Positions 1 to 64,000 of a stretch of 64,000 nucleotides of DNA are shown in pieces. The DNA lies in NCBI GenBank assembly GCA_033439295.1, contig JAVTLE010000004.1, forward strand, positions 1,612,012 through 1,676,011, written 5' to 3'. The notes beneath the pieces are model-generated. The model saw nothing but the letters and a program-made list of their open reading frames with translations. It made no database searches and was not told the origin of the DNA. Each line of letters begins with the position of its first letter. Position 1 is the first letter of the stretch. The DNA is from Deuterostichococcus epilithicus. Its lineage: Eukaryota > Chlorophyta > Trebouxiophyceae > Prasiolales > Stichococcaceae. Position numbers and translations under genes: made by a program.

Positions 1-171
1 TTTAGAGGTTAGGTCTAGTAGCTCTCCACCTGGAATGCCAAAATGCTACTCTCCCAGCTGCAGCGCCCGCCGCAGTGCGTGCAGCTGCTGGGTACCGGGG
101 CAACGCCTTCAACGCTGGGCCTCGCCAAACGGTGCCGGGCCTGTTGACCTGTTCCTGCTGCTCGACTGCAG

Positions 172-206
172 GACGCGCTTCATGCCGGGCAGCAACTGGG
201 TGTGGG
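172..206 (+). repeat. partial copy of a GnT-I exon start with its acceptor
   Basis: Thirty-five bases after a 'ctgcag' acceptor repeat the first bases of the true exon at 284-318 with about three mismatches, coding TRFMPGSNWVW instead of TRFMAGSYWVW. It lacks the rest of the exon, including the WDDF aspartates. It sits in the intron just upstream of the intact exon. Confidence 0.8.
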
Positions 207-283
207 GCGTTGTCTCCAAAACCCTCGACCGGGGTTTGGACACATTGAACCTCGACTGTTTTGCACCTGTCATCTGCCCGCAG

Positions 284-2143
284 GACGCGCTTCATGGCGG
301 GCAGCTACTGGGTCTGGGACGACTTTCTGCGCATGGCCACTGTGCGGCGGGGGCGGCAGTGCATCCAGCCGGAGGTCTGCCGCAACTTCAACTTTGGCGC
401 CCGGGTGAGGCAACTCTGGCGCCCGAGTGCGGCCTGCATGTCATGTTTCATCTGGGTTCCGGCCGCGCGGAGAGGCGCCGCCAGCGTGTGGCGTCGTGTG
501 CTGGGGANGGGGGGGGCTGCACGCCACCTGAAGTGCACCCTGTCTGCCGCACAGCAGTGCCAGGCCGTGGCCGAAGCGGCCCTGTCAGCACGGCGGCACG
601 TACAATCTAACACAGCTGTTCCGAGGCAGCTGGCGCCGCAGTTGCAGAAGTGCAGAGGCCACCCACCTCGGCACACAGTGCAGCAGGCCGCCCCGAGCAA
701 ACTGGCCTGCACCTCCACCTCACTGGGTTGCTGTTGCTGCGGGCAGGGCTCGTCGAAGGGGCAGTTCTACGCGGAGCACCTGCTGCCGGTGCGGCTCAAT
801 GGCGAAGACGTCGACTGGGGCCGCCAGAGCCTGTCGTACCTGCAGCCCGATGCTTACCTGTCGCTCATGCAGTCGCGCCTGATGGGTGTGTCACCACTGC
901 CTTTCAGACAGGGAACTGCATTCCAGGCAGGCGCTGGTGCCTGCCGCCAAGTCGAAGTGCGTCCTGGAGAGTCTGTTAGGACCGCCTGGAGAGGAGAAAT
1001 GTCGACTCATGCCCGCAGCGAAGCATGCTGGTCGTGCATGCCCTCCCAGCAGCAGTGTGTGGCTGCACTTGTTCTGGTCACGGGACTGAAGCCCAAAATC
1101 CAAAACCAATCGGCCACTGCTGGATCTTGGAGTCGGATGTTGATGTAAGCCGACCTTGCAGCTCTGCCTGTGATGCACCGTCACAGGCATGGCTTTGATC
1201 GGAACGAGCGACCCTTGTGCAGCTGCTGATGCAGAGCAGCAGCCGCTAGGAGCTCAACAGGTATTGCGCACTTCAAGTGCAGTGCTCTGCTGTTCTCAGG
1301 TACACCAGCTCCCTGGCGATCCTCATTCTATGTCACAAAGGGTGGCAGTACCGCCTCCTGTAAGCTCCCGTACCTACCCTGATAACCGAACTGCACACAG
1401 GTGCAGCGCCGGTCGCGTCTGTGGCAGCGGCTCGCGCTGCAGCGGGCGACGCAAAGCTGGAATACGACAGCATGGACGGTTTCAAATCGCTGGCGCAGAA
1501 CCTGAGCTGGTTCAGCGACTGGCGGGAGGGCACACCGCGTGGCGCCTACCACGGCGTGTTGTTTGCGCCGGACTCCGGCGGCGCCGGCGCCTCGGCCGAT
1601 GACACTGAGAGCGGCAGCCCGGTCGGTAGTGGCGGCAGCGGGAAGCGTGCACTGGCGGCTGGCTTCACGGGCGGCACGGCAGCCTATGGCGCCGCCTGCG
1701 CCGGGGCGGGCCGCTGTGAAAGCCCCAGCAGGCGGCTGCTGGAAGGGGGCCAGGCGCACGGCACCGGAATGGGTCCCGCCGCTGGCGCGGCAGGGGCGCC
1801 AGCTGTGGCAGAGCCGGCAGGGGAGGCCAGGGTGCAGTCAGAGGGTGATTCGCTGGGTGCGCCAAAAGGGGCACGGGATCCCATGCGCAGCGGTGACAGT
1901 AAGGGGGCGCCGGCGGTCGGGAAGGCGATCTTCCTAGTGCCGGGCGCCGTCTTCCGTGCGCCAATCACCCAATTCTCGGCACAGACGTATGTGGACGAAG
2001 GGCGGGCGGCTCTGGGCCTGGACGGCGGGCGGCGAGGCAGATCAGCCGAGCGGCAGCGGCAGCGGCAGCGGCAGCGGCAGCGGCAGCGGCAGCGGCAGCG
2101 GCGAACGAGGCACCGGAGAGCACGGAAGCACAGACGGCGCTGA
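284..2143 (+). CDS. MGAT1: alpha-1,3-mannosyl-glycoprotein 2-beta-N-acetylglucosaminyltransferase (GnT-I, GT13), 3' part
   Basis: Golgi enzyme that adds the first GlcNAc to the mannose core, starting complex N-glycan synthesis. Exons read 284-404, 747-887 and about 1401-2143; one small exon near 940-1000 is possible but unresolved. Family signatures seen: YWVWDDFLR and the GRQCIQPEV...NFG block (first exon), SSKGQFYAEHLLPVRLN (second), and DAKLEYDSMDGFK...WREGTPRGAYHGVLF (third), which match the ordered blocks of GnT-I. The N-terminal membrane anchor and first half lie before the window. The last exon runs about 180 residues past the usual GnT-I end as a Gly/Ala-rich tail closing in a Gln-Arg repeat; this may be a real extension or a missed splice. 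One undetermined base (n) lies at 508 in the intron. Identity is firm, exon borders in the tail are not. Confidence 0.8.
2051..2102 (+). repeat. CGGCAG hexanucleotide microsatellite
   Basis: About eight head-to-tail copies of a CGGCAG hexamer. In the GnT-I tail frame it reads as alternating Gln-Arg; in the next frame as Gly-Ser, in another as Ala-Ala. Confidence 0.9.
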
Positions 2144-2706
2144 CACGCGGCTGCGACATGGGGCGATAATGGCGCAGCCAAGCATGCACGTGCGGGTCGT
2201 TAACTTGAACTGGCGGCAGCTTCGGCGCCAGGTGCGTGACATATGTAGCGCCAGCCAGACACCGAGCATTTCGGGTGTACTCCTGGAAAAACCTGGAACC
2301 CAGGTCTGTATGTGCTATATGATGGTGTCCAAACGTTGAGATTTGTTACTCCTTGTTCTTCGTATGAACCCGCTTGCGGCCTGTCCAAGGCAGCTCAAAG
2401 CACTCTGTCCCTGCAGCAGCCATAGAAGATATCCACAAACCCAGGCCACTCGCCGTTGTGCGACTCGCACGCCAGACAACAAACTATACCAAGGATGCTG
2501 CCTCCAGCAAGCCTGGCTTGCGATCCACCGAGTGCTGGCAGCCATTATCTCCGGCATGTGTGTCCTGCAGTCCTGCGTGTCTGTTGAAGGGCAGGCACCG
2601 CATGTCATCAGAGCTGACGCCCCTCCACACGGGACGGTCCTCCAGCCGCTATCACGTTGACAGCTCCGCTTGCCAGCAGCCCCTTGGCGGCAGCGGCAGC
2701 CCACGC
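2144..2706. other. intergenic stretch, no gene seen
   Basis: Lies between the convergent ends of the GnT-I gene and the metacaspase gene. Open frames here show no family signature; presumably 3' UTRs of both genes. Confidence 0.5.
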
Positions 2707-5700
2707 TTAGATGATGAAAGACGCCTCGGCAGTGCGCTCGTTGCAGCTGAGGCATGGGTTCTGAGCGTAGCCGCCTGCCGCCAGGAAGTGGCGCACCTGT
2801 GCAAGCAGGACAGATGGTCAAGAAGAGACAATGCCTCCTGTCACCCGACAGTCATGCATGATCCGAGGAGGAGATCTTCCTCGAGGCGGGCAATGTCAGT
2901 CTTGGGCCCTGATGACGGAGGGCGTTCATTAGCCGGGGGACCTTTGAACACGCTGGTTGGTGTTCTTGGCGGCGACAGTGCCGCACCAGTGCATCAAACA
3001 GCCGAACGGTTGCAAGGTGGGCGCTGGCATGTGCTCATTCAGTGGCCCGATACATCAGCCAGGCGTGCCAGCTGCCAGTCCTCTTTGCAGCCTGCCAGCG
3101 TATGGGCGACCCCCACGAGGAGCGGCTGCGGCCAAGCAGTCAGCTGTCCCTGCCCAGCACTGATTCGCGAGCAGTGCAGAGCTCACCGAGCTGACGACCT
3201 CGGCGTTTGTGAGTGGCCGACCGGAACTGTTGTTCTTGACGGTCGTTGTGATGGCGTTTGTGAGTGCGCCGAAGGCTTGTCGCTTGTCGCCCGAGGGGCA
3301 CCTACATAGCAGCTTTTTTCGGGTCCGATTCGGGGTTTCATGGCCATATGAGCAGATTTAGCTGCAACAGTCGTGCTCGATCGCTGGACATGCGTTTGGG
3401 AACCTCATCACTGTCAGGTTGAGGCGAGACAGCAGCATTGGTGGCGGCCTGAATATTTTCCGACCTGCTACATCACTGCGTGCAACAAGTTTTGAACAAG
3501 CAGCCCGCAGGGGCGGCCCAGAAGGCTCACTAGATCCAAGCTTCACAGAGCAGCATGGGAGGAAGCAGGCATTGCAACGAAGTGCAGCAGGGGTGACTGA
3601 GGCAACGAGAATCACGCGTCTGCAGACGTCTCGTTGTCGCGGCAGCCCGACACCAGGCAGCTCCACTCCCGTGCGGCAAAGGTGTTGGGGCGCGGCCGCA
3701 TGATCCCCGCGCTCTGCGCATTGCATTGCTCCCTTTGATACCTTTGGCTCGAGGCTCGCTCACCAGCTGAAGTAGTTGCACGTGCGCCTCCCAGCAGCTG
3801 AATGCAACGTTGTTCTGCCGCTGCAGCAGACACACATGTGGCGCGCTTCGGAGCTGCGACCGGCCCTGCAGGCCTTGGAACACCATTTAACGACGATACT
3901 GCGCAGTGGCAAGAAGCGGGAGGCACCTGGTAGCCGCCGCCGCTGCCGTCGCCGCCGCCACCGCTGCCGCCGCCAAGCATGCTGCTGAGCGCGCCGCCAA
4001 AGCCGCCCGCTCCGCCCCCGCCGCCGCCGCCGCCGGAGTGGCCACCGCTGCCGCCGCCGCCGCCGCCAAAGTTCATGCCCGCCAGCTCGGTGACGAAGCC
4101 CATGAGCTTCTTGCCGGGCGTCTTGCTGGTGGCCGACGCCCCGAAGTTGTCCTTGAGCGCGCTGAAGATCTGGTTGTACGGCACATCCTGTGGCAGCCGA
4201 GTACGCTTGGAACAATGCAGTTTCGATGTCAGGACTGAACTCATGAGGCACGAAGCACCGGAGTTGGTGCCAGCTACTGTGCGGCCTTCCACACGCTGCT
4301 GGCTTCTGCCCCATCAAACGCTCACATGCTCCTCACAGCGTGGCGCGGACGGCTGGCGAGGGCCAGCGGCACTGATGCGGCGGCTCATTCCTGACACTGC
4401 TCCTCCGCGCCGGGGGGGGCACAGAGCTGCTGCTGGGCAAGGAGGCCCGCACTCATGTGATCGGCAACGGCTGGCGGCGACACACTCCCCAACACGCGCA
4501 GAAGGGAGCAGGCATGGTTGCGCACCCGGCCGAGGAACTGCGACAGCATGTCCGCCACGGCGTTGTACGGCAGCGACCGGTTCGCACTGAAGTCCCGTGC
4601 CTGTTTGGCACAGCAGCGTGATTAGGGTTGTGTGTGTGACTGTTGTCGCGTGGGATGCCAGGCTGAGCTGTCACGCCGCTGCACCAGAGGGCAAGCGCGA
4701 CGACTGTGCAAGAGAGGCGCGGCACGGCATGGGCTGCCGCTGAGTTCTCACGCGCTGGACGGCTCCCCAGCGGCAGCTGCTTGTGGCGACATTCGCCGCA
4801 TACTCTCTGCGGCAGGCTGGGTGCCGATGCACTGGCGCTTTTGGAGTCCAGTGCGGCCCGCCGCGCAACGGGCGTTGTCGCACCCAGAACGTGCAGCCGG
4901 CCAGGCAGAATTGTGTCCGCCTGTTTCCGCGCCCGCACCCTGGCGGCACTCTGGCAGCTTTCCAGCAGTAGCCGCCGCGAGCGCACCTCGGCGGCGCGGC
5001 CGATGCTTTCCTGCGAGTAGCCGCCCGCCTGTCGTGCGTCGCCCTCCGCAAGCTGAACCTCCTCGTAGTCCAGCAGCGTCCCGCTGTGGCAGCAGTCTGC
5101 AGGAAGTGACCACACATCAGCACATCAACAAGTGTTCAGCAGGGTCTGGAGACCGCGCCGGAACACTGTCTTGTCTGCAGCATTGGATCAACGGCAGTTT
5201 CCTCAGCCCGCAGGCCGCCTGCAGGGTGAGGGCTTCGTTGGGTGCCGTCCAACTCGCTGGGCTCGACTGCCAAAGGGTGCAGCTGAAAGCCCTGTGCACG
5301 CAAACGGCTGCTTCATGCCCGACTGCCTCGTGGAAGGTGGCCACAGGCCTGTGCCAAGGGCGACAGCTGACAGCAGCGCGGGCGTCGCGCACCAGCCGCA
5401 CTGGGAGGGTGCGCAGCAGCCCGGGGGGTGGGTATGAGCCATGTCAGTGTCGCCAGGGGTGGTTTCGCAGAGGCAGCGGGAGGTTGTGTGGGTGCGCACC
5501 GGCGATGACGGTGCACTTGACCTCCGGATGCAGCGGCGCCAACAGCTCTGCCATGTCGTCGTCCGTGATCAGGTTCTGCGCCGGAAAACTCAGTAATTGA
5601 GCAACTCGCTCTGCCGCATGCACACGGGACCGGCGACGGAGCTGCACAGTTCGCATCTGCCCCTGGCACTGTCATAGCAACGTGCGGCTTTGAGCACTTG

Positions 5701-6808
5701 GGCTTTCTGTTCCAGGTGACCAACTGCGCTGGCAATGCTGCTCCAGCCTGGCAGGTCTGGCCGCAAAAGAAACGCCAGCAGACTCCAGCGCACATGGCGC
5801 TAGGACGCTAGCTCGGTGAGCTGGCCGGGTGCCATCGGCCATGACAGCCCGCCACCCCGGCAGAGGGACTGGGGACATGAGGTGGTCACTCAAGCCGGGA
5901 TGCAGCGCACCCTGCCGCGCGGCCAGGTGGCCGTGGCATTCACTGCGTGCAGCAGACGCACAGCAGGCATCTGAGGCCGAGGGGAACAGCGACGAGAAGG
6001 CGGTCACCATGTCGCAGGGGCAGATGGCCTCGTCGTACCCGTCGGTCTCCTCCTCGTTGGGGTCGTGGTCTGTGACTGGCACCTGTGATTGGGAAGCTCA
6101 GGTGGTGCTAATGCGTCAACCGCGTGACAATTGCCACGCAGGACCATGACAACTGCTGTGCAGCACCGCACGGTCCAGTCGTCGGTACAGCCATCTGGCG
6201 CTGGCTGTGGCTGCTGGTCATGCCATCACGAGCGGGCGGGGAGTACCCGCTCAAGGGCCGCTGCTCACCTGGGTGCCGTGGCCGGAGTAGTGTATGAACA
6301 GCACGTCGCCGGGGCCCGACTGCTGGACAACCCGGGCGACGGTGGCCTGCGGCGCCCGAGAAGGACCGGTGAGACAGCTGTACCAAGTGTAGCAGGCCAT
6401 GCGACGCCGCCTGCAGGCCAGACTCGCACGAGACAGCCGCTAGACGTTGGCGCGGCGGCAGCCGCTCGCACCTTCATGTTGGCTCCGGTGGGCCTCAGCT
6501 CGCGGTCGTCCGTCATGACAACGATGTCCTGTGCACACCACGCGCACTGTGAGCTGGTCGACCTCGACCGTGGATGCGACGTCAGCCCTGGCATCGTCTC
6601 ATATGTCGTGAGAGCGGGCCTTTGCGCTCTGCAATCTGCAGCAGCTGAGTCACAGACAATCTGCGGCAGGCGCAGTTTAAACCTGCTCATTGAAGTTGTA
6701 GGCGTAGACGAGCATCTCGAACACTGCACGCACGTCGTTGATGCAGCCTGACAGAGCGTTCTTGCTGCCAGCATAATTGCACCCGAAAAGCACGGCACGG
6801 CGAGTCAT
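2707..6808 (-). CDS. type II metacaspase, complete, 11 exons
   Basis: Arg/Lys-specific cysteine protease of the caspase clan, linked to cell death, stress and proteostasis. Exons on the minus strand: 6808-6683, 6528-6472, 6346-6269, 6082-6008, 5575-5500, 5096-4939, 4600-4484, 4187-3927, 3713-3616, 3301-3187, 2796-2707. All phases agree and give 416 aa, the usual type II size. The p20 part starts MTRRAVLFGCNYAGSKN, carries the catalytic His in HYSGHG (H84) and Cys in DCCHSG (C140, codon split across exons 5/6), and the acidic loop before CPCDMNLITDDD. A linker of type II length follows, here with a long Gly-rich tract (exon 8). The p10 part has LVSGCRDNETSADA, QAFGALTNAI and ends NPCLSC...EASFII. 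CPCDM plus linker length favour type II over type I. Start chosen at the ATG directly before RRAVLFG. Confidence 0.93.
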
Positions 6809-7403
6809 GATGGCGGTGCAAAGAAAAGATGACAAGCCTGAAGAACGGTGCGATCGAAGCACCGGTGCTTCAGATCAGATTTCCGAGGCGAAGCTGCTTT
6901 GGCTGACGTCACCATGGGCAATTGTGCGTCAGCATTCCATCTCGAGATCCAATCAGTGGACTCAACGTCGCTTGCAGACGCCGCCTGCCAGAGCGGTGGT
7001 TATCTTGACGTAGGTAATTGTGGCTGCGGGCCGCGGTTGCAGGCACGGCAGACAAGACACTTTAATGGCTGCCCTTGAAGGTCCGCCACGATATATCATA
7101 CCATTCGCGGCTAGCAGGCCGTCGTTATTCCTGAAATTGGCCAGATTACCAGGTCGCTGCACCTCTTTGCACCCCATAGTGACGTGCGGCAGCAATGGAT
7201 GTGCTGCTGTACCACCTGGAATCAATATGGTGGCATCCAGCTGCAGTACTTGGCAAAATCTCTACGACGGCGTCGAACAGGCCTGCAGAGCAAAGTAAAG
7301 CCCGCTCACGACGGACAAGGCCGAGACCCACGTTCTTGCTTAGACGATTTTGCAGGAGGAATGAACCCCGGAAGCGACGCTTCCTGTCAGCCGTGTGCCA
7401 TTG
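6809..7403. other. divergent intergenic region, presumed promoters
   Basis: Separates the metacaspase start (minus) from the helical-protein gene (plus). No coding signature or obvious TATA element was recognised; upstream noncoding exons cannot be excluded. Confidence 0.4.
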
Positions 7404-9827
7404 ATGAGTCTGCTGTGCAGGTGGGCGCTGGAATTCGGTGGCGCCGTTGGCGCCGATCCAAAGGTTTCCCTGTGCGCCTGCTTCCACGAGAGGATCCGGA
7501 GTGGCAATCGCCAGCTGCTCACGAGCGCACCGCAGCTGACGACGCTGCCGCCACTGGTACCATGGCTGGCCGCTGCCCTCGGGCGGCCCGGTGTGCCGTC
7601 TGCTGCCGAAGCGGTCCGGCCGGATGTCCTGCTGCGGCTCATGCTGCACCTTCAGCCAAACGTCAGCGGCGACGGCGACATTCTGCAGAGCGCAGTCGTG
7701 GCTCTGGCGCCAGTGCTGCGCCGCTCGGTGGCTGTCGCTGCCGAGGAGATGCGTCCGGCCACAGGCGACTACGATGCTGCCCTCAGAGACCTGATGATGG
7801 CGATCAGGGTCTCGCGGCAGCTGGAGCAGACTGTCAACCTGCTGGAACGGAGCGACAACTCGGAGGACGTTCTGCAGGGCACAATGGGGCTGCTACTTGC
7901 GGCGGAGGTCTCGCTGGCAGGCAAGCTGCAAATATTCCTGGCGCAGCTGACGGAGGTTGGCGAGAGAACCCGGCCTTCAGAGGGCATCAGGGCTACAGCT
8001 GGGGACGATGCGACTCTGGACATCCGCTGCGAGGTGCACTGGAGGTTCTGCAGAGGCTGTTCGTGCTGCGGGGCAGGATGGGTGGCAAGCCCCTGCCGCA
8101 GCCCCTGGCTGTCTCAGTGCTGTCTCTCGTGGGGCGCATGCGGCAGCATCTGACGGACTCCGCGCTCCTCGACCCCTGGCTTTGGACCCCGCTGCGGGTA
8201 GCGGGCACATCGACTGCCATAGCCCTGCAGGCAATGCCGCAGCAGGGGCGTGAGCAGCAGCTTGCAGCGGCATTCGGTGCGGTGCAGTGCCTGGCGGCAG
8301 GCGATGGAAACATGCCGGACGCGCAAGCTGCCCCGCGGCTTTGGGTGATGTCTCAGGTGCTGCTGGCGGTGACCCAGGCCCTCCCGGAGCGGGCTTGGGT
8401 TGCAACAGCGGACCAGCACCTGCCGCAGCTGGTGGGCGCACTGACCCGCTACAAGCTCATGCTCGAGTCTGAAAGGCCGGGCATGCGCTCAGCAGCATCA
8501 TTCAGCGCCACCAAAGAGCCTGGCGGGAAGCAGCTGCAAACTGTGGCTGTGCAGGCGGCCGAGGCCAGCCCAGTGTTCTCGGACCTGCTCTGCCGGCTGG
8601 CTCTGCGCCGCTCACCCGGCGGCGAATACGAGGCGGCTGAGCGCTGGGCGACGGCTGGCGCATTCGACGCTGTCACCCAGTATGTCGACAGATGCGCAGA
8701 GGCTGTGCGGGCCGTGATGAGCCTGTTGGCGGTGCCGCCGTCAGAGTCTGCAAACCTTGCGGCAGAGACGCTGCTGCACACTGCCGAGGCACTATTGGCG
8801 CCGCCGCAAATGAATGCAGCTGCAGCTGCACATCAGGGGGCCCTTTGGGATGATATCAGCATCAGCATTGCCGCCCCTGCCGCAGTAGGAACCGCCATGA
8901 ACTGCGGGATGGCGAAGGTGTGTCGAGCTGCGGGAGATGGGAACTGCAGCGCTGAGGGCATCTCAGCTGGCGCCAAGCTCGTGCAGCAAAGCTGCAGCCT
9001 CCTGGCGATGTACATGGCAACAGCCCGCCCACTGCGTGAGCAGCAGATCGCTTCCAACGACTTGGACTTGATGCTGGTCAGCGCACTGCTGACATACATG
9101 GCTGCCGTGCAGCCTGTGGCGCCTCCCAGCGAGGTCCTCATCTCACAGCTGCTGGAGTGCACCGCCCTCGTGCTTCTGCAAGTGCCTAATGGCGCACACT
9201 GGCAGAGGATGGAGGAGTGCATGATGCAGAGCGTGCCGCCCGCCATGTGCGCAGTGGAACTGCATCGCCTGCGTCTCGTGTCGCGGGCTGTGAACCAATT
9301 CCAGCACAGCGGAGATTCGGCAGCGGCGGCAGCACAGCTGGTGGCGGCCATGGCCGCGGCGGTCCCCAGGGCTGTCCGGGTTGCAGCGCCAGAGGTGCCA
9401 GCTAAGGCCGGGCCATTCACTGCAAACTCAACAGTCGCAGGAACGCCAGCATCCGACATGGCCGCCAAGGCTGCTGCGGCTGACCAGATGGCCAGGCTCC
9501 TGGAGGTGAGGCGGATTGATTGCATGGTTGTCGTCGGATGATTTTGCACTCGTTATAGGCTTCCTGTGAAGCGCTGCCTTCAACAGCGATGCAGTCGGTT
9601 GGAGAGCTGGTCCTCGTCCCCACAAGCGGTTCAGCCAACTGCAATTGGCCCTTTCAAAGCCGCGACATTGCAAAGGGAAGCGCGTGTCGTGCCCGATCGC
9701 TCAGGAAGAAGAGGCTCAAGAGCAAGCGACAACCGCAGCTGCTGCTTCCGGCAGACTGTCCGCCGACGCACGCAAAGGCGGCAAGAGGGCAAAGCAGCAG
9801 GCGGCCTCTGCGGCAGCGACCGTGTAG
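7404..9827 (+). CDS. large alpha-helical (HEAT/ARM-like) protein, function unknown
   Basis: About 740 aa of Leu/Ala-rich helical sequence without a recognised family motif. The N-terminal third reads in one frame from ATG 7404 (MSLLCRWALEFGG) to about 8015, then the protein continues in another frame from about 8020 (PLRGALEVLQRLF) to a donor at 9505/9506. A final exon 9705-9827 joins in phase and ends in an Ala/Lys-rich tail before TAG. The frame change near 8015-8025 falls inside continuous coding-like sequence with no convincing intron, so a one- or two-base assembly error is likelier than splicing; a true break is possible. The pattern of amphipathic helices separated by Pro resembles HEAT-type scaffolds, but no specific protein could be named. 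An additional 5' exon may exist. Confidence 0.6.
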
Positions 9828-11220
9828 ATCTCTGCCGCAGCTACTGCGGACGGCGCTGGGCGGCATGCGCAGGGCGGCATGCAGAAGGGGCCGCAGCTCA
9901 GTCTGTCGGGGCACGGCACCGTGCCATTGCGCTGCCCGCTGACGCTGGTGAGCCCGAGAAACCCTGCTGATGTCATGAAACCCTCGCTCGTTGTTCTGCA
10001 ATTGGCAAAATGCCACAGCGTATGTCTGGTGTGGTCAAGGTGCTGGTGACTCGTGCCTGAGTGCCTGACTGATCTCCATAATGTAACCTGTCTGCAGAGC
10101 GGCCCGTCTCTGCTATAGGAACTACTGCTGGTACCTACCCAAGCAGCGTCGGGGTTGACAACGGTGAGACGGCCCTTGGTGTTTCCACAAGTTGCCGGTT
10201 CAGCAGAGTCGCCATCTATTCCCGATGGTCAATGTCACCCACGATCAAGCATGCCGCAAGTCCAACCTCCAGCGCCAGCGGCACTCTTTCGGGACATCTG
10301 CAGTTGCTGCAGACGTGAGAAAGTCTGAATGGTTCCTGCCGTTTGCTGTGTCTGCAAGGATTCGTGGATTCACTCTCGTTTGAGCAAAGCGGCTGACAAA
10401 ACCGGCAGTGATTACACATCCCTTCGATCCACACATTGCCCCAATCAGAGAGCAGGACCAATCAAACCTCCCGTCGTGCAACATTGGTTCTCACACAGTT
10501 TCTTGCGGAAGTATACATCATCAAGCATGCCACTACTATACAGCCGGCCGGCCGGGGCAGCAACGATGGAGTTGGGCAGCGGCTACACCTCTGACAGTCC
10601 CGCCGACCTGTTGTCACCATTCATCAATGTTCCACGGTTGCCCCTGCCCGAGACGGGAAATTGCGCTGGGCACCTGGACGCTGACCGGAGGTGTTCCCAT
10701 CGAAAGGGTCATCGTGCGTTACAGTTATGAAAGCTTGGTGTCGCGCGTCCCTATGGCGAGGGGCGCAGGCAGCGGCTGCATCAGAAGCGCACCCAGCACC
10801 TGCACAGAAGGGTTAGACAGTCGTCGCTGCACAATGTTATCTGCCTCGCATGCAAGGTGCCACAACTGTCAGTCTGCTAGCAGGGCTTGCGGCATCAGAC
10901 GTGCCACGCTGAGAACATGCGCCGTGCTGCGCACTGCCACAGGCCACACTGCCACCAGGCCACACTCAGGGTCTTCAGCCGACCTGCCACTCCTTGCCAC
11001 GCCCACCTGTGGCATTCGCCTTCGCAGGAGCCTTCGCAGTCATAGCTGAACCCGAGCGCCTGTTGTTCGCAGGGCGCAATCGACCAGTCTGAAGTGGCAG
11101 ACGAGCCAGCAGCTAGCGGGAAGACAGTGAGCAGCAGCAAGTGATGGCCCAGCACCAGAGCAAGCGCCAAAAGCAGCAGGCTGGCTGTGCAGTCTAGCAT
11201 GGTCTGTCAACACAGCTTAC
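9828..11220. other. no confident gene; probable 3' part of mTERF-like gene within
   Basis: The mTERF-like gene on the minus strand must end here because its last identified exon (to 11221) closes with a GT donor. No further exon with mTERF repeat character could be recognised. The rest shows only short unrelated open frames. Confidence 0.4.
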
Positions 11221-12667
11221 CTTGGGCTGCCGCTTGACGGCCGCCAGGAGGTTCTTCAATGGTATGTAGTACTGCTTCTGCAGCGTCTGCAGACCACCAG
11301 ATGACAGCAGTAGGTGCGAGGCTAACGCCACCACACGCCGCACTAATACCGCCGCAGCTGCGACAGGCAATCCGCCACGAGCAGACGTGTGCACTAAAAC
11401 CTGACTCGCTGCGGCGGACCTGCATGTTGGGCTTGAGCCGCTCCTCCACGTCTGAGGCCAGGCCCTCTGGGAACTTGCCCAGCGCCGCCTGGATGTCAGC
11501 GTCCTGCATGCCTGGACGCACACGGCAGGACGGTCAGTCCAACGCAACGGCTGCGACGGCCAGAGGGCGTGCTCTGTCAGCTCTGAGCCTCCAGAACCCA
11601 CAGGGAGCGCACTGTTGCAAGCGCATCACGAATCAGAGCAGAACCGTCACAGGAAACAGCACAGACGCCAGCGTGGCGCCCAGCAGGGGTTGCCAGTGCA
11701 CGCAATGCGTTGGCAATACATATGCATTGGCAGCGGTGCACAGGCGCGGACCCAGATCCCTTAGGAAGTCGAGGGTGGCGGCCACCGACTCCGCTTGCGG
11801 CACCTCCTCCTTTTTGAGGCCCCGCCAGAAGGTCTGGGTGCGCCAGCCAAAGGCGCGCTCCAGCAGAGCCGTGGCGTCCTCATCGCTAAAGCCCACCTTC
11901 TTCACCTGGGGCAGCGTTACAGAAGAAACATCTGGCATCAGCAAGCTGCAGGATGCCGAAGGGTGACATGGCCTGGGCCAGCTAGCATCGCATTCCAGCA
12001 GCGTCCTTGCACCCTCACCGCTCATCTCGCCTGTTTCCGGCTGCAGCAGAGTTGCAGCGCCTGCCTGAGCTTCAACAGCTGCAACATTGTGGACCAGCTG
12101 ATGACCAGCCGAAGGCGCAGCAATACTGTCGCGTGCTCGTCACTGTCAGCCCTCTTTGAATGTCCGCACAGGCTCCCAGCGGCTCTGAGTCGAGAACGAC
12201 TGCAGGAGCCCGAATTTGAGGTTCAGGTCACAGACGACAGCACGCCACAGCACTGCCGTCGCACTTTCGTCTGCCCGCGTGCCTCATCAGCGCCATGGTG
12301 CAAGCTGGAGCTCTTGTGCGCAATGTCAGCCGGCTGCAGTGACTCAGAGGAGGCTCGAAGCTGCCTTGCGCCAGCCAGCGGCACGCTCTTCCACCAGCCA
12401 CATTCCTGCACAGCTGTTTGCTGCTGAAAGTTTTGTGAAGAAGGCCCATGCGCAACCACGCAAACTTCAAGTCTGGTCAACCCTCAGCACATGTTCCATC
12501 GCGAGAGGGTCGACCACCGTTGACCTCACCTCCTCGATGCTCGCGGCCCACTGCTCTGCATCCTCCCCTGACAGTCGTTCCGCCACAGGCGGTTGCTCCG
12601 TCGCGGCAGCTGCCGCAGAGGCGGCTGCGCCGACGCCTCGCGCCCTGATAGGCTTCGCAACCGACAT
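11221..12667 (-). CDS. mTERF-like organellar gene-expression protein (3' end unresolved)
   Basis: mTERF proteins bind organelle nucleic acids and act in transcription, splicing or ribosome assembly in chloroplast or mitochondrion. Minus-strand exons: 12667-12530, 11905-11752, 11511-11420, 11277-11221, with consistent phases. The N-terminus after ATG (MSVAKPIRARGVG) is Arg/Ala-rich, as in a transit peptide. Exons 2-3 encode GFSDEDATALLERAFGW, then VAATLDFLRDLGMQDADI and ALGKFPEGLASDVEERLKP, which fit the helix pair 'FL..LG....DI...L..FPE.L...VE..LKP' of mTERF repeats. Exon 4 gives KQYYIPLKNLLAAVKRQPK and ends in a GTAAGC donor, so at least one more exon is missing from this model. An earlier in-frame start up to 12865 is possible. 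Confidence 0.62.
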
Positions 12668-13883
12668 GCCCGACGCATGCCATGCCGGGGTAGCGCAGTC
12701 GGCAGCTGCGCGGCCAGCGGCACCGCCACTGCGCCTGCCGCGGCTTTGAAGGGCAGCGACCGGTTGCAACCGACAGGCGCAGGCCCTGTGCCACCTTTCA
12801 GAAGTGCACTGACTTGCTGCGCCAAGTGAGGAGCTGGCTGCTGAGCTCGGAACGCAGACCTGCATGTTGGACCTGCACGCACACAGTGTGGCGCTGCAGT
12901 CGGAAATGTGAAGCCTGAGATCCTTCTTTGACAGTATAGATGATTTGAGTGCTTATGAAGGTGCATGCTGCAAGATCCCACCTGCGCACAAGCCTGAACT
13001 CTGCCTCAAGGTCCGAGTGGGTGTCGTGGCTCGAGCGCAGATGGAAACGTCGCACAAACCTGCCGATCGCAAGACGCTTTCTGTGCTTGTGTCGAATGAT
13101 CAGGTGAAGAAGTATCAAATTGAAAGCGTTTTCGCTCAGCTGGGTCGAAATGAAGCTAGCGCGCAGGTTCGATCAGCAAGCGGCCCTGAATTTCCGCCTG
13201 ATTTTCGCCACGGTTATCTCCTCGTGTATGCGTATTGCCCGCCCCTGACAGACAGCCGTCACATGAGGACCGATTGCGCTGTACCCATTTCATTTGGCAC
13301 CTAAAGTTCAGGCGCAGGTCCTTCGACGATCCACAGGATGGCAATTTCTGGCTATTATCCACCCTGATATTTAGCAGGGACAAGCCTCTCACTATCAGCC
13401 CGTACCAAACCCTCAACGATTGAATACCGCGTACCGGCAAGCGCATTCAATAATCCATCTCAAACTTGGTCACAAGTCTAAAAGTTCAACACGATCTGAA
13501 ATTTCAAGGCAAAACATGGGTCAACATTGTTGAATCCGTGTTCCGAAAGTGTTCACGAGCTCGTCTCTGAAGCCGAGCGTGCGCCCTCTACGATTCACTC
13601 GGGAACTTTGTGTTTCGCATCCGGAGCCAGACTGGCCGCCACACAGCGGCTGCGCTGGTTCGCCATGCACCATGCCGACACACGTGCTGCAGCGCCGCCC
13701 ACTGGCAAGCCGCTGAACCAGCCAGCAGCAGCCGCTGAACCTGCAGTCTCAGGTTCCGCTGAGCGGCGAGGAGTCCGCAAGGGTAAGGCGCCGCCATTGT
13801 GGCACGGTGCCGCTGGTGGGCTGATCTCGACCGCCTCAAGTCAGAGCACTGCATGGCACGAAGGCTGAAGTGGCCGGAGCTCG
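12668..13883. other. intergenic, AT-richer in 12.9-13.6 kb
   Basis: Between the mTERF-like start and the stop of the three-vWA gene. Lower GC than the surrounding genes and no family signature in any frame; contains the presumed mTERF promoter and the 3' UTR of the vWA gene. Confidence 0.45.
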
Positions 13884-16800
13884 TCACGAGATGCCCAGGC
13901 CCATGTTGTCGATGACAACCTGCGCCTGGGCAACGGTGCCGCCAACGGACATTTTCTGCAGGGCCACAACACAGGGGTCAGCACAGAAGATTAAAAAGGG
14001 GCTGCAATCTGTGACACGTTCACAGTTGGCACGCAGCAGCGCAAGCTGCAGTAATATTGCTCCTCAACGCTCTGGATTGCCCCCAGAGGAAGGCCCTGAC
14101 AGGCTGTGCATGGCCCATGCCCCCGTAATCGGCCAAACGGTGCCCCATGTGTCAGTGGGGACGTCTTCATGGGAACAACGACTCCGGGGTGCCAGTGGAT
14201 CTGGCATGGCACGAGGCAGAGTCTGAAGGTACGTTTGACGCAGGCACGAAGGGCACAGCATCTGCAGGCGAGGCGGAGTCGGGCCTGAAATGACCCACCG
14301 TGGTGTCGATGGTGACGCGGGTGAGGCCCTGAAACGCCGCCGGCAGCGTCACGCTCTGGCGCGGCGCCGCGGCATTGGCGACGAACGAAAACACGGCCCC
14401 CGGCTTGGCGACGCCGCCGGCGTAGCCTGTGCAGCAGCAGCACACTGTCTGTCGTCGTCTCCTGACACACCAGCCACTGCGTGAAGTAAGTCATGAGCCC
14501 CAAGGAAAGCCCCAAGGGGCCCTGTGCAGCGGTGCCATGCTGTGACGCTCCAGAGCAGCATCCCTAGATGTGCCGGCTATCCCAGGCTCAGCCGTCTTGC
14601 CGATGGATCTGCCGCACCGTAAGCGTGTGCCTCCGAGCCCGGAAGCCGTCCGAGAAGGCTCGTCACACGGCCCGGCAAGCCGGTTTGGATGCGCACCTGT
14701 GAGGGTGACGCCCAACGGGCTGGCGGCGCTGAAGCCGGGCGTCGCGTTCAGGCTGCACAGGCTGAGCACCGCCGGCGCCGCCGCCTCGATGGCCGCCTGC
14801 GCACGTGCAGGCACGGTTGCTGTGCAGAAAAGAAATGCTGCCCAACAGCTGCCGAGGACGGCGGCTTGGGCAGCAGAGGGAGCTGCGAACCTTGCCACAT
14901 GGCCGCCGATGCCGCGGGTCCAGACCCACCGCAGGCATGCAGCCGCCGCGCCACGGTGCCTAGTGCCCACCACAAGAAGGGGTCCGCCCACGGCGGGACG
15001 GGCCTCAACACAGACAGAGCGCTGCCGGAGCGGCCCCGGTTCAGGGTTTCGGGTTCCGGCAACGTTGCTGCATGGTGGCGCTGGCTGGGGGTCGCCCGGG
15101 TGCCAGGAGTTGCCACCGAAGGGCTCTCGGAGCCAACGACATGCGTCACTTGCGGCCCGCTGGTGCGCTGTTGCGGTCGGTTTTCGTTTGGTTTTGCTGC
15201 GTTTCTGAACCATGAAGGATACCGGCCGCCCACCTGGCGCCCCAGGTTGTTGAAGATGACATTATTAGGCGACACGACGCCTTGGGCGTACCCCGAGCTG
15301 GGGCTGGAGGCCTGGCCCCACAGCACGCCGTTGATGGCCTGCAGGTATCAGAGGGAATGCGCTGGGAAAAGTTGAGGTCTGCTTCACGATGTGGTGAGGT
15401 TGGTAGGGCCGGCGCAGCTAGGCGCTGCCGTGCCTGACACCACAAGCACACCTTCATCTCACACGTGCGTCTCAGAAGGACAAACTGGTACGCATCATCA
15501 CATTGCAGAGGAGACAGCTGGCATCATACATCAGGGCCGCACAACAGCTGTGGGTGCGCCAATACAGGTATTTCATGCCGACATCATTCCTAACATACTT
15601 TCTGGATTGCATGTGCGTCTTGCCTTTGCTGGTCTAGAGAGTGTGTTGGACCAAATGGCGCGTACAAATGAGGATGGTCACAGCTGCGCTGTCAAACAGC
15701 AGTAATCAGGAGTGCAAGAACAGCCAAAGGCCCACCTGCCAATTTGTCCACGTCAGGCGGGCGTCACTGTAGTTGCTCGGCAGGGGCGCAGAGCCCGCAG
15801 AGCCGCCGTTGATGCTGGTCAGGTCGTCGAAGGTGAGCAGGCCGCCGGCGACGCACACCGGCGCGGCTGTGGGCGCGTCCGTCGGCGCGGCAGTCGGCGC
15901 CGCTGTGGGGGCGGCCGTGGGGGCCTCCGTGGGAGCGGCTGTCGGCGCGGCGGTGGGCGCAGCGGTTGGGGCGGCAGTGGGCGCTCCTGCGGCGCAGAAA
16001 AGGTAAGTTATTCATTTGCAATCTGCACCACACTTTCGCCAACCTGACACGCAGCTTGCACAGTAGCCATTGCTGCAGCCAGCTCCGCATGCCGGAGGCG
16101 CCTGCTCCTTGGTGTTGCAGACCGGGCGCACTCACCCGGCCACAACGCGACGCTGACCCAGAGCAGAGAGCGACTGGTGCGATCCAGGTGCGCCAACCAG
16201 CCGCAGCGGCCAGAAGCACCGCACAGCAGCACCAGAACATGGTACGGCACATAGCAAACAGCACAGTAGGGCCTAGCATCGCCGCGGCTCGCCTGTCGGT
16301 GCCGGCGTGTTGCAGGCGCCAGACGCGACGCCCGGGATCGAGGGCGCCAGGCCGGCCAGCCCCCCAAAGTCGGCAACGGTGAAGCTGGCGCCGCCGGACG
16401 ACATGGAGGTCAGCAGCGCCGCATTGATGTCGCCGCCCACGCCGACGGTGATGACTGAGATGCCGGCGGCCTTGGCGGCCGCCGCGGCGTCTGTGGCTGC
16501 GGCGGCGGGGTCCTGGCTCAGCGGCCTGCGTGCACAAAAGCGCAAGCGAGGTCCGGCTTGGGAAAATGGTCCTGCTGCCGCCATGCATTGCGTATGAGCG
16601 GCACATACGAGGCCCTGTCGACGTCCACGGCTGGCCAGCACGCAAGATACAGCGGTTTTCTCTGGCAGCTGGCTCGCTCCCCTGGGCAGCAGGCGCAGCC
16701 ACGACCCTGCATCAACCTACACCAGCCGGCTGCACAGCCGCCGCCGGCTATTCCGTAAGCACATTCGAACGTCCCTGCACGGTGCCGGACACAGCTCCGA

Positions 16801-19800
16801 CTGGCGGCCGCTGGTGACGACCGCTGTGCTCGCGGCCAGCTGCAGAGGCGTCGTGGTGGACGCAGCATGGCTGCGGTCTTCGGGGGTGTTTCCGCAGGCG
16901 CGCACCTGTTGGGCCGGCCATCGGTGATGACCACTATGCTGGCCGCCAGCGACGCAGGCGCCAGCGCCAGCAGGTCGGCGCAGGCCGCCACGCCGGCGGC
17001 AAGGTTGGTGTTGCCGCCACCCTTGGCGGCGGCGCTCACCCGCGCCGCCGCCGCCGCCGCGTCCGTCGTCTGCGCGGCGCAGCGGGGGCACGAACGTCCG
17101 TGGGGAGGTTTGTGCGATGTGCACGCACTGACGCAGTGCTCGCCGGACTCCGCCCCAGCCTGCCTGCCGGCCTCCGCCCCGGTCCCGAGACAACAGAGAC
17201 GCAGCCGTCCTGGTGCCACTCGTGGGTGCTCGTCCTGGGTTGAAAAAGCGAGGAGTTTCGGGGTTCAGGGTCTGGAGCACCCACCAGCGGGTCCACAATG
17301 CTCTGGGCGGCGGTGTCGAATTTGACGGCAGCGAAGAAGCTGGAGGCACCCGGCAGCGCCGCCTGCTGCACGATCAGCGACGCCACAAAGTCCTTCTCCA
17401 TGCCCCAGTCGGCGTCTGTCAGCGAGGCGGAGTTGTCCAGCGCGAAGCAGGTCGCGGCAGCGCACGCCGTGAGCGGCCGCGGCGGCGCTGCAGCAGCACA
17501 GGGGCAGGCGCGCGGTTCAGGCTCGAGATTGTAGACTTCTTGAGTGGGCAGATAGGTGTATGCACAGAGACGTGCGCAACTCATGCATGGCATATTGGAG
17601 CATGCGAGCCATGGAATTTGGGGACGAGGCCTTGCGGACGTACGGCGCACTCAACAGGCCAGTGTGCAACATGCTGCCAATGTGGCATGACACAGTTTCA
17701 GGTACATCACGCCAGCCAGTGGCAAGTGACAAGCGCATCAGCAGCTGCCGGTGGGAGAGCCATCCATGTGTGCATGCAGTACAAAGGTGCAGGCAGCACA
17801 GTCATCAACTGTGAGCGGTGCAGGCACTGCTGCTCACGTGAAGGGCTGCGCTTTGGAGGCGGCGGTGGCGGCAGCGGCAGCTGTGTTGTGATTGTGAATC
17901 CTGGGTTGCGCGGGGCTGCGGCAGCACACAGCGGCGTTTGCAGCAGTGATGTCAGGCTAGTTCCAAACCCAGAACTAGCCCGAGTGTCCGAGGCTGCTTC
18001 ACTGCCGGTACAGCTCTCGCCGACAAAAACAAATCAAATTTCGCACTACAGCTTCGCGACAGGCATTCCCAGGCGCAGTGCTCAACACGTCGCGCCGTGG
18101 CTGACCTTGGCGCCATTGCAGGCGACGCCAGGCCTGCGGCGCTGCTGATGCAGGTGTTTTGTCGGCCAGAGGCACATTGGCGCCCAGCAGCAGCGCACCC
18201 GAGCAGGACGCCGTCGTGAGTGTCTGCTGCACGTCAGCGGTGGAGGCGAAGCCGTTGGAGGGGTAGTAGTACGACGGCCGGGAGGCAAGCAGCCGCAGCG
18301 CTGCAGTGTTCACGGAACCCTTGACACCCACCGCGAGCACCACCTGCCCGTCGCTCTTGGCGGCCGCGGCGGCGGCCAGCGCCGCTGCAGCGCCGCTGCG
18401 TGTGGACCTGCGGGTGCATTACATTTGTTGTGTTCAGAGAAAGGCAGATGAAAGGTTCATGCCTCAACGATGTGTCGGTCTTGACGGCTGCCGCTGTGGT
18501 TGTGCAGCCATGCTGGCGCCTTGAATTGCGGCAGGACGGCAGGAGGGTGGCAATGAGTTTGAAGGGCGCGGTATGTCCTCCATTTGGGCAAGGAGAGCAA
18601 TAGTGGCGCAAAAGGCCCCAGGGTTGACGACGCCGCAAAGAGGAGCAGGCAACAAGTCTGGTGGCAAGCGTGTCCGGTTCCAGCCTGAAACGCTTGGGTA
18701 TGGACTAAGAGAGGGAAGCCGCACAGGTCGCTGCCGCCGGCCGTGAGCAGCAGCAGCAGGCGCGGCCGGGAGCGGTCCGCATTCGCCAGCGTCGCGGCGC
18801 AGGCTGCAAGGCCCTGCGTTGTGCCGGCGCCACCTCCGCGCTTTGTTGCGGCAGAGATGGCAGCAGCCACAGCCGCGGCGTTTTTCGACAGGCCGCCTGC
18901 AACACTCTGCGCCCCGCTGGCGTCGTACTTGACGGCGCCAAACCTGCGCCATGGCGGTTGACTCAATTGCAGTTTCTGAAGCTCGGCAAGCGGCTGGGCT
19001 CCTGGCTCTCCCGAGTCCCTGCATTGAGAGGCCATCGACATTGCCGGCTGCAAGGCCCGTGACCCGACCCAGCAGCGCCAAGGCTCCAACGCTACATTCG
19101 CATCAGCGGGCCAGGATGGCAGACGAACACGGAAGGCTCAAGGGCGTATCGATTCAAAGTCTCTGAGTCGGACACGGAGGAGGGGAGGGACGTCGCACAC
19201 GCTGCCGCCGCCCGCCGCGGAGTTGATGCCCTGCACCGCGGCCGCCGCCCAGGCCTTCTGCGTGGCCCAGTTGGTGGCCGTCAGCGACGCCCCCTGGTCC
19301 AGCGCCAGGCACACGCTGAGGGAGCAGGCGCCGCCCCCCGGCGGCGCCGGCGGCAGCGCCCTCGCCTTGGTGGGCGCTGCGGCAAAAACACAAAACCCTT
19401 ATTTCAGCTGTCCTTATTCCAGCTGTGGGGGGTGCGCACAGGCCAGGCTCGGCGCCTGCCTGCCTGTGACCTGGCGGAAGGAGCATAAAAAGCAGTGGGC
19501 GCAGTTCTCAGAGCCATCGCCTACAGGTGGCCGCACCAGCGGCCGCATTGCGGGTGTCGCATCAAGGCCTCGTGCACTCGAATCCTAAATCCTGATACAG
19601 CGACTTGCGACAGCCCTCATGGGCGCACCTGCGCAGACTGCGCCCAGAGCTTTGGGCAGTGCCGCCGCCAGCTTCGTGAAGCCAGACACCGGGAAGTAGA
19701 GACTGCTGGAAGTGGCAACCTGCAGGCACAGGCAGAGTGTAACGCATGGGTCGGCCCGGCGCGCGAGCCTGGCAGCGACAGCTTCTGCCCGTTAGCCCTG

Positions 19801-19903
19801 CTGGCGCCATGGAATGTTCCTGCTTGAGCTCCACAGTGTCACGAGCTGAGCGAGCCAAGGCTGCACCACAGATCGCAACCAGGGAGCGGCACAGTGCGCA
19901 GGC

Positions 19904-19941
<38 letters not shown>

Positions 19942-21601
19942 TGCAACCTCTGGTACGCAGACATGCGGGTGTGTTCAGGGCCTGCAGCGGCCGGGCGCGC
20001 CTGCTTCAGGAGCGGCGGGTTCAGCACGTCGGCGGACTGGCCAGCCTTGTCAGCGACCCCGAGCACCACAAGGGTGGCCCGCGCCTTGAGGGCCGCGGCC
20101 GCCGTCAGCGTGACTGCCTCCACATCGCCCTCGGGCCTGTGCCGGGTGACACTCAGCAACATCGGGGGCAAAGCCGTTGACGAGCGCAGCAGCGTGGAGG
20201 GCGCCACAGCCAGCAGGGCCCGGCAGACGGAGATGCTTCTGAGAGCAACACCGACTGACAGCAGCAGTTCAAGATACAGACTCACAAGGTGGGCCGCCCA
20301 TCAGTCAGCAGCACCGCCACACGCGGCCGCGCCGTGGACGCCCCGCCCAGCAGCGTCCGGCAGGCGTCCAGTCCCTTGGCTGTGTAGGTGCCCTTGGCGG
20401 TGTTCCGCCGAGCGGCCCGCACCGCAGCGGACGCCTTCGTGGCGAATGTTGTGAAGCGGACCACTGTCTGCGCATCCGAGTCGAACTTGACCGCCGCATA
20501 GCTGCGGGAAGCACGGCGACACGACCTGTTGTTGTTGTTGCTCCTTTTCGATTTCATTCTAACATATGCGCCTTTTGATGTGGATCCGAGGCAGGGACCG
20601 CTGAGTACCGCTGAGTACGGCTGCTGCCTGTGGCAGAGGACGCATGCCGGCCCGCAGCTGCCTGCCCGCGCTCGCAGCCCGGTGCGGAGGCGGCTGAAGC
20701 CGGCTCGGTTGCTGAAAAGGTCGTAAACCTCTCTTCCGCTGTCGCCACAGGCGGGCATGGTGCTGCCAGCCCGCTCGAAACGTGGAGGCATCAGGGGAAC
20801 TCCAAGAAGCGCGCCTGCTGCGGCTGCCGGACCGGGCACTGAGCATCGCCACGGCACTCGCCACAAACGCCTGCTGCAGCTTCCACTGCGCCGCTGACAT
20901 GGAGCCCGACTGGTCCATGATAAAGCACACCGACACGGCGCAGCCCGCCTGCACGCGGCGGCATGCGTCCGGTCAGGGATCCGGTGATGCAAGCACTGAT
21001 CCCATAGTGGTGAAGGCATGCGGTTGCTCCTACTGCGGAGCAATTCTCCGTGTGTTGCTGCACAGTCCTCAGGCTGTCTGCTCAGGTGTGGCATGCAGCG
21101 GTCATGCTGTGCAGAATTTGCTGAGTTTGCAGGATGAATTTTGCGCGCTCACCGCTGACTCGAGGTTCGACCGCCTCCTCAGTGCCCTCTGCTTCTCGTT
21201 TGCCGCCAGCATAGCCCTACCGCTGTGCCCCTGCTTAGTTGCAAGGCGCCGCAAGCCGTCGGTGATGTGCACCCCTCAAGAGTCCACGAGGCATCCAGCT
21301 TCGAGGGCCATGCATTCCTGTTGTCACTTGGTTTCATGTTGGTCGGAGTAGCTGTCGTCGGCGACTGCTTCATTTGTGCGGAACGAGCAGCCACCAGCGG
21401 CGCAGGGTAGGCTCGCACCGTGGTGTCCGGGCGCCCCCGATCTGCAGCGGCTGCCAACCGCGCTGCAAAGCCCTCCGCGGCTGCATGCCTGACTGTGCTT
21501 CCCTCAGCTGCAGCGGCAGCGCAGGCGGAAGCTGCTTCCAGGCACGCAGCAGCACACAGCAGAAGCGCAAAGGCGCCGCGACAGCCGCATCTTGGCATCA
21601 T
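13884..21601 (-). CDS. secreted protein with three vWA domains, Ala-Pro-Thr linker and C-terminal wall-type domain
   Basis: Sixteen minus-strand exons: 21601-21419, 20948-20833, 20501-20286, 20136-20001, 19719-19629, 19376-19199, 18943-18725, 18407-18199, 17487-17285, 17069-16906, 16525-16293, 15986-15736, 15338-15234, 14796-14697, 14426-14299, 13955-13884. All phases close, giving 867 aa. Residues 1-30 are a signal peptide (RGAFALLLCAAACLEA). Three vWA domains follow (about 62-247, 248-449, 450-649). MIDAS motifs: D73-QSGS intact, D274-QGAS with the first Ser lost, D467-NSAS intact; TDGRP occurs in domains 1 and 3. Residues ~650-690 are an APTAAPT repeat, a likely O-glycosylated spacer, then a domain shared with the vWA gene at 34.6-38.5 kb. 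vWA proteins bind ligands through a metal; here a cell-wall or matrix role is inferred. Two introns (20000-19720, 16292-15987) appear to use GC donors. Confidence 0.85.
19905..19940 (+). repeat. CAG trinucleotide microsatellite, 12 units
   Basis: Twelve uninterrupted CAG units, located in an intron of the three-vWA gene (CTG on the transcribed sense). Confidence 0.95.
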
Positions 21602-22683
21602 GCCGCAGCGGACCACGCTGCCGCTGCGGACGTGCTGATGCCGCGCCGCAGCCGGGCGGTAGTCCGCTCGTGCAGCCTCCTGTTCTGCCGGCGCTGACCC
21701 TCACGGCAGGCGGGTCATGAAGCGCCTGTGGCGAACGAGTGAGAAGGATCAGCAGACCCAGAACATGGCCATGGCACATCCCTGCATGCGGGCTTCAGAC
21801 GTCAGGCATTGTACCGTGCGCTAGACAGGACTGGCCTCTCAGCTGCTGTAGTGAGAAGGGTCCACGAAGTGTCGGAGTTTGCTCTACGGCTGGTGCGAGT
21901 ATGCAGCTGTCAGTGGGACTCTGGCCGCGAGGCCTTGCAGTCGCACAGCGCAACGCCTGCACTGGCAAGTGTACGAAGCACAACACCTGAGGTGCACCTC
22001 GTCAGCTACGCTTCCAGGCCAGCTTCACAAAAAAGAATTGAAATTTCCGGAGTGAAGAGCGCTCACGCCAGACCTGAATTGGGCGTGGCCAACACTACTT
22101 GTTATCACGCTGTCAGGTGCAGCAAACCACGCCGTTTTGGCAGGCTCCACAAGCCAGCCTGTTCATCTCAGCTTCCAGGTGAATCAATTGTTGGGCTGGC
22201 GGGTGGCGTCTTCTGCAAGCGCTACTGCCGTCTACCCGCTCCGATCACGCTGTGAGCTTGCCGCGTCCAGCGTGGCTTAGAGGAGGGACACACGTGTCAC
22301 TGGCGGACAGTATGGCGGACAGACCTCGGTTTACCTTCGAACACTGCGATGCGCAGCTGGCTTGCTGATCAGGGATTGATGCGCACCCAAGTTTTGCGTC
22401 TACTGAAAGATGCCCAAAACTTGATCACGCCACGAAATATTGCCAGATGCCACTGACAGCTGAACACCAGACGTTTGAACGTGAAGGACGACACTGACCT
22501 GCAGTAGCGACAATGATGCCGTGTAGGACCCCGCACCTGGGATCAATAATTCACCAACGGATAGGAATTGATAAACGCGCTGCTCACACCACCAGCAGCA
22601 CCACAGCCACATACAGCCATGGGGGGCAGCCTGGCGGTACGTGTACTGGGCGCACAGTCGTCGTTTCCCTGCCGGCTGCGGCG
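21602..22683. other. intergenic, no gene seen
   Basis: Between the start of the three-vWA gene and the stop of TBL-like gene A, both on the minus strand. No coding signature; the proximal part should hold the vWA promoter. Confidence 0.45.
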
Positions 22684-25600
22684 CTATTCGTTGCAGACGA
22701 GGTTCAGGATTGCATTCGCCAAGATCCGATTCATGTCGTCGATGCACTCGCGGCGCTCGTCCACCCATAACTCGTGCAGCTTGAAGCCCGTCGGCGACAC
22801 GAAGTGGTGGGAGTCGAAGCGGCTGAGCAGCGTCGCCGGCCCGACCTTGGGCTCCTGTGCAAAGGCACAGCAGGCATCAGCCATCAGCGTGAGACAAACA
22901 TGCATTAGTGGCTGGAAAGTTACGCAAAGTTTGCGTTGCATCGCCATGTGCTGCTCGGCTCAGCCGCCGGCCGCCTCAAACCCGATGACTCTAAGAGTGC
23001 TGCCTGCCAGCGCTGGCGCCAAGCTGGATTTCATTATGAAACCGCTTGCTGCCTGTGACTCGTCACCACTTAAGGCTGCAGGGCCGCTGACGTGCCACAA
23101 TTCAAGCGGCGCACCTCGAAGTTCAAAAGGCACTGGTAGTGCCAGTCGTCACCGACTAAGCCCCGCGGTGCGCCCCTCGCCCATGACAGCTTGTCGTAAT
23201 CCAGCAGCAGCAGCTTGGGGTCCGCCTGCGCTGCGACCCACGCCCGCACCGCCTGCAGCAATGCAATGAAGACTCGCATCACGGTGCACGCTCGTCAATG
23301 CGCAGAGTGTAGGGCTGCTGGCGCAGGTCTGCTCATCCTGTAGCTCGATGCTGCGCATCAGGTGATGCGGGCAGCCCCCCGATCTTCTCCTGCTCCGCCG
23401 AACCCGACTCAGAACGAAAGCGGGCACAGCGGGCGACAGCGATGCCCAGAATCTAGCAAAACACGCAGTCGGTGGCAGCAATGGACCTTAGGATATACAT
23501 AATGATTGATTCCGTGTCTACGTTCTTGTAGGAAAAGCAACTCCAAAGGAAACAAATCCGCACCTCGTTGCGCGCCTGCCATGTTGGGCGCAACGGCAGG
23601 TATGCCGCCTTGCTGATGGCCGTCGGCGCCGTCATCAGGATGACGCGCGCCGCCGCCGCGGCTGCGGCGCGCACCGTCTCCGCCCAGAAGTCGGGCAGCT
23701 CCGCGCGCTGCTCGTGGTACGTCAGCATGAGCGTGATGGTGGTGCCGCTCACGTCGTGCGTCGCCAGGTACCTGACCGTGCACGTGCTCTGGCCAATTGA
23801 GGGTGTTTTGCGAGCCCAGCAGGCTAGCGGGGTACTGGTTCTGCAGCGCGCCTTGAAGTGGAAGAAGGTGCAGCCCAGAGAGCAGTCACAGGACTGAGCC
23901 GTGAATTAGCATGAACAAGACATGCCTGACCTGCTGTCCCGAATTGCCTCCAACAACTAGAGACTGAACCGCCCAATACGAACGATGCGCAGGTGAGTCC
24001 GCAGTCTGAAGGGATTTGAAGAGCACCCTGGGCAAAGGTGCTGGTGGAAAGGTGCGCACCGCTGTAGCTGGAACGCCTGCCACTCAAAGTGCGCCGCCCA
24101 CGCAAACTCCAGGCCCACCGGCGGCTGCCGACAGGAATCCAGTGCGGAGGGGCCGTGGTAAAACCGGCCGTCGAAGGTCTCGTTGACAGGCATGTCCAGC
24201 GTCTGGTTAAAGGGAAACTGCCCCTCCGGCATCGGCGACGCCACAAGCCTGCGCACACCATGGTCTCGGGGTCGGCGCCGACTGTGTGCCCTGCTGCACG
24301 TCCCGTGCACACCCCCCGCTGCAGCGCTGGTGTGTTGGACACAACATGCGCAGGCGGCGGAGCGCGCTGCTTTCCTGCCCCTGAATGTGCAGCAGAATGC
24401 AAGGCGAGCTGGGTATTGAATGGCAGATCGCGACCCAGGCCGATCAACGCACCGGTCTGCAGGCTGAGGGCCGCCACAAACGTCGTAGCGTGCGGCGTTG
24501 TGGGGGCCATAGTCGAATGAGCGCTCCTCGCCGCGGAACAGGCTGATGAGCCGTGTGAAGATCTGGCGCATCATGCTGTCGCCTGCGCGCCACAACTTGG
24601 TCAGAATACAGGACTTCTCTGCGACAAGCTGGTGAGCCGCGTGAAGACCTGGCACGTCATGCTGTCGCCTGCGCGCCACAGAGCGCTCAAGATACAGCAC
24701 CTCCCTCGCAACCACTCTCTTGAGACAAGGCTCTCGTCCCGTCGCACTGCATCTCGTTCTGGTCCACGCGAGCGCTCAAAGTCGGGGGTTCACGGGGACT
24801 GCGCGTTCGCGAACTGGGGCCTCGCACCCACAAACAGGATGGCGGCGTCGCCGCGCGGCCGCGCGAGGCACTGGAGCGCGTCCCGCCGCCCGTACTCGTG
24901 CAGCGAGCAGCTGCTGGCCAGCTCCGGCCTCCCGGTGGCCGCATCCTGCGCGGCACGATGTACAAACACATGGACACCTTCCAGTCCTGTCCAGACCTAG
25001 CCATGCGACTGCTCCCGGGCATGACGCCGCTCTTCTGAGCTCACGTTTGTCCGCCTTCATGCCTGCAGTGCTGTTCCGAGCGGCGCCTGAGCAGCTTTGT
25101 CCAGAGTGCTAGACATGGCGACTTCGGTGGTCACCTGGTGGAATGTTCCAGTGATGCTGTCGCTGCCGCAGCACGCGCCGTCTGCGCAGCCTGGCCGCCT
25201 TGCAGCGGGCACCCCCCAGAAGCGGGGCGGAGGCCCCAGACACCACGGCCCGGGCACATTCAGGAACCGGCCTGCGCCGCATGCAGAGGCTGTCCAGTGC
25301 AGCGCAGAGAATGCTCTCGCCTGCGTGACGGCACAGCCTCGCCGACAACCGCGGAAGCCAACCCCTGTGCAGCCCGTGGACAGAGCCTTCTGCATTCTGC
25401 ACTCCAAGGGCCCAATGCCCCGCCGTGCTGCCACACGTCTGGACCTGGGTCGCATGCGAACATGTGGGAAACGAGCAATCACCTGAAGAGGGAAAGGGGC
25501 AGTGGCCCATGACCTCGTTGACATCGAAGGCAATCTGCGCCGTCGGGGTCGGCGCCTGCCGCGGCTCCTGCTTGCCTGCAGTTGTAAAGTCAGGAGCTTT

Positions 25601-26543
25601 CAACTCAGCTGGCGGAACGGCCGGCGAGGCCCATTGCAACGGTCGATAGCTGCAAGCACCAGTGAAGCAGAGCAAGACAAAGGGCCAGAGGGCGGAACTC
25701 GGACAAGATGGCTGATATATGGACAGCCGCTGACCGGCATGCGTTGGTCACAAGGGACGTACTACCATGCGCCAGGCACACCGTTCAGGCACATCGACTG
25801 CGGCTGCGAATACCTGGCAGGAAGTAGCAGGCGGTGGGTACGTATCGCTGGCAGCCCGCCGGCGCGACGCTGCTGCGCAGGTGCCCAAACAGCGCCGCTC
25901 CGACGCCGGTGGTCGCAGTCTCCATGCCAGGCCACGCTGGCGGCCGCTGCAGGATCACACACAGGCATGCATTGCACTTGGCGGGTACTGATTGCAGTTC
26001 CGGTCTCAACTTGCCTGGAATCTGTCCGGGCACATGCAACGCCAGACACATGCAAGGGCAGCATGAGGCCGACTCCGGGAGCCGCGACCAGGCTCCTGGA
26101 GACCTGCAAGCGTCAGCTGAACCCACCTGCACGACGATCAACAGCAGCCACAGGATGGCCGCCACCAGCGCCGGCAGCGCAAATGCTGTCGCCAGCCGCC
26201 CGCCGCGTGCAGGCCATGACTGCTGCGCTGCCACACCAGCGTCCCGCCGCCCGGCGGCCTGCCATGACGCCGCGCCTGAAGCTGGTGCTTTACTTATGCC
26301 GCCGCCGCTAACTCTGCACAGCCGCTGCGGTGAGTGTTGCCTGGTGCCGCCGCTCTCGGCCGCATTCCTGCTGGGGAACCCGGCGGCAACATCGTCTGCT
26401 GCACAGATCGGCACTTCAATGTCATCGGTCTTCTTGCCGGGCGCCAGCGGCGGAGGCGCCACCCTGTCCAAGCCGTCCAGCAGCTCATGATTCGACGACG
26501 TTTGCGCCGCCAGCAGCCGCGTCTCCAGCGCCATGCTGTCCAT
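22684..26543 (-). CDS. Golgi-type type II membrane protein with GDSM motif, SGNH/TBL-like (paralogue A)
   Basis: Minus-strand exons: 26543-26127, 25946-25814, 25575-25483, 25271-25135, 24945-24828, 24582-24453, 24248-24060, 23771-23564, 23252-23115, 22854-22684; phases close to 577 aa. A ~115-residue cytosolic head precedes one membrane span (LATAFALPALVAAILWLLL), then a Cys-rich lumenal region (CQRYVPTACYFLPG, GACCGSDSITG). AAILFVGDSMMRQIFTRLIS contains the GDS nucleophile motif (S302), split across exons 5/6; DDWHYQC (D511, H513) lies near the C-terminus. This order, GDS early and Asp-His late in a single-span lumenal protein, is that of TBL/CASD1-type polysaccharide O-acetyltransferases or esterases; the family assignment is inferred from motif order. 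Exons 24248-24060, 23771-23564 and 22854-22684 each correspond to two exons of paralogue B. Confidence 0.72.
24628..24680 (-). repeat. diverged copy of the GDSM exon start with acceptor
   Basis: About 53 bases match 24543-24595, the beginning of the GDSM exon plus its 3' splice site, at roughly 85-90 percent by eye. The copy lies in the intron just upstream, in g+ene direction, of the intact exon and reads DSMTCQVFTRLTS after the acceptor. Confidence 0.8.
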
Positions 26544-28173
26544 CTCGCGTCAGTGGCCTGGCCGCGGCCGGCCGGCCGAGGGTTTGGCGGCACCTCTGGC
26601 GGGGGCGGCGGGTCGCTGGTGTTGCAGTGCACCGCCTGCGCTGCGAGGCGGGTCACCGGCCCCGATCTCTTGTCTTGACTGTGGCTGCTGAGATACGGTT
26701 CGAGTCGAATCGCGACTGGTCCTGCTCTGGAACGGGGACGCAGCCGCTGCGGCGCCCGCCGCCGCCGCCGCTGCCGCTGCGCGATCAGCGCTGCAGGTGC
26801 GGCTCTCAGCGTAGCATCCCCTGGCACTCGGAGTCGCGGGCAGATTCGACCTGGACGTCGCTGCTGCGGTGTGGTCTGCGCTCCACGAAGCCTACCCCAG
26901 GCTCCACTGCCTCCCGTGCGGCGTCAGCCGGAGGCAACACCTGCAGCAGAGGAACGAACTGCTGGTTCCAGCACGATGGCGGTGTCACCCTGCTGCACGC
27001 GTTCATTGGATACAGCAATGCCATGTCAGCATTCTCGCATGTAAAAAGCACGGGTGCAGCAGTCGAAATGTTGGCGAGGTCGACAAGTTGCACGAACAGG
27101 TGCGCATTCAACCGATCAAAAGCGAGACGGTGTAGCTCTACTGAATGCAGGGACTTCTAAGAATCATATGATGCCACGACTCCATGATAGGCAGGCACAT
27201 TCATGACAAGTCAGTCCTTCGCATCGTGCGATTACCAACTCCCGTGACCGTCTACACGCGGATCGACCAAAGACAATGTCCAGTCGAACATCACTTCTTA
27301 ACACAAATCTTAGCTCGCCTCGGGATGGAGTTCCGCGACGGCGGGCTTGTGCACAGCTGTGTAGTCCTGACACCGAGGATCGTACGTCTGGGCAAACTGA
27401 ACCTTGGCTGCGTGGACAGCGGACTTCAGCCAGGACATGAGGCAAGCAGGTACAATTATGTGTCTTACAATCTTGGGAGAATTCCTGCAAGGACTGCGTG
27501 AGCAACTGTGCCAGAAAACGCTGTACCGGATGATGTACTGCTTTTGATGGGGACTGACCGGCAGTTTTGGAGACAACAAGGGAAGGAATTATCGATCAGC
27601 CTGATGGGAATTTCTTCCTTTCAATTACACAGGACAACAGGGTAGTTGACAAAGCTTTTGAGTTCGAGGACCAACCTGAATGCCGTCAATAGAAGGCAAA
27701 ACCCAAACTACGGTTCGACCGTTTCCGCTCATTTCGCCACTGCCCATAACGGACCGCTGCGGCGCACTGCAGTGGCCGGCGCTGTGCTTGGTGGCGGCAG
27801 GTTTAGCGCTCGTCTGGTCGCATGCACATCACTCGCTGGCCATGGCTTTCCTCGGGCACTTTGAGAATCTTCACCAGCTTGCTCGACCACTTCACGATCA
27901 GCACGGCGATCGAGGCAGACATTGCCCTTCTGCTGTCGTATCAAGCACAAACTTCGCTACCGTGCTTCGCTGCTGTCAGAAACTGCAATGGCAGTGCACG
28001 CATGCAGACTGACTGTCCGGTGCAGCGAACCTGCATGCATTGCTGAGATCTCTCTGGGATCGATACATGCCTCTTACTCCCCCCTCCTCCCCCCGCAATT
28101 CCTAGAGACGCAGCTTCAAGGCTGCTAAGCTTACGACAAGACGCTTGTGATGCCGCGTCCCATTCGATCATCA
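26544..28173. other. spacer between the two tandem paralogues
   Basis: No gene recognised. The first few hundred bases should contain the 5' region of paralogue A; the remainder (27.1-28.1 kb) is lower in GC and shows no coding signature. Confidence 0.45.
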
Positions 28174-31100
28174 TCAGGTCTGGTTGCAGCCAAGGTTCAT
28201 TAGGATGTTGACCATGACGCGGTTCATGTCATCGATGCAGTCGCGGTCGTCGTCGGCAATGAACCTGCGCGGGCAGGATAGTGACAACCAGTTTGACAAT
28301 CAGTTGCGGCTCGGACCTGGCCCTGCATGGCAGGCGGCTTCTAGCTGCTATCGGTTTAAGAAATTATGCAGTCAGCTGCGCTCGCAATATGATATGCCTT
28401 GAGTACGACGCATCGATGCCGGCACCGCCCGCCATGTTTACCAAAGAAGATGTCATGTAGCGCCGCACCTGTTCAGTGCCCACCCTGTGGGGTTGAGGAA
28501 GCGGTGCTCGATGTGGCGAGCTGCCTTCATTGGCATGCCCGAGCCCGGCGGCTGCAGGGACACAAGACGGAACACTCAAACCACCAGCTGACGCCCCTGT
28601 ATGCGCCATCTTGACCGCACCACATGCCAAGGCTCTCACCAAAGCATGCCCGCCCCTGCAGCGGCTGCTTCGTAACGATGCATACCTTTGCGGAGGTCTC
28701 CAGTGCGCCACGCAAATGTCTCAGCGCCGTAAGTAGAATCTACAGTGGTATCATGCAGATTGACGCACCTCGAAGTTGAAAATACACTGGAAATGCCAGT
28801 CCAGACCCTCGAGAGTGGTCGGCGCATGCTTCATGTACGTAATCTTGTCAAAGTCCAGCAGGATGAGGCGCTTGCCGAAGCCGGGCTGCAGCTTCATCCA
28901 CTCCCGCAGCAGCTGCGGCACAGGTGGCAGGATAATGGTCGATGGCATTGCAGCGATAAAGTTGCAAAGCAGTGGCAGCCGCAAGTCTACCTCCTTGAGT
29001 GCAGAATTAGATGTGGCCAGCCAGAATGAGGGTTTGCATACGAGCGGGTGCCGATCAGGGTTCTGATGAGACTGCAACACAAAACACGAGCAAGCTGCTG
29101 GCATACTGAAAGGACACCGCACCTCATTTCGCTGGCGCCACAGCGGTATGTAGCCCGCAAACTCTGGCTTGTAGGTAGATGTTGGCACGGTCATGACTAT
29201 CACCTGCAACACACACAGCAATCTGTTTTGTCCCATGCATAACAGGCCCTGAGCGTATGGGGCCAGCTCTTAGACCAATGCTTCATATAATACGCGTTAG
29301 CCTTTGTGCTGTTGCTTCTGAGGCAGCTGCTCATGTTGAACAGCTGCCGGTGCCTGGCAAAGTACAGCAGGGCGGAGATACATTGCAGTCGTTAAGTTCC
29401 AGCCAAAGTCGCATGCAAGCGACGCTGTGAGCTACGACTGTTTGTTGCCGCGCAAGCACCATCCTTTAGAGAATTGAGATGCTGGCTCACCTTCTTGGCT
29501 ACAGCACTAGCCTCGCCAATGGCGTTCAACCAGATCTGGTCCAGGTCCGATCGCTGCTCGTGGTAGGTCACCAAAATAGTCATGATGGCGTCCTTCATGT
29601 CGTGCGACAGGATGTACCTGCGCCGAGATCGAAGGGCAGACTTCGCAAGACAGTGCCAGTAGAATGTCTTTACCGCCAGACTGCGCCCCAGCCCAATGCC
29701 ACATAATGGTGCAGGATTGTTGCTCAGCTGCAGTGCCCTGTATCACCACCAACAGGGCACAGCTGCATGTGGCAGAATGCAAGATATACGGCACGCACCG
29801 CCGGATCTGGTGCGTCTGCCAGGCGAAGTCGTGCGCCCACACGAAGTCGGCAGACACCGGCGGCTCACGGCACATGTCCAGCGGCGACGGCCCCTGCAGT
29901 GCAGGAAGGGGAGGGGCTACGACAAGATGTGAGGCAGCAGTGTCACGGCGGCAGAGCAGTGATGCTTGGGGCACATGTGCATCAGCGCCAATACATCAGC
30001 GATACAGGGTTCGCATCATCCCATCTTCAAACGAGCGGTAAGCAGAGAATGTCTTGACTTTTGGAGATGTCAATCAATGAAGCGCACCTGGTACTCGCGG
30101 CCGTTGAGCAGGCCATCCAGCGGGAACTCGTCGATCTGCTGGAAGGGATGCTGCCCCTCCATCTGCTGCGCCACCATGAACCTGCATGACAGCCAAAAAC
30201 CCTTTTAGAAAGGCAGCGCAAGCTCACGAGATGGCATGCATCTCTGGCGTGACAGCTGTTGCAGTTCCTCTCACCCCACCTTCGCTGTCGAGCCTGACCA
30301 GCGGGGTGCCTGATGCTTTCAGGACTCCCTGGTTCTTTGTTTCTTCTGGCAACCGGGTTTGCAAAGGCCACTGCTGTGCTGACTTGGGGTCCAAGGCACA
30401 CCCCAGATGAATTCGGCGTCGCCAGAGATGGATTTCTGCCGCATGCAAAAGGCATGCTGCATGTGGGACGGCGCCGAAGGAAATGCAGACGGGGAACATT
30501 CCTGGAGGAGCTCGTGAGACCTGAACCCCTGCGCTTCCTGCTCGTTATTCCTCACCTGTCAGCAGGGAAGGGACCGCCGCAGACATCATAGCGCGCGGCG
30601 GTGTGGGGGCCGTAATCGAAGGAGCGCTCCTCGCCACGGAACATGCTGATGAGCCGCATGAACATCTGCCGCGTCATGCTGTCGCCTGCAGGCACGTGTA
30701 ACAGCTGCATTGCTATCCTGCCGGATTGATAGAGTTGCGACAGCGACCCTCAGAGGGGGCCCCCTGCCAGCGCACGCCGCTGCTCCCGGAGATCCTGAAC
30801 CTTCTGGATGTGCATCACTGCAAATTCCACACGAGGATGTCGCAGAGGGCAACCAGCGATGGGCGCACACTGGTTGAGTTGCAGGTTTGAGCGGCCCCAG
30901 GGGGCGCATGGCAATACCATCAGCAGGTCAGACATATGCACCAGGCACTGCACGGGCTCAAGTTCTGGAGGGTTGCTGCAGAACGAAATCAGGGCCATGC
31001 ACACACATGTCGTAACCGGCGTAACCGGTCACCCAACCAGCAGGTGGCCTGCGCTGATGTCACGGAGCGGCGCGCACCAATGAAGACGAAGGCAGAGCGG

Positions 31101-33239
31101 CCCTTGGGGCGAGCCATGCACTGCAGCACCTCCTTGCGTGTGTATTCGTGGTAGGCACACCCCATCGGCTGCGTGTCCAGCTGCAGGCGTCCCGTCGTGT
31201 CATCCTAGACAGAGGACCACCCTCAGAACGGGTCTGAAAGGAAGGGATAGGGAGCTTAGATGCATGAAGCTTTGACGCCTCAAAGCCGCAGATCTGGCGA
31301 TGCGGCGCCCCGTCAACAGCGTGTCTAGCTGGGGCCCAGGGCTGTCAAATTGTACAAGGTGGAGAAGACAAAGGATTGATACCCCGAGCTGCAGCTGCAC
31401 CTTCCTGTCGTCCTACGCAAGTGGAAAGGGAGGAGAACTGGACAGTTTCACGCCCCATGCTGCTGGCGCCTCACCCCACCATCCTGTGACGGGTTGAGAG
31501 ACGCTCTGACGTTTCCAATGCACCAGGCTGCAGGCTCTCTAATGTATCGTCCTCAGAGGTTTTGGCGGGGCGGGGCAGCAGTGCAATCAGGCAACCGAGA
31601 GTGTGCAGCACTCCTCGTAGGAGCGCCTAGTGCCAATGCGCTGTCGGCCGCAGTGGCAAGCACAACCTCCTACCCCACAGGCAAGCCAGAACAGCAGGTC
31701 GCAGGCTGCACACGTGCACCTGGTAGTGCCACCCTGGAAAGGGTTCGGCCCAGCCGCTGTGCTACTAGCACATGGCAATGTGCCTTGTGGTGCCGCATGG
31801 GCTGACAGCCATGCGCTTGGCAGCATGGAACAAATTCCTAACCCAACAGGCGCCCACCCTGAAGAAGTCGCCGGCGATGGAGTTGTTGCCGCAGCAGGCG
31901 GCGCCGGGGCCGCACGTCGGTCGGAGTCGGCCGCCCGGCGGCCGATGAGGCTCCTGCCAGAAGGGGGGAGGCGGGTCCGTGCACCAGGGCCCCGGCACGC
32001 TCAAGTACCTTCCTGCAGAGACGGTTCAGACACCGGATCTCCTACTGCTTGCTCCCGCTGCCCAATCCACTAAAGGATGATGCACCGGCGCTGGTACTAG
32101 CCGCTGTGACAAAGGACTGACACAGTGCCGAGTACGGCGATTGTTTCGAGGCAGTGCAGTGCGGGGGTCCGGATCCGCACCTGAGGAGGCAAACGGGCAT
32201 TGGCCCAGGACATCCCCAACGTCAAAGTCGACGCGCACCGACGGCGTCGGTCCCTGTCGCGGTGACTGTCCTGCGACATGAGCAGAAGACGGGGAGGGTG
32301 CATAAAAGGTAGTTGCAGCACCTTCCGACTGCAGCCGCTGTCTGCAGGTACATGCTCCAACTGGCAGGCGCCCAGCAACTCACAGGCTGAAAGGAAGCTC
32401 TGATGGACAGCTCAGCACCCAGCAGACATTGGCACTAGCAAGAGGTAGCAAAGAAGATGACAGCTACTCAGCAAACATCGCCACTCACCTGGCAGGAAGT
32501 AGCAGGAGCTGGGAACGTAGCGCTGGCAGGTGGGCGGCGGCTGCTTCGCAGCCATGTGCCCGAAGAGAGCACGCGGCTCAAAGTGCTTGCCGGGGAGCCA
32601 TGACGGCGGCATCGGCGGTCCCTGCGGACCGTCCGCCCAGTCATAGTCATTTCGCGAGGGTGGATCCCACTGAGTCCTTTGCGGCAACATACATGCGCAG
32701 CTGGACTGTGGGCAGGACGTTGAATCATAACTTAGAGTTAAGCGCGCCTCGACCCCTGATTCTCATGCGCTTCCACACACAGCAGATTTGCAGTTCTTGT
32801 CACTGATTTCATGTCGCAGTTCATGATCACAGGAAGGCTCAACCGAGAGAATTGAACGCACCCATATGGCGGCACGCAGCGCGAGCGCCAGCACAAAGCC
32901 GATGGTGACGGCCACCGCAACACCGCGGCTGCCGAGCGTGCGCCACGATGCGCCAAATGCGCCAGAGCCGCTGCTGGAGCGCAGCCGTGTTCTAGATGCG
33001 CCCTTCGATCCTCCTTTGTCAGCCGCCGAGGCCTGCTGGTCCGGCAGTTCGTGGGCAATCGTGCCGTGCATGGCCCCGTCTTCGGCCTTGCCAGCGGCGA
33101 CGTCCGCTGCGTCGCACGGCACCGGCTTCGGGGTGGATGAAGACACTGGCGCTGGCGGTTTGGGCTGCTTCGCATCGCCGAGCGACGGCGTTCCGCCGAG
33201 CAGAGCGGCGCGGTCCGCCTCCAGGCCGTCGGCGTCCAT
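28174..33239 (-). CDS. Golgi-type type II membrane protein with GDSM motif, SGNH/TBL-like (paralogue B)
   Basis: Thirteen minus-strand exons: 33239-32862, 32705-32489, 32270-32181, 32012-31858, 31204-31078, 30685-30556, 30181-30088, 29893-29799, 29617-29491, 29203-29123, 28912-28769, 28468-28398 (or -28407), 28264-28174. Phases close to 599 aa. A ~105-residue hydrophilic head, one span (GVAVAVTIGFVLALALRAAI), then the same lumenal blocks as paralogue A: CQRYVPSSCYFLPG, VPGPWC...CCGNNSIAGDFF, AFVFIGDSMTRQMFMRLIS (S325), ERSFDYGPHTAARYDVCGGP, WAHDFAWQTHQ, VTYHEQRSDL, LILLDFDKI, GLDWHFQC (D536/H538) and DCIDDMNRVMVN. Predicted Golgi acyl-transferase/esterase of the TBL-like fold, substrate unknown. 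The head-to-tail position next to paralogue A shows tandem duplication. The 12th exon could end at a GC donor (AAG|GC) or at a GT nine bases earlier; both keep the frame. Confidence 0.72.
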
Positions 33240-34603
33240 GTTTAGTTGTCCGTGCGCCGCCCTCTGACCTTGTTGTGTACGGTGGAATTGGAGCCTGCAG
33301 ATTCAGCTGCCGTCCAGCTGCCGGGCCACTGAAGGCTGCAAGGAGCCGCTGCTCCTGGAGCAGTGGCTTGGTACTGATGCGCTGCTGTACCCCGCCGCCG
33401 GGGAATCGCAGCACTGCAGCCTGGGGGTCACCGCTGGGTTGCAGCACCCACGGTGGGTCCACCGCCCCCGTCCAGCGCCAGAGCTATCTGGGTTCCGCTG
33501 TGCTTGCTGCAAGCATGCACAGCATGCGTGAGGGAGCTCCTAGCGTATCCCAGATGACGATCCTTCGGGATCGGACCGTGAAATAGCACTGCAGTCAAAC
33601 CGTATCGATTTTGTCTCGCTGGGCTTCCGATACCTTCCCTTTGCGAGAGAATGATGCAAACATCTTTTGACATGGTGTATTGCACCGGGAGAATTCGACT
33701 GCATCAGCGGGGCTGCCGGCGGACGCGCCATCGCCGTGCCATAGCTCGTGCGATCAAGTAGCCAAGCTGATATACATAGAACTGAATCCTTCTTGAGCCT
33801 GTGTAGCGGCATTTTGACCGCAGAGCTGGCTCAGTATGCGCATGTGCATTCCAAGGAAAGCGTACCCGTTGCGCAGCGTCGTGGTTTCACCTCTGTATGC
33901 GAGAGTCCGCCGATTGAGGAGGCTCTTGTGCTGCTATCACGAGGCGTCTTGCAGGCGTACATGCGACGCGACTGACGATATCCGCCAGGCAGGACAGGCG
34001 AGTCTGTACTGCCTTTCCGAGACAATTCATAACCCCCGAGAATCAGGTTCTATGCAGGAATACCAGACGATTCCAGGTCATCATGAGGTCATCATCTGGG
34101 GTCATCGTACGGGCGTGCCACTTGCCACCCATCCAAAGCTCAAACCACGCATCATCGGCGCCGCCGCCTTCTCAGCATTGAAATTTCAAGCAACTGCCTT
34201 TCCGCTGTCCTCGGCCGTCTCTCCTGCAAGCCAGCGTCGGTCTCCGGCTGTCCAGTGCCGGCTGGAGCAGGGAAACGCCGGCGGGGCCGACGACGCCCAA
34301 CTCACCATCTTGGCGACGTAGCATCGGCCTATAAGGTGTTTGCAGCATGAATCGTGCGGATGTACTCGTCCCTTTGACTCCGGCCACCGCTACGCAACAG
34401 CGCGTCGGCTGGTCTCCGCCTGGCAAGGCCCTCACGCGCTGCAGCTTGACGAGTACGTTTGTGAAATCCCCTTATGCACAGCATATGGCCAGATCGGCTG
34501 TCTATATGACCGTTCCGAGCTGTGCTTGCATGGCTGTAGGTCCAGCGACTACTTCATCAGGGCCTCAGTACACGACACACACGCGAACGGCAACGCACGC
34601 ATC
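33240..34603. other. divergent intergenic region
   Basis: Between paralogue B (minus) and the single-vWA gene (plus). No coding signature was recognised; it should carry both promoters, so the two genes could share control elements. Confidence 0.45.
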
Positions 34604-37600
34604 ATGCGGTGGCGCGGCTGCGTGGCACTGTTGTCCTTGCTTGCTGTGGCTGCTGCCCCAGCCATGTCAGCGGAGGAGGACGCTGGCGGTGATGCAACCA
34701 GCATGCTGCTGACCGACGCTGCGCAGGTGGGGTTGTCCTTTGCAGAGTCACCGCAAACTGTCCCCATGGTGTGACCACCTTCCTGTTGGTGACCAGAACC
34801 ATCCGAGGCGTTGCGTAAGAGATATCGCATTTCGTGACAACATGCAGTGAGCACCCAACCACGCAACAACATGCATGTGCAACCCATGACCATGCAGGTC
34901 CAATCTGCCCCTTCTCCGCTGCTTTTGGTCTGTGGTTGCTTCCTTTGTTGGTCTGTGGTTGCTTCCTTTGTGCTGAACCTGTGTTGTGCTTCACGCAGCT
35001 CACGGGCAGCAGGCGGATGCTGACGTCCACAGCAGCCATCCGCATGCAGCTGCGCGCCAAGCCCACGAGGCGGCGGGGGCGGCCAACAAAGAAGCCCACA
35101 AAGCGGCGGCGGCCCACTCGGCGGCCCGCTCAGAAGCGCAAACCGACGCGCAAGCCGACACGCAAGCGCAAGCCCACACGCAAGCCGACGCGTAAGCCCA
35201 CGCGGGCGCCGACGGCAAGCGGTCCCATCGTTGGGCGTTGCGGCATCAGCGCATGCTTTCTACTGGACCAGTCGGAGAGCATGGATGCTAACCAGTGGGC
35301 TCAGGAGCAGGCCTTTGTGATCGCGGCCGTCAACGAGATCGCCCAGCGCTCTGACCGCACCAGCGTGTACGTTCCTTCGCCTGCCATTCTCGCAGCTGCG
35401 GCTGCATTTGATGATTCCTCTGCCTGCTCTGCCGATGGTGTGCCACGCTGTGGCACGTCAATTCTGGAGCGGTCTTCATGCAGCCACAGCTTTGGGCTAG
35501 TTTTCACGTCTTTAAACTTCAGGTACACAGCCGCCAAATTCGACAGCCAAGTGCAGGGCGTCGTGACAACGCTGACGAGGGACACGAACGCCTTCCAAAC
35601 GAAGGTGCGAGCCGTGGCGTCTCAGCGCTTGATCGTTGCACCAACCTGCTTGAAAGACCTGCATGGTGCTGAGAGTGCAGCAGAACCTGGAGGCCAGGTC
35701 CTGCTCGGCAGCCCCTCTGTGTGTTGACCCCGCTGGTCTGCTCTGCCGCTGCACCGCCGCTGATGGGTGCTGGCATCCCGCGGCGCGGCAGAGCGACTGC
35801 TACAGCTCCCCACCGCCCTGCTGCCGTGGCGCACCATGTCGGCTTGTGCTCATCCTGAAATCCCATCAAACCCCCAACGAAGGGACCCACCCCACTCCCC
35901 GGCCGCAGGTGTCAACGGCGAAGCAAAACAAGGGCGGCACCTACACCGCTGCAGGCCTGGAGTACTGCCGCGTGCTGCTAAGAAATGCCGACCCCCGGGC
36001 GCCGCGCGTGGTCATCCTCACCACCGATGGCCACCCCACCCTGTGAGCGCTCCCGGCCCTTTATAGACAACCCACCCTCTCTAATTAGGCTGCCAGCCGT
36101 AGGGGGCTACGAAACTGAGCCAGGATCGACTTTGCGGCAAGGTGAAAGTGGTGAGTAGAAATAGCAAAGCAACGACAGGCAGCAACGCTCCACCTGCCTG
36201 CTGGCTGTTTTGTGCGCAGTCCAGATGGCGCTACGTCATGCCAGGGGTTGTATCATTGTATTCCACACGCAGCATTATAGGCACCAGCAGCCGCACTCAC
36301 CGCGAGCCACCCTGGGCGCTACGTCGCTCGTGGCCCCCGCATGTCGGCGACATGAGCCTTGCGTGCCGCCTGCCGTTGGCATCATGACGCAGGAACTTCA
36401 GCGAGGTGTGGGCAGACCGGCTGTCGCCAGACGCATGCCTTGTGGGCGCTGCGAAACTGACCGGGGCCAAGTCTGCCGCAGGCCGGCCACGGGACCAGAG
36501 GCGGCGTCGCTGTCGACGGCGGCGCTGCTCAAGGACGAAGGCATCAGCATTTTCGCCGTCGGCGTCAAGGACAACCCGCAGCAAAATGACACGGTGCTGA
36601 ACCCGGGGCTGCTGCGCGGCATCGCCAGCCAGGACAGCTTCTACTTTGCGGTCAACGACTTTGCGAGCCTGGCGGCCGCAGTCAACAAGATCGTGCCCAG
36701 TATCTGCACCGGTGCGCGCCGAAACTGCAATGGTAACTCGCTCGCATGCCTGGCGTTGACCCCAAGGCATGCTGACTGCATTCTCCACCAACACCTCTTG
36801 CACCAGCAGGGGTTACGCCACCAGCTCCCCACGCGACCCTCGGACTCTCTTGCCTCTGACCGAAGCCCTCTGCCTTGCAGTGCCGGTCGATCCCAGCTAT
36901 CCGGTGCGGCCGCCCAGCCCGCCGCCACCGCCCCCGCCGCCCAGCCCGCCGCCGCCGCCCCCGCCGTTCCTGCGCACCTGCCCTGCCGGCTCGCTGTCCG
37001 CGACCTTTGATGACCTGAACAGCACTTTCGACGGGTGAGCGACCCCTGATCAGGCGGCTGGCTGGATGAGTGAGGCTGGAGAGATTTGGCCGCGGCCGCG
37101 GCAGCGGAAGGCCAGTAGACGGCCCGGCAGAGTGGCAGAGCACTGCAGGTCCAGACATCTGCCGCACATGGAGTTGAGGGTTGGTGCGCAGCTGCTCGCA
37201 CAGCTCCAAGGCACTGCACTACTTCGTGCTGAGCTACGCATGCGACATGTGGGCATGTGTGCGCCGCAGAGCCATACCGGTGCCGACAAACTACCTGAAC
37301 CCCTCACTCGACTGGAGCAACTGGAATGTGTGGGACGCCGTTGGCTACCAGGCCATCGTGCCGACCAGCGGCTTCGCTACTGGCGTTGTGTCGCCCCGCA
37401 ACGTCGGCTGGTCAAATTACGCCCAGGTGCGGCATCTTCGCAGAAAAGATTCTTCGACTGGACGACGCATGGTGCTGGCGCCAAGGGTGCTGTGTGCCGT
37501 TGCTGCCAGCGCAGTGCCCGCTGCAGCACATCATCCCAGTGCAGCCCCGCGGTCATGCTTCACAAAGCTGTTCCCACAGGCCATGCGTCCCAGCGGTGGA

Positions 37601-38461
37601 GAAGGGCCAACGGAGAAGGGCAGAGAACGAGCGAAGGACATCTGGCAAATGGCAGAGACTGTCTGTGCGTGCCCTGCACATCTAACCATACTTGAACCTG
37701 CGCTTCCCTGAATGCAGCCGGCGTACATCTCGGCGTCCGGTGGCGCCACTTTCGACCTGAACTTCATGTACGGCACCGCCGGCTTCCCTGAGGCGTCCCC
37801 GCTGGACTTCAACGTCACCGGCTTTATCGGAAACACGCAGGTGGGCCTTTTTTTGTTTTATCTTTCTCGCTGCCACATTGCAGCTGACATAGCGTGTCAG
37901 GGTGAGCTGCAGCGCATGCAGGCAGGTTGAAGTCCAGCTCGGATGGTCTGGCGAATCTCAATTGGCATGTCCCTCTGGCGGGACGGCACCTGGTAAGACC
38001 TTAAAGCGTGCAGGGTTGTCCTTCCACATCGCTGCAGGTCCACACACGAAGTACGGTCCTTGGACCGCCGATTGGCAAGTGATGGAGACACTTCTGAGAC
38101 ACGTTGGTGCCGCATGGCGCAGGTGGCATTTGCGCAGCTCAGGGTGGGCGCTGCGGGGCCGTCATTCCTGCAGTTGCCGGCAACCTTCACCCGCCTGACC
38201 CAGATCAAAGTGGTGCGCATTGCTGCAGACGCTTCATTCGTTGCCGCTGGCGATGTCGAGCACCAGATGCTGTGCTCTTTGCAAGGTCTGCTACGTCTCT
38301 TGTGGCGAGGTCGTTCCTCGAAAAGCAACAAATAGGTTACGTTACTGGCGCTGCCGCTTGCGCAGGTAACGCAGGACCCGGCGCAGCTGGCCAATTTTTC
38401 CACAAAGGCACAGCTTATCGTGGACAACATGTGCCTGACGGTCAATGGCGCGCCGGCGTGA
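34604..38461 (+). CDS. secreted single-vWA protein with basic Pro-Thr tract, polyproline spacer and C-terminal wall-type domain
   Basis: Exons: 34604-34726, 34999-35366, 35523-35604, 35909-36042, 36482-36711, 36881-37034, 37270-37426, 37718-37840, 38123-38212, 38366-38461; phases close to 518 aa. Residues 1-25 are a signal peptide (CVALLSLLAVAAAPAMS). Residues 62-110 are about 16 Lys/Arg-Pro-Thr units, strongly cationic. The vWA domain (about 120-312) has an intact MIDAS D131-QSES and TTDGHPT. Residues ~323-341 are Ser-Pro and polyproline, as in hydroxyproline-rich algal wall proteins. The C-terminal domain (WSNWNVW...SGFATGVVSPRNVGW...FLQLPATF...LIVDNMCL) matches that of the three-vWA protein (SGYAQGVVSPNNV...VVIDNMGL), with equivalent exon phases. 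A structural or adhesive wall role is inferred. Confidence 0.85.
34925..34970 (+). repeat. 23-bp perfect tandem duplication
   Basis: Two identical 23-base units (34925-34947 and 34948-34970) in the first intron of the single-vWA gene. Confidence 0.92.
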
Positions 38462-38491
38462 GGCTCGCGAGGCGGCGGAAAGGAATGAGGA

Positions 38492-38549
38492 AGAGGCTCC
38501 GCAGAATGGGACTTGAAAGCAGAGGCTCCGCAGAATGGGACTTGAAAGC
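38492..38549 (+). repeat. 29-bp perfect tandem duplication
   Basis: Two identical 29-base units (38492-38520, 38521-38549) just after the stop of the single-vWA gene, probably in its 3' UTR. Confidence 0.92.
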
Positions 38550-39276
38550 AGACACAGCAGCGGCATCGCACTCGGGGCAGCGCCAGGCGATTGTTGCCAG
38601 CTTCACAAATACGCACTGCTGCAACATCGGTGGCTGCTGCGGCCTTCTGCTGCCGGGGCCAGCCATGGCGTGCCAGCCAGCAGGCGGCTTTGGCTCGTCG
38701 TCAGCAGGGGCTGCGGTGCTGGCCAGCCTCGCACTAGACGGAATTGCAATGCAGATTGGCTTCGAGCTGTGCGTCTGAGTCTCATGCTGCCGCATGCCGC
38801 TCGACTTGTCGTACCCAATGATTTTGTCAGGCAGTCTCTGATCTCGTATACCTACCTAGAGCAGCAACTGGCAGCATGCAACTTTGCATACTGGTCCAAG
38901 TTGGGGCCACGAAATGCTGTGCAGATGCTAGGTAGGTTGAGCGCAATTTATTGCCAACTGAATGAATTTGGGGTCGGTTTGAACCTCGGTGCTGTGCATT
39001 TTGGGATCGCGACTGCAGGGGTGAACCATCCGGAAGACACAGCTAGCTGATCGGGCTCTTGCAGAAGTCCGGACGCACGTGCCCTGCATGAAATATGCCA
39101 GCCTTCATGCCAGCGGCACGCCATGCCATGTGGCCGGCACTGCCGCCACCACAGCCGCCACTCGTCTCCATCTGTCGCTCCATTCAATGGTGCGGCTCCA
39201 CCAGCAGCTGGCCAAAAGCGCTGGCTGAATGCTGCCGCGGTGTTGTCCCTCAAATCGTCCGACATCGCCCATGACG
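38550..39276. other. convergent intergenic region
   Basis: Between the ends of the single-vWA and MTA/SAH nucleosidase genes. Nothing recognised apart from the tandem duplication immediately before it. Confidence 0.45.
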
Positions 39277-41978
39277 TCACAGCTCGGCGACTGTCTTGCC
39301 AGCAACGAACTCGAGCACCTGCGGCGTCGCAGTAGCAGGTCTGGACTGCTGCGCTACCTGTCAGCATTGCAGGGCTGCTGAATGAGCTCCTGCACCGCGT
39401 ACTACTTCAAACAGCATCGTCACCCAGCCACCAGATGTGGGATCCCCACCGATGCTTAGACAGGGCTCGGGCAAGCTCGACCGGGATAGAGAACGAAACG
39501 GAGATTCATTCATGCCGCACCTGCGGGAGCTTATCCTGCAGCGAGTGCGCCGCCGCCGCCAGGTTCTCCAGAAACTCCTCGTTGGTTGGCCGGTCGCCTG
39601 CAGGCATTGCAGCAGTGCACATCGGCACCCGCCTTGACGGCGGCACCGCGCACCGGCTGATTAGACAGACGCACAGCTTGCATGCGCACTGGAACAGGCG
39701 ACCGTGTGCAGGTCGAGCATGACCGGAAACATATTGGGGCGGATGCCCACGGGTCTGCTGCTGGGAGCAGCAAGCGTCCAGACATGTGCACGGCCAGTCA
39801 GCCACACCGACTTGCGCGCTTGTTCACAGGCGCCTCAAATGGCTGATCCAAATCCTGCGGCTGATGTAGGTGGACGACATCTGCCGCCAGCGACTCCCTG
39901 CCACCAGCCCGGCCTGGAAGTTGTCGGCGAGTGCCAATGATGCCAACGATGACCTCCCTTGCAAAAACGAAGCAGCTGACCGTGTGAGCAGCAACTGATG
40001 CAGCCCACCGTCCACGATGTCGGTGATGGCCTTGAGCGCGAACATGGGCGTGCCAAACAGGTGCGCCGCCCACGCGATGGACGCGGCTTCCATTTCCTTG
40101 ACGGCCACTCCGTGCTGCTCCATGCTCTCCAGGTCCTCTTTGGTGAAGCCCAGGCTGTTGCCGCTGGAAACGATGCCCTCCTGCGCAAGGAAGCAACAGA
40201 GAATTTCATACACGGTTTGGTAGATGATCTCTTGCACCCTGACCAGGCTGCTTCGTGCTGCTCCCTCCGCTCCACGTCCTCCCTGGTAAAGTCCTGGCCG
40301 CTGCCGCTGGACAGGACGCCCTCTTGCGCAGGGAAGCAGGTGGGAACAGGGGCTTGAGCGGGCTGGTCCAGGCTGCTGCCACTCGACGCCCCGCCCGCCT
40401 GCAGGTTGCTGCAGCCCGTGCAGCTCCAGCTCACGATCTGGTGACCATCGCTGATTGCAGGGCAGCCTGGTGCTGCCATTGCGCCGGCCGGACACGCCAG
40501 TTCCCGCTGAGTTTGGAGCTCCTCGAAGGGGGTGGGAGGTGCAGCGGGCGCACAGCGGGCTCGGCAGAGTCCTGCAGCGTGCGGAGTTTAGGGTTTAGGG
40601 GCTCGCACCTTCAGGCCGAGGGCGGACGTCAGGTTGGGCGCCGGCACGTTGTCGTAGGCGCCAATGCCGTACGTGTCGAAGCCCTGCACCGCAGCAGCTT
40701 TCGGCAGGTGTCAGCGGTCAGGCTTCGGAAACCAACTAGCTCAGCGCCCTGCAGTAATGGCGCAGCTTGGCAATCGCAACATGGCTCCTGCTCACGAACA
40801 GGCAGCGCCGCTGCATGCACGACTCGTGCGATGCATGATGCCCTCCAGCCAATTTAGCAACCCAGAACCCTGTGCTGATGCTGACGGCACTCAACGGAGT
40901 ATCACAGCGATGCGCTGCGCTCACTGATGGACGAATTCGCACTGATGACGGTTCCATCAGGCAACACTGAAGCCCATTGCAGTGATGGACCCCATACGCT
41001 CAGCAGCAGACTGACCAGGACAGGGATCCGCCGGGCGTGATGCATCACGGCCCTGCCAGTTTGCCGTCCCAAGATATCCAGCACCTATCAGAAGTGCACG
41101 TCTGCGCAGAGTCTCGACCTGCCGCTCACCGGGATGGGGATGCGCCGGTCGTGGTGCATCACGGCCTTGCTCACGTACACGTCGCCGATGGCGCCGCCGC
41201 GGGCCTTGAACCCGCCGGCGGTGCCGGCGCTGATCAACAGGTCCGGGCTGAACGTCTGGAGCGCCAGGTAGGTCGTCAGCGCCGCCGGCACGGTGCCAAT
41301 TTGGTCCACGTTGTGGATGGAGCACTTGCCTGCGCGTCAGAGAAGCGGCAGCCTCAGAAGCTGCGCTGCAAAGTCGAAAGTAGACCACCAGAATCTTCAC
41401 TGCACCCGGAAGTACGCCGGCGCCGGTAGTGCGGTGCCTATCTGGTCCGTATTATGGACGGAGTGGTCTTGCCTGTCTAACCAGAAGGTCCCTCAGATCG
41501 ACCACTACGCCTGGACCTTGAAGCAATGTGAGGTCAACGATGCTATGGGCAGCACGCTGTCAGCGCCGCCGGCATGGCAGCCGTATGACTACGTTGTATT
41601 CTGAAGCACCCTGTCCGCAAAAGAGCGGGACTCCCTCCTGACCACCATTGGTGCTTGACACAGCACATTTTCAGGAGTTTGGGGCAAGACTGGCAGGCCC
41701 TGACAGACCGCGAGTGGTCCCATGAAGCGGCAACACCAAGAACTGCGTGCCGTGCAGTGGCTGGACCTGTGCAACCATCTGGCTACCAGTCGGTTGTGGA
41801 AACAAACTTGCACGTGCTGCGCACCATTGCACACGATGTGGAGGTCCAGGCCGAAGGCTTCGCCCGAGAAGGTCACGCAGGGCGCGGGAGACGCAATTGC
41901 GGGCGGGTCGTCCCGCTGCAGGCCCAGCCTCTTCAGCAGCGGTTGCGCCTCCGCCTCCATCGCTGTCACAGCCCACAT
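39277..41978 (-). CDS. MTN: 5'-methylthioadenosine/S-adenosylhomocysteine nucleosidase, plant type
   Basis: Cleaves MTA to adenine and methylthioribose in the methionine (Yang) cycle; cytosolic. Minus-strand exons: 41978-41825, 41329-41130, 40683-40609, 40180-40009, 39597-39521, 39318-39277; phases close to 239 aa, the family size. Signatures: AVTAMEAEAQPLLKRL at the N-terminus (acid in the position of E. coli Glu12), QIGTVPAALTTY, LLISAGTAGGFKARG, HHDRRIPIP, the catalytic KEMEAAS (E174) and KAITDIVDG (D197), then RPTNEEFLENLAAA as in plant MTN. A short upstream coding exon cannot be excluded, but MWAV begins directly at the first core strand. Introns carry several diverged copies of exon edges (see separate entries). 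Confidence 0.9.
40252..40331 (-). repeat. diverged copy of the 5' part of MTN exon 4
   Basis: Reads EGVLSSGSGQDFTREDVE where exon 4 (from 40180) has EGIVSSGNSLGFTKEDLE, with a CAAG/CAGG acceptor context kept. About 75 percent identical by eye; lacks the catalytic part of the exon. Lies upstream of the intact exon. Confidence 0.75.
40585..40601 (+). repeat. short TTTAGGG telomere-like motif
   Basis: Two TTTAGGG units plus a trailing G inside an MTN intron. The heptamer is the plant/green-algal telomere unit; two copies may be chance. Confidence 0.5.
41012..41057 (-). repeat. diverged copy of the 3' edge of MTN exon 2 with donor
   Basis: Codes AVMHHARRIPVL followed by GT, against AVMHHDRRIPIP|GT at the true exon end (41130). 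Lies downstream of that exon in the intron. Confidence 0.78.
41430..41476 (-). repeat. diverged copy of the 5' edge of MTN exon 2
   Basis: Resembles 41290-41333 (start of exon 2, GKCSIHNVDQIGTVP) but with frame-spoiling differences; lies upstream of the intact exon in the intron. Confidence 0.6.
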
Positions 41979-43801
41979 GTTGAACTGTCAAAGCGCTTGC
42001 AGTGAGGAGCGCGGCTCCCGCACAGCGGCCCGCTTGGAGCTAGCATGCAGCGCAACGTGCATGTGACTACGCTGCATCTGGGAGCTGTAGAACTGACACG
42101 GACAAGGATATCCAGGCAGGAAAGCTAACGCACCTATGATGACGGCCACGCGCTGGATGGGCCGATGCGCAGAGCTGTCTGTTGTGCTCGCCATCCTAGC
42201 CAATTCAAGCGGCCTGGAAGAGCGGCCCACTGCAATGTACGATCTCCCCTCTGCAACGGCAGCGCTGCTGTTTCGCAGTATGCGGCAAGAATGTGCTTGA
42301 TCCTTCAGCAATGCTGCGTGTGGACCCGAGATGAGGTGCCGGCGGATCGCGGCTAGCATGCAGCGGGTGCTGCGGTGCTTTTTGTCCACGCGAGTCTCGG
42401 TCTCCTCTTGTTAAGGTGCGAGTTTGAGTGGACTGATGCAAGATCGCCATTGATGAGCATATACGCATGTGCATGCACGTGCTCCCACTGGCGCTCAAAG
42501 AGCGAGTGCAGCCAGAGACCATGCCATGACAAAGCCCTGCACATGTTGTAACCCTGCACACCAGCTGATACACGCACGGCGTTCTGGAAAGGGCACCGCT
42601 TCTTTGGGCCAGCATCAGGGGGTTCAATGATGCGCGGCAGCCGCTGCGCCTGTGAGTTGCAGCTCCATGCGGCTGACTGGACTTGAATACAAAAGCTGAA
42701 TGTCCTAGCTGTGCAAGACCATCCACGAAAAAATACAGACATTTGCACCAGATTTAAAAACGCATGCGTCCCCTGCATTGGCAGCGCTTGCCCATCATCA
42801 CTTTCTGCAGACAGACTCCAGGGTCTACTGATTGAGCTTGGCGGTGAGGAGCGACCTCAAAGAACTATGGTTCCGTCGCACTGCCTCCTGCAAAGCCTGT
42901 TGTCAGGAAATGAGCTGAGCACACACCTGCCTTGACGCCGCCTGTGTTTGTTTGCAGGGCGGCGGGTGGAGCGATTTCATTTAGCGTCCAGACAAGCTCG
43001 GTGGGGCCACACAGTGAAACTCGTACGGATCAGAGTAACACCCAGCATTCTTGAGAAGCGCATAAATAAAAACACTGCCCCAGACAAGTGAGCGGCATCG
43101 CGGAACCTCGCACTAGTGCACACAACATGCCCTTCCAGCACGGTCGCCAAGACAGGAAAGAAAAGCCAATCCGATGGCAAGTACGCTTGAATTTAATAGT
43201 TTCGTCTTCAAGATGCCATAATGCGCGCTGCCCGGCGATGCGCTGAATGCAAGCGTCGGCCTGGACATAATTGGTGAACGGAAGTCTGACTCTCATCCCT
43301 GATGCTGGTTGAGGATGCCCAGGCCTTGATATCTCAGTATTGACACGACGCTGCTGCTGTTGCTGCCGTCACAGCCGCCGCCGCCGCCGCCGCTGCTGTC
43401 TGTTAAACAGCTGTATGTGATGCTCGTCAGGTGCGCGTTTTTGACACCACCGCCGCTGCGAGGCTCAGTTTCCCAGCATAGGGAACCCTGCAGGCGCGCA
43501 TCAACAACAGGTACAGGTCGGTTTACATGCAGCAGCTGCAAATGACTTCATCTGCTCAACAGTCTACAGTACGCTCATCTTCTACTTCCAACAGCACAAG
43601 CGAGCAGGCGACGAACTGCATGCATATATGATGGATAGCTGCATTACATGGCGTACTCATGCACATGCAGGATATCGAGACCAGGCTGAGAGCTCGAGGA
43701 GCGACGAAGGTATTCCAGCATCAGGTCATCTGGCGCACGCACAAGCAATACATGCGATGTGGGCTTGCCTGTTCTTACGGCTACGCGTCAGTGACCACGA
43801 A
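41979..43801. other. no gene recognised
   Basis: Upstream of MTN and downstream of the exon at 43802-44143. Lower GC than neighbours, stop-rich in all frames apart from short open frames without signatures. Confidence 0.45.
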
Positions 43802-44143
43802 TCAATGATGACAAAGCAGAACTGACACGCTCAACAGCCTGGCAAGAACAGCTGCAAGTGCAGCCTGCAAAAGAATGGAGGCCAGAATTACAAGCTTTGG
43901 TATGAGGCCGCACCGCTGGACGACGTCGCCCAGGTCTGCCTCCGGGCGCAGCAGGCGCACCCCCGAGGCACGGAAAGAGACGGTGTAGCGGCCGCTTGGC
44001 AGCGTGCGATTTAGGTAGGGCTGCAGGTCGATCTGCGCTGTGTAGCGCACGTTGAATTCCGAGCGGAAGAGGCCGCTGGCGTTGATCGCCTCCAGCACTG
44101 TGTTGCAGGGCCTGATGTCGCCGTCAGTGTTCACGAACTCGAC
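43802..44143 (-). CDS. last exon of an unrecognised membrane protein
   Basis: A 114-codon phase-0 exon after an acceptor (CTTCCAG), ending in TGA. It encodes a beta-rich segment with two N-glycosylation sequons (NAS, NRT) and ends in a single hydrophobic span (PKLVILASILLQAALAAVLA) and a short tail. This suggests a lumenal or extracellular domain anchored at the C-terminus. Upstream exons should lie between 44144 and 45063 but none could be established; a candidate open frame at 44445-44786 is unsupported. No family recognised. Confidence 0.45.
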   Translation of the reverse strand, partial: VEFVNTDGDIRPCNTVLEAINASGLFRSEFNVRYTAQIDLQPYLNRTLPSGRYTVSFRASGVRLLRPEADLGDVVQRCGLIPKLVILASILLQAALAAVLARLLSVSVLLCHH

Positions 44144-45063
44144 CTGGAAGCACATCACCGCATGCGTGTGAGACAGCGCTCACATTATCACAGGGCAGCA
44201 CATCAGTGCGGAAGGAGCAACACAGATATGCATGATTAAACAGACCTGCAACAAGTTCTGATGTACCAGCATTCTAGCTGCTGTTGCTGGTTTGTGCTTA
44301 AGCGAGATCTGCAGCGATGTAAGCTTTTGAAGTCCAGTCCGCCTCTTATCGCAGCTGCTGATGAGTGGTACTTTTGACCCGTCCAAGGCTCGTTGGGGGT
44401 GCGGCCTGCCTGTCTAGGGTGTGAAAGCAAAGCCAAGCTCGCTGTCATATAGTATCACAGTGATCGTCGCGGTCAGCTGCGTCCCTGCGATCATAATTCA
44501 ATGCAGCGGCATTGCCGCTTTCGAAAAAAGCCGGCGGAAACGGGTTGAACTGCGAGCACTTGCGTAACGTAGGTTGTGATCGATCGTTTCTGGGTGCACA
44601 TCGCCGCTTCACGGTGACCGGCCGCGGAGGCGTCGAGGAGGATGTCCTGAGGAGTCTTTCTGCCGGAGCTCGTCTGTTGCGTGGCTCTGCTTGCACGAAG
44701 ATTGCAAGGTCACACGCTCCAAGGAAAGTCAGCACGCTGGGACTGTTCAATCCACGCACGACAAAGGAGAAAGACAGCATTGACACAGAGTTCCCTTCTG
44801 CAATATCAAGATAAAATTGCCTGACTAGGCAAGATGCTCACTTGCACTGCTTGCTTGCTGTCGTCTTCTGTGTGTGAGAGTATATGCTTTCACTTGCAGC
44901 CATCAAAGTGACTACAGTGGTTTTAAGGCCATCCAGCTGCAAAACTGGCGATCTCTCCATTACAGCAGGCGACATCAGTTTTGTGATTCACAGCTATCGC
45001 TTGCTGCTGCAGATGTGATGTCTGACCGCAGAGTGCCTGCACCGCGCCGCCTCATGGGCAGCA
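44144..45063. other. unresolved stretch, probably 5' exons of the preceding gene and MCU 3' UTR
   Basis: No coding segment with a family signature was found. It must contain the start of the membrane-protein gene unless that gene is truncated. Confidence 0.4.
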
Positions 45064-48000
45064 TCAGGCCCGCTTGAAGTGCGCGATGTAGCGCCGGTAC
45101 CGTGAGAGGTCTGCTTGCAGCCTACGGCATCGAAGCTACATGTCAGCGCCATGAACGCAGCGATGACTGTGTGTCAAGTACATGAGGACAGCTCCTACAC
45201 TGGCGGCAGGTGCCACCCTTGGCCACCTGGACCAGCCACGACGTCGCAGTTGTGCTTCCTCAGCGGTACTCAAAGGCGCAGTGCACAGTGCGCCCACCTG
45301 TCGTGCAGCTGTTTGTCGAATCCGTCCTTCTCGAGCCGTGCGCGCTGCCACCGCGAAAACAGACGCTGCTGCAGCGGGTGGTAGTCGAAAGCCTGCGGGT
45401 CGCAACAACAGGCGAGTCTATCGACCAGGACTGTGTAGCCTCTGCGACAGGGTGATGGCCGGCGCCATGACCTGGCAACAGATAGGGACATGCAGACTCC
45501 TCAGCGCAAGCCTGCGGCCAGTGCGGCTTGAGGCTGCTGAGCTTGCAGGGAAGTGCGCGACGTCACCGGCAGCCGCCTTCGTGGATGGCTGCAAGTGCAG
45601 GCGCTCGATGACATGATACGACATCCGGGGTTATTCTCAACCACATAGCAAATCAGCTTCACCTCATTGGTCAGCAAAAAGTAGAGGTAGAAGCCGATGG
45701 CAGTGCCCAGCGACACAAAGTAGGCCACCTGTGGGGGGCACACAGTGCATGATAGTTCATGTGTTCAGCTCTCTGACAGCATAACATCGTCTCGCTCCGG
45801 CAGCACAGTTGCGTTTGGAAACATCACAGCGCTGGCAGCGCTCCTGAGCAGAGAGCTAGCTGCGGCGTGCAGCAGCGAGGTCCTGCAGACGAAGGCGGCA
45901 ATTGACGGAGATGCAGCAGCAGCTGAGTGCTGAAAAGACAGGATATCGAAACAGGGAGACGTACCGGCTCCATGACGTCCCAGCTCAGCTCGTACCTGCA
46001 AATGGCGCAAATTGCAACAATCACGAGCTCGCCTCGGAGAAGTCGGTTCCAGCAGACAGCTGCTTGCGGCTATGGTTGTAGCCCAGGGAACAGACCAGGA
46101 GTGTGACAAGGCCCTGGCCAGACCAATTGCAGCACGCTCTCATGCCGTTTGGCATCCTCCCGGTGCATTCTAGGTGGACTGTACCATGTGAGCCAGTAGA
46201 AGACGGTCCACTGGCTGACGAGGAGCGTGAAGCCGAACCACATGACCGCCTTGCTGCGCCTGCGCGGCGGGAACAGCCGCGGTCAGCCGCCCTTTTCGCA
46301 GAGCAGGTGACTTGCCGGCGCATGAGCAACAATCTGCCAGTCCCCCAAACGCCCAGCCACCGACGCAGCCCAAAACCCTTGACTGGCTGCCATTGCTACC
46401 CTGCCATTGACTCCCTGGCAGTCCTGACGAGCGACGAGGTATCGAGAGCAGCAGAGGACAAGGAGCCACGGCACCTGTGCGCCGCAAGGTCAATCTTCCG
46501 CTTGCGCTGCTCCAGCGGCTCCAGCTGCTCGGTCAGCTCCTTTTCCCTCGTCTCGAGATCCTGCAGCGTGTCTGGCAGCGCCTGCAAAGCCGCCACAGCA
46601 GATTGAAGCAGGCTTCACGGAGGGCTTTCAGCTCAGCGATTTAGGATGGGCGCCTGCCGAGATGGGTGCTCCGTCCGTCAGCTGCCTTGCGGCAGCCGGC
46701 GTGCCGCTGGCGCCACGGAGGCACACATCAACGCCGCATGTGCAAGGTGTGACCTGCATGGCACCCAGGTTGCCAGGCAAAGCAGCTGCTGCTTCGTGCT
46801 TCGTGCTCCCTGGCTACCCCTCGACTTATCTGCAACATGCCGTGCACGACCTCTGAGAAGGTTTCCGAACCTGCAGCACGCTATGTGCTGTGTCATCTGG
46901 GCAGATACACCTGCTGCCGAAAGCGCAGCGCTACGCCGCCGCTGCCGGAAACCCTGTTACCTCAGACTTCACTGAGTTCTGTGGGTATGACAGATTTCAA
47001 CAATGAAGGTGTCCGCACCTGCAGCACGCCGTGCGCGACCTCGTCCGGGCGCAGGTACACCTGCTGCCGGAAGCGCAGCACCACCCCCGCGGCGCACAGC
47101 GCCTTGGCCAGCTGCCCCGCCTCCGCCGAATCGGACGCGGCGCCCCTGCGGCAACAGGGCACGTCCTCGGTCACAGAGTGGCCCTTCCCCGCAGCAGAGG
47201 ACACCATGCTCGGTCAGAGTCGCCCTCTCCTCTGCCCGCAGCACAGGGCACATGCAGGTCGGGAGGCCGTGCGGCATGCGGTGCAATCAGGGGCATTGCA
47301 GCGCCGCATAGCAATGACGCCACAGTGAGACCATGCCACAGCGTCTCGTGCTGCTCAGTAACGCATGAATCTCTGTGCTCGCGGAAACCACGTTATGTTA
47401 GGGTCAGCCGCAGCTCGGATGCTTCTGGCAGCTGCACGATGAGTACAGTGGCTGGCCGCTGGGCATTTGCATGCGTCACATCGTTCCGCTTCGTTTGCTT
47501 CACGGATCCCAGAACAGCGATTTTGTAGTGTCAAAGAGGAAGCTTACAGTGCAACGGCCAGGTCGAGCAGCTGGGAGCCGGGGACCGATCTATCACCATG
47601 TAAGCAGGGGAAAAGCAGCTCGACAGCCAGGCCCAGCAGCTGGGAGTAGGGACGGTCGCCTGCCGCTGCACATCTTGCAAGCCCAGCAACTGTACTTCCG
47701 TACTGGTGTGCGGGCGAGAGACGCACAGCTCGATGGCCAGGTCCAGGAGCTGCGAGTAGGGGACGGTTGCCTGCCGCTCGCTCAGCGCGCGCAGCTCCTC
47801 TCGCAGGTGCGCCACGTTCGCGTGCTGCGCAGCAGTATCGCTTCAATGGATAGCACACTCGTTTGCAGATATACCCCAGGCTGGCATGACGCATGGCTAC
47901 CGACACCGGTCATCTCTTCTCAATACGGTAAGGCTCCGTGCTGCAGGTAGTGGACAAGCAATGTATATTTTCACGCTGGGCATCCGCAGACTGCAGCTGC

Positions 48001-48656
48001 AGAGTTTCGGCGTTGACCGCAAGCTCTGAAAGTGTAAAGCTGATGTGGGTCCATACCTGAAGGACGACGCTGGCCTCGGCGACGCTGGTCGCAGTGAATG
48101 GGATGGCGGAGCCCAGCCGCAGGTCCTGGTCGGCGTGCTGCGGCGGCACCGGCGGACCGTGCTGCTGCTCCAGCTGCTCGCTGAGAGCTTCTCCGGCTGA
48201 TGGCTGCTGGCCGTCCGGGGACGGCGTTCCAGTGGGGCCATCATTCTCGGAGGCCTCCTTGTTGGGATGGTGTCCCGGCAACGGCGTCGTGGGAGGCGGC
48301 CCCACCGTGCTCAGGCGCCGCCGGGACCAGGTGCTGGAGCTGATGCCGCTGCCAATGAAGCCTTGTGGCCCCACCATGCCGCTGGCGCTCCAGGAAGGCG
48401 CATGGTCACCACGTGCTGTGTGGTTCAGGCTGTCAAGTAGACGGCAGCCTTCACTGGTTGCTAGTGCTGTCGATAACATGCGGCTGCCGCGGCCGAGCGC
48501 GGTTGCTGTCAGGCTGGTCCAGCCCATTTGCTGGATCGCTGTGGCCACGCCCGGTTGCATGGCGCCGGAGGCTGCTCCAGCGCTGGGTACAAACGTGCCG
48601 TGACAGAGATCACGGATCACCAATCCGGACCTGCAAGCGGCCAATCGCCGCAGCAT
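45064..48656 (-). CDS. MCU: mitochondrial calcium uniporter pore subunit, plant-like
   Basis: Inner-membrane Ca2+ channel. Minus-strand exons: 48656-48057, 47824-47727, 47145-47019, 46581-46475, 46259-46185, 45995-45965, 45728-45663, 45392-45298, 45121-45064; phases close to 418 aa. The start MLRRLAACRSGLVIRD has the Arg-rich look of a mitochondrial presequence, followed by a long low-complexity N-terminal region. Then VPYSQLLDLAIEL and AKALCAAGVVLRFRQQVYLRP (MCU N-domain pattern), a coiled coil (QDLETREKELTEQLEPLEQR), TM1 (VMWFGFTLLVSQWTVFYWL), the selectivity filter WDVMEP (D342, E345) and TM2 (VAYFVSLGTAIGFYLYFLL). WYELSWDVMEP is encoded by a 31-base micro-exon. The C-terminus is basic (RYRRYIAHFKRA). 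Introns 2 and 3 carry exon-edge copies. Confidence 0.9.
46828..46946 (-). repeat. diverged copies of the 3' part of MCU exon 3 with donor
   Basis: About 46862-46946 resembles 47009-47095 (the end of exon 3 plus its donor; the copy keeps CTGCAG|GT). A shorter, weaker match lies at about 46828-46856. Both are downstream of the intact exon. Confidence 0.7.
47548..47662 (-). repeat. two diverged copies of the 3' part of MCU exon 2
   Basis: Segments about 47548-47592 and 47603-47662 each resemble the end of exon 2 (VPYSQLLDLAIEL, 47727-47775): one reads VPGSQLLDLAVAL, the other RPYSQLLGLAVEL in their best frames. Both lie downstream of the intact exon in the same intron. Confidence 0.75.
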
Positions 48657-49367
48657 AACTGCAGCTGCACCTCGAGCCCCGTGACTGGCACCTAGATCGT
48701 ACTTCGGACCGCGCTCGATGCGTCCGCCTTCTGAGACGACTAACACGGTGCCTCACATACGATGAAGCCTGCTGTATACAAGAGTTGCCCTGACAAAAGC
48801 ACGAATGGCAGATCATGGTGTCGCAGTTGATGTGCCGAGTCATCAACTTATGCTCCAGGGCGGGTTCACTATCCAATGCTGCAATGTACTGGCAATGTTG
48901 CAAGTTTGCATTGCCTTGAGGTGTAGGTATATCCGGTCGAGCCGTATCACCAAGGCTGGCCTACGGCAGGCAGGCTACTGGACTGACACTGAGGAGTTTA
49001 GACCTCGCTAGAGTCAGATAAACTCCCCAGCGGCGCCCGCAACAAGGCAGGTACCTGAGGTCACATGTCATGCTCCAATGGCGCAGGCTGCCCTGCTCGC
49101 GGACGCTGTCGCCACACTCAGTGCACGGAAAAGTGCAATGTGCGAGGTCCCAACTAGGTGGATCACCGTCCGCCCGACCTGCGCGCCGCTGCGAGACTCC
49201 AGGGAGCAACTGCAGCACGCATGTGAGACATGTTGTGTCGCCACCATCACGCAGAGGGGCCTAGTGTGTTCAGGTCGAACGCTGCGCTGCTGGCAAGCCT
49301 GCGCCGGCGTTGCCAGCAGCCGGGCGGGGCGGCGGCCTGCGGCGGCTACGCTGTGGTGCAGCAGCGG
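48657..49367. other. intergenic, MCU promoter side
   Basis: Between the MCU start and the PI synthase stop, both minus strand. No coding signature. Confidence 0.45.
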
Positions 49368-51957
49368 TCAGGCTATCTTGGCAGACTCCTTGGCCACGCT
49401 GCCCGATTCCCGTTCCCGATCATAGGCCACCAGCGCCTGCATGCTGGAGCGCAGCTGGAAGCAGTTGATGATCTGCTTGACCAGGAAGCCCGGCAGCGAT
49501 AATGCCGCGGTGACCGCCGCCAGCGGCAGTCCCTGCACGGGCATGCCACGGCACCGTGAAAGCTCTCCGAAAGACGCCTCGTCGCACGAGCACTGACACG
49601 CCGCTGTGAACGACAATCTGCAGCAGGGCTCACAGCTCGGCGCGGCGGGGGTCAGTCTCAACCTGCCGCGAAACACCAATGGCGCGCTATGATGCCTCCA
49701 GAAACGCCAGAGCACGTGCACCAGGCACCAGGGCAAACCAGTGGATCCGGGTTCTATCATCTCATCAGTCACGGGGTGCAGCACCTTTTCCAGGCCTGCG
49801 GCGTCGGGCAAGTCCCGCAGCAGCCGCTCCGGCAGCGCGATGGGCAGCACTGGCCACTCTCGAAACTGCTTCCAGTCCAGCGCATACAGCTGCGATCAGC
49901 GAAGCAAAATATGTAAAAAAGTGGCCTCCGACAGCCCGATAGGCAGCACTGGCCACCTACAGAAAGTGGATTCAGTCCACAACAGCTGCACGTGCTGGAT
50001 TGACAGCACTGCTTGGGGGGCCCGCGGGATAGTTGGTACATGTTCGCATCACAGGTTCGTCTGAATAATGCACGAGGCCGCCACACGACAAGCACAAGCT
50101 GCATGCGGAGGCGAGGGCCAGGCAGCATGCAGCATGTGTGACAGGGTGGTGGTGGAAACAGGCACCGTATTGCTGCAGAACAAGGCCTCGTAAGGCGCTG
50201 CATGTGCAAATTACATTTCCAACAGCGGCGGGCGGCCTCCATGAGCAGGACCGCTGGTGTCTTCTGGGAAATTGGATGTTCGGAAGTCGCTGAGAGGTCG
50301 ACGCTCACCGAGAGGTAGAGGACCTCGCAGGAGATGCAGCAGACGCCCATCAGCAGGCGGTGCTTGTAGTAGGTGCGCACCAGCCAGGAGCGACTGTGCA
50401 CGTCCTGCAGGCAGGGCGGAAGGGAAGTAAGGGTTTCAGAAGCTTCTGCAAAAAGGATCATGTGAGGAGCTGGGGCTTGCAGTAGGTGCGCACGAGCCAG
50501 CTGCGGCTGTGCATGCCCTGCAGGGCCCCGAGCACAGGGAGGACAGGGGCTCATCCACCGCTCAGGGCCTGAGGGGGGGAGTGGACCAGGGGTGTGGCAA
50601 TGTAGCGAATTGCAAGAGCGGCAGCATTGGCGCCGGCAGCAGCAGCCGGCCGAGTTGCCCCACCAGCATGCCAGACACACGAGAGAGCGTGCGCGCCGCA
50701 CGCCGGAGTCCCACCTTGTGCGTGCTGCTGCCCGACACGAATGTTGAGTACATCTGGAACCTGCGGCGATGGACATCAGCACACTCAGCGCGGCTCGGCC
50801 CGCCAGACAGCGCCCCAACACGCACCTGGGAAGGCACCTGGGGCAACATCAGGCTCTGGCGAGGTGCCGCGTGTCCGCCGGATCCGGCAACAGGCCGGCG
50901 CAATGCATGCACAACTTGGTTTGCTCGTCGCAGCTGGAGCAGTTACGAGCTGGAGATCGCACCAGTGGCTGAAGATGTCCAGGAACATGAGGCCCAGAAA
51001 CAGCATGTAGGAGCGCGGGTACAGCATGCCCAGCACCGCCAGCAGCCCCGCCGTCGACAGCCTGGGCGCCAGGCAGTACAGGGATTGTGTAAAGCCCCCG
51101 CTGCCAGGCTCCAAGTCCTCCAGTTGGGGCGTGTGCGCGGTCGCGCAGCGACAGTCATGTCGCAGATTGCTGTGTCATGAGCCGCTCCTGGCGCTGGCAC
51201 CTTCCTTCGGGTGCTTTACCTTCACGGTATCAAGTCGTCACTGTGGTGTCAATGTGTTTGCAGACGCTGCTTGGTGTGAAGACGCTGGCTCTAAAGATTG
51301 GCGGGCCCTCACCTGTCGGTGACCATGTCAAGCACGGCGCCAAGCGTGGAGCTCTGGTTGAACGTGCGCGCGGCGCGGCCGTCCGTCTCGTCCAGCACGA
51401 ACCTATGGCGACAGCCAACGCGTCTCAGGGTACGGGATGCACTGGCTGCACCACCTGCCGTGCAGCAAGCCGCACAGAGCGCCGCAGCACCGGGGCGGCG
51501 CCTAAGCAGCAAGAACCTGCATTGCTGCTGGGACACGGCCGCGATACGGTGATGCATGCAGTGATGCTGCACTGGAGCGCCCCCCCAAGAGAGACGCATG
51601 ACTGGCTGCGGGCAGGAGGCGGGAGCGGGGTCTCGAGGTCGCACCCCAGGAAGTATGTCAACACGCAGTAGTATGGGTCCCGCAGCGCCACCGCAAAGGC
51701 GAACAGCGCGCACACCACCCGCGCATAGCCTGCAGGACCAAGAACAGTGCATGCTTGCAGCGCAATGAGGCAGCCTTTTGGTTGCCCCAGCCTGCGATGA
51801 TCCTGCCGCAAACGCAGCGCTTGTGAGGCAACAGTGCTTCCGGAAGCCACATGCAGCGATGCCGGCTAGTCAAGATGATAAGCAGCCTACCGATGAGGTT
51901 GGGCACGTATATATATGTGTTTCCGTGGCGCCCGAAAAAGCCTATGCTGTTTGCCAT
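49368..51957 (-). CDS. PIS1: CDP-diacylglycerol-inositol 3-phosphatidyltransferase (PI synthase)
   Basis: ER membrane enzyme joining CDP-diacylglycerol and myo-inositol. Minus-strand exons: 51957-51891, 51729-51645, 51402-51313, 51061-50963, 50760-50715, 50404-50309, 49889-49785, 49532-49368; phases close to 250 aa. N-terminal YIYVPNLIGYARVV is the family start. The CDP-alcohol phosphotransferase motif is complete: D58-G59-x2-A62-R63-x8-G72-x3-D76-x3-D80. FLDIFSHWFQMYSTF and GVCCISCEVLY are specific for PI synthase, and the C-terminus has LPGFLVKQIINCFQLRSS. Several hydrophobic spans agree with a polytopic protein. Exon 7 (LYALDWKQFREWPVLPIALP...) is a lumenal or loop insertion relative to short plant forms. 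Confidence 0.92.
49929..49992 (-). repeat. diverged copy of the 5' part of PI synthase exon 7
   Basis: Resembles 49828-49892 (exon 7 start with its CAG acceptor) at about 75 percent by eye, with small indels. Lies upstream of the intact exon. Confidence 0.7.
50466..50521 (-). repeat. copy of the 5' part of PI synthase exon 6 with acceptor
   Basis: After a CTGCAG acceptor it codes HSRSWLVRTYCKPQL where exon 6 (from 50404) has HSRSWLVRTYYKHRL. Lies upstream of the intact exon. Confidence 0.85.
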
Positions 51958-53296
51958 GGGTTCGGGTTGGCACCGGTCCAAGCCAAGGAAAGCAAGCACT
52001 GTGTGATGCAACGGATGTCAGAGGTTTTGCAGTGTGTTCAATACGCCGTCGTTGGTGTGCGCTGGCCCCTCGAACAAAGCGCCTGTGGACAGACAACGAT
52101 CTGACAAGGTCTTTGTTGGCTGAACCTGGCAGTCACTGCAGACGAAGGCAAGAGCAGTTCCCTTGCGTTTGCAACCAGCAGAAGTAAGTGTCCCAAGGCC
52201 CAGCCTCGTTCCCAAGTTGTGGGCGCTGAGCAAACAGCATCAGCTTTCGCATCATAATGCGCTGGCAGAGGGTTGTCAATGTGATGCAACTTGACGCGCG
52301 CGCCTCCTTCCGACACCGTCCGTCGAATCGCGATCGGGCACTAAAGCGCAAAACTTTGCTTGCTCTTAACCGCCTGCGGGGGATCGAGCAGCGTTCACAA
52401 GATGAGTCCTGGTATCCGGTCAGTGGAATGTAAACGATTTTCCGAGGCGAAAGCCCTTAGCACCTGGCCAACAACTCCGATTTGCGAAACGGCGTCTCTG
52501 GAAGCACCGCTTGGTGAGCAGCAAAGAGAGGCTACCAGTCAAAGCGCCGGTGACTGCATGGGCGTCCGCTTAACTGATGCCTCAGGCAGCAGCAGGCGCA
52601 GCACCGCCGTGCAGGACGGCAGATCAGCGCATGGCGGTAGCAGCCGCCAGCCGGCGCAGCAGGCAGCCTACCAGCACAAACGTGTTGAGTTCGCACAGCT
52701 GCGACAGCCCCTTGCGGGATACGGCCACTCCTGCTGCCGCCAAAAACAACGCAAGACGTTCCAGTGCGGCTCTGCGAGAGCTGATGGGGCTGTCGGAGCG
52801 CCGTGGTAGCCAGCGGCACCGGCATGAAGAGGCGATTGTTACAGACGGCGCGGCAGCCGGTCCTGGCACCAATGCCGAACGAAGCAGCAGCAGCCCATTT
52901 CTGGATGCGGCAGCAGCCGCAGGGCGCGCCAGCAGGCCCCGAGACGCCTCGCGAACGACGGCAACGCGCTCATCTCGCGACAATCCTGAGACGCCAAACA
53001 GCGAGCAGCGGCAGACGCAGGCGGCGGACAGCAGGCCACGCGTGCTCATCAGCTGCTGCAAGGGCGAGACGCACTCCCACCGCAGCAGCTTCCGGTGCCT
53101 CGCACAGCGCCTCCATGATGCAGGCGCGGGCTGCTCTGTATGTGTACCTGAGTTGCTCGGTTGCTCGTAGCAGGACGGTCTGTGGGTGGCAGGCGCCACT
53201 GGTCAGTCCAACAGTTGTCAGCATCGTTCCCAAGCCACTTGAGGTGGACTGACGCGCTGCAGGGTGGGCGCCGGAGAAGCTCAATCCGCATGCCAG
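51958..53296. other. no confident gene; 5' part of IFT52-like gene may lie here
   Basis: Divergent region between PI synthase and the IFT52-like gene. The missing N-terminal 70-90 residues of the IFT52 GIFT domain should be encoded here, but no matching exon could be identified. Confidence 0.4.
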
Positions 53297-54730
53297 GTCG
53301 CTGGCCAAAGGGCTGCATCACTAGCAAAGCGCTGGCGGGCGCCGCTGCGGCCCTCTTCAGCTGCCCCACACAGCCCTTCACAGCGCAGGAGGTGGCAGCG
53401 CCGCACGCCTTCGTTGACCAGGTGAGTGCAAGATGCGCGCCTCTGGCCAGGTGCGTTGACTTGAAGGTATGCTGAAAGCGGGGTCGTTGGAGCATGAATT
53501 GCACAAGCGCCTTGGCGGCAGGTCTGTCGCCTCAGATGAGTGGCATGCAGAGGAGGCTCGCAGCAGCAAGGGCTTCGCTGCATTCGACATGAGCAGTCCA
53601 GAAGCAACAATTCCACTGCCATGCACGGCATCCTCCGCAGGGCGGCAGCTCACTCGTGTGCGGCAGCGAGGGCGGCGACCGCCGCAGCGGATGCAACGTG
53701 AACGCGCTGCTGGCCCGCTACGGCATCGCTTGCAACGCCGACGCGCTCATCAGCATTTTGCAGCAGGGGGCGCCCCACCTCAAAGAGGTGTTGGTGTCGG
53801 AGGGGCCGCTGTGCGCGGCGGCGTCGGCGGCAGTGGCGTCGGCTGCGGCTCAGCCGGCTATGGCCGCAGTGCGCGCGACGCCCCTAGCGGCTGGCGCTGC
53901 ACCGCTCGGGCAGCGATCCGCGAGTGGTCGCCTCGCCGGGGGCGCACCGGCAGCAACGGCCGCGCCTCCGCAGCTGGAGATGGTTTATGCCATTGGCTGC
54001 ACGCTGGCGGTGTCGGACGTGGCCGGCGGCGTCGCACACCCAATCCTCATCAGCGGCTCCATGTGCAACCCGCCGCAGCGGCCCCTCGGTGAGCTGTACC
54101 TCTTTCACTTTGAGATGTTGTGGAAATAAAGCTCAGGTGCTGTGTACTGGAGTGTTCTAGCAGCGTCCAGCAATGTCCGCTTCAGCATGCACGCTCCTGA
54201 AGATGTTGGAATGCTGTACGGTGCAGCGGCGGTGTGGTGGGGCGAGGAGGGGGCAGGCGCTGGACGCGTGGCAGTGTTTGGCAGCGCAGCCGTGTTTGAG
54301 GGCAGCTGGTTGGAGTACCCCAGCGACGCGGCAATGTGTGACATGTTGTTCGACTGGCTGCGCCCAGTGAGTCTGTAGTTGTCTGAGAATCAAATACAAA
54401 GGAGGAGGTAGCAGGTGGAAGATGCGAAGAAGGAAGGGATTAACGTCTGGGTGGTAAGAAGATTGCAACCTTGATGTGCTGGGGAGCGCGGTGGATCTCG
54501 ATCTACCGCCGCCGCCCAGCTCGCATCGGAGCGGCGCGCCGCTGGATATGCTCAACACGGTGGACCAGCCACGGGTATGCTTCCAGCTGGACGAGCCACT
54601 TCCGCTGGACTGGACCCAGCTGTTTGCCGACGACTTGTTTGATTTTGGGCTGCAGCTGCCAATGTGGCACTTGCAACTTAAACTTGTTCGCGATACCGGT
54701 ATTAGGTACTTGCTTGAAAGAATAGCTTAG
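53297..54730 (+). CDS. IFT52: IFT52-like intraflagellar transport protein, N- and C-terminally incomplete
   Basis: IFT52 is a core IFT-B subunit needed for cilia. Exons seen: about 53297-53421, 53641-54088, 54227-54366, and an open segment about 54473-54730 whose acceptor is unresolved. Signatures in order: AGAAAALFSCPTQPFTAQEV, GGSSLVCGSEGGDRRSGCNV (IFT52 'GGS.L.L..EGG......N'), NALLARYGIACNADAL, HLKEVLVSEGPL, YAIGCTLAVSD, then AVFGSAAVFEGSWL...CDMLFDWL, and PLPLDWTQLFADDLFDFGLQL. The order matches the GIFT domain and start of the middle domain. The family's conserved C-terminal region is absent: the frame stops at 54728-54730 and an H4 gene starts about 190 bases on. A long Ala-rich insertion sits in exon 2. 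Possibly a shortened relic; a pseudogene is possible. Confidence 0.6.
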
Positions 54731-54868
54731 AAGAAGTGTAGTGGCCCAAAGTGGCCCAAGCTGCACAAGCAGTTTGCGCCGCGGCCCCAGCGGCAGCCGC
54801 CGACGGACACCAGTCAATGATTATTCGAACGTGACGTTGTGAATCGTGAAGCGATTTGGCAATGTGGT

Positions 54869-54884
54869 GGTGTTTAGAAACACC
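54869..54884 (-). terminator. histone-type 3' mRNA hairpin of H4
   Basis: GGTGTTTCTAAACACC on the minus strand, a 6-bp stem with a TCTA loop, 37 bases after the H4 stop. The same element follows H3 and H2B here. Confidence 0.88.
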
Positions 54885-54920
54885 AGTGGGTTTGGTTGCT
54901 GGGTGCGAGCGACAGCTTGA

Positions 54921-55388
<468 letters not shown>

Positions 55389-56017
55389 GGTTGGTTGACT
55401 TGCTGGGTGCTGAGGAGCGAGCTGAGAGGAAATTGAGGCAGGCAGAGAGGAGAGAGCAGAATGGTCTACACCAGCAGTGCTCACGAGCTTTTGAGCGGCT
55501 GGGAATCTGTGGTGCGAATGTGGAATCAGCAACTTAGATCTCTCAGACCACGCATAGAATCCCTCTCAGCTGAAGAACCTAGCTCAGCCTCTGCCAAAAC
55601 CCTGAAACAAGTGCAGGGGCGCAAGGTGGCGCCGGTTCCTCAACCCTGGTTCCGGCAGACTCTCGTAACGAACGAAGCCTTGAAAACAGCGGGGTTCCCT
55701 GCAGTTGAACAACTCTGCTCTCCTCGTCTCCTCGTCTCCTGACAGCCTTCTCAACTCCGTTCTCCCAGGTGCAGCCCGCTACCTACCCTCTCTTGCTCCA
55801 GCCTCCTCTCAACCGGATCACCTGCTCTTTGACCACCATCCCTGCCAGCACAACCTCGCACGGCTGCACGCCAGCCTTACTACAGTAAATCATCTAGCTG
55901 ACGGCCCTGTCGTGCAATTAGAAGGCCGCTGTTCGCTGACAAGGCTGCGTACCAGTGCTGTTGGTCCACCGCTGTATTCGACCAACTAGCCACTTTGTTC
56001 TCTGCAGGCACGACAAT
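55389..56017. promoter_or_regulatory. divergent H4/H3 promoter region
   Basis: 629 bases between the H4 and H3 start codons, transcribed in both directions. It contains C/T-rich tracts (TCTCCTCGTCTCC, CTCTCTTGCTCCAGCC). About 270 bases before H3 are repeated before the truncated H3 copy at 58.8-59.1 kb. A CTCTGCAG just before the ATG could be the acceptor of a 5' UTR intron. Confidence 0.6.
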
Positions 56018-56656
56018 ATGGCTCGCACGAAGCAGACGGCCCGCAAGTCCACCGGCGGCAAGGCGCCCCGGAAGCAGCTGGCCACCAAGGCCGCGCGCAA
56101 GTCCGCGCCCGCCACTGGTGCGGCGCTTTTTTGTGTTGGATATCGCCCGTGCCCTTGTGCTTGCAGCTTCCGGCATCTCCCGCTCCGGTCTCCTACGAGA
56201 GGCACATGCTCAACCGTGCCAGCTGCATGTCCTGGCATGCTTCCTGCAGCATGCCCTCTTGCGTGTGGTTATATTGGGACATCCCAACAACATGGTCGAA
56301 GCGCCATGTCCTTGTGTCCACTCTTGTGTCCATGCAATGCAACAGGCGGCGTCAAGAAGCCCCACCGGTACAGGCCCGGAACCGTCGCCCTGCGCGAGAT
56401 CCGCAAGTACCAGAAGTCGACGGAGCTGCTGATCCGCAAGCTGCCCTTCCAGCGGCTGGTGCGCGAGATCGCACAGGACTTCAAGACCGACCTGCGCTTC
56501 CAGTCGTCCGCGGTGCTGGCGCTGCAGGAGGCCGCCGAGGCCTACCTGGTTGGCCTGTTCGAGGACACCAACCTGGCTGCCATCCACGCCAAGCGCGTCA
56601 CCATCATGCCCAAGGACATCCAGCTGGCGCGCCGCATCCGCGGCGAGCGCGCTTGA
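56018..56656 (+). CDS. H3: histone H3
   Basis: Exon 1 56018-56117, intron, exon 2 56346-56656; 136 aa. Reads [60 protein letters not shown] and ends RRIRGERA. The intron splits codon 34 (Gly). Followed by the histone 3' hairpin. Confidence 0.98.
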
Positions 56657-56686
56657 GAGTGTCGCTGCGCCTTGACCCAAACCCCT

Positions 56687-56702
56687 GGTGTTTCTTAACA
56701 CC
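56687..56702 (+). terminator. histone-type 3' mRNA hairpin of H3
   Basis: GGTGTTTCTTAACACC, 30 bases after the H3 stop; same stem as after H4 and H2B, loop TCTT. Confidence 0.88.
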
Positions 56703-56799
56703 ACCAGTATTTGAAAGCTGCAATGACTACAGCATGCAAAGGTACCTACCTCCATAGGGGGTGATACCGCCTTTGCAGGGCCACGTCATGCCCGTGCAG

Positions 56800-57070
56800 T
56801 GCTTGATCGGCGGTATGAGCGCGCCTTTTGGCTGGAGGTTAAGCATCCCATTATGTTTCGCCTTTGGCCGACGCTGGGCTTTCATTGCCGTGATTACAAT
56901 CGTGGGCAATCTATAGGCACAGTGACATTCTGGAGGCGGCGTGATGCCGCAGGCATGGAAAATGTTGGTCGCCCCGGCGGTGCAACATGCCGGTACAACA
57001 CGCCATACCCATTTCTGCTTGTTAATGACACATGCACAGGGTGGGTCCGTTGGAGTTGGCCCTGACATAT
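56800..57070 (+). repeat. dispersed repeat of the histone region, copy 1
   Basis: A roughly 250-base segment partly repeated at 59115-59300 and 62400-62530. Shared words include GCGCGCCTTT, ACG(A)TGCTGGG, CCGTGA..ACAA and GGCAG/GC GTGATGCCGC. No coding signature; nature unknown. Confidence 0.55.
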
Positions 57071-58400
57071 GCACAGGGCGGGTCTGGTAAAAAGGGACAG
57101 GTTGTCCGGCTGCGCGCATGGCCTGAGATACAGAGATGCTGCAGGGACAACCTATTCGAACCCGCCGGCTGTTGCAAGCCCTCGAGAGCTTTAGCGTGGT
57201 GGCGCCAGCGCTCACCCCACTCCTCACCAGGATCCACTTGGACCTGGTGTGTAGTAACCATGCCATGATTCCAGCCCGGCAGCTGCAGGATGGCCATCGT
57301 GAGGCCGCCCAGGAAGGGCAGCTGCTGCAGCACCCGCCTGACCGACAAGACGATGGTGACCACCGTCCAGCAGCGCGACAGGCGCAACGGCGGCACCGCC
57401 AAGCCTGCCGTCACCCACCCCGCCGTCGGTGCGACAGCAACAGGGAGGCAACAGTCTCCTGCCTCAGGTCGCCATACACGGAGCGGTAGGAGGGTGAGGC
57501 CCACAAAACAGGCCGTGCAAGCGGCTAATCTTGACCGGGTAGATGCACTGGGACCGGAACCTGATGCGGGTTTGGCGCAGGTGTTGTCATGCAGACCAGC
57601 CACTAGGGCGAAACCTGCAGCAGCTGCGGCGTTGGGTGTGGCCGCTACAAATGATGTGCGGGATGTGGTCTCGGCAGCTGCTGCACTGTCGTGGGTGCCG
57701 GGATGCTGCCGAGAACGGGTGGGTCTCGGCTACGATATGAAATTGCAGATGGCACTGATGGCATGCTGCCTCCCAGGCCGTCCTCCAGACGCCGGCTTCA
57801 GACATGCACGGTCCCTGAGGAGGTGTCGCTGCTCGCCCCGGCGGCGGGCCTCTTCCTACCCGACCTTGTTGCAAGCATTCAGGTCCCAGATATCCCTGTG
57901 CAGGCTGCTCCTTCGACGTGCCTCACCTCAGGCGGGTGACTTGCTGCGCACGCGCGGGCGCACGCACGCGGGCGCATGCGCATGGCTGCAGTCGCGGCCG
58001 CGGCACCGAGCAGCGGGCTGGCGAGCTACTACCCGCATCGCGGCGCAGGCGACGTCAGGACCGCGACGACGCTTCCTCAGACCGGCCTGGGCCACTCCTA
58101 CAGCTTAGCGACCTTCCCCAGATGCGCCTCCCTCTCCTGTGCGCCGCTCCACCAGGCTGGCGCAACATGCAGCTCAGCGACCTTCCCCAGATGCTCGGCT
58201 CCTGCGGCTGCCGTTTGATACCAGTTAGCAACTTGTCCTTGGTGCTCAGTCACTGCACTCGCTGAACACTGGCGCACCAGGCATGCAGGGCCGATCTTGA
58301 TCAGTCACCCACGCAGCTGCCTCGTTTTGGGAATTCGACACCTTGGTGGGGCACTAAGGCGACGTGAAGACGACGTTCCCACTCATTCATTCAGCTTACT
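57071..58400. other. open but unassigned sequence
   Basis: Long open frames exist on both strands (plus 57290-58108, minus 57022-57603), as expected at high GC. None shows a recognisable motif, signal peptide or phase-consistent splice pattern, so no gene is called; a missing H1 or H2A gene was looked for and not found. Confidence 0.4.
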
Positions 58401-58751
58401 ATGAAGTCATACTGGACCATATTGTATCATCACGATGAACTACCGTTAGACGCCTTATTCGACAATCCAGAGTTTCTGCTGCACTACAATCAGGATGCTC
58501 TTACCCTATACATATCTGGGTGCCCGCAGTTGCACCTGTTTGAAGTTTTCGTCATAAATATTACACCAGAAGATTGCAGAGGCATGTCCAAACAGCTGTG
58601 GCGTGCACTCTACAAGGACGACTGGAACAACGACAATCAGTACGTTGTGCGGTATGGGTCCAGCATAGTAAGGGTGAAGCAGATATACGACTACACCGGA
58701 ATGGAGTCGCTGAAGATCATCAGGCACTCTGTTGCTGAGCCGAACCATTGA
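58401..58751 (+). CDS. uncharacterised 116-aa protein
   Basis: An intact single-exon ORF from ATG to TGA in sequence clearly lower in GC than the neighbouring genes. The product starts MKSYWTILYHHDELPLDALF and ends SLKIIRHSVAEPNH; it is rich in Tyr, Asn, Asp and Ile, predicted soluble, without signal peptide, span or known motif. It ends 25 bases before sequence homologous to the H3 promoter. Codon use unlike neighbours suggests either a foreign or fast-evolving origin. No function can be named. Confidence 0.5.
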   Translation: MKSYWTILYHHDELPLDALFDNPEFLLHYNQDALTLYISGCPQLHLFEVFVINITPEDCRGMSKQLWRALYKDDWNNDNQYVVRYGSSIVRVKQIYDYTGMESLKIIRHSVAEPNH

Positions 58752-58774
58752 GTGGCTGGACCGGTACGTTCCAG

Positions 58775-59075
58775 CTTTCTCAACTTCGCTGCCCCAGGTA
58801 CCCTCCCTGCTCCAGCCTCCAGTTACGCTAGCGACCGACCTATTATTCTGTTGACCACCCCTGCCAGCGCCTTGCGCGGCTGCACGCCAGCCTTGCTGCT
58901 GTATGCCCACTAAAGCTGACGGCCATGTCGTGTTGTCAGAAGGCCGCTGTCCCCTGCAGTGCTGCTGGCCCATCGATCTAGGTTCAATTGATGATCCACA
59001 CCTTTGTTCTCTGCAGGCACAACAATATGGCTCGCACGAAGCAGACGGCCCGCAATTCCACTTGCGGTGGCGGTC
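58775..59075 (+). pseudogene. truncated H3 copy: promoter plus first 12-13 codons
   Basis: Matches 55748-56062 upstream of and into H3, with indels. The coding part keeps MARTKQTAR, then diverges (N at the Lys9 position, then STCGG) and has no H3 body. Same orientation as H3, about 3 kb downstream. Confidence 0.82.
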
Positions 59076-59089
59076 TGTGCGCGCCATTC

Positions 59090-60251
59090 TCTGTAGGCAT
59101 GAACCCAACCCGTATTGACGCTGGGATTTCGTCGCTGTACAACAGTTTGGCAGTCGTAAATACCTAAGGCACAGTGACTGACAAGCGAAACAAACATGCA
59201 CCACATCGACTGTCTTGGAGGCAGCATGATGCCGCGGGCATGAGAATTGATGTGGGTTGCCCCGGCGCTGTGGCATCACACCATGCCATTTTCTGCCACT
59301 GTTATTGACTCGTGCCGAGGGCGAGTCTGATGGTTTTATAAACAAACACAACAATGGGCGTTCGCCGGGGGCGAGACGCGAGTTTGATCGAAAGGGGCCA
59401 GTCGAAAGGGAGTAGCCAGGTCGCTAATCAGGGCGGCCGAGGAATGCATCACAGCACCGGGCAGCACCCTGTAGCGAAAACGGCTACAGCATGACACATC
59501 GCAGCATGCAGCAGCTGGCATGGCATGCTCGTGCTATTACGATCGCAGACTCATACAGATAGCAAATCAGCACGCTCCAGGACAATCACGGCTCGGGGTA
59601 AGGGCAAAAATCTTGAAAATGTGCATGAGCGTCAGCGCAACGTGAGTTTCCACGCCAAAAGCACTCCCACGTCACTGCAGAAGCATTTGTGACATGTGCT
59701 GAAACGAGCAAGCGCGATTTCCAGCTCGGCTGCCAAGCATCCCCGACCAGGCACAGCCAGGAGGATGGCTGAGGATTCAAAAGTCCAAATTTCCCCCCCG
59801 TCGTTGATCCTTTCGGAACGCCCCTTTTGCAACCTGCTGCAGCGCGCAGCGGCTGCCAGCTGCAGCATCCGTGCAACCTGCCAGCGGACCGCTCTGCAGC
59901 CCGAAAGCTTCCAATGACAGTCTGCGTCTGGCATTCACGAATATCACCCTCGTTAAAGGACCAGAGGAGTTAGGACCAGAATTATCCCCCGTTCTATGGA
60001 AAATCGTACTAAGGGCGCGGAAACGATTCTTACATCAACTCGCCAAACCTTACAACGCCGGCTGCCGGGGTGCCGTTCGCACGACCGGCCGCGGCGCGAG
60101 GCGCCTGCCTCTCGCAATATCTGCAGACTGTCCCAAGGAACAGCTGACAGACCACGGAAGACCTGAAGACGGATACTGACACCGGCAGCAGGCGTAAGAG
60201 GTTTCCCGTCGACGACTCTTAGGGTTTACTACGGCCAGGCGGAAAACTTGA
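59090..60251. other. no gene; dispersed repeat copy 2 at about 59115-59300
   Basis: The first part resembles the segment after H3 (56870-57060). The rest, to 60251, shows no signature. Confidence 0.45.
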
Positions 60252-61703
60252 GTGCATAAGTTTGAATCACCGAAGGTGATCAAACCAACAGGAACTTCCG
60301 CCCCGTCTGCTGGCCCAACATCCTGCATCGTTCCAGCCATTTTGAAACATTTGCTTGCATACTCACAACAGTCAGCAGCTAGACCATTCTTAGAGTTGTG
60401 TCGAGTGGATGTATCACGCAGGGGCCCTTGCCGGATTCGGGAAGAACCCCACGTGATCCCAGCTTCTCAGGCATGTTCCTGTGGGTCGCTAGCTGCCGAT
60501 ATACGCAGAGTCTGCAACGCCGTGAAGGCTCAGCTGGCACGCATCACGCAGCACGACCCCTCACGAGTTTCAGGCGCAGCTGCATATCTCGCCTGGATCA
60601 CAGGCGCCAACACGACTGCCTGCGAGGTGCGCTTCTCCGAGATAAACGGTTGACATCGCAGCTCAGACTGTTGCCTGGCCGAGGCGACCTGCAAGCTGCA
60701 CTCTGCCTTGCTTGCAGCACTCAGTTGGCGCCGGCCTTCCCTCGCATAGGCTACCGAGGATGCACAGCCCTGCAGCGCCGCCGATGAGGGTGGGATGACG
60801 GCATCGGCAGACAAAAGGCGTGCACGCAATGCGGCACGAGCTTCTCACTATCCTACTTCCCGCGTGTCACGTCGCAGCCGGACGGGCACCGTGCACTGCT
60901 TCGCGTGCCGGCAAGAGGTGGGGCACATTGCCAAGCCGCCCCGCCGGTGCGCCCAGCTGATCAGCTGCTGCTGGAAAAGTGCCCTTGCGTCGCAATGATG
61001 ATTTGGACTGCATCTGCAGCGCACTGGACTCGCATAAAACAGTACCGTAGTATATGCTGCATTCGAGCTCAGTCAGCGAGCTCAGCAGCAGTGTGACTGG
61101 CCATGTGGCGTCTGCAGGGTGGACGAACACGAGCTTTCGCCAGCAGACGAGCTTCGAACCTGCAGCAGATGCAAAACAGCAACTGCACGCGGCATTCTTT
61201 ACGCTAGAAGGCATGCTGCTTGGCGGCCGAGAGCGCACATGTCTCGCATGCAGAGCTAAGCAAGAGCATGAATACAGCAGGCGGGTTGCAGCGGTTCCGG
61301 AGGCCAAGCGGTGCAGCTGCTGCGGGGAGGTGCGGCCAGCGGCGCAGTTCCCCCAGAAAAGGCAGCCCCCGATTGCCTGGCTGGGTACTGCCTCCAGTGC
61401 CAGTGGGCGTATGACCGGGCCGCGAACGTAAGCAGCCTCTCATCAGCGTGTCTGTGGCCGCAAACACATGTGTGACGTGCGGGGGCAGCCTGCCAGCTGC
61501 CGACTTCCATGCCGATGCAAGGTGTGCCTCGGTGTTATACCCCTGCAGCTCATTCTTTGGTGTCTGTGGTCGTCGGCGCCGCATGCAAGACGGCCTACAG
61601 CTTCAAGGCAGCGCGTGAACTCATGCATGCTCTTTTGGGGAGCTATGGTGTGGCCATCGCTGCACTACTGAATCTGCTGCTGGTTGTGCGTCCAGGAGCG
61701 TAG
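60252..61703 (+). CDS. putative zinc-ribbon repeat protein, possibly decayed
   Basis: Seven Cys-x2-Cys half-sites lie in order on the plus strand: 60821 (CTQC), 60897 (CFAC), 61161 (CSRC), 61240 (CLAC), 61312 (CSCC), 61389 (CLQC), 61469 (CVTC). They pair at 76-79-base spacing, as expected for C-x2-C-x(22)-C-x2-C zinc ribbons repeated every ~150 bases; each first half is followed by a Phe-Pro or Phe-type pattern (SYFPR, AQFPQ, ADFHA). The two halves of each unit fall in different reading frames, so the gene has decayed, carries sequence errors, or is spliced in a way not seen here. An upstream open frame (60252-60653, DIRRVCNAVKAQLARITQHD) may be its first exon. No role can be assigned. Confidence 0.35.
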
Positions 61704-62631
61704 ATGGCCTTCAGTCTAAGTGCCAACCGTGAAAATTGATCCATGTGAAGAGTCTGAGGCGCTGGCAGGGGGCGATGACCCCAGAGAGGTGCCGTGATGA
61801 AGGTAATGCCTGACTGTCCACAGATGCAAAGGGGGTGGCTGTGCTCAAATGGTGAACGTGATGCAAGGTGCTGCAAACGACCTGCCACCATGGCCGCCTT
61901 CCAGATCCGTGCTTCAAGGTGGCGTTCCAGCTGCAGGTCGCCATGGCGCAGCCGCCCGGCAGCGAGTGCGGCAACCTGCTATGAGCGTGCGCGGTCCTTC
62001 CACACCAGCGGCGGCGCTGTGAAGGTGGGCGCGCCGACTGCTGCGCTTGCACATGCTGGCGCCATGCCAGACACCACCAAGGCATGCGGGCTAGCGTATG
62101 CTACGAGCCCTGCTTGTGGCAGTGCTGCGCTCACTCCGATGTTGTCCCAGGCAGCTGTGCAGCCGAGGGCTCAGGCTGTGCGTCTGAGGCACTCGCGTTG
62201 CTTCAATGCAGGTGCAGTGCACGCAACTGCGCTTGCTGCAGGGACACAGGCGAGGCGGTGGCCACCTGGCGGCGCTGCTTCTGGATTGCTGTGATTGGGG
62301 CGGTTGCCCTTAACCAGACCTACTACCTACCGCAGTCAGCTGTTGGCGTCCACGCAAGATTTGCTAGAGGCTGTGTAGCAGTGCTTGGTCGGCTCCAGCA
62401 GCGGTTTGAGCGCGCCTTTGTTTGTCTAGGCAGACACCGGCATTTCCCATTCTTTGAATATTTGCCATCGCACGATGCTGGGCTTTTGTCGCCGTGAGAA
62501 CAACCTTGGGCAATATTGTACCGTCTCTAGGCAAGACAACCTGCAACGCCCTGCAGTTGCAAGCCTGCAGCGCCGCGATGGTTCAACTGGCACAGCATCA
62601 TGGAGTGTGAGCGTCCAGCCGATCTTCTGGT
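61704..62631. other. no gene; dispersed repeat copy 3 at about 62400-62530
   Basis: Contains open frames without signature and, next to H2B, a third diverged copy of the repeat found beyond H3. Confidence 0.45.
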
Positions 62632-62647
62632 GGTGTTTAGAAACACC
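62632..62647 (-). terminator. histone-type 3' mRNA hairpin of H2B
   Basis: GGTGTTTCTAAACACC on the minus strand, 36 bases after the H2B stop; identical in stem and loop to the H4 hairpin. Confidence 0.88.
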
Positions 62648-62682
62648 ATTGTGGTGGAGGCTGGCATGTGCCAACGGCCGCT

Positions 62683-63232
62683 TCAAGCAGAGGTGAACTT
62701 GGTGACGGCCTTGGTGCCCTCAGACACGGCGTGCTTGGCCAGCTCGCCGGGCAGGATGAGGCGCACGGCGGTCTGGATCTCGCGCGACGTCACCGTTGGC
62801 TTCTTGGAGTAGCGCGCCAGCTTGGCCGCCTCCGTCGCGATCTTCTCAAACTGGTCCTGGATGAACGAGTTGAGGATGGAGATGGCCTTGGAGCTGATGC
62901 CGGTGTCTGGGTGCACCTGCTTCAGCACCTGCGGCAGTGGTAGCAGTTGTGCGAAGTCAGTAAAGGTGTTGAAACTGGTCAGGATCGAACCTGCAAGAGT
63001 AGATTCACCGATGATTGCTAGACAGCGCAAACTGCCACAGGACGCCACTGTTGAAGCAGACAGCAGGCTGCGCTGCAATGCAGGACTCCTCCATGACAAG
63101 CAGTGCACCCACCTTGTAGATGTAAATCTTCCAGGACTCCACAGACTTCTTCTTGCCCTTCTTGGCGCCCTTGCCCTTGGGTGCAACCGCCTTGGCTGCC
63201 GCGGGCTTCTTCTCGCTTGTCTTAGGCGCCAT
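62683..63232 (-). CDS. H2B: histone H2B
   Basis: Exon 1 63232-63113, intron, exon 2 62928-62683; 121 aa. The N-tail is [20 protein letters not shown] and Lys-rich; the core has [59 protein letters not shown] and ends [10 protein letters not shown], all standard H2B. The intron lies between IYK and VLK. Confidence 0.98.
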
Positions 63233-63714
63233 GGTGCTCTGCAGCACAGCAGGGTTGGAGTAGGCGGACAGCAGCCGAAACGCAGCTGGCAAGCTCGGCC
63301 TTGCTTGCGATGTGACTGGTGACAGGCATGCACAGCAGCCGCTGTGCGCTCAAGCCTCACTCGCCCCGAGACACCCGTTGCACCAAGCATTCAAATTCCC
63401 AGAGGACTAAGCTTGTTGAACAGGGCAGCACGAAGCTCGGGCGCTCACCTGCTGAAGCAGTAGGGTTGCTGGAGGCGAGTGTGAGAGTTGGGAAGAGAGC
63501 AAGTGACGCTGGCAGCCGGCGCTGGCGCACAAGGCAAACTCACAATGGGAATCTCGAATCCAAGACCACGTTTCGCTTCGAGTGCAGACCAGTATTTCCC
63601 CTTTTCTAAGGGAACCTACATCTGACAACCTTGAAGCCATACAAAGCTCCAATCGCAAGGTTTGCACTCTGCACTTGCACTCGCTCCTGCCTCTCGCAGC
63701 ACATATGCTACCAG
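63233..63714. promoter_or_regulatory. H2B upstream region
   Basis: Divergent space between H2B and the ORF at 63715. No element recognised with confidence. Confidence 0.4.
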
Positions 63715-64000
63715 GATGACAACGGGATTTGCCTTGAGCCGCGAGATTAGGGTGCTCATAGACAACGATCTAGTAGGTGATAACGTTATCAGCTACACCG
63801 GCGACAAGTACGTATTTGCAGTCGTAGTTGGCGACGTGCTCATTGGAATAAAGCACGATACTTCTACAAAGGTAATAGTGAAAAAAAAACGACGTCAGCT
63901 TGGAAGAATTTGTCCAAGATCTACGATGAAGCGTGTCGCAGTTGGACTTGTCCTACTTTCCCCCAGCTCACTCTCCTCCAGCCACCGTGCAACCATATCG
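63715..64000 (+). CDS. uncharacterised short ORF, open at the window end
   Basis: From ATG 63715 the frame reads MTTGFALSREIRVLIDNDLV and VVVGDVLIGIKHDTSTKVIV, then crosses a run of nine A bases (63881-63889). After the run the sequence looks coding-like in the neighbouring frame (NDVSLEEFVQDLR, then a stop), so the A run may be miscounted. AT-richer than neighbours, like the ORF at 58401. Not related to a family I recognise. Confidence 0.4.

Follow-up and report, generated by a model that had tools for sequence, protein, structure and literature searches.

Introns of several unrelated genes in a 64,000-nucleotide stretch from the green alga Deuterostichococcus epilithicus (the window; G000:C4:1612012-1676011) carry diverged copies of the nearest exon edge, and these copies, referred to here as ghosts, raise the question of which process leaves them beside splice junctions. 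The original prediction named nine such intervals in five genes and ascribed them to small tandem duplications spanning the junctions. We analyzed the window together with 200 kb sampled over seven contigs, the latter picked by place rather than at random; a few N bases were seen in the sampled stretches. The genome comprises 46.8 Mb in 21 contigs, has a GC content of about 61%, and carries (TTTAGGG)n at a contig end in at least C1, C3, C4, and C5 among the matches listed. Gene models came from a self-written, self-trained gene finder, trained without RNA on these 264 kb, which yielded the consensus donor (C)AG/GTGCG and acceptor (Y)GCAG/G (the slash marking the junction) as well as 585 introns (median, 212 bp) and 640 exons (median, 107 bp).

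All nine intervals aligned to an exon edge 86 to 148 bp away (alignment within 400 bp), one of them only weakly, and blind self-BLAST recovered eight of the nine as pairs at about 10 to 22% divergence, within the predicted 8 to 25%. Since a random-draw control for this alignment may overlap the query, chance was judged from a mismatched-intron control instead. At E ≤ 10 and a spacing below 1.5 kb, self-BLAST of the window returned 15 direct repeats, comprising 8 ghosts, 2 repeats in a protein-repeat array at 15.86 kb, 1 at 58101, and 4 short, weak ones; under the tighter limits of E ≤ 0.01 and 1 kb, there were 11 direct pieces, namely, the 8 ghosts, 2 of the 15.86-kb array, and the pair 58101/58170. 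Pfam supported four of the five gene names, namely, GNT-I, PNP_UDP_1 (MTN), MCU, and CDP-OH_P_transf (PI synthase), while the TBL-like segment gave no Pfam match at 1e-4.

On the forward strand, the GnT-I ghost (168-209) copies the acceptor and exon 5′ edge at 280-321 (gene model and Pfam GNT-I) with 90% identity at a lag of 112 bp. The remaining loci of the five genes lie on the reverse strand. In the TBL-like gene, the real exon 5′ edge (to 24582) plus 38 bp of intron occupies 24538-24620 (self-BLAST and gene model), and the ghost at 24624-24706 is a near-whole 86-bp tandem unit including the intron side (81% over 83 bp; lag, 86 bp), with 22 of 35 positions identical in its intron part. MTN holds three ghosts: 40251-40338, which was miscalled as an exon, copies the exon 5′ edge region at 40108-40195 (81%; lag, 143 bp), whose residues are present in a plant MTN structure; 41011-41056 copies an exon 3′ edge with its donor at 41125-41170 (gene model; 83%; lag, 114 bp); and 41430-41476 resembles the 5′ edge (41291-41329) of a predicted exon ending at 41329 in a single gapped alignment (lag, about 141 bp), this weak pair being absent from the blind self-BLAST pairs of the window. 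In MCU, the ghost at 46857-46937 copies an exon 3′ edge with its donor at 47005-47087 (gene model and Pfam; 78%; lag, 148 bp), and the exon 3′ edge at 47725-47778 (gene model) has one ghost at 47616-47667 (87% to 47726-47778; lag, 110 bp) and a second at 47546-47585 (77.5% to 47725-47764; lag, 179 bp). PI synthase has two exon 5′ edges assigned by gene model and Pfam, 49827-49893 and 50359-50411, with ghosts at 49926-49989 (78%; lag, 99 bp) and 50472-50524 (85%; lag, 113 bp), respectively. A further pair of exon 3′ edge and ghost (58101-58125 and 58170-58194, within 58101-58194 on the forward strand) is short, with 96% identity over 25 bp at a lag of 69 bp, and the intron predicted there is, at 2,283 bp, unusually long.

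The same pattern was found beyond the window, as predicted. Of the eight sampled blocks, six contained exon/intron pairs, and these six lie on five of the seven sampled contigs (C1, C3, C4, C5, and C6); none was seen in the 10-kb blocks from C9 and C12, C9 having one intron/intron pair and C12 no pair. Over window and sample, BLAST pieces within 1 kb numbered 55 direct versus 4 inverted. Merging gave 59 repeat pairs, of which 38 were exon/intron and were retained, while 15 exon/exon, 4 intron/intron, and 2 mixed pairs (21 in all) were excluded. Some of the exon/exon rows are ghosts that the gene finder took for exons, a miscall seen in RPS19, MTN, GCL, and IF3, and others are true protein repeats (C1 at 48.5 kb and the window at 15.86 kb). 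When each of 580 introns was aligned to its own flanking exons, junction-anchored copies with a score of at least 14 turned up for 18 acceptors and 14 donors; in 2,867 mismatched pairings of exons with length-matched introns from other places, there were none for acceptors and 1 for donors. If the sample is typical, the whole 46.8 Mb would hold some 5,000 ghosts at this score. An ungapped scan for near repeats likewise found 64 segments at lags of 20 to 419 bp versus 3 at 400 far lags, all 3 lying within 150 bp of each other.

Polarity followed the predicted rule that copies of 5′ edges lie upstream and copies of 3′ edges downstream. Among 521 internal exons, the acceptor edge had a match in the upstream intron 15 times and never in the downstream intron, and the donor edge had 14 matches in the downstream intron and 1 in the upstream intron. 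Summed over both edges, the expected direction accounts for 29 of 1,042 scans and the opposite direction for 1 of 1,042. All 38 exon/intron pairs had the expected polarity, which is in part forced by geometry, and in 29 of them the match edge fell between −14 and +7 bp from the junction. These data confirmed that exon-edge ghosts with this polarity are a real feature of the sequence. An assembly artefact, as the original prediction had also held, is scarcely credible: most pairs are 10 to 25% diverged, too much for a single assembly error, they are spread over six blocks on five contigs, their polarity is strict, and the three ghost loci searched genome-wide had no other copy beyond the local exon. 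Insertion of an introner or transposable element was rejected on the finding that spacer and intron were not multicopy at any of three loci tested.

The lags are narrowly distributed. In 27 of the 38 exon/intron pairs the lag was at most 160 bp, and 26 of these 27 fell within 80 to 151 bp (median, 113 bp); among the 11 pairs with larger lags, several represent the second copy in an array. The lag histogram of the ungapped scan had 17 segments below 70 bp, 34 at 80 to 149 bp with a peak of 14 at 110 to 119 bp, and few above 149 bp (about 160 to 189, 220 to 249, and 270 to 289 bp). Whole or near-whole repeat units were visible at four loci: TBL 24538, where 83 of 86 bp of the unit can be seen; C3 40795, an intron-only unit of 119 bp at 94.5%; C1 19393, with three copies at a spacing of 104; and C4b 43770, with copies at a spacing of 82. 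Because of these complete or near-complete units, we hold tandem duplication to be the main origin of the ghosts. In triple arrays registered by hand and selected for each ghost matching the exon, the two ghosts were less alike than either was to the exon in 9 of 10 cases, the tenth being misregistered, the pattern that a conserved exon at the hub of the array would produce. Spacers of near-equal length in these arrays looked suggestive; this regularity failed at some loci.

Tandem duplication near splice sites could also act by creating introns, namely, by duplicating an AGGT-containing exon segment as in the Rogers/Hellsten type. The event class is shared and the lags resemble small intron lengths, yet among the 26 pairs with a matched intron (1 of the 27 has none) the intron exceeded the lag by at least 40 bp in 24 and differed by −43 bp in the other two, and acceptor-type ghosts are usually preceded by acceptor-like rather than donor bases. 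We therefore regard intron creation of this kind as highly improbable here.

What are the ghosts now? Codon-position and splice-site counts were made on the 25 of the 27 pairs with an anchored exon match of at least 20 bp. Mismatches per codon position were 83/369, 73/370, and 99/366, with 2 stops in the 25 ghosts, a near-even distribution that argues against strong coding constraint; it also led us to reject recombination between diverged alleles, which would put mismatches mainly at third positions. The acceptor AG was retained in 9 of 17 ghosts and the donor GT in 4 of 8, about the neutral expectation at 79% identity. Of the nine retained AG sites, eight scored at least 4.2, the quartiles of real acceptors being 4.4 and 6.5, so that some ghosts could serve as cryptic acceptors. 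In three genes, homologues of known structure skip the ghost segment: in MTN, the alignment with the best plant structure covers residues 8 to 168 and 210 to 294 and leaves out the ghost between them; in glutamate-cysteine ligase (GCL), the best match stops at residue 60 and resumes at 78; and in eS19, residues 3 to 105 align, with a weak resumption at 149. That the ghosts instead have a function, as alternative or mutually exclusive exons or as conserved decoys for splicing, might be argued from the half or so that keep AG or GT, most of them scoring like real sites, and from several being open enough for the gene finder to call them exons; against this stand the codon-position pattern and the stops, the near-neutral retention of splice dinucleotides, lags without mod-3 preference (8/8/11 in the 27 pairs), and the skipping by homologues, and we consider the idea very unlikely. 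Retro-copying of spliced exons was also left as a weak candidate, the ghost flank matching the neighboring exon across the exon-exon junction at p ≤ 0.05 in 4 of 21 cases (median p, 0.39), a slight excess that amounts to no strong signal.

The intron side of the duplicated unit behaves differently from the exon side. With the lag held constant in the 27 pairs (the 11 pairs with a lag above 160 bp being excluded from the flank tests), the first 30 bp of the exon side showed about 70% identity, whereas the intron side was at baseline beyond about 10 bp from the junction. Intron-side identity was 498/1,820 (0.274) in the putative unit versus 390/1,620 (0.241) beyond it, and a gapped flank test was significant (p < 0.05) in 7 of 27 pairs, where about 1.4 were expected (median p, 0.21). 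At the acceptor side, similarity was lost position by position along the splice consensus, as it should be under selection acting on the real site.

A simulation of neutral tandem duplication at a steady rate predicted a flank identity of 0.4 to 0.6 and significant flanks in 83 to 93% of pairs; since only 7 of 27 were observed, this simplest model fails and was rejected on flank erosion. Old ages combined with indels restored tandem duplication. With a ghost-lineage divergence of 0.3 to 0.4 and 0.1 to 0.2 indels per substitution, the simulation gave a flank identity of 0.25 to 0.38 at 10 to 30 bp (observed, 0.30 to 0.32), a match edge near the junction in 60 to 79% (observed, 78%), significant flanks in 11 to 43% (observed, 26%), and an exon identity of 0.62 to 0.68, slightly below that observed. 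Some tension remains in the score distribution: weak matches above control amounted to about 9 at scores of 10 to 14 and none at 8 to 10, versus 32 at 14 or more, and the model with old events calls for a larger number of weak matches, which counts against it. Direct pieces with at least 93% identity were few (5 of 55, of which two exceeded 30 bp). The original prediction had the events spread evenly over time; with intron-side similarity so close to baseline and so few near-identical pieces, that part of it did not hold, and events that are mostly old fit the data, most of the duplications thus probably being ancient.

The same flank erosion can be read in another way, in which repair inserts the exon edge and a few splice-site bases together with filler, as a duplication with added filler or as a templated insertion, the intron flanks never having been homologous. 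Flank identity falling within about 10 bp of the junction would follow directly. The best witness for such copying is RPS19, whose pair (58 bp at 93%) is young, shows no flank homology by eye, and is separated by a spacer of 32 to 36 bp that reads as degraded telomere repeat. Telomere units are also overrepresented in introns: in 140 kb of introns, AGGGTTT (19 occurrences) and AAACCCT (23) exceeded expectation 4.6- and 4.0-fold, and a telomere 12-mer with one mismatch formed 5 clusters on one strand and 8 on the other, compared with a mean of 1.08 and a maximum of 3 for 38 control patterns of equal composition. The 90 kb of exons contained no telomere patch, control patterns being rare there too. 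This reading is difficult to reconcile with the full tandem units at four loci, with gapped flank similarity in 7 of 27 pairs when about 1.4 are expected, and with an acceptor-side loss that follows the splice consensus as selection would have it. We therefore keep junction-restricted copying as a live minority view but judge it unlikely, and a fuller version, in which it repairs breaks near splice junctions with filler partly made by telomerase and lengthens introns in steps of about 115 bp, is slightly less likely again. Only 3 intronic telomere patches lay at ghost loci, and telomere-like filler as a general mechanism was accordingly set aside as a side observation. Telo-boxes are regulatory telomere-like motifs, and the intronic patches may mark either these or repaired breaks.

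Taken together, the ghosts are probably remnants of tandem duplications of about 80 to 150 bp produced by local DNA repair that is blind to gene structure. Staggered or nicked ends would be filled in and then joined, leaving a small tandem duplication. Where such a duplication crosses a splice junction, it would be neutral if splicing uses the site beside the complete exon, the mRNA being unchanged and the other copy of the exon edge ending up within the intron. Only this mRNA-preserving arrangement would survive, which would place copies with an acceptor upstream of the exon and copies with a donor downstream of it. Selection would then preserve the exonic copy together with its splice consensus while the ghost decays at the intron rate, so that exon-ghost similarity would outlast similarity between intron and intron, the visible match would stop at the splice junction, and exon-edge copies would stay visible longest. 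Duplications within exons would shift the frame or add residues and be removed, and those within introns would lose similarity about twice as fast, as both copies drift. Intron-only duplicates were few (4 of 59 pairs), which fading explains and a junction preference could explain too. Selection on the mRNA and the slower decay of exon-intron pairs can thus account for the prominence of exon edges. The predicted junction-spanning tandem duplications stand in that the copies are direct and local, with whole units at four loci, while a process aimed at exon edges, or any targeting of duplications to junctions, is possible but not needed.

Vaughn and Bennetzen reportedly described patch-repair tandem duplications in rice in 2014. 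Small tandem duplications are given as a leading source of insertions in rice, enriched at 50 to 200 bp and with an event share that drops above 125 bp (PMC7971508). The ghosts are similar in being direct and local and in a share that falls above about 125 bp; the rice duplications are young and were recognized against an outgroup, whereas the ghosts are old, decayed, and recognized through the copied exon. Set against the features of patch repair, the ghosts were direct and close (55 direct versus 4 inverted pieces), with unit sizes concentrated below about 125 to 200 bp (a lag of at most 160 bp in 27 of 38 exon/intron pairs, 26 of them within 80 to 151 bp); copies abutting without filler and with both flanks duplicated were seen at four loci, flanks were significant in 7 of 27, and RPS19 lacked this arrangement. 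In potato RdRp, an intron is described as gained by a tandem duplication crossing the intron-exon boundary, and the same paper gives an 83-bp duplication within an intron (PMC4974935). There, as in the ghosts, the unit covers the intron 3′ end and the exon 5′ edge, but the potato event added an intron and exon sequence, whereas a ghost lies inside the intron with the protein apparently unchanged (PMC4974935). Novel Drosophila introns are attributed to tandem duplication of coding sequence (PMC2891723), which shares with the ghosts a local duplication near splice sites as the source of intron change but created new intron positions, the ghosts being remnants in existing introns.

For mammals, tandem duplications are cited as the commonest small insertions of the human genome; in mouse and human cells, they are reported to arise by end joining or by fill-in at broken ends (PMC5730883, PMC8355091). 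Fill-in by CST/Pol alpha-primase at breaks with long overhangs yields small tandem duplications in these cells (PMC8355091); the likeness to the ghosts lies in a mechanism for small duplications, the overhangs in the mouse and human system being induced and about 43 to 54 bp. Telomere repeats inserted at mammalian double-strand breaks, sometimes with duplication of the site, are also on record (PMC2246262), and the link is suggestive, a clear telomere spacer being present only in RPS19. Among the matches listed, whose titles and abstract openings were considered, no paper treating decayed exon-edge copies as a genome-wide class was noticed, which leaves their absence from the literature unproven. 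Thus, the kind of event is known, and the ghosts form a dense, old record of it.

These results bear on intron growth and on the origin of cryptic splice sites, and they carry a warning that ab initio gene finders can take ghosts for exons. Because exons change slowly, they provide a reference from which the size and approximate age of old intron insertions can be read with no outgroup, so that a single genome can yield a fossil record of short tandem duplications, with their size spectrum, ages, and tolerated positions. The findings suggest that the small-duplication process of plants extends to this green alga.

Four ghost pairs, each consisting of an exon edge and its diverged intronic copy with the splice site, were located inside one glutamate-cysteine ligase gene at C5:316.5-320 kb, over a span of about 2 kb (pairs 18029, 18907, 19113, and 19694 in sampled stretches L018-L019). 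Ghost density was high at C4:727-745 kb (L015-L017), where three ghosts belong to arrays of three with near-equal spacing, and this region includes genes that, named from their translation, are presumably tryptophanyl- and leucyl-tRNA synthetase-like.

Repeats of other kinds were observed as well. A predicted protein at C1:548.5-549.3 kb (L007) contains a coding repeat with a period of 60 bp (20 residues), apparently unrelated to ghosts, and the window carries two perfect short tandem repeats, i.e., AGCGGC, repeated nine times (2049-2102), and a 29-bp unit present in 2.1 copies (38492-38552).

Telomere units (TTTAGGG / CCCTAAA) were found in excess in introns of the 264 kb sample, in which three intronic telomere-unit patches adjoin ghosts; examples of intronic patches lie at C1:535.9 kb (RPS19), C4:704.4 kb, and C1:518.2 kb.
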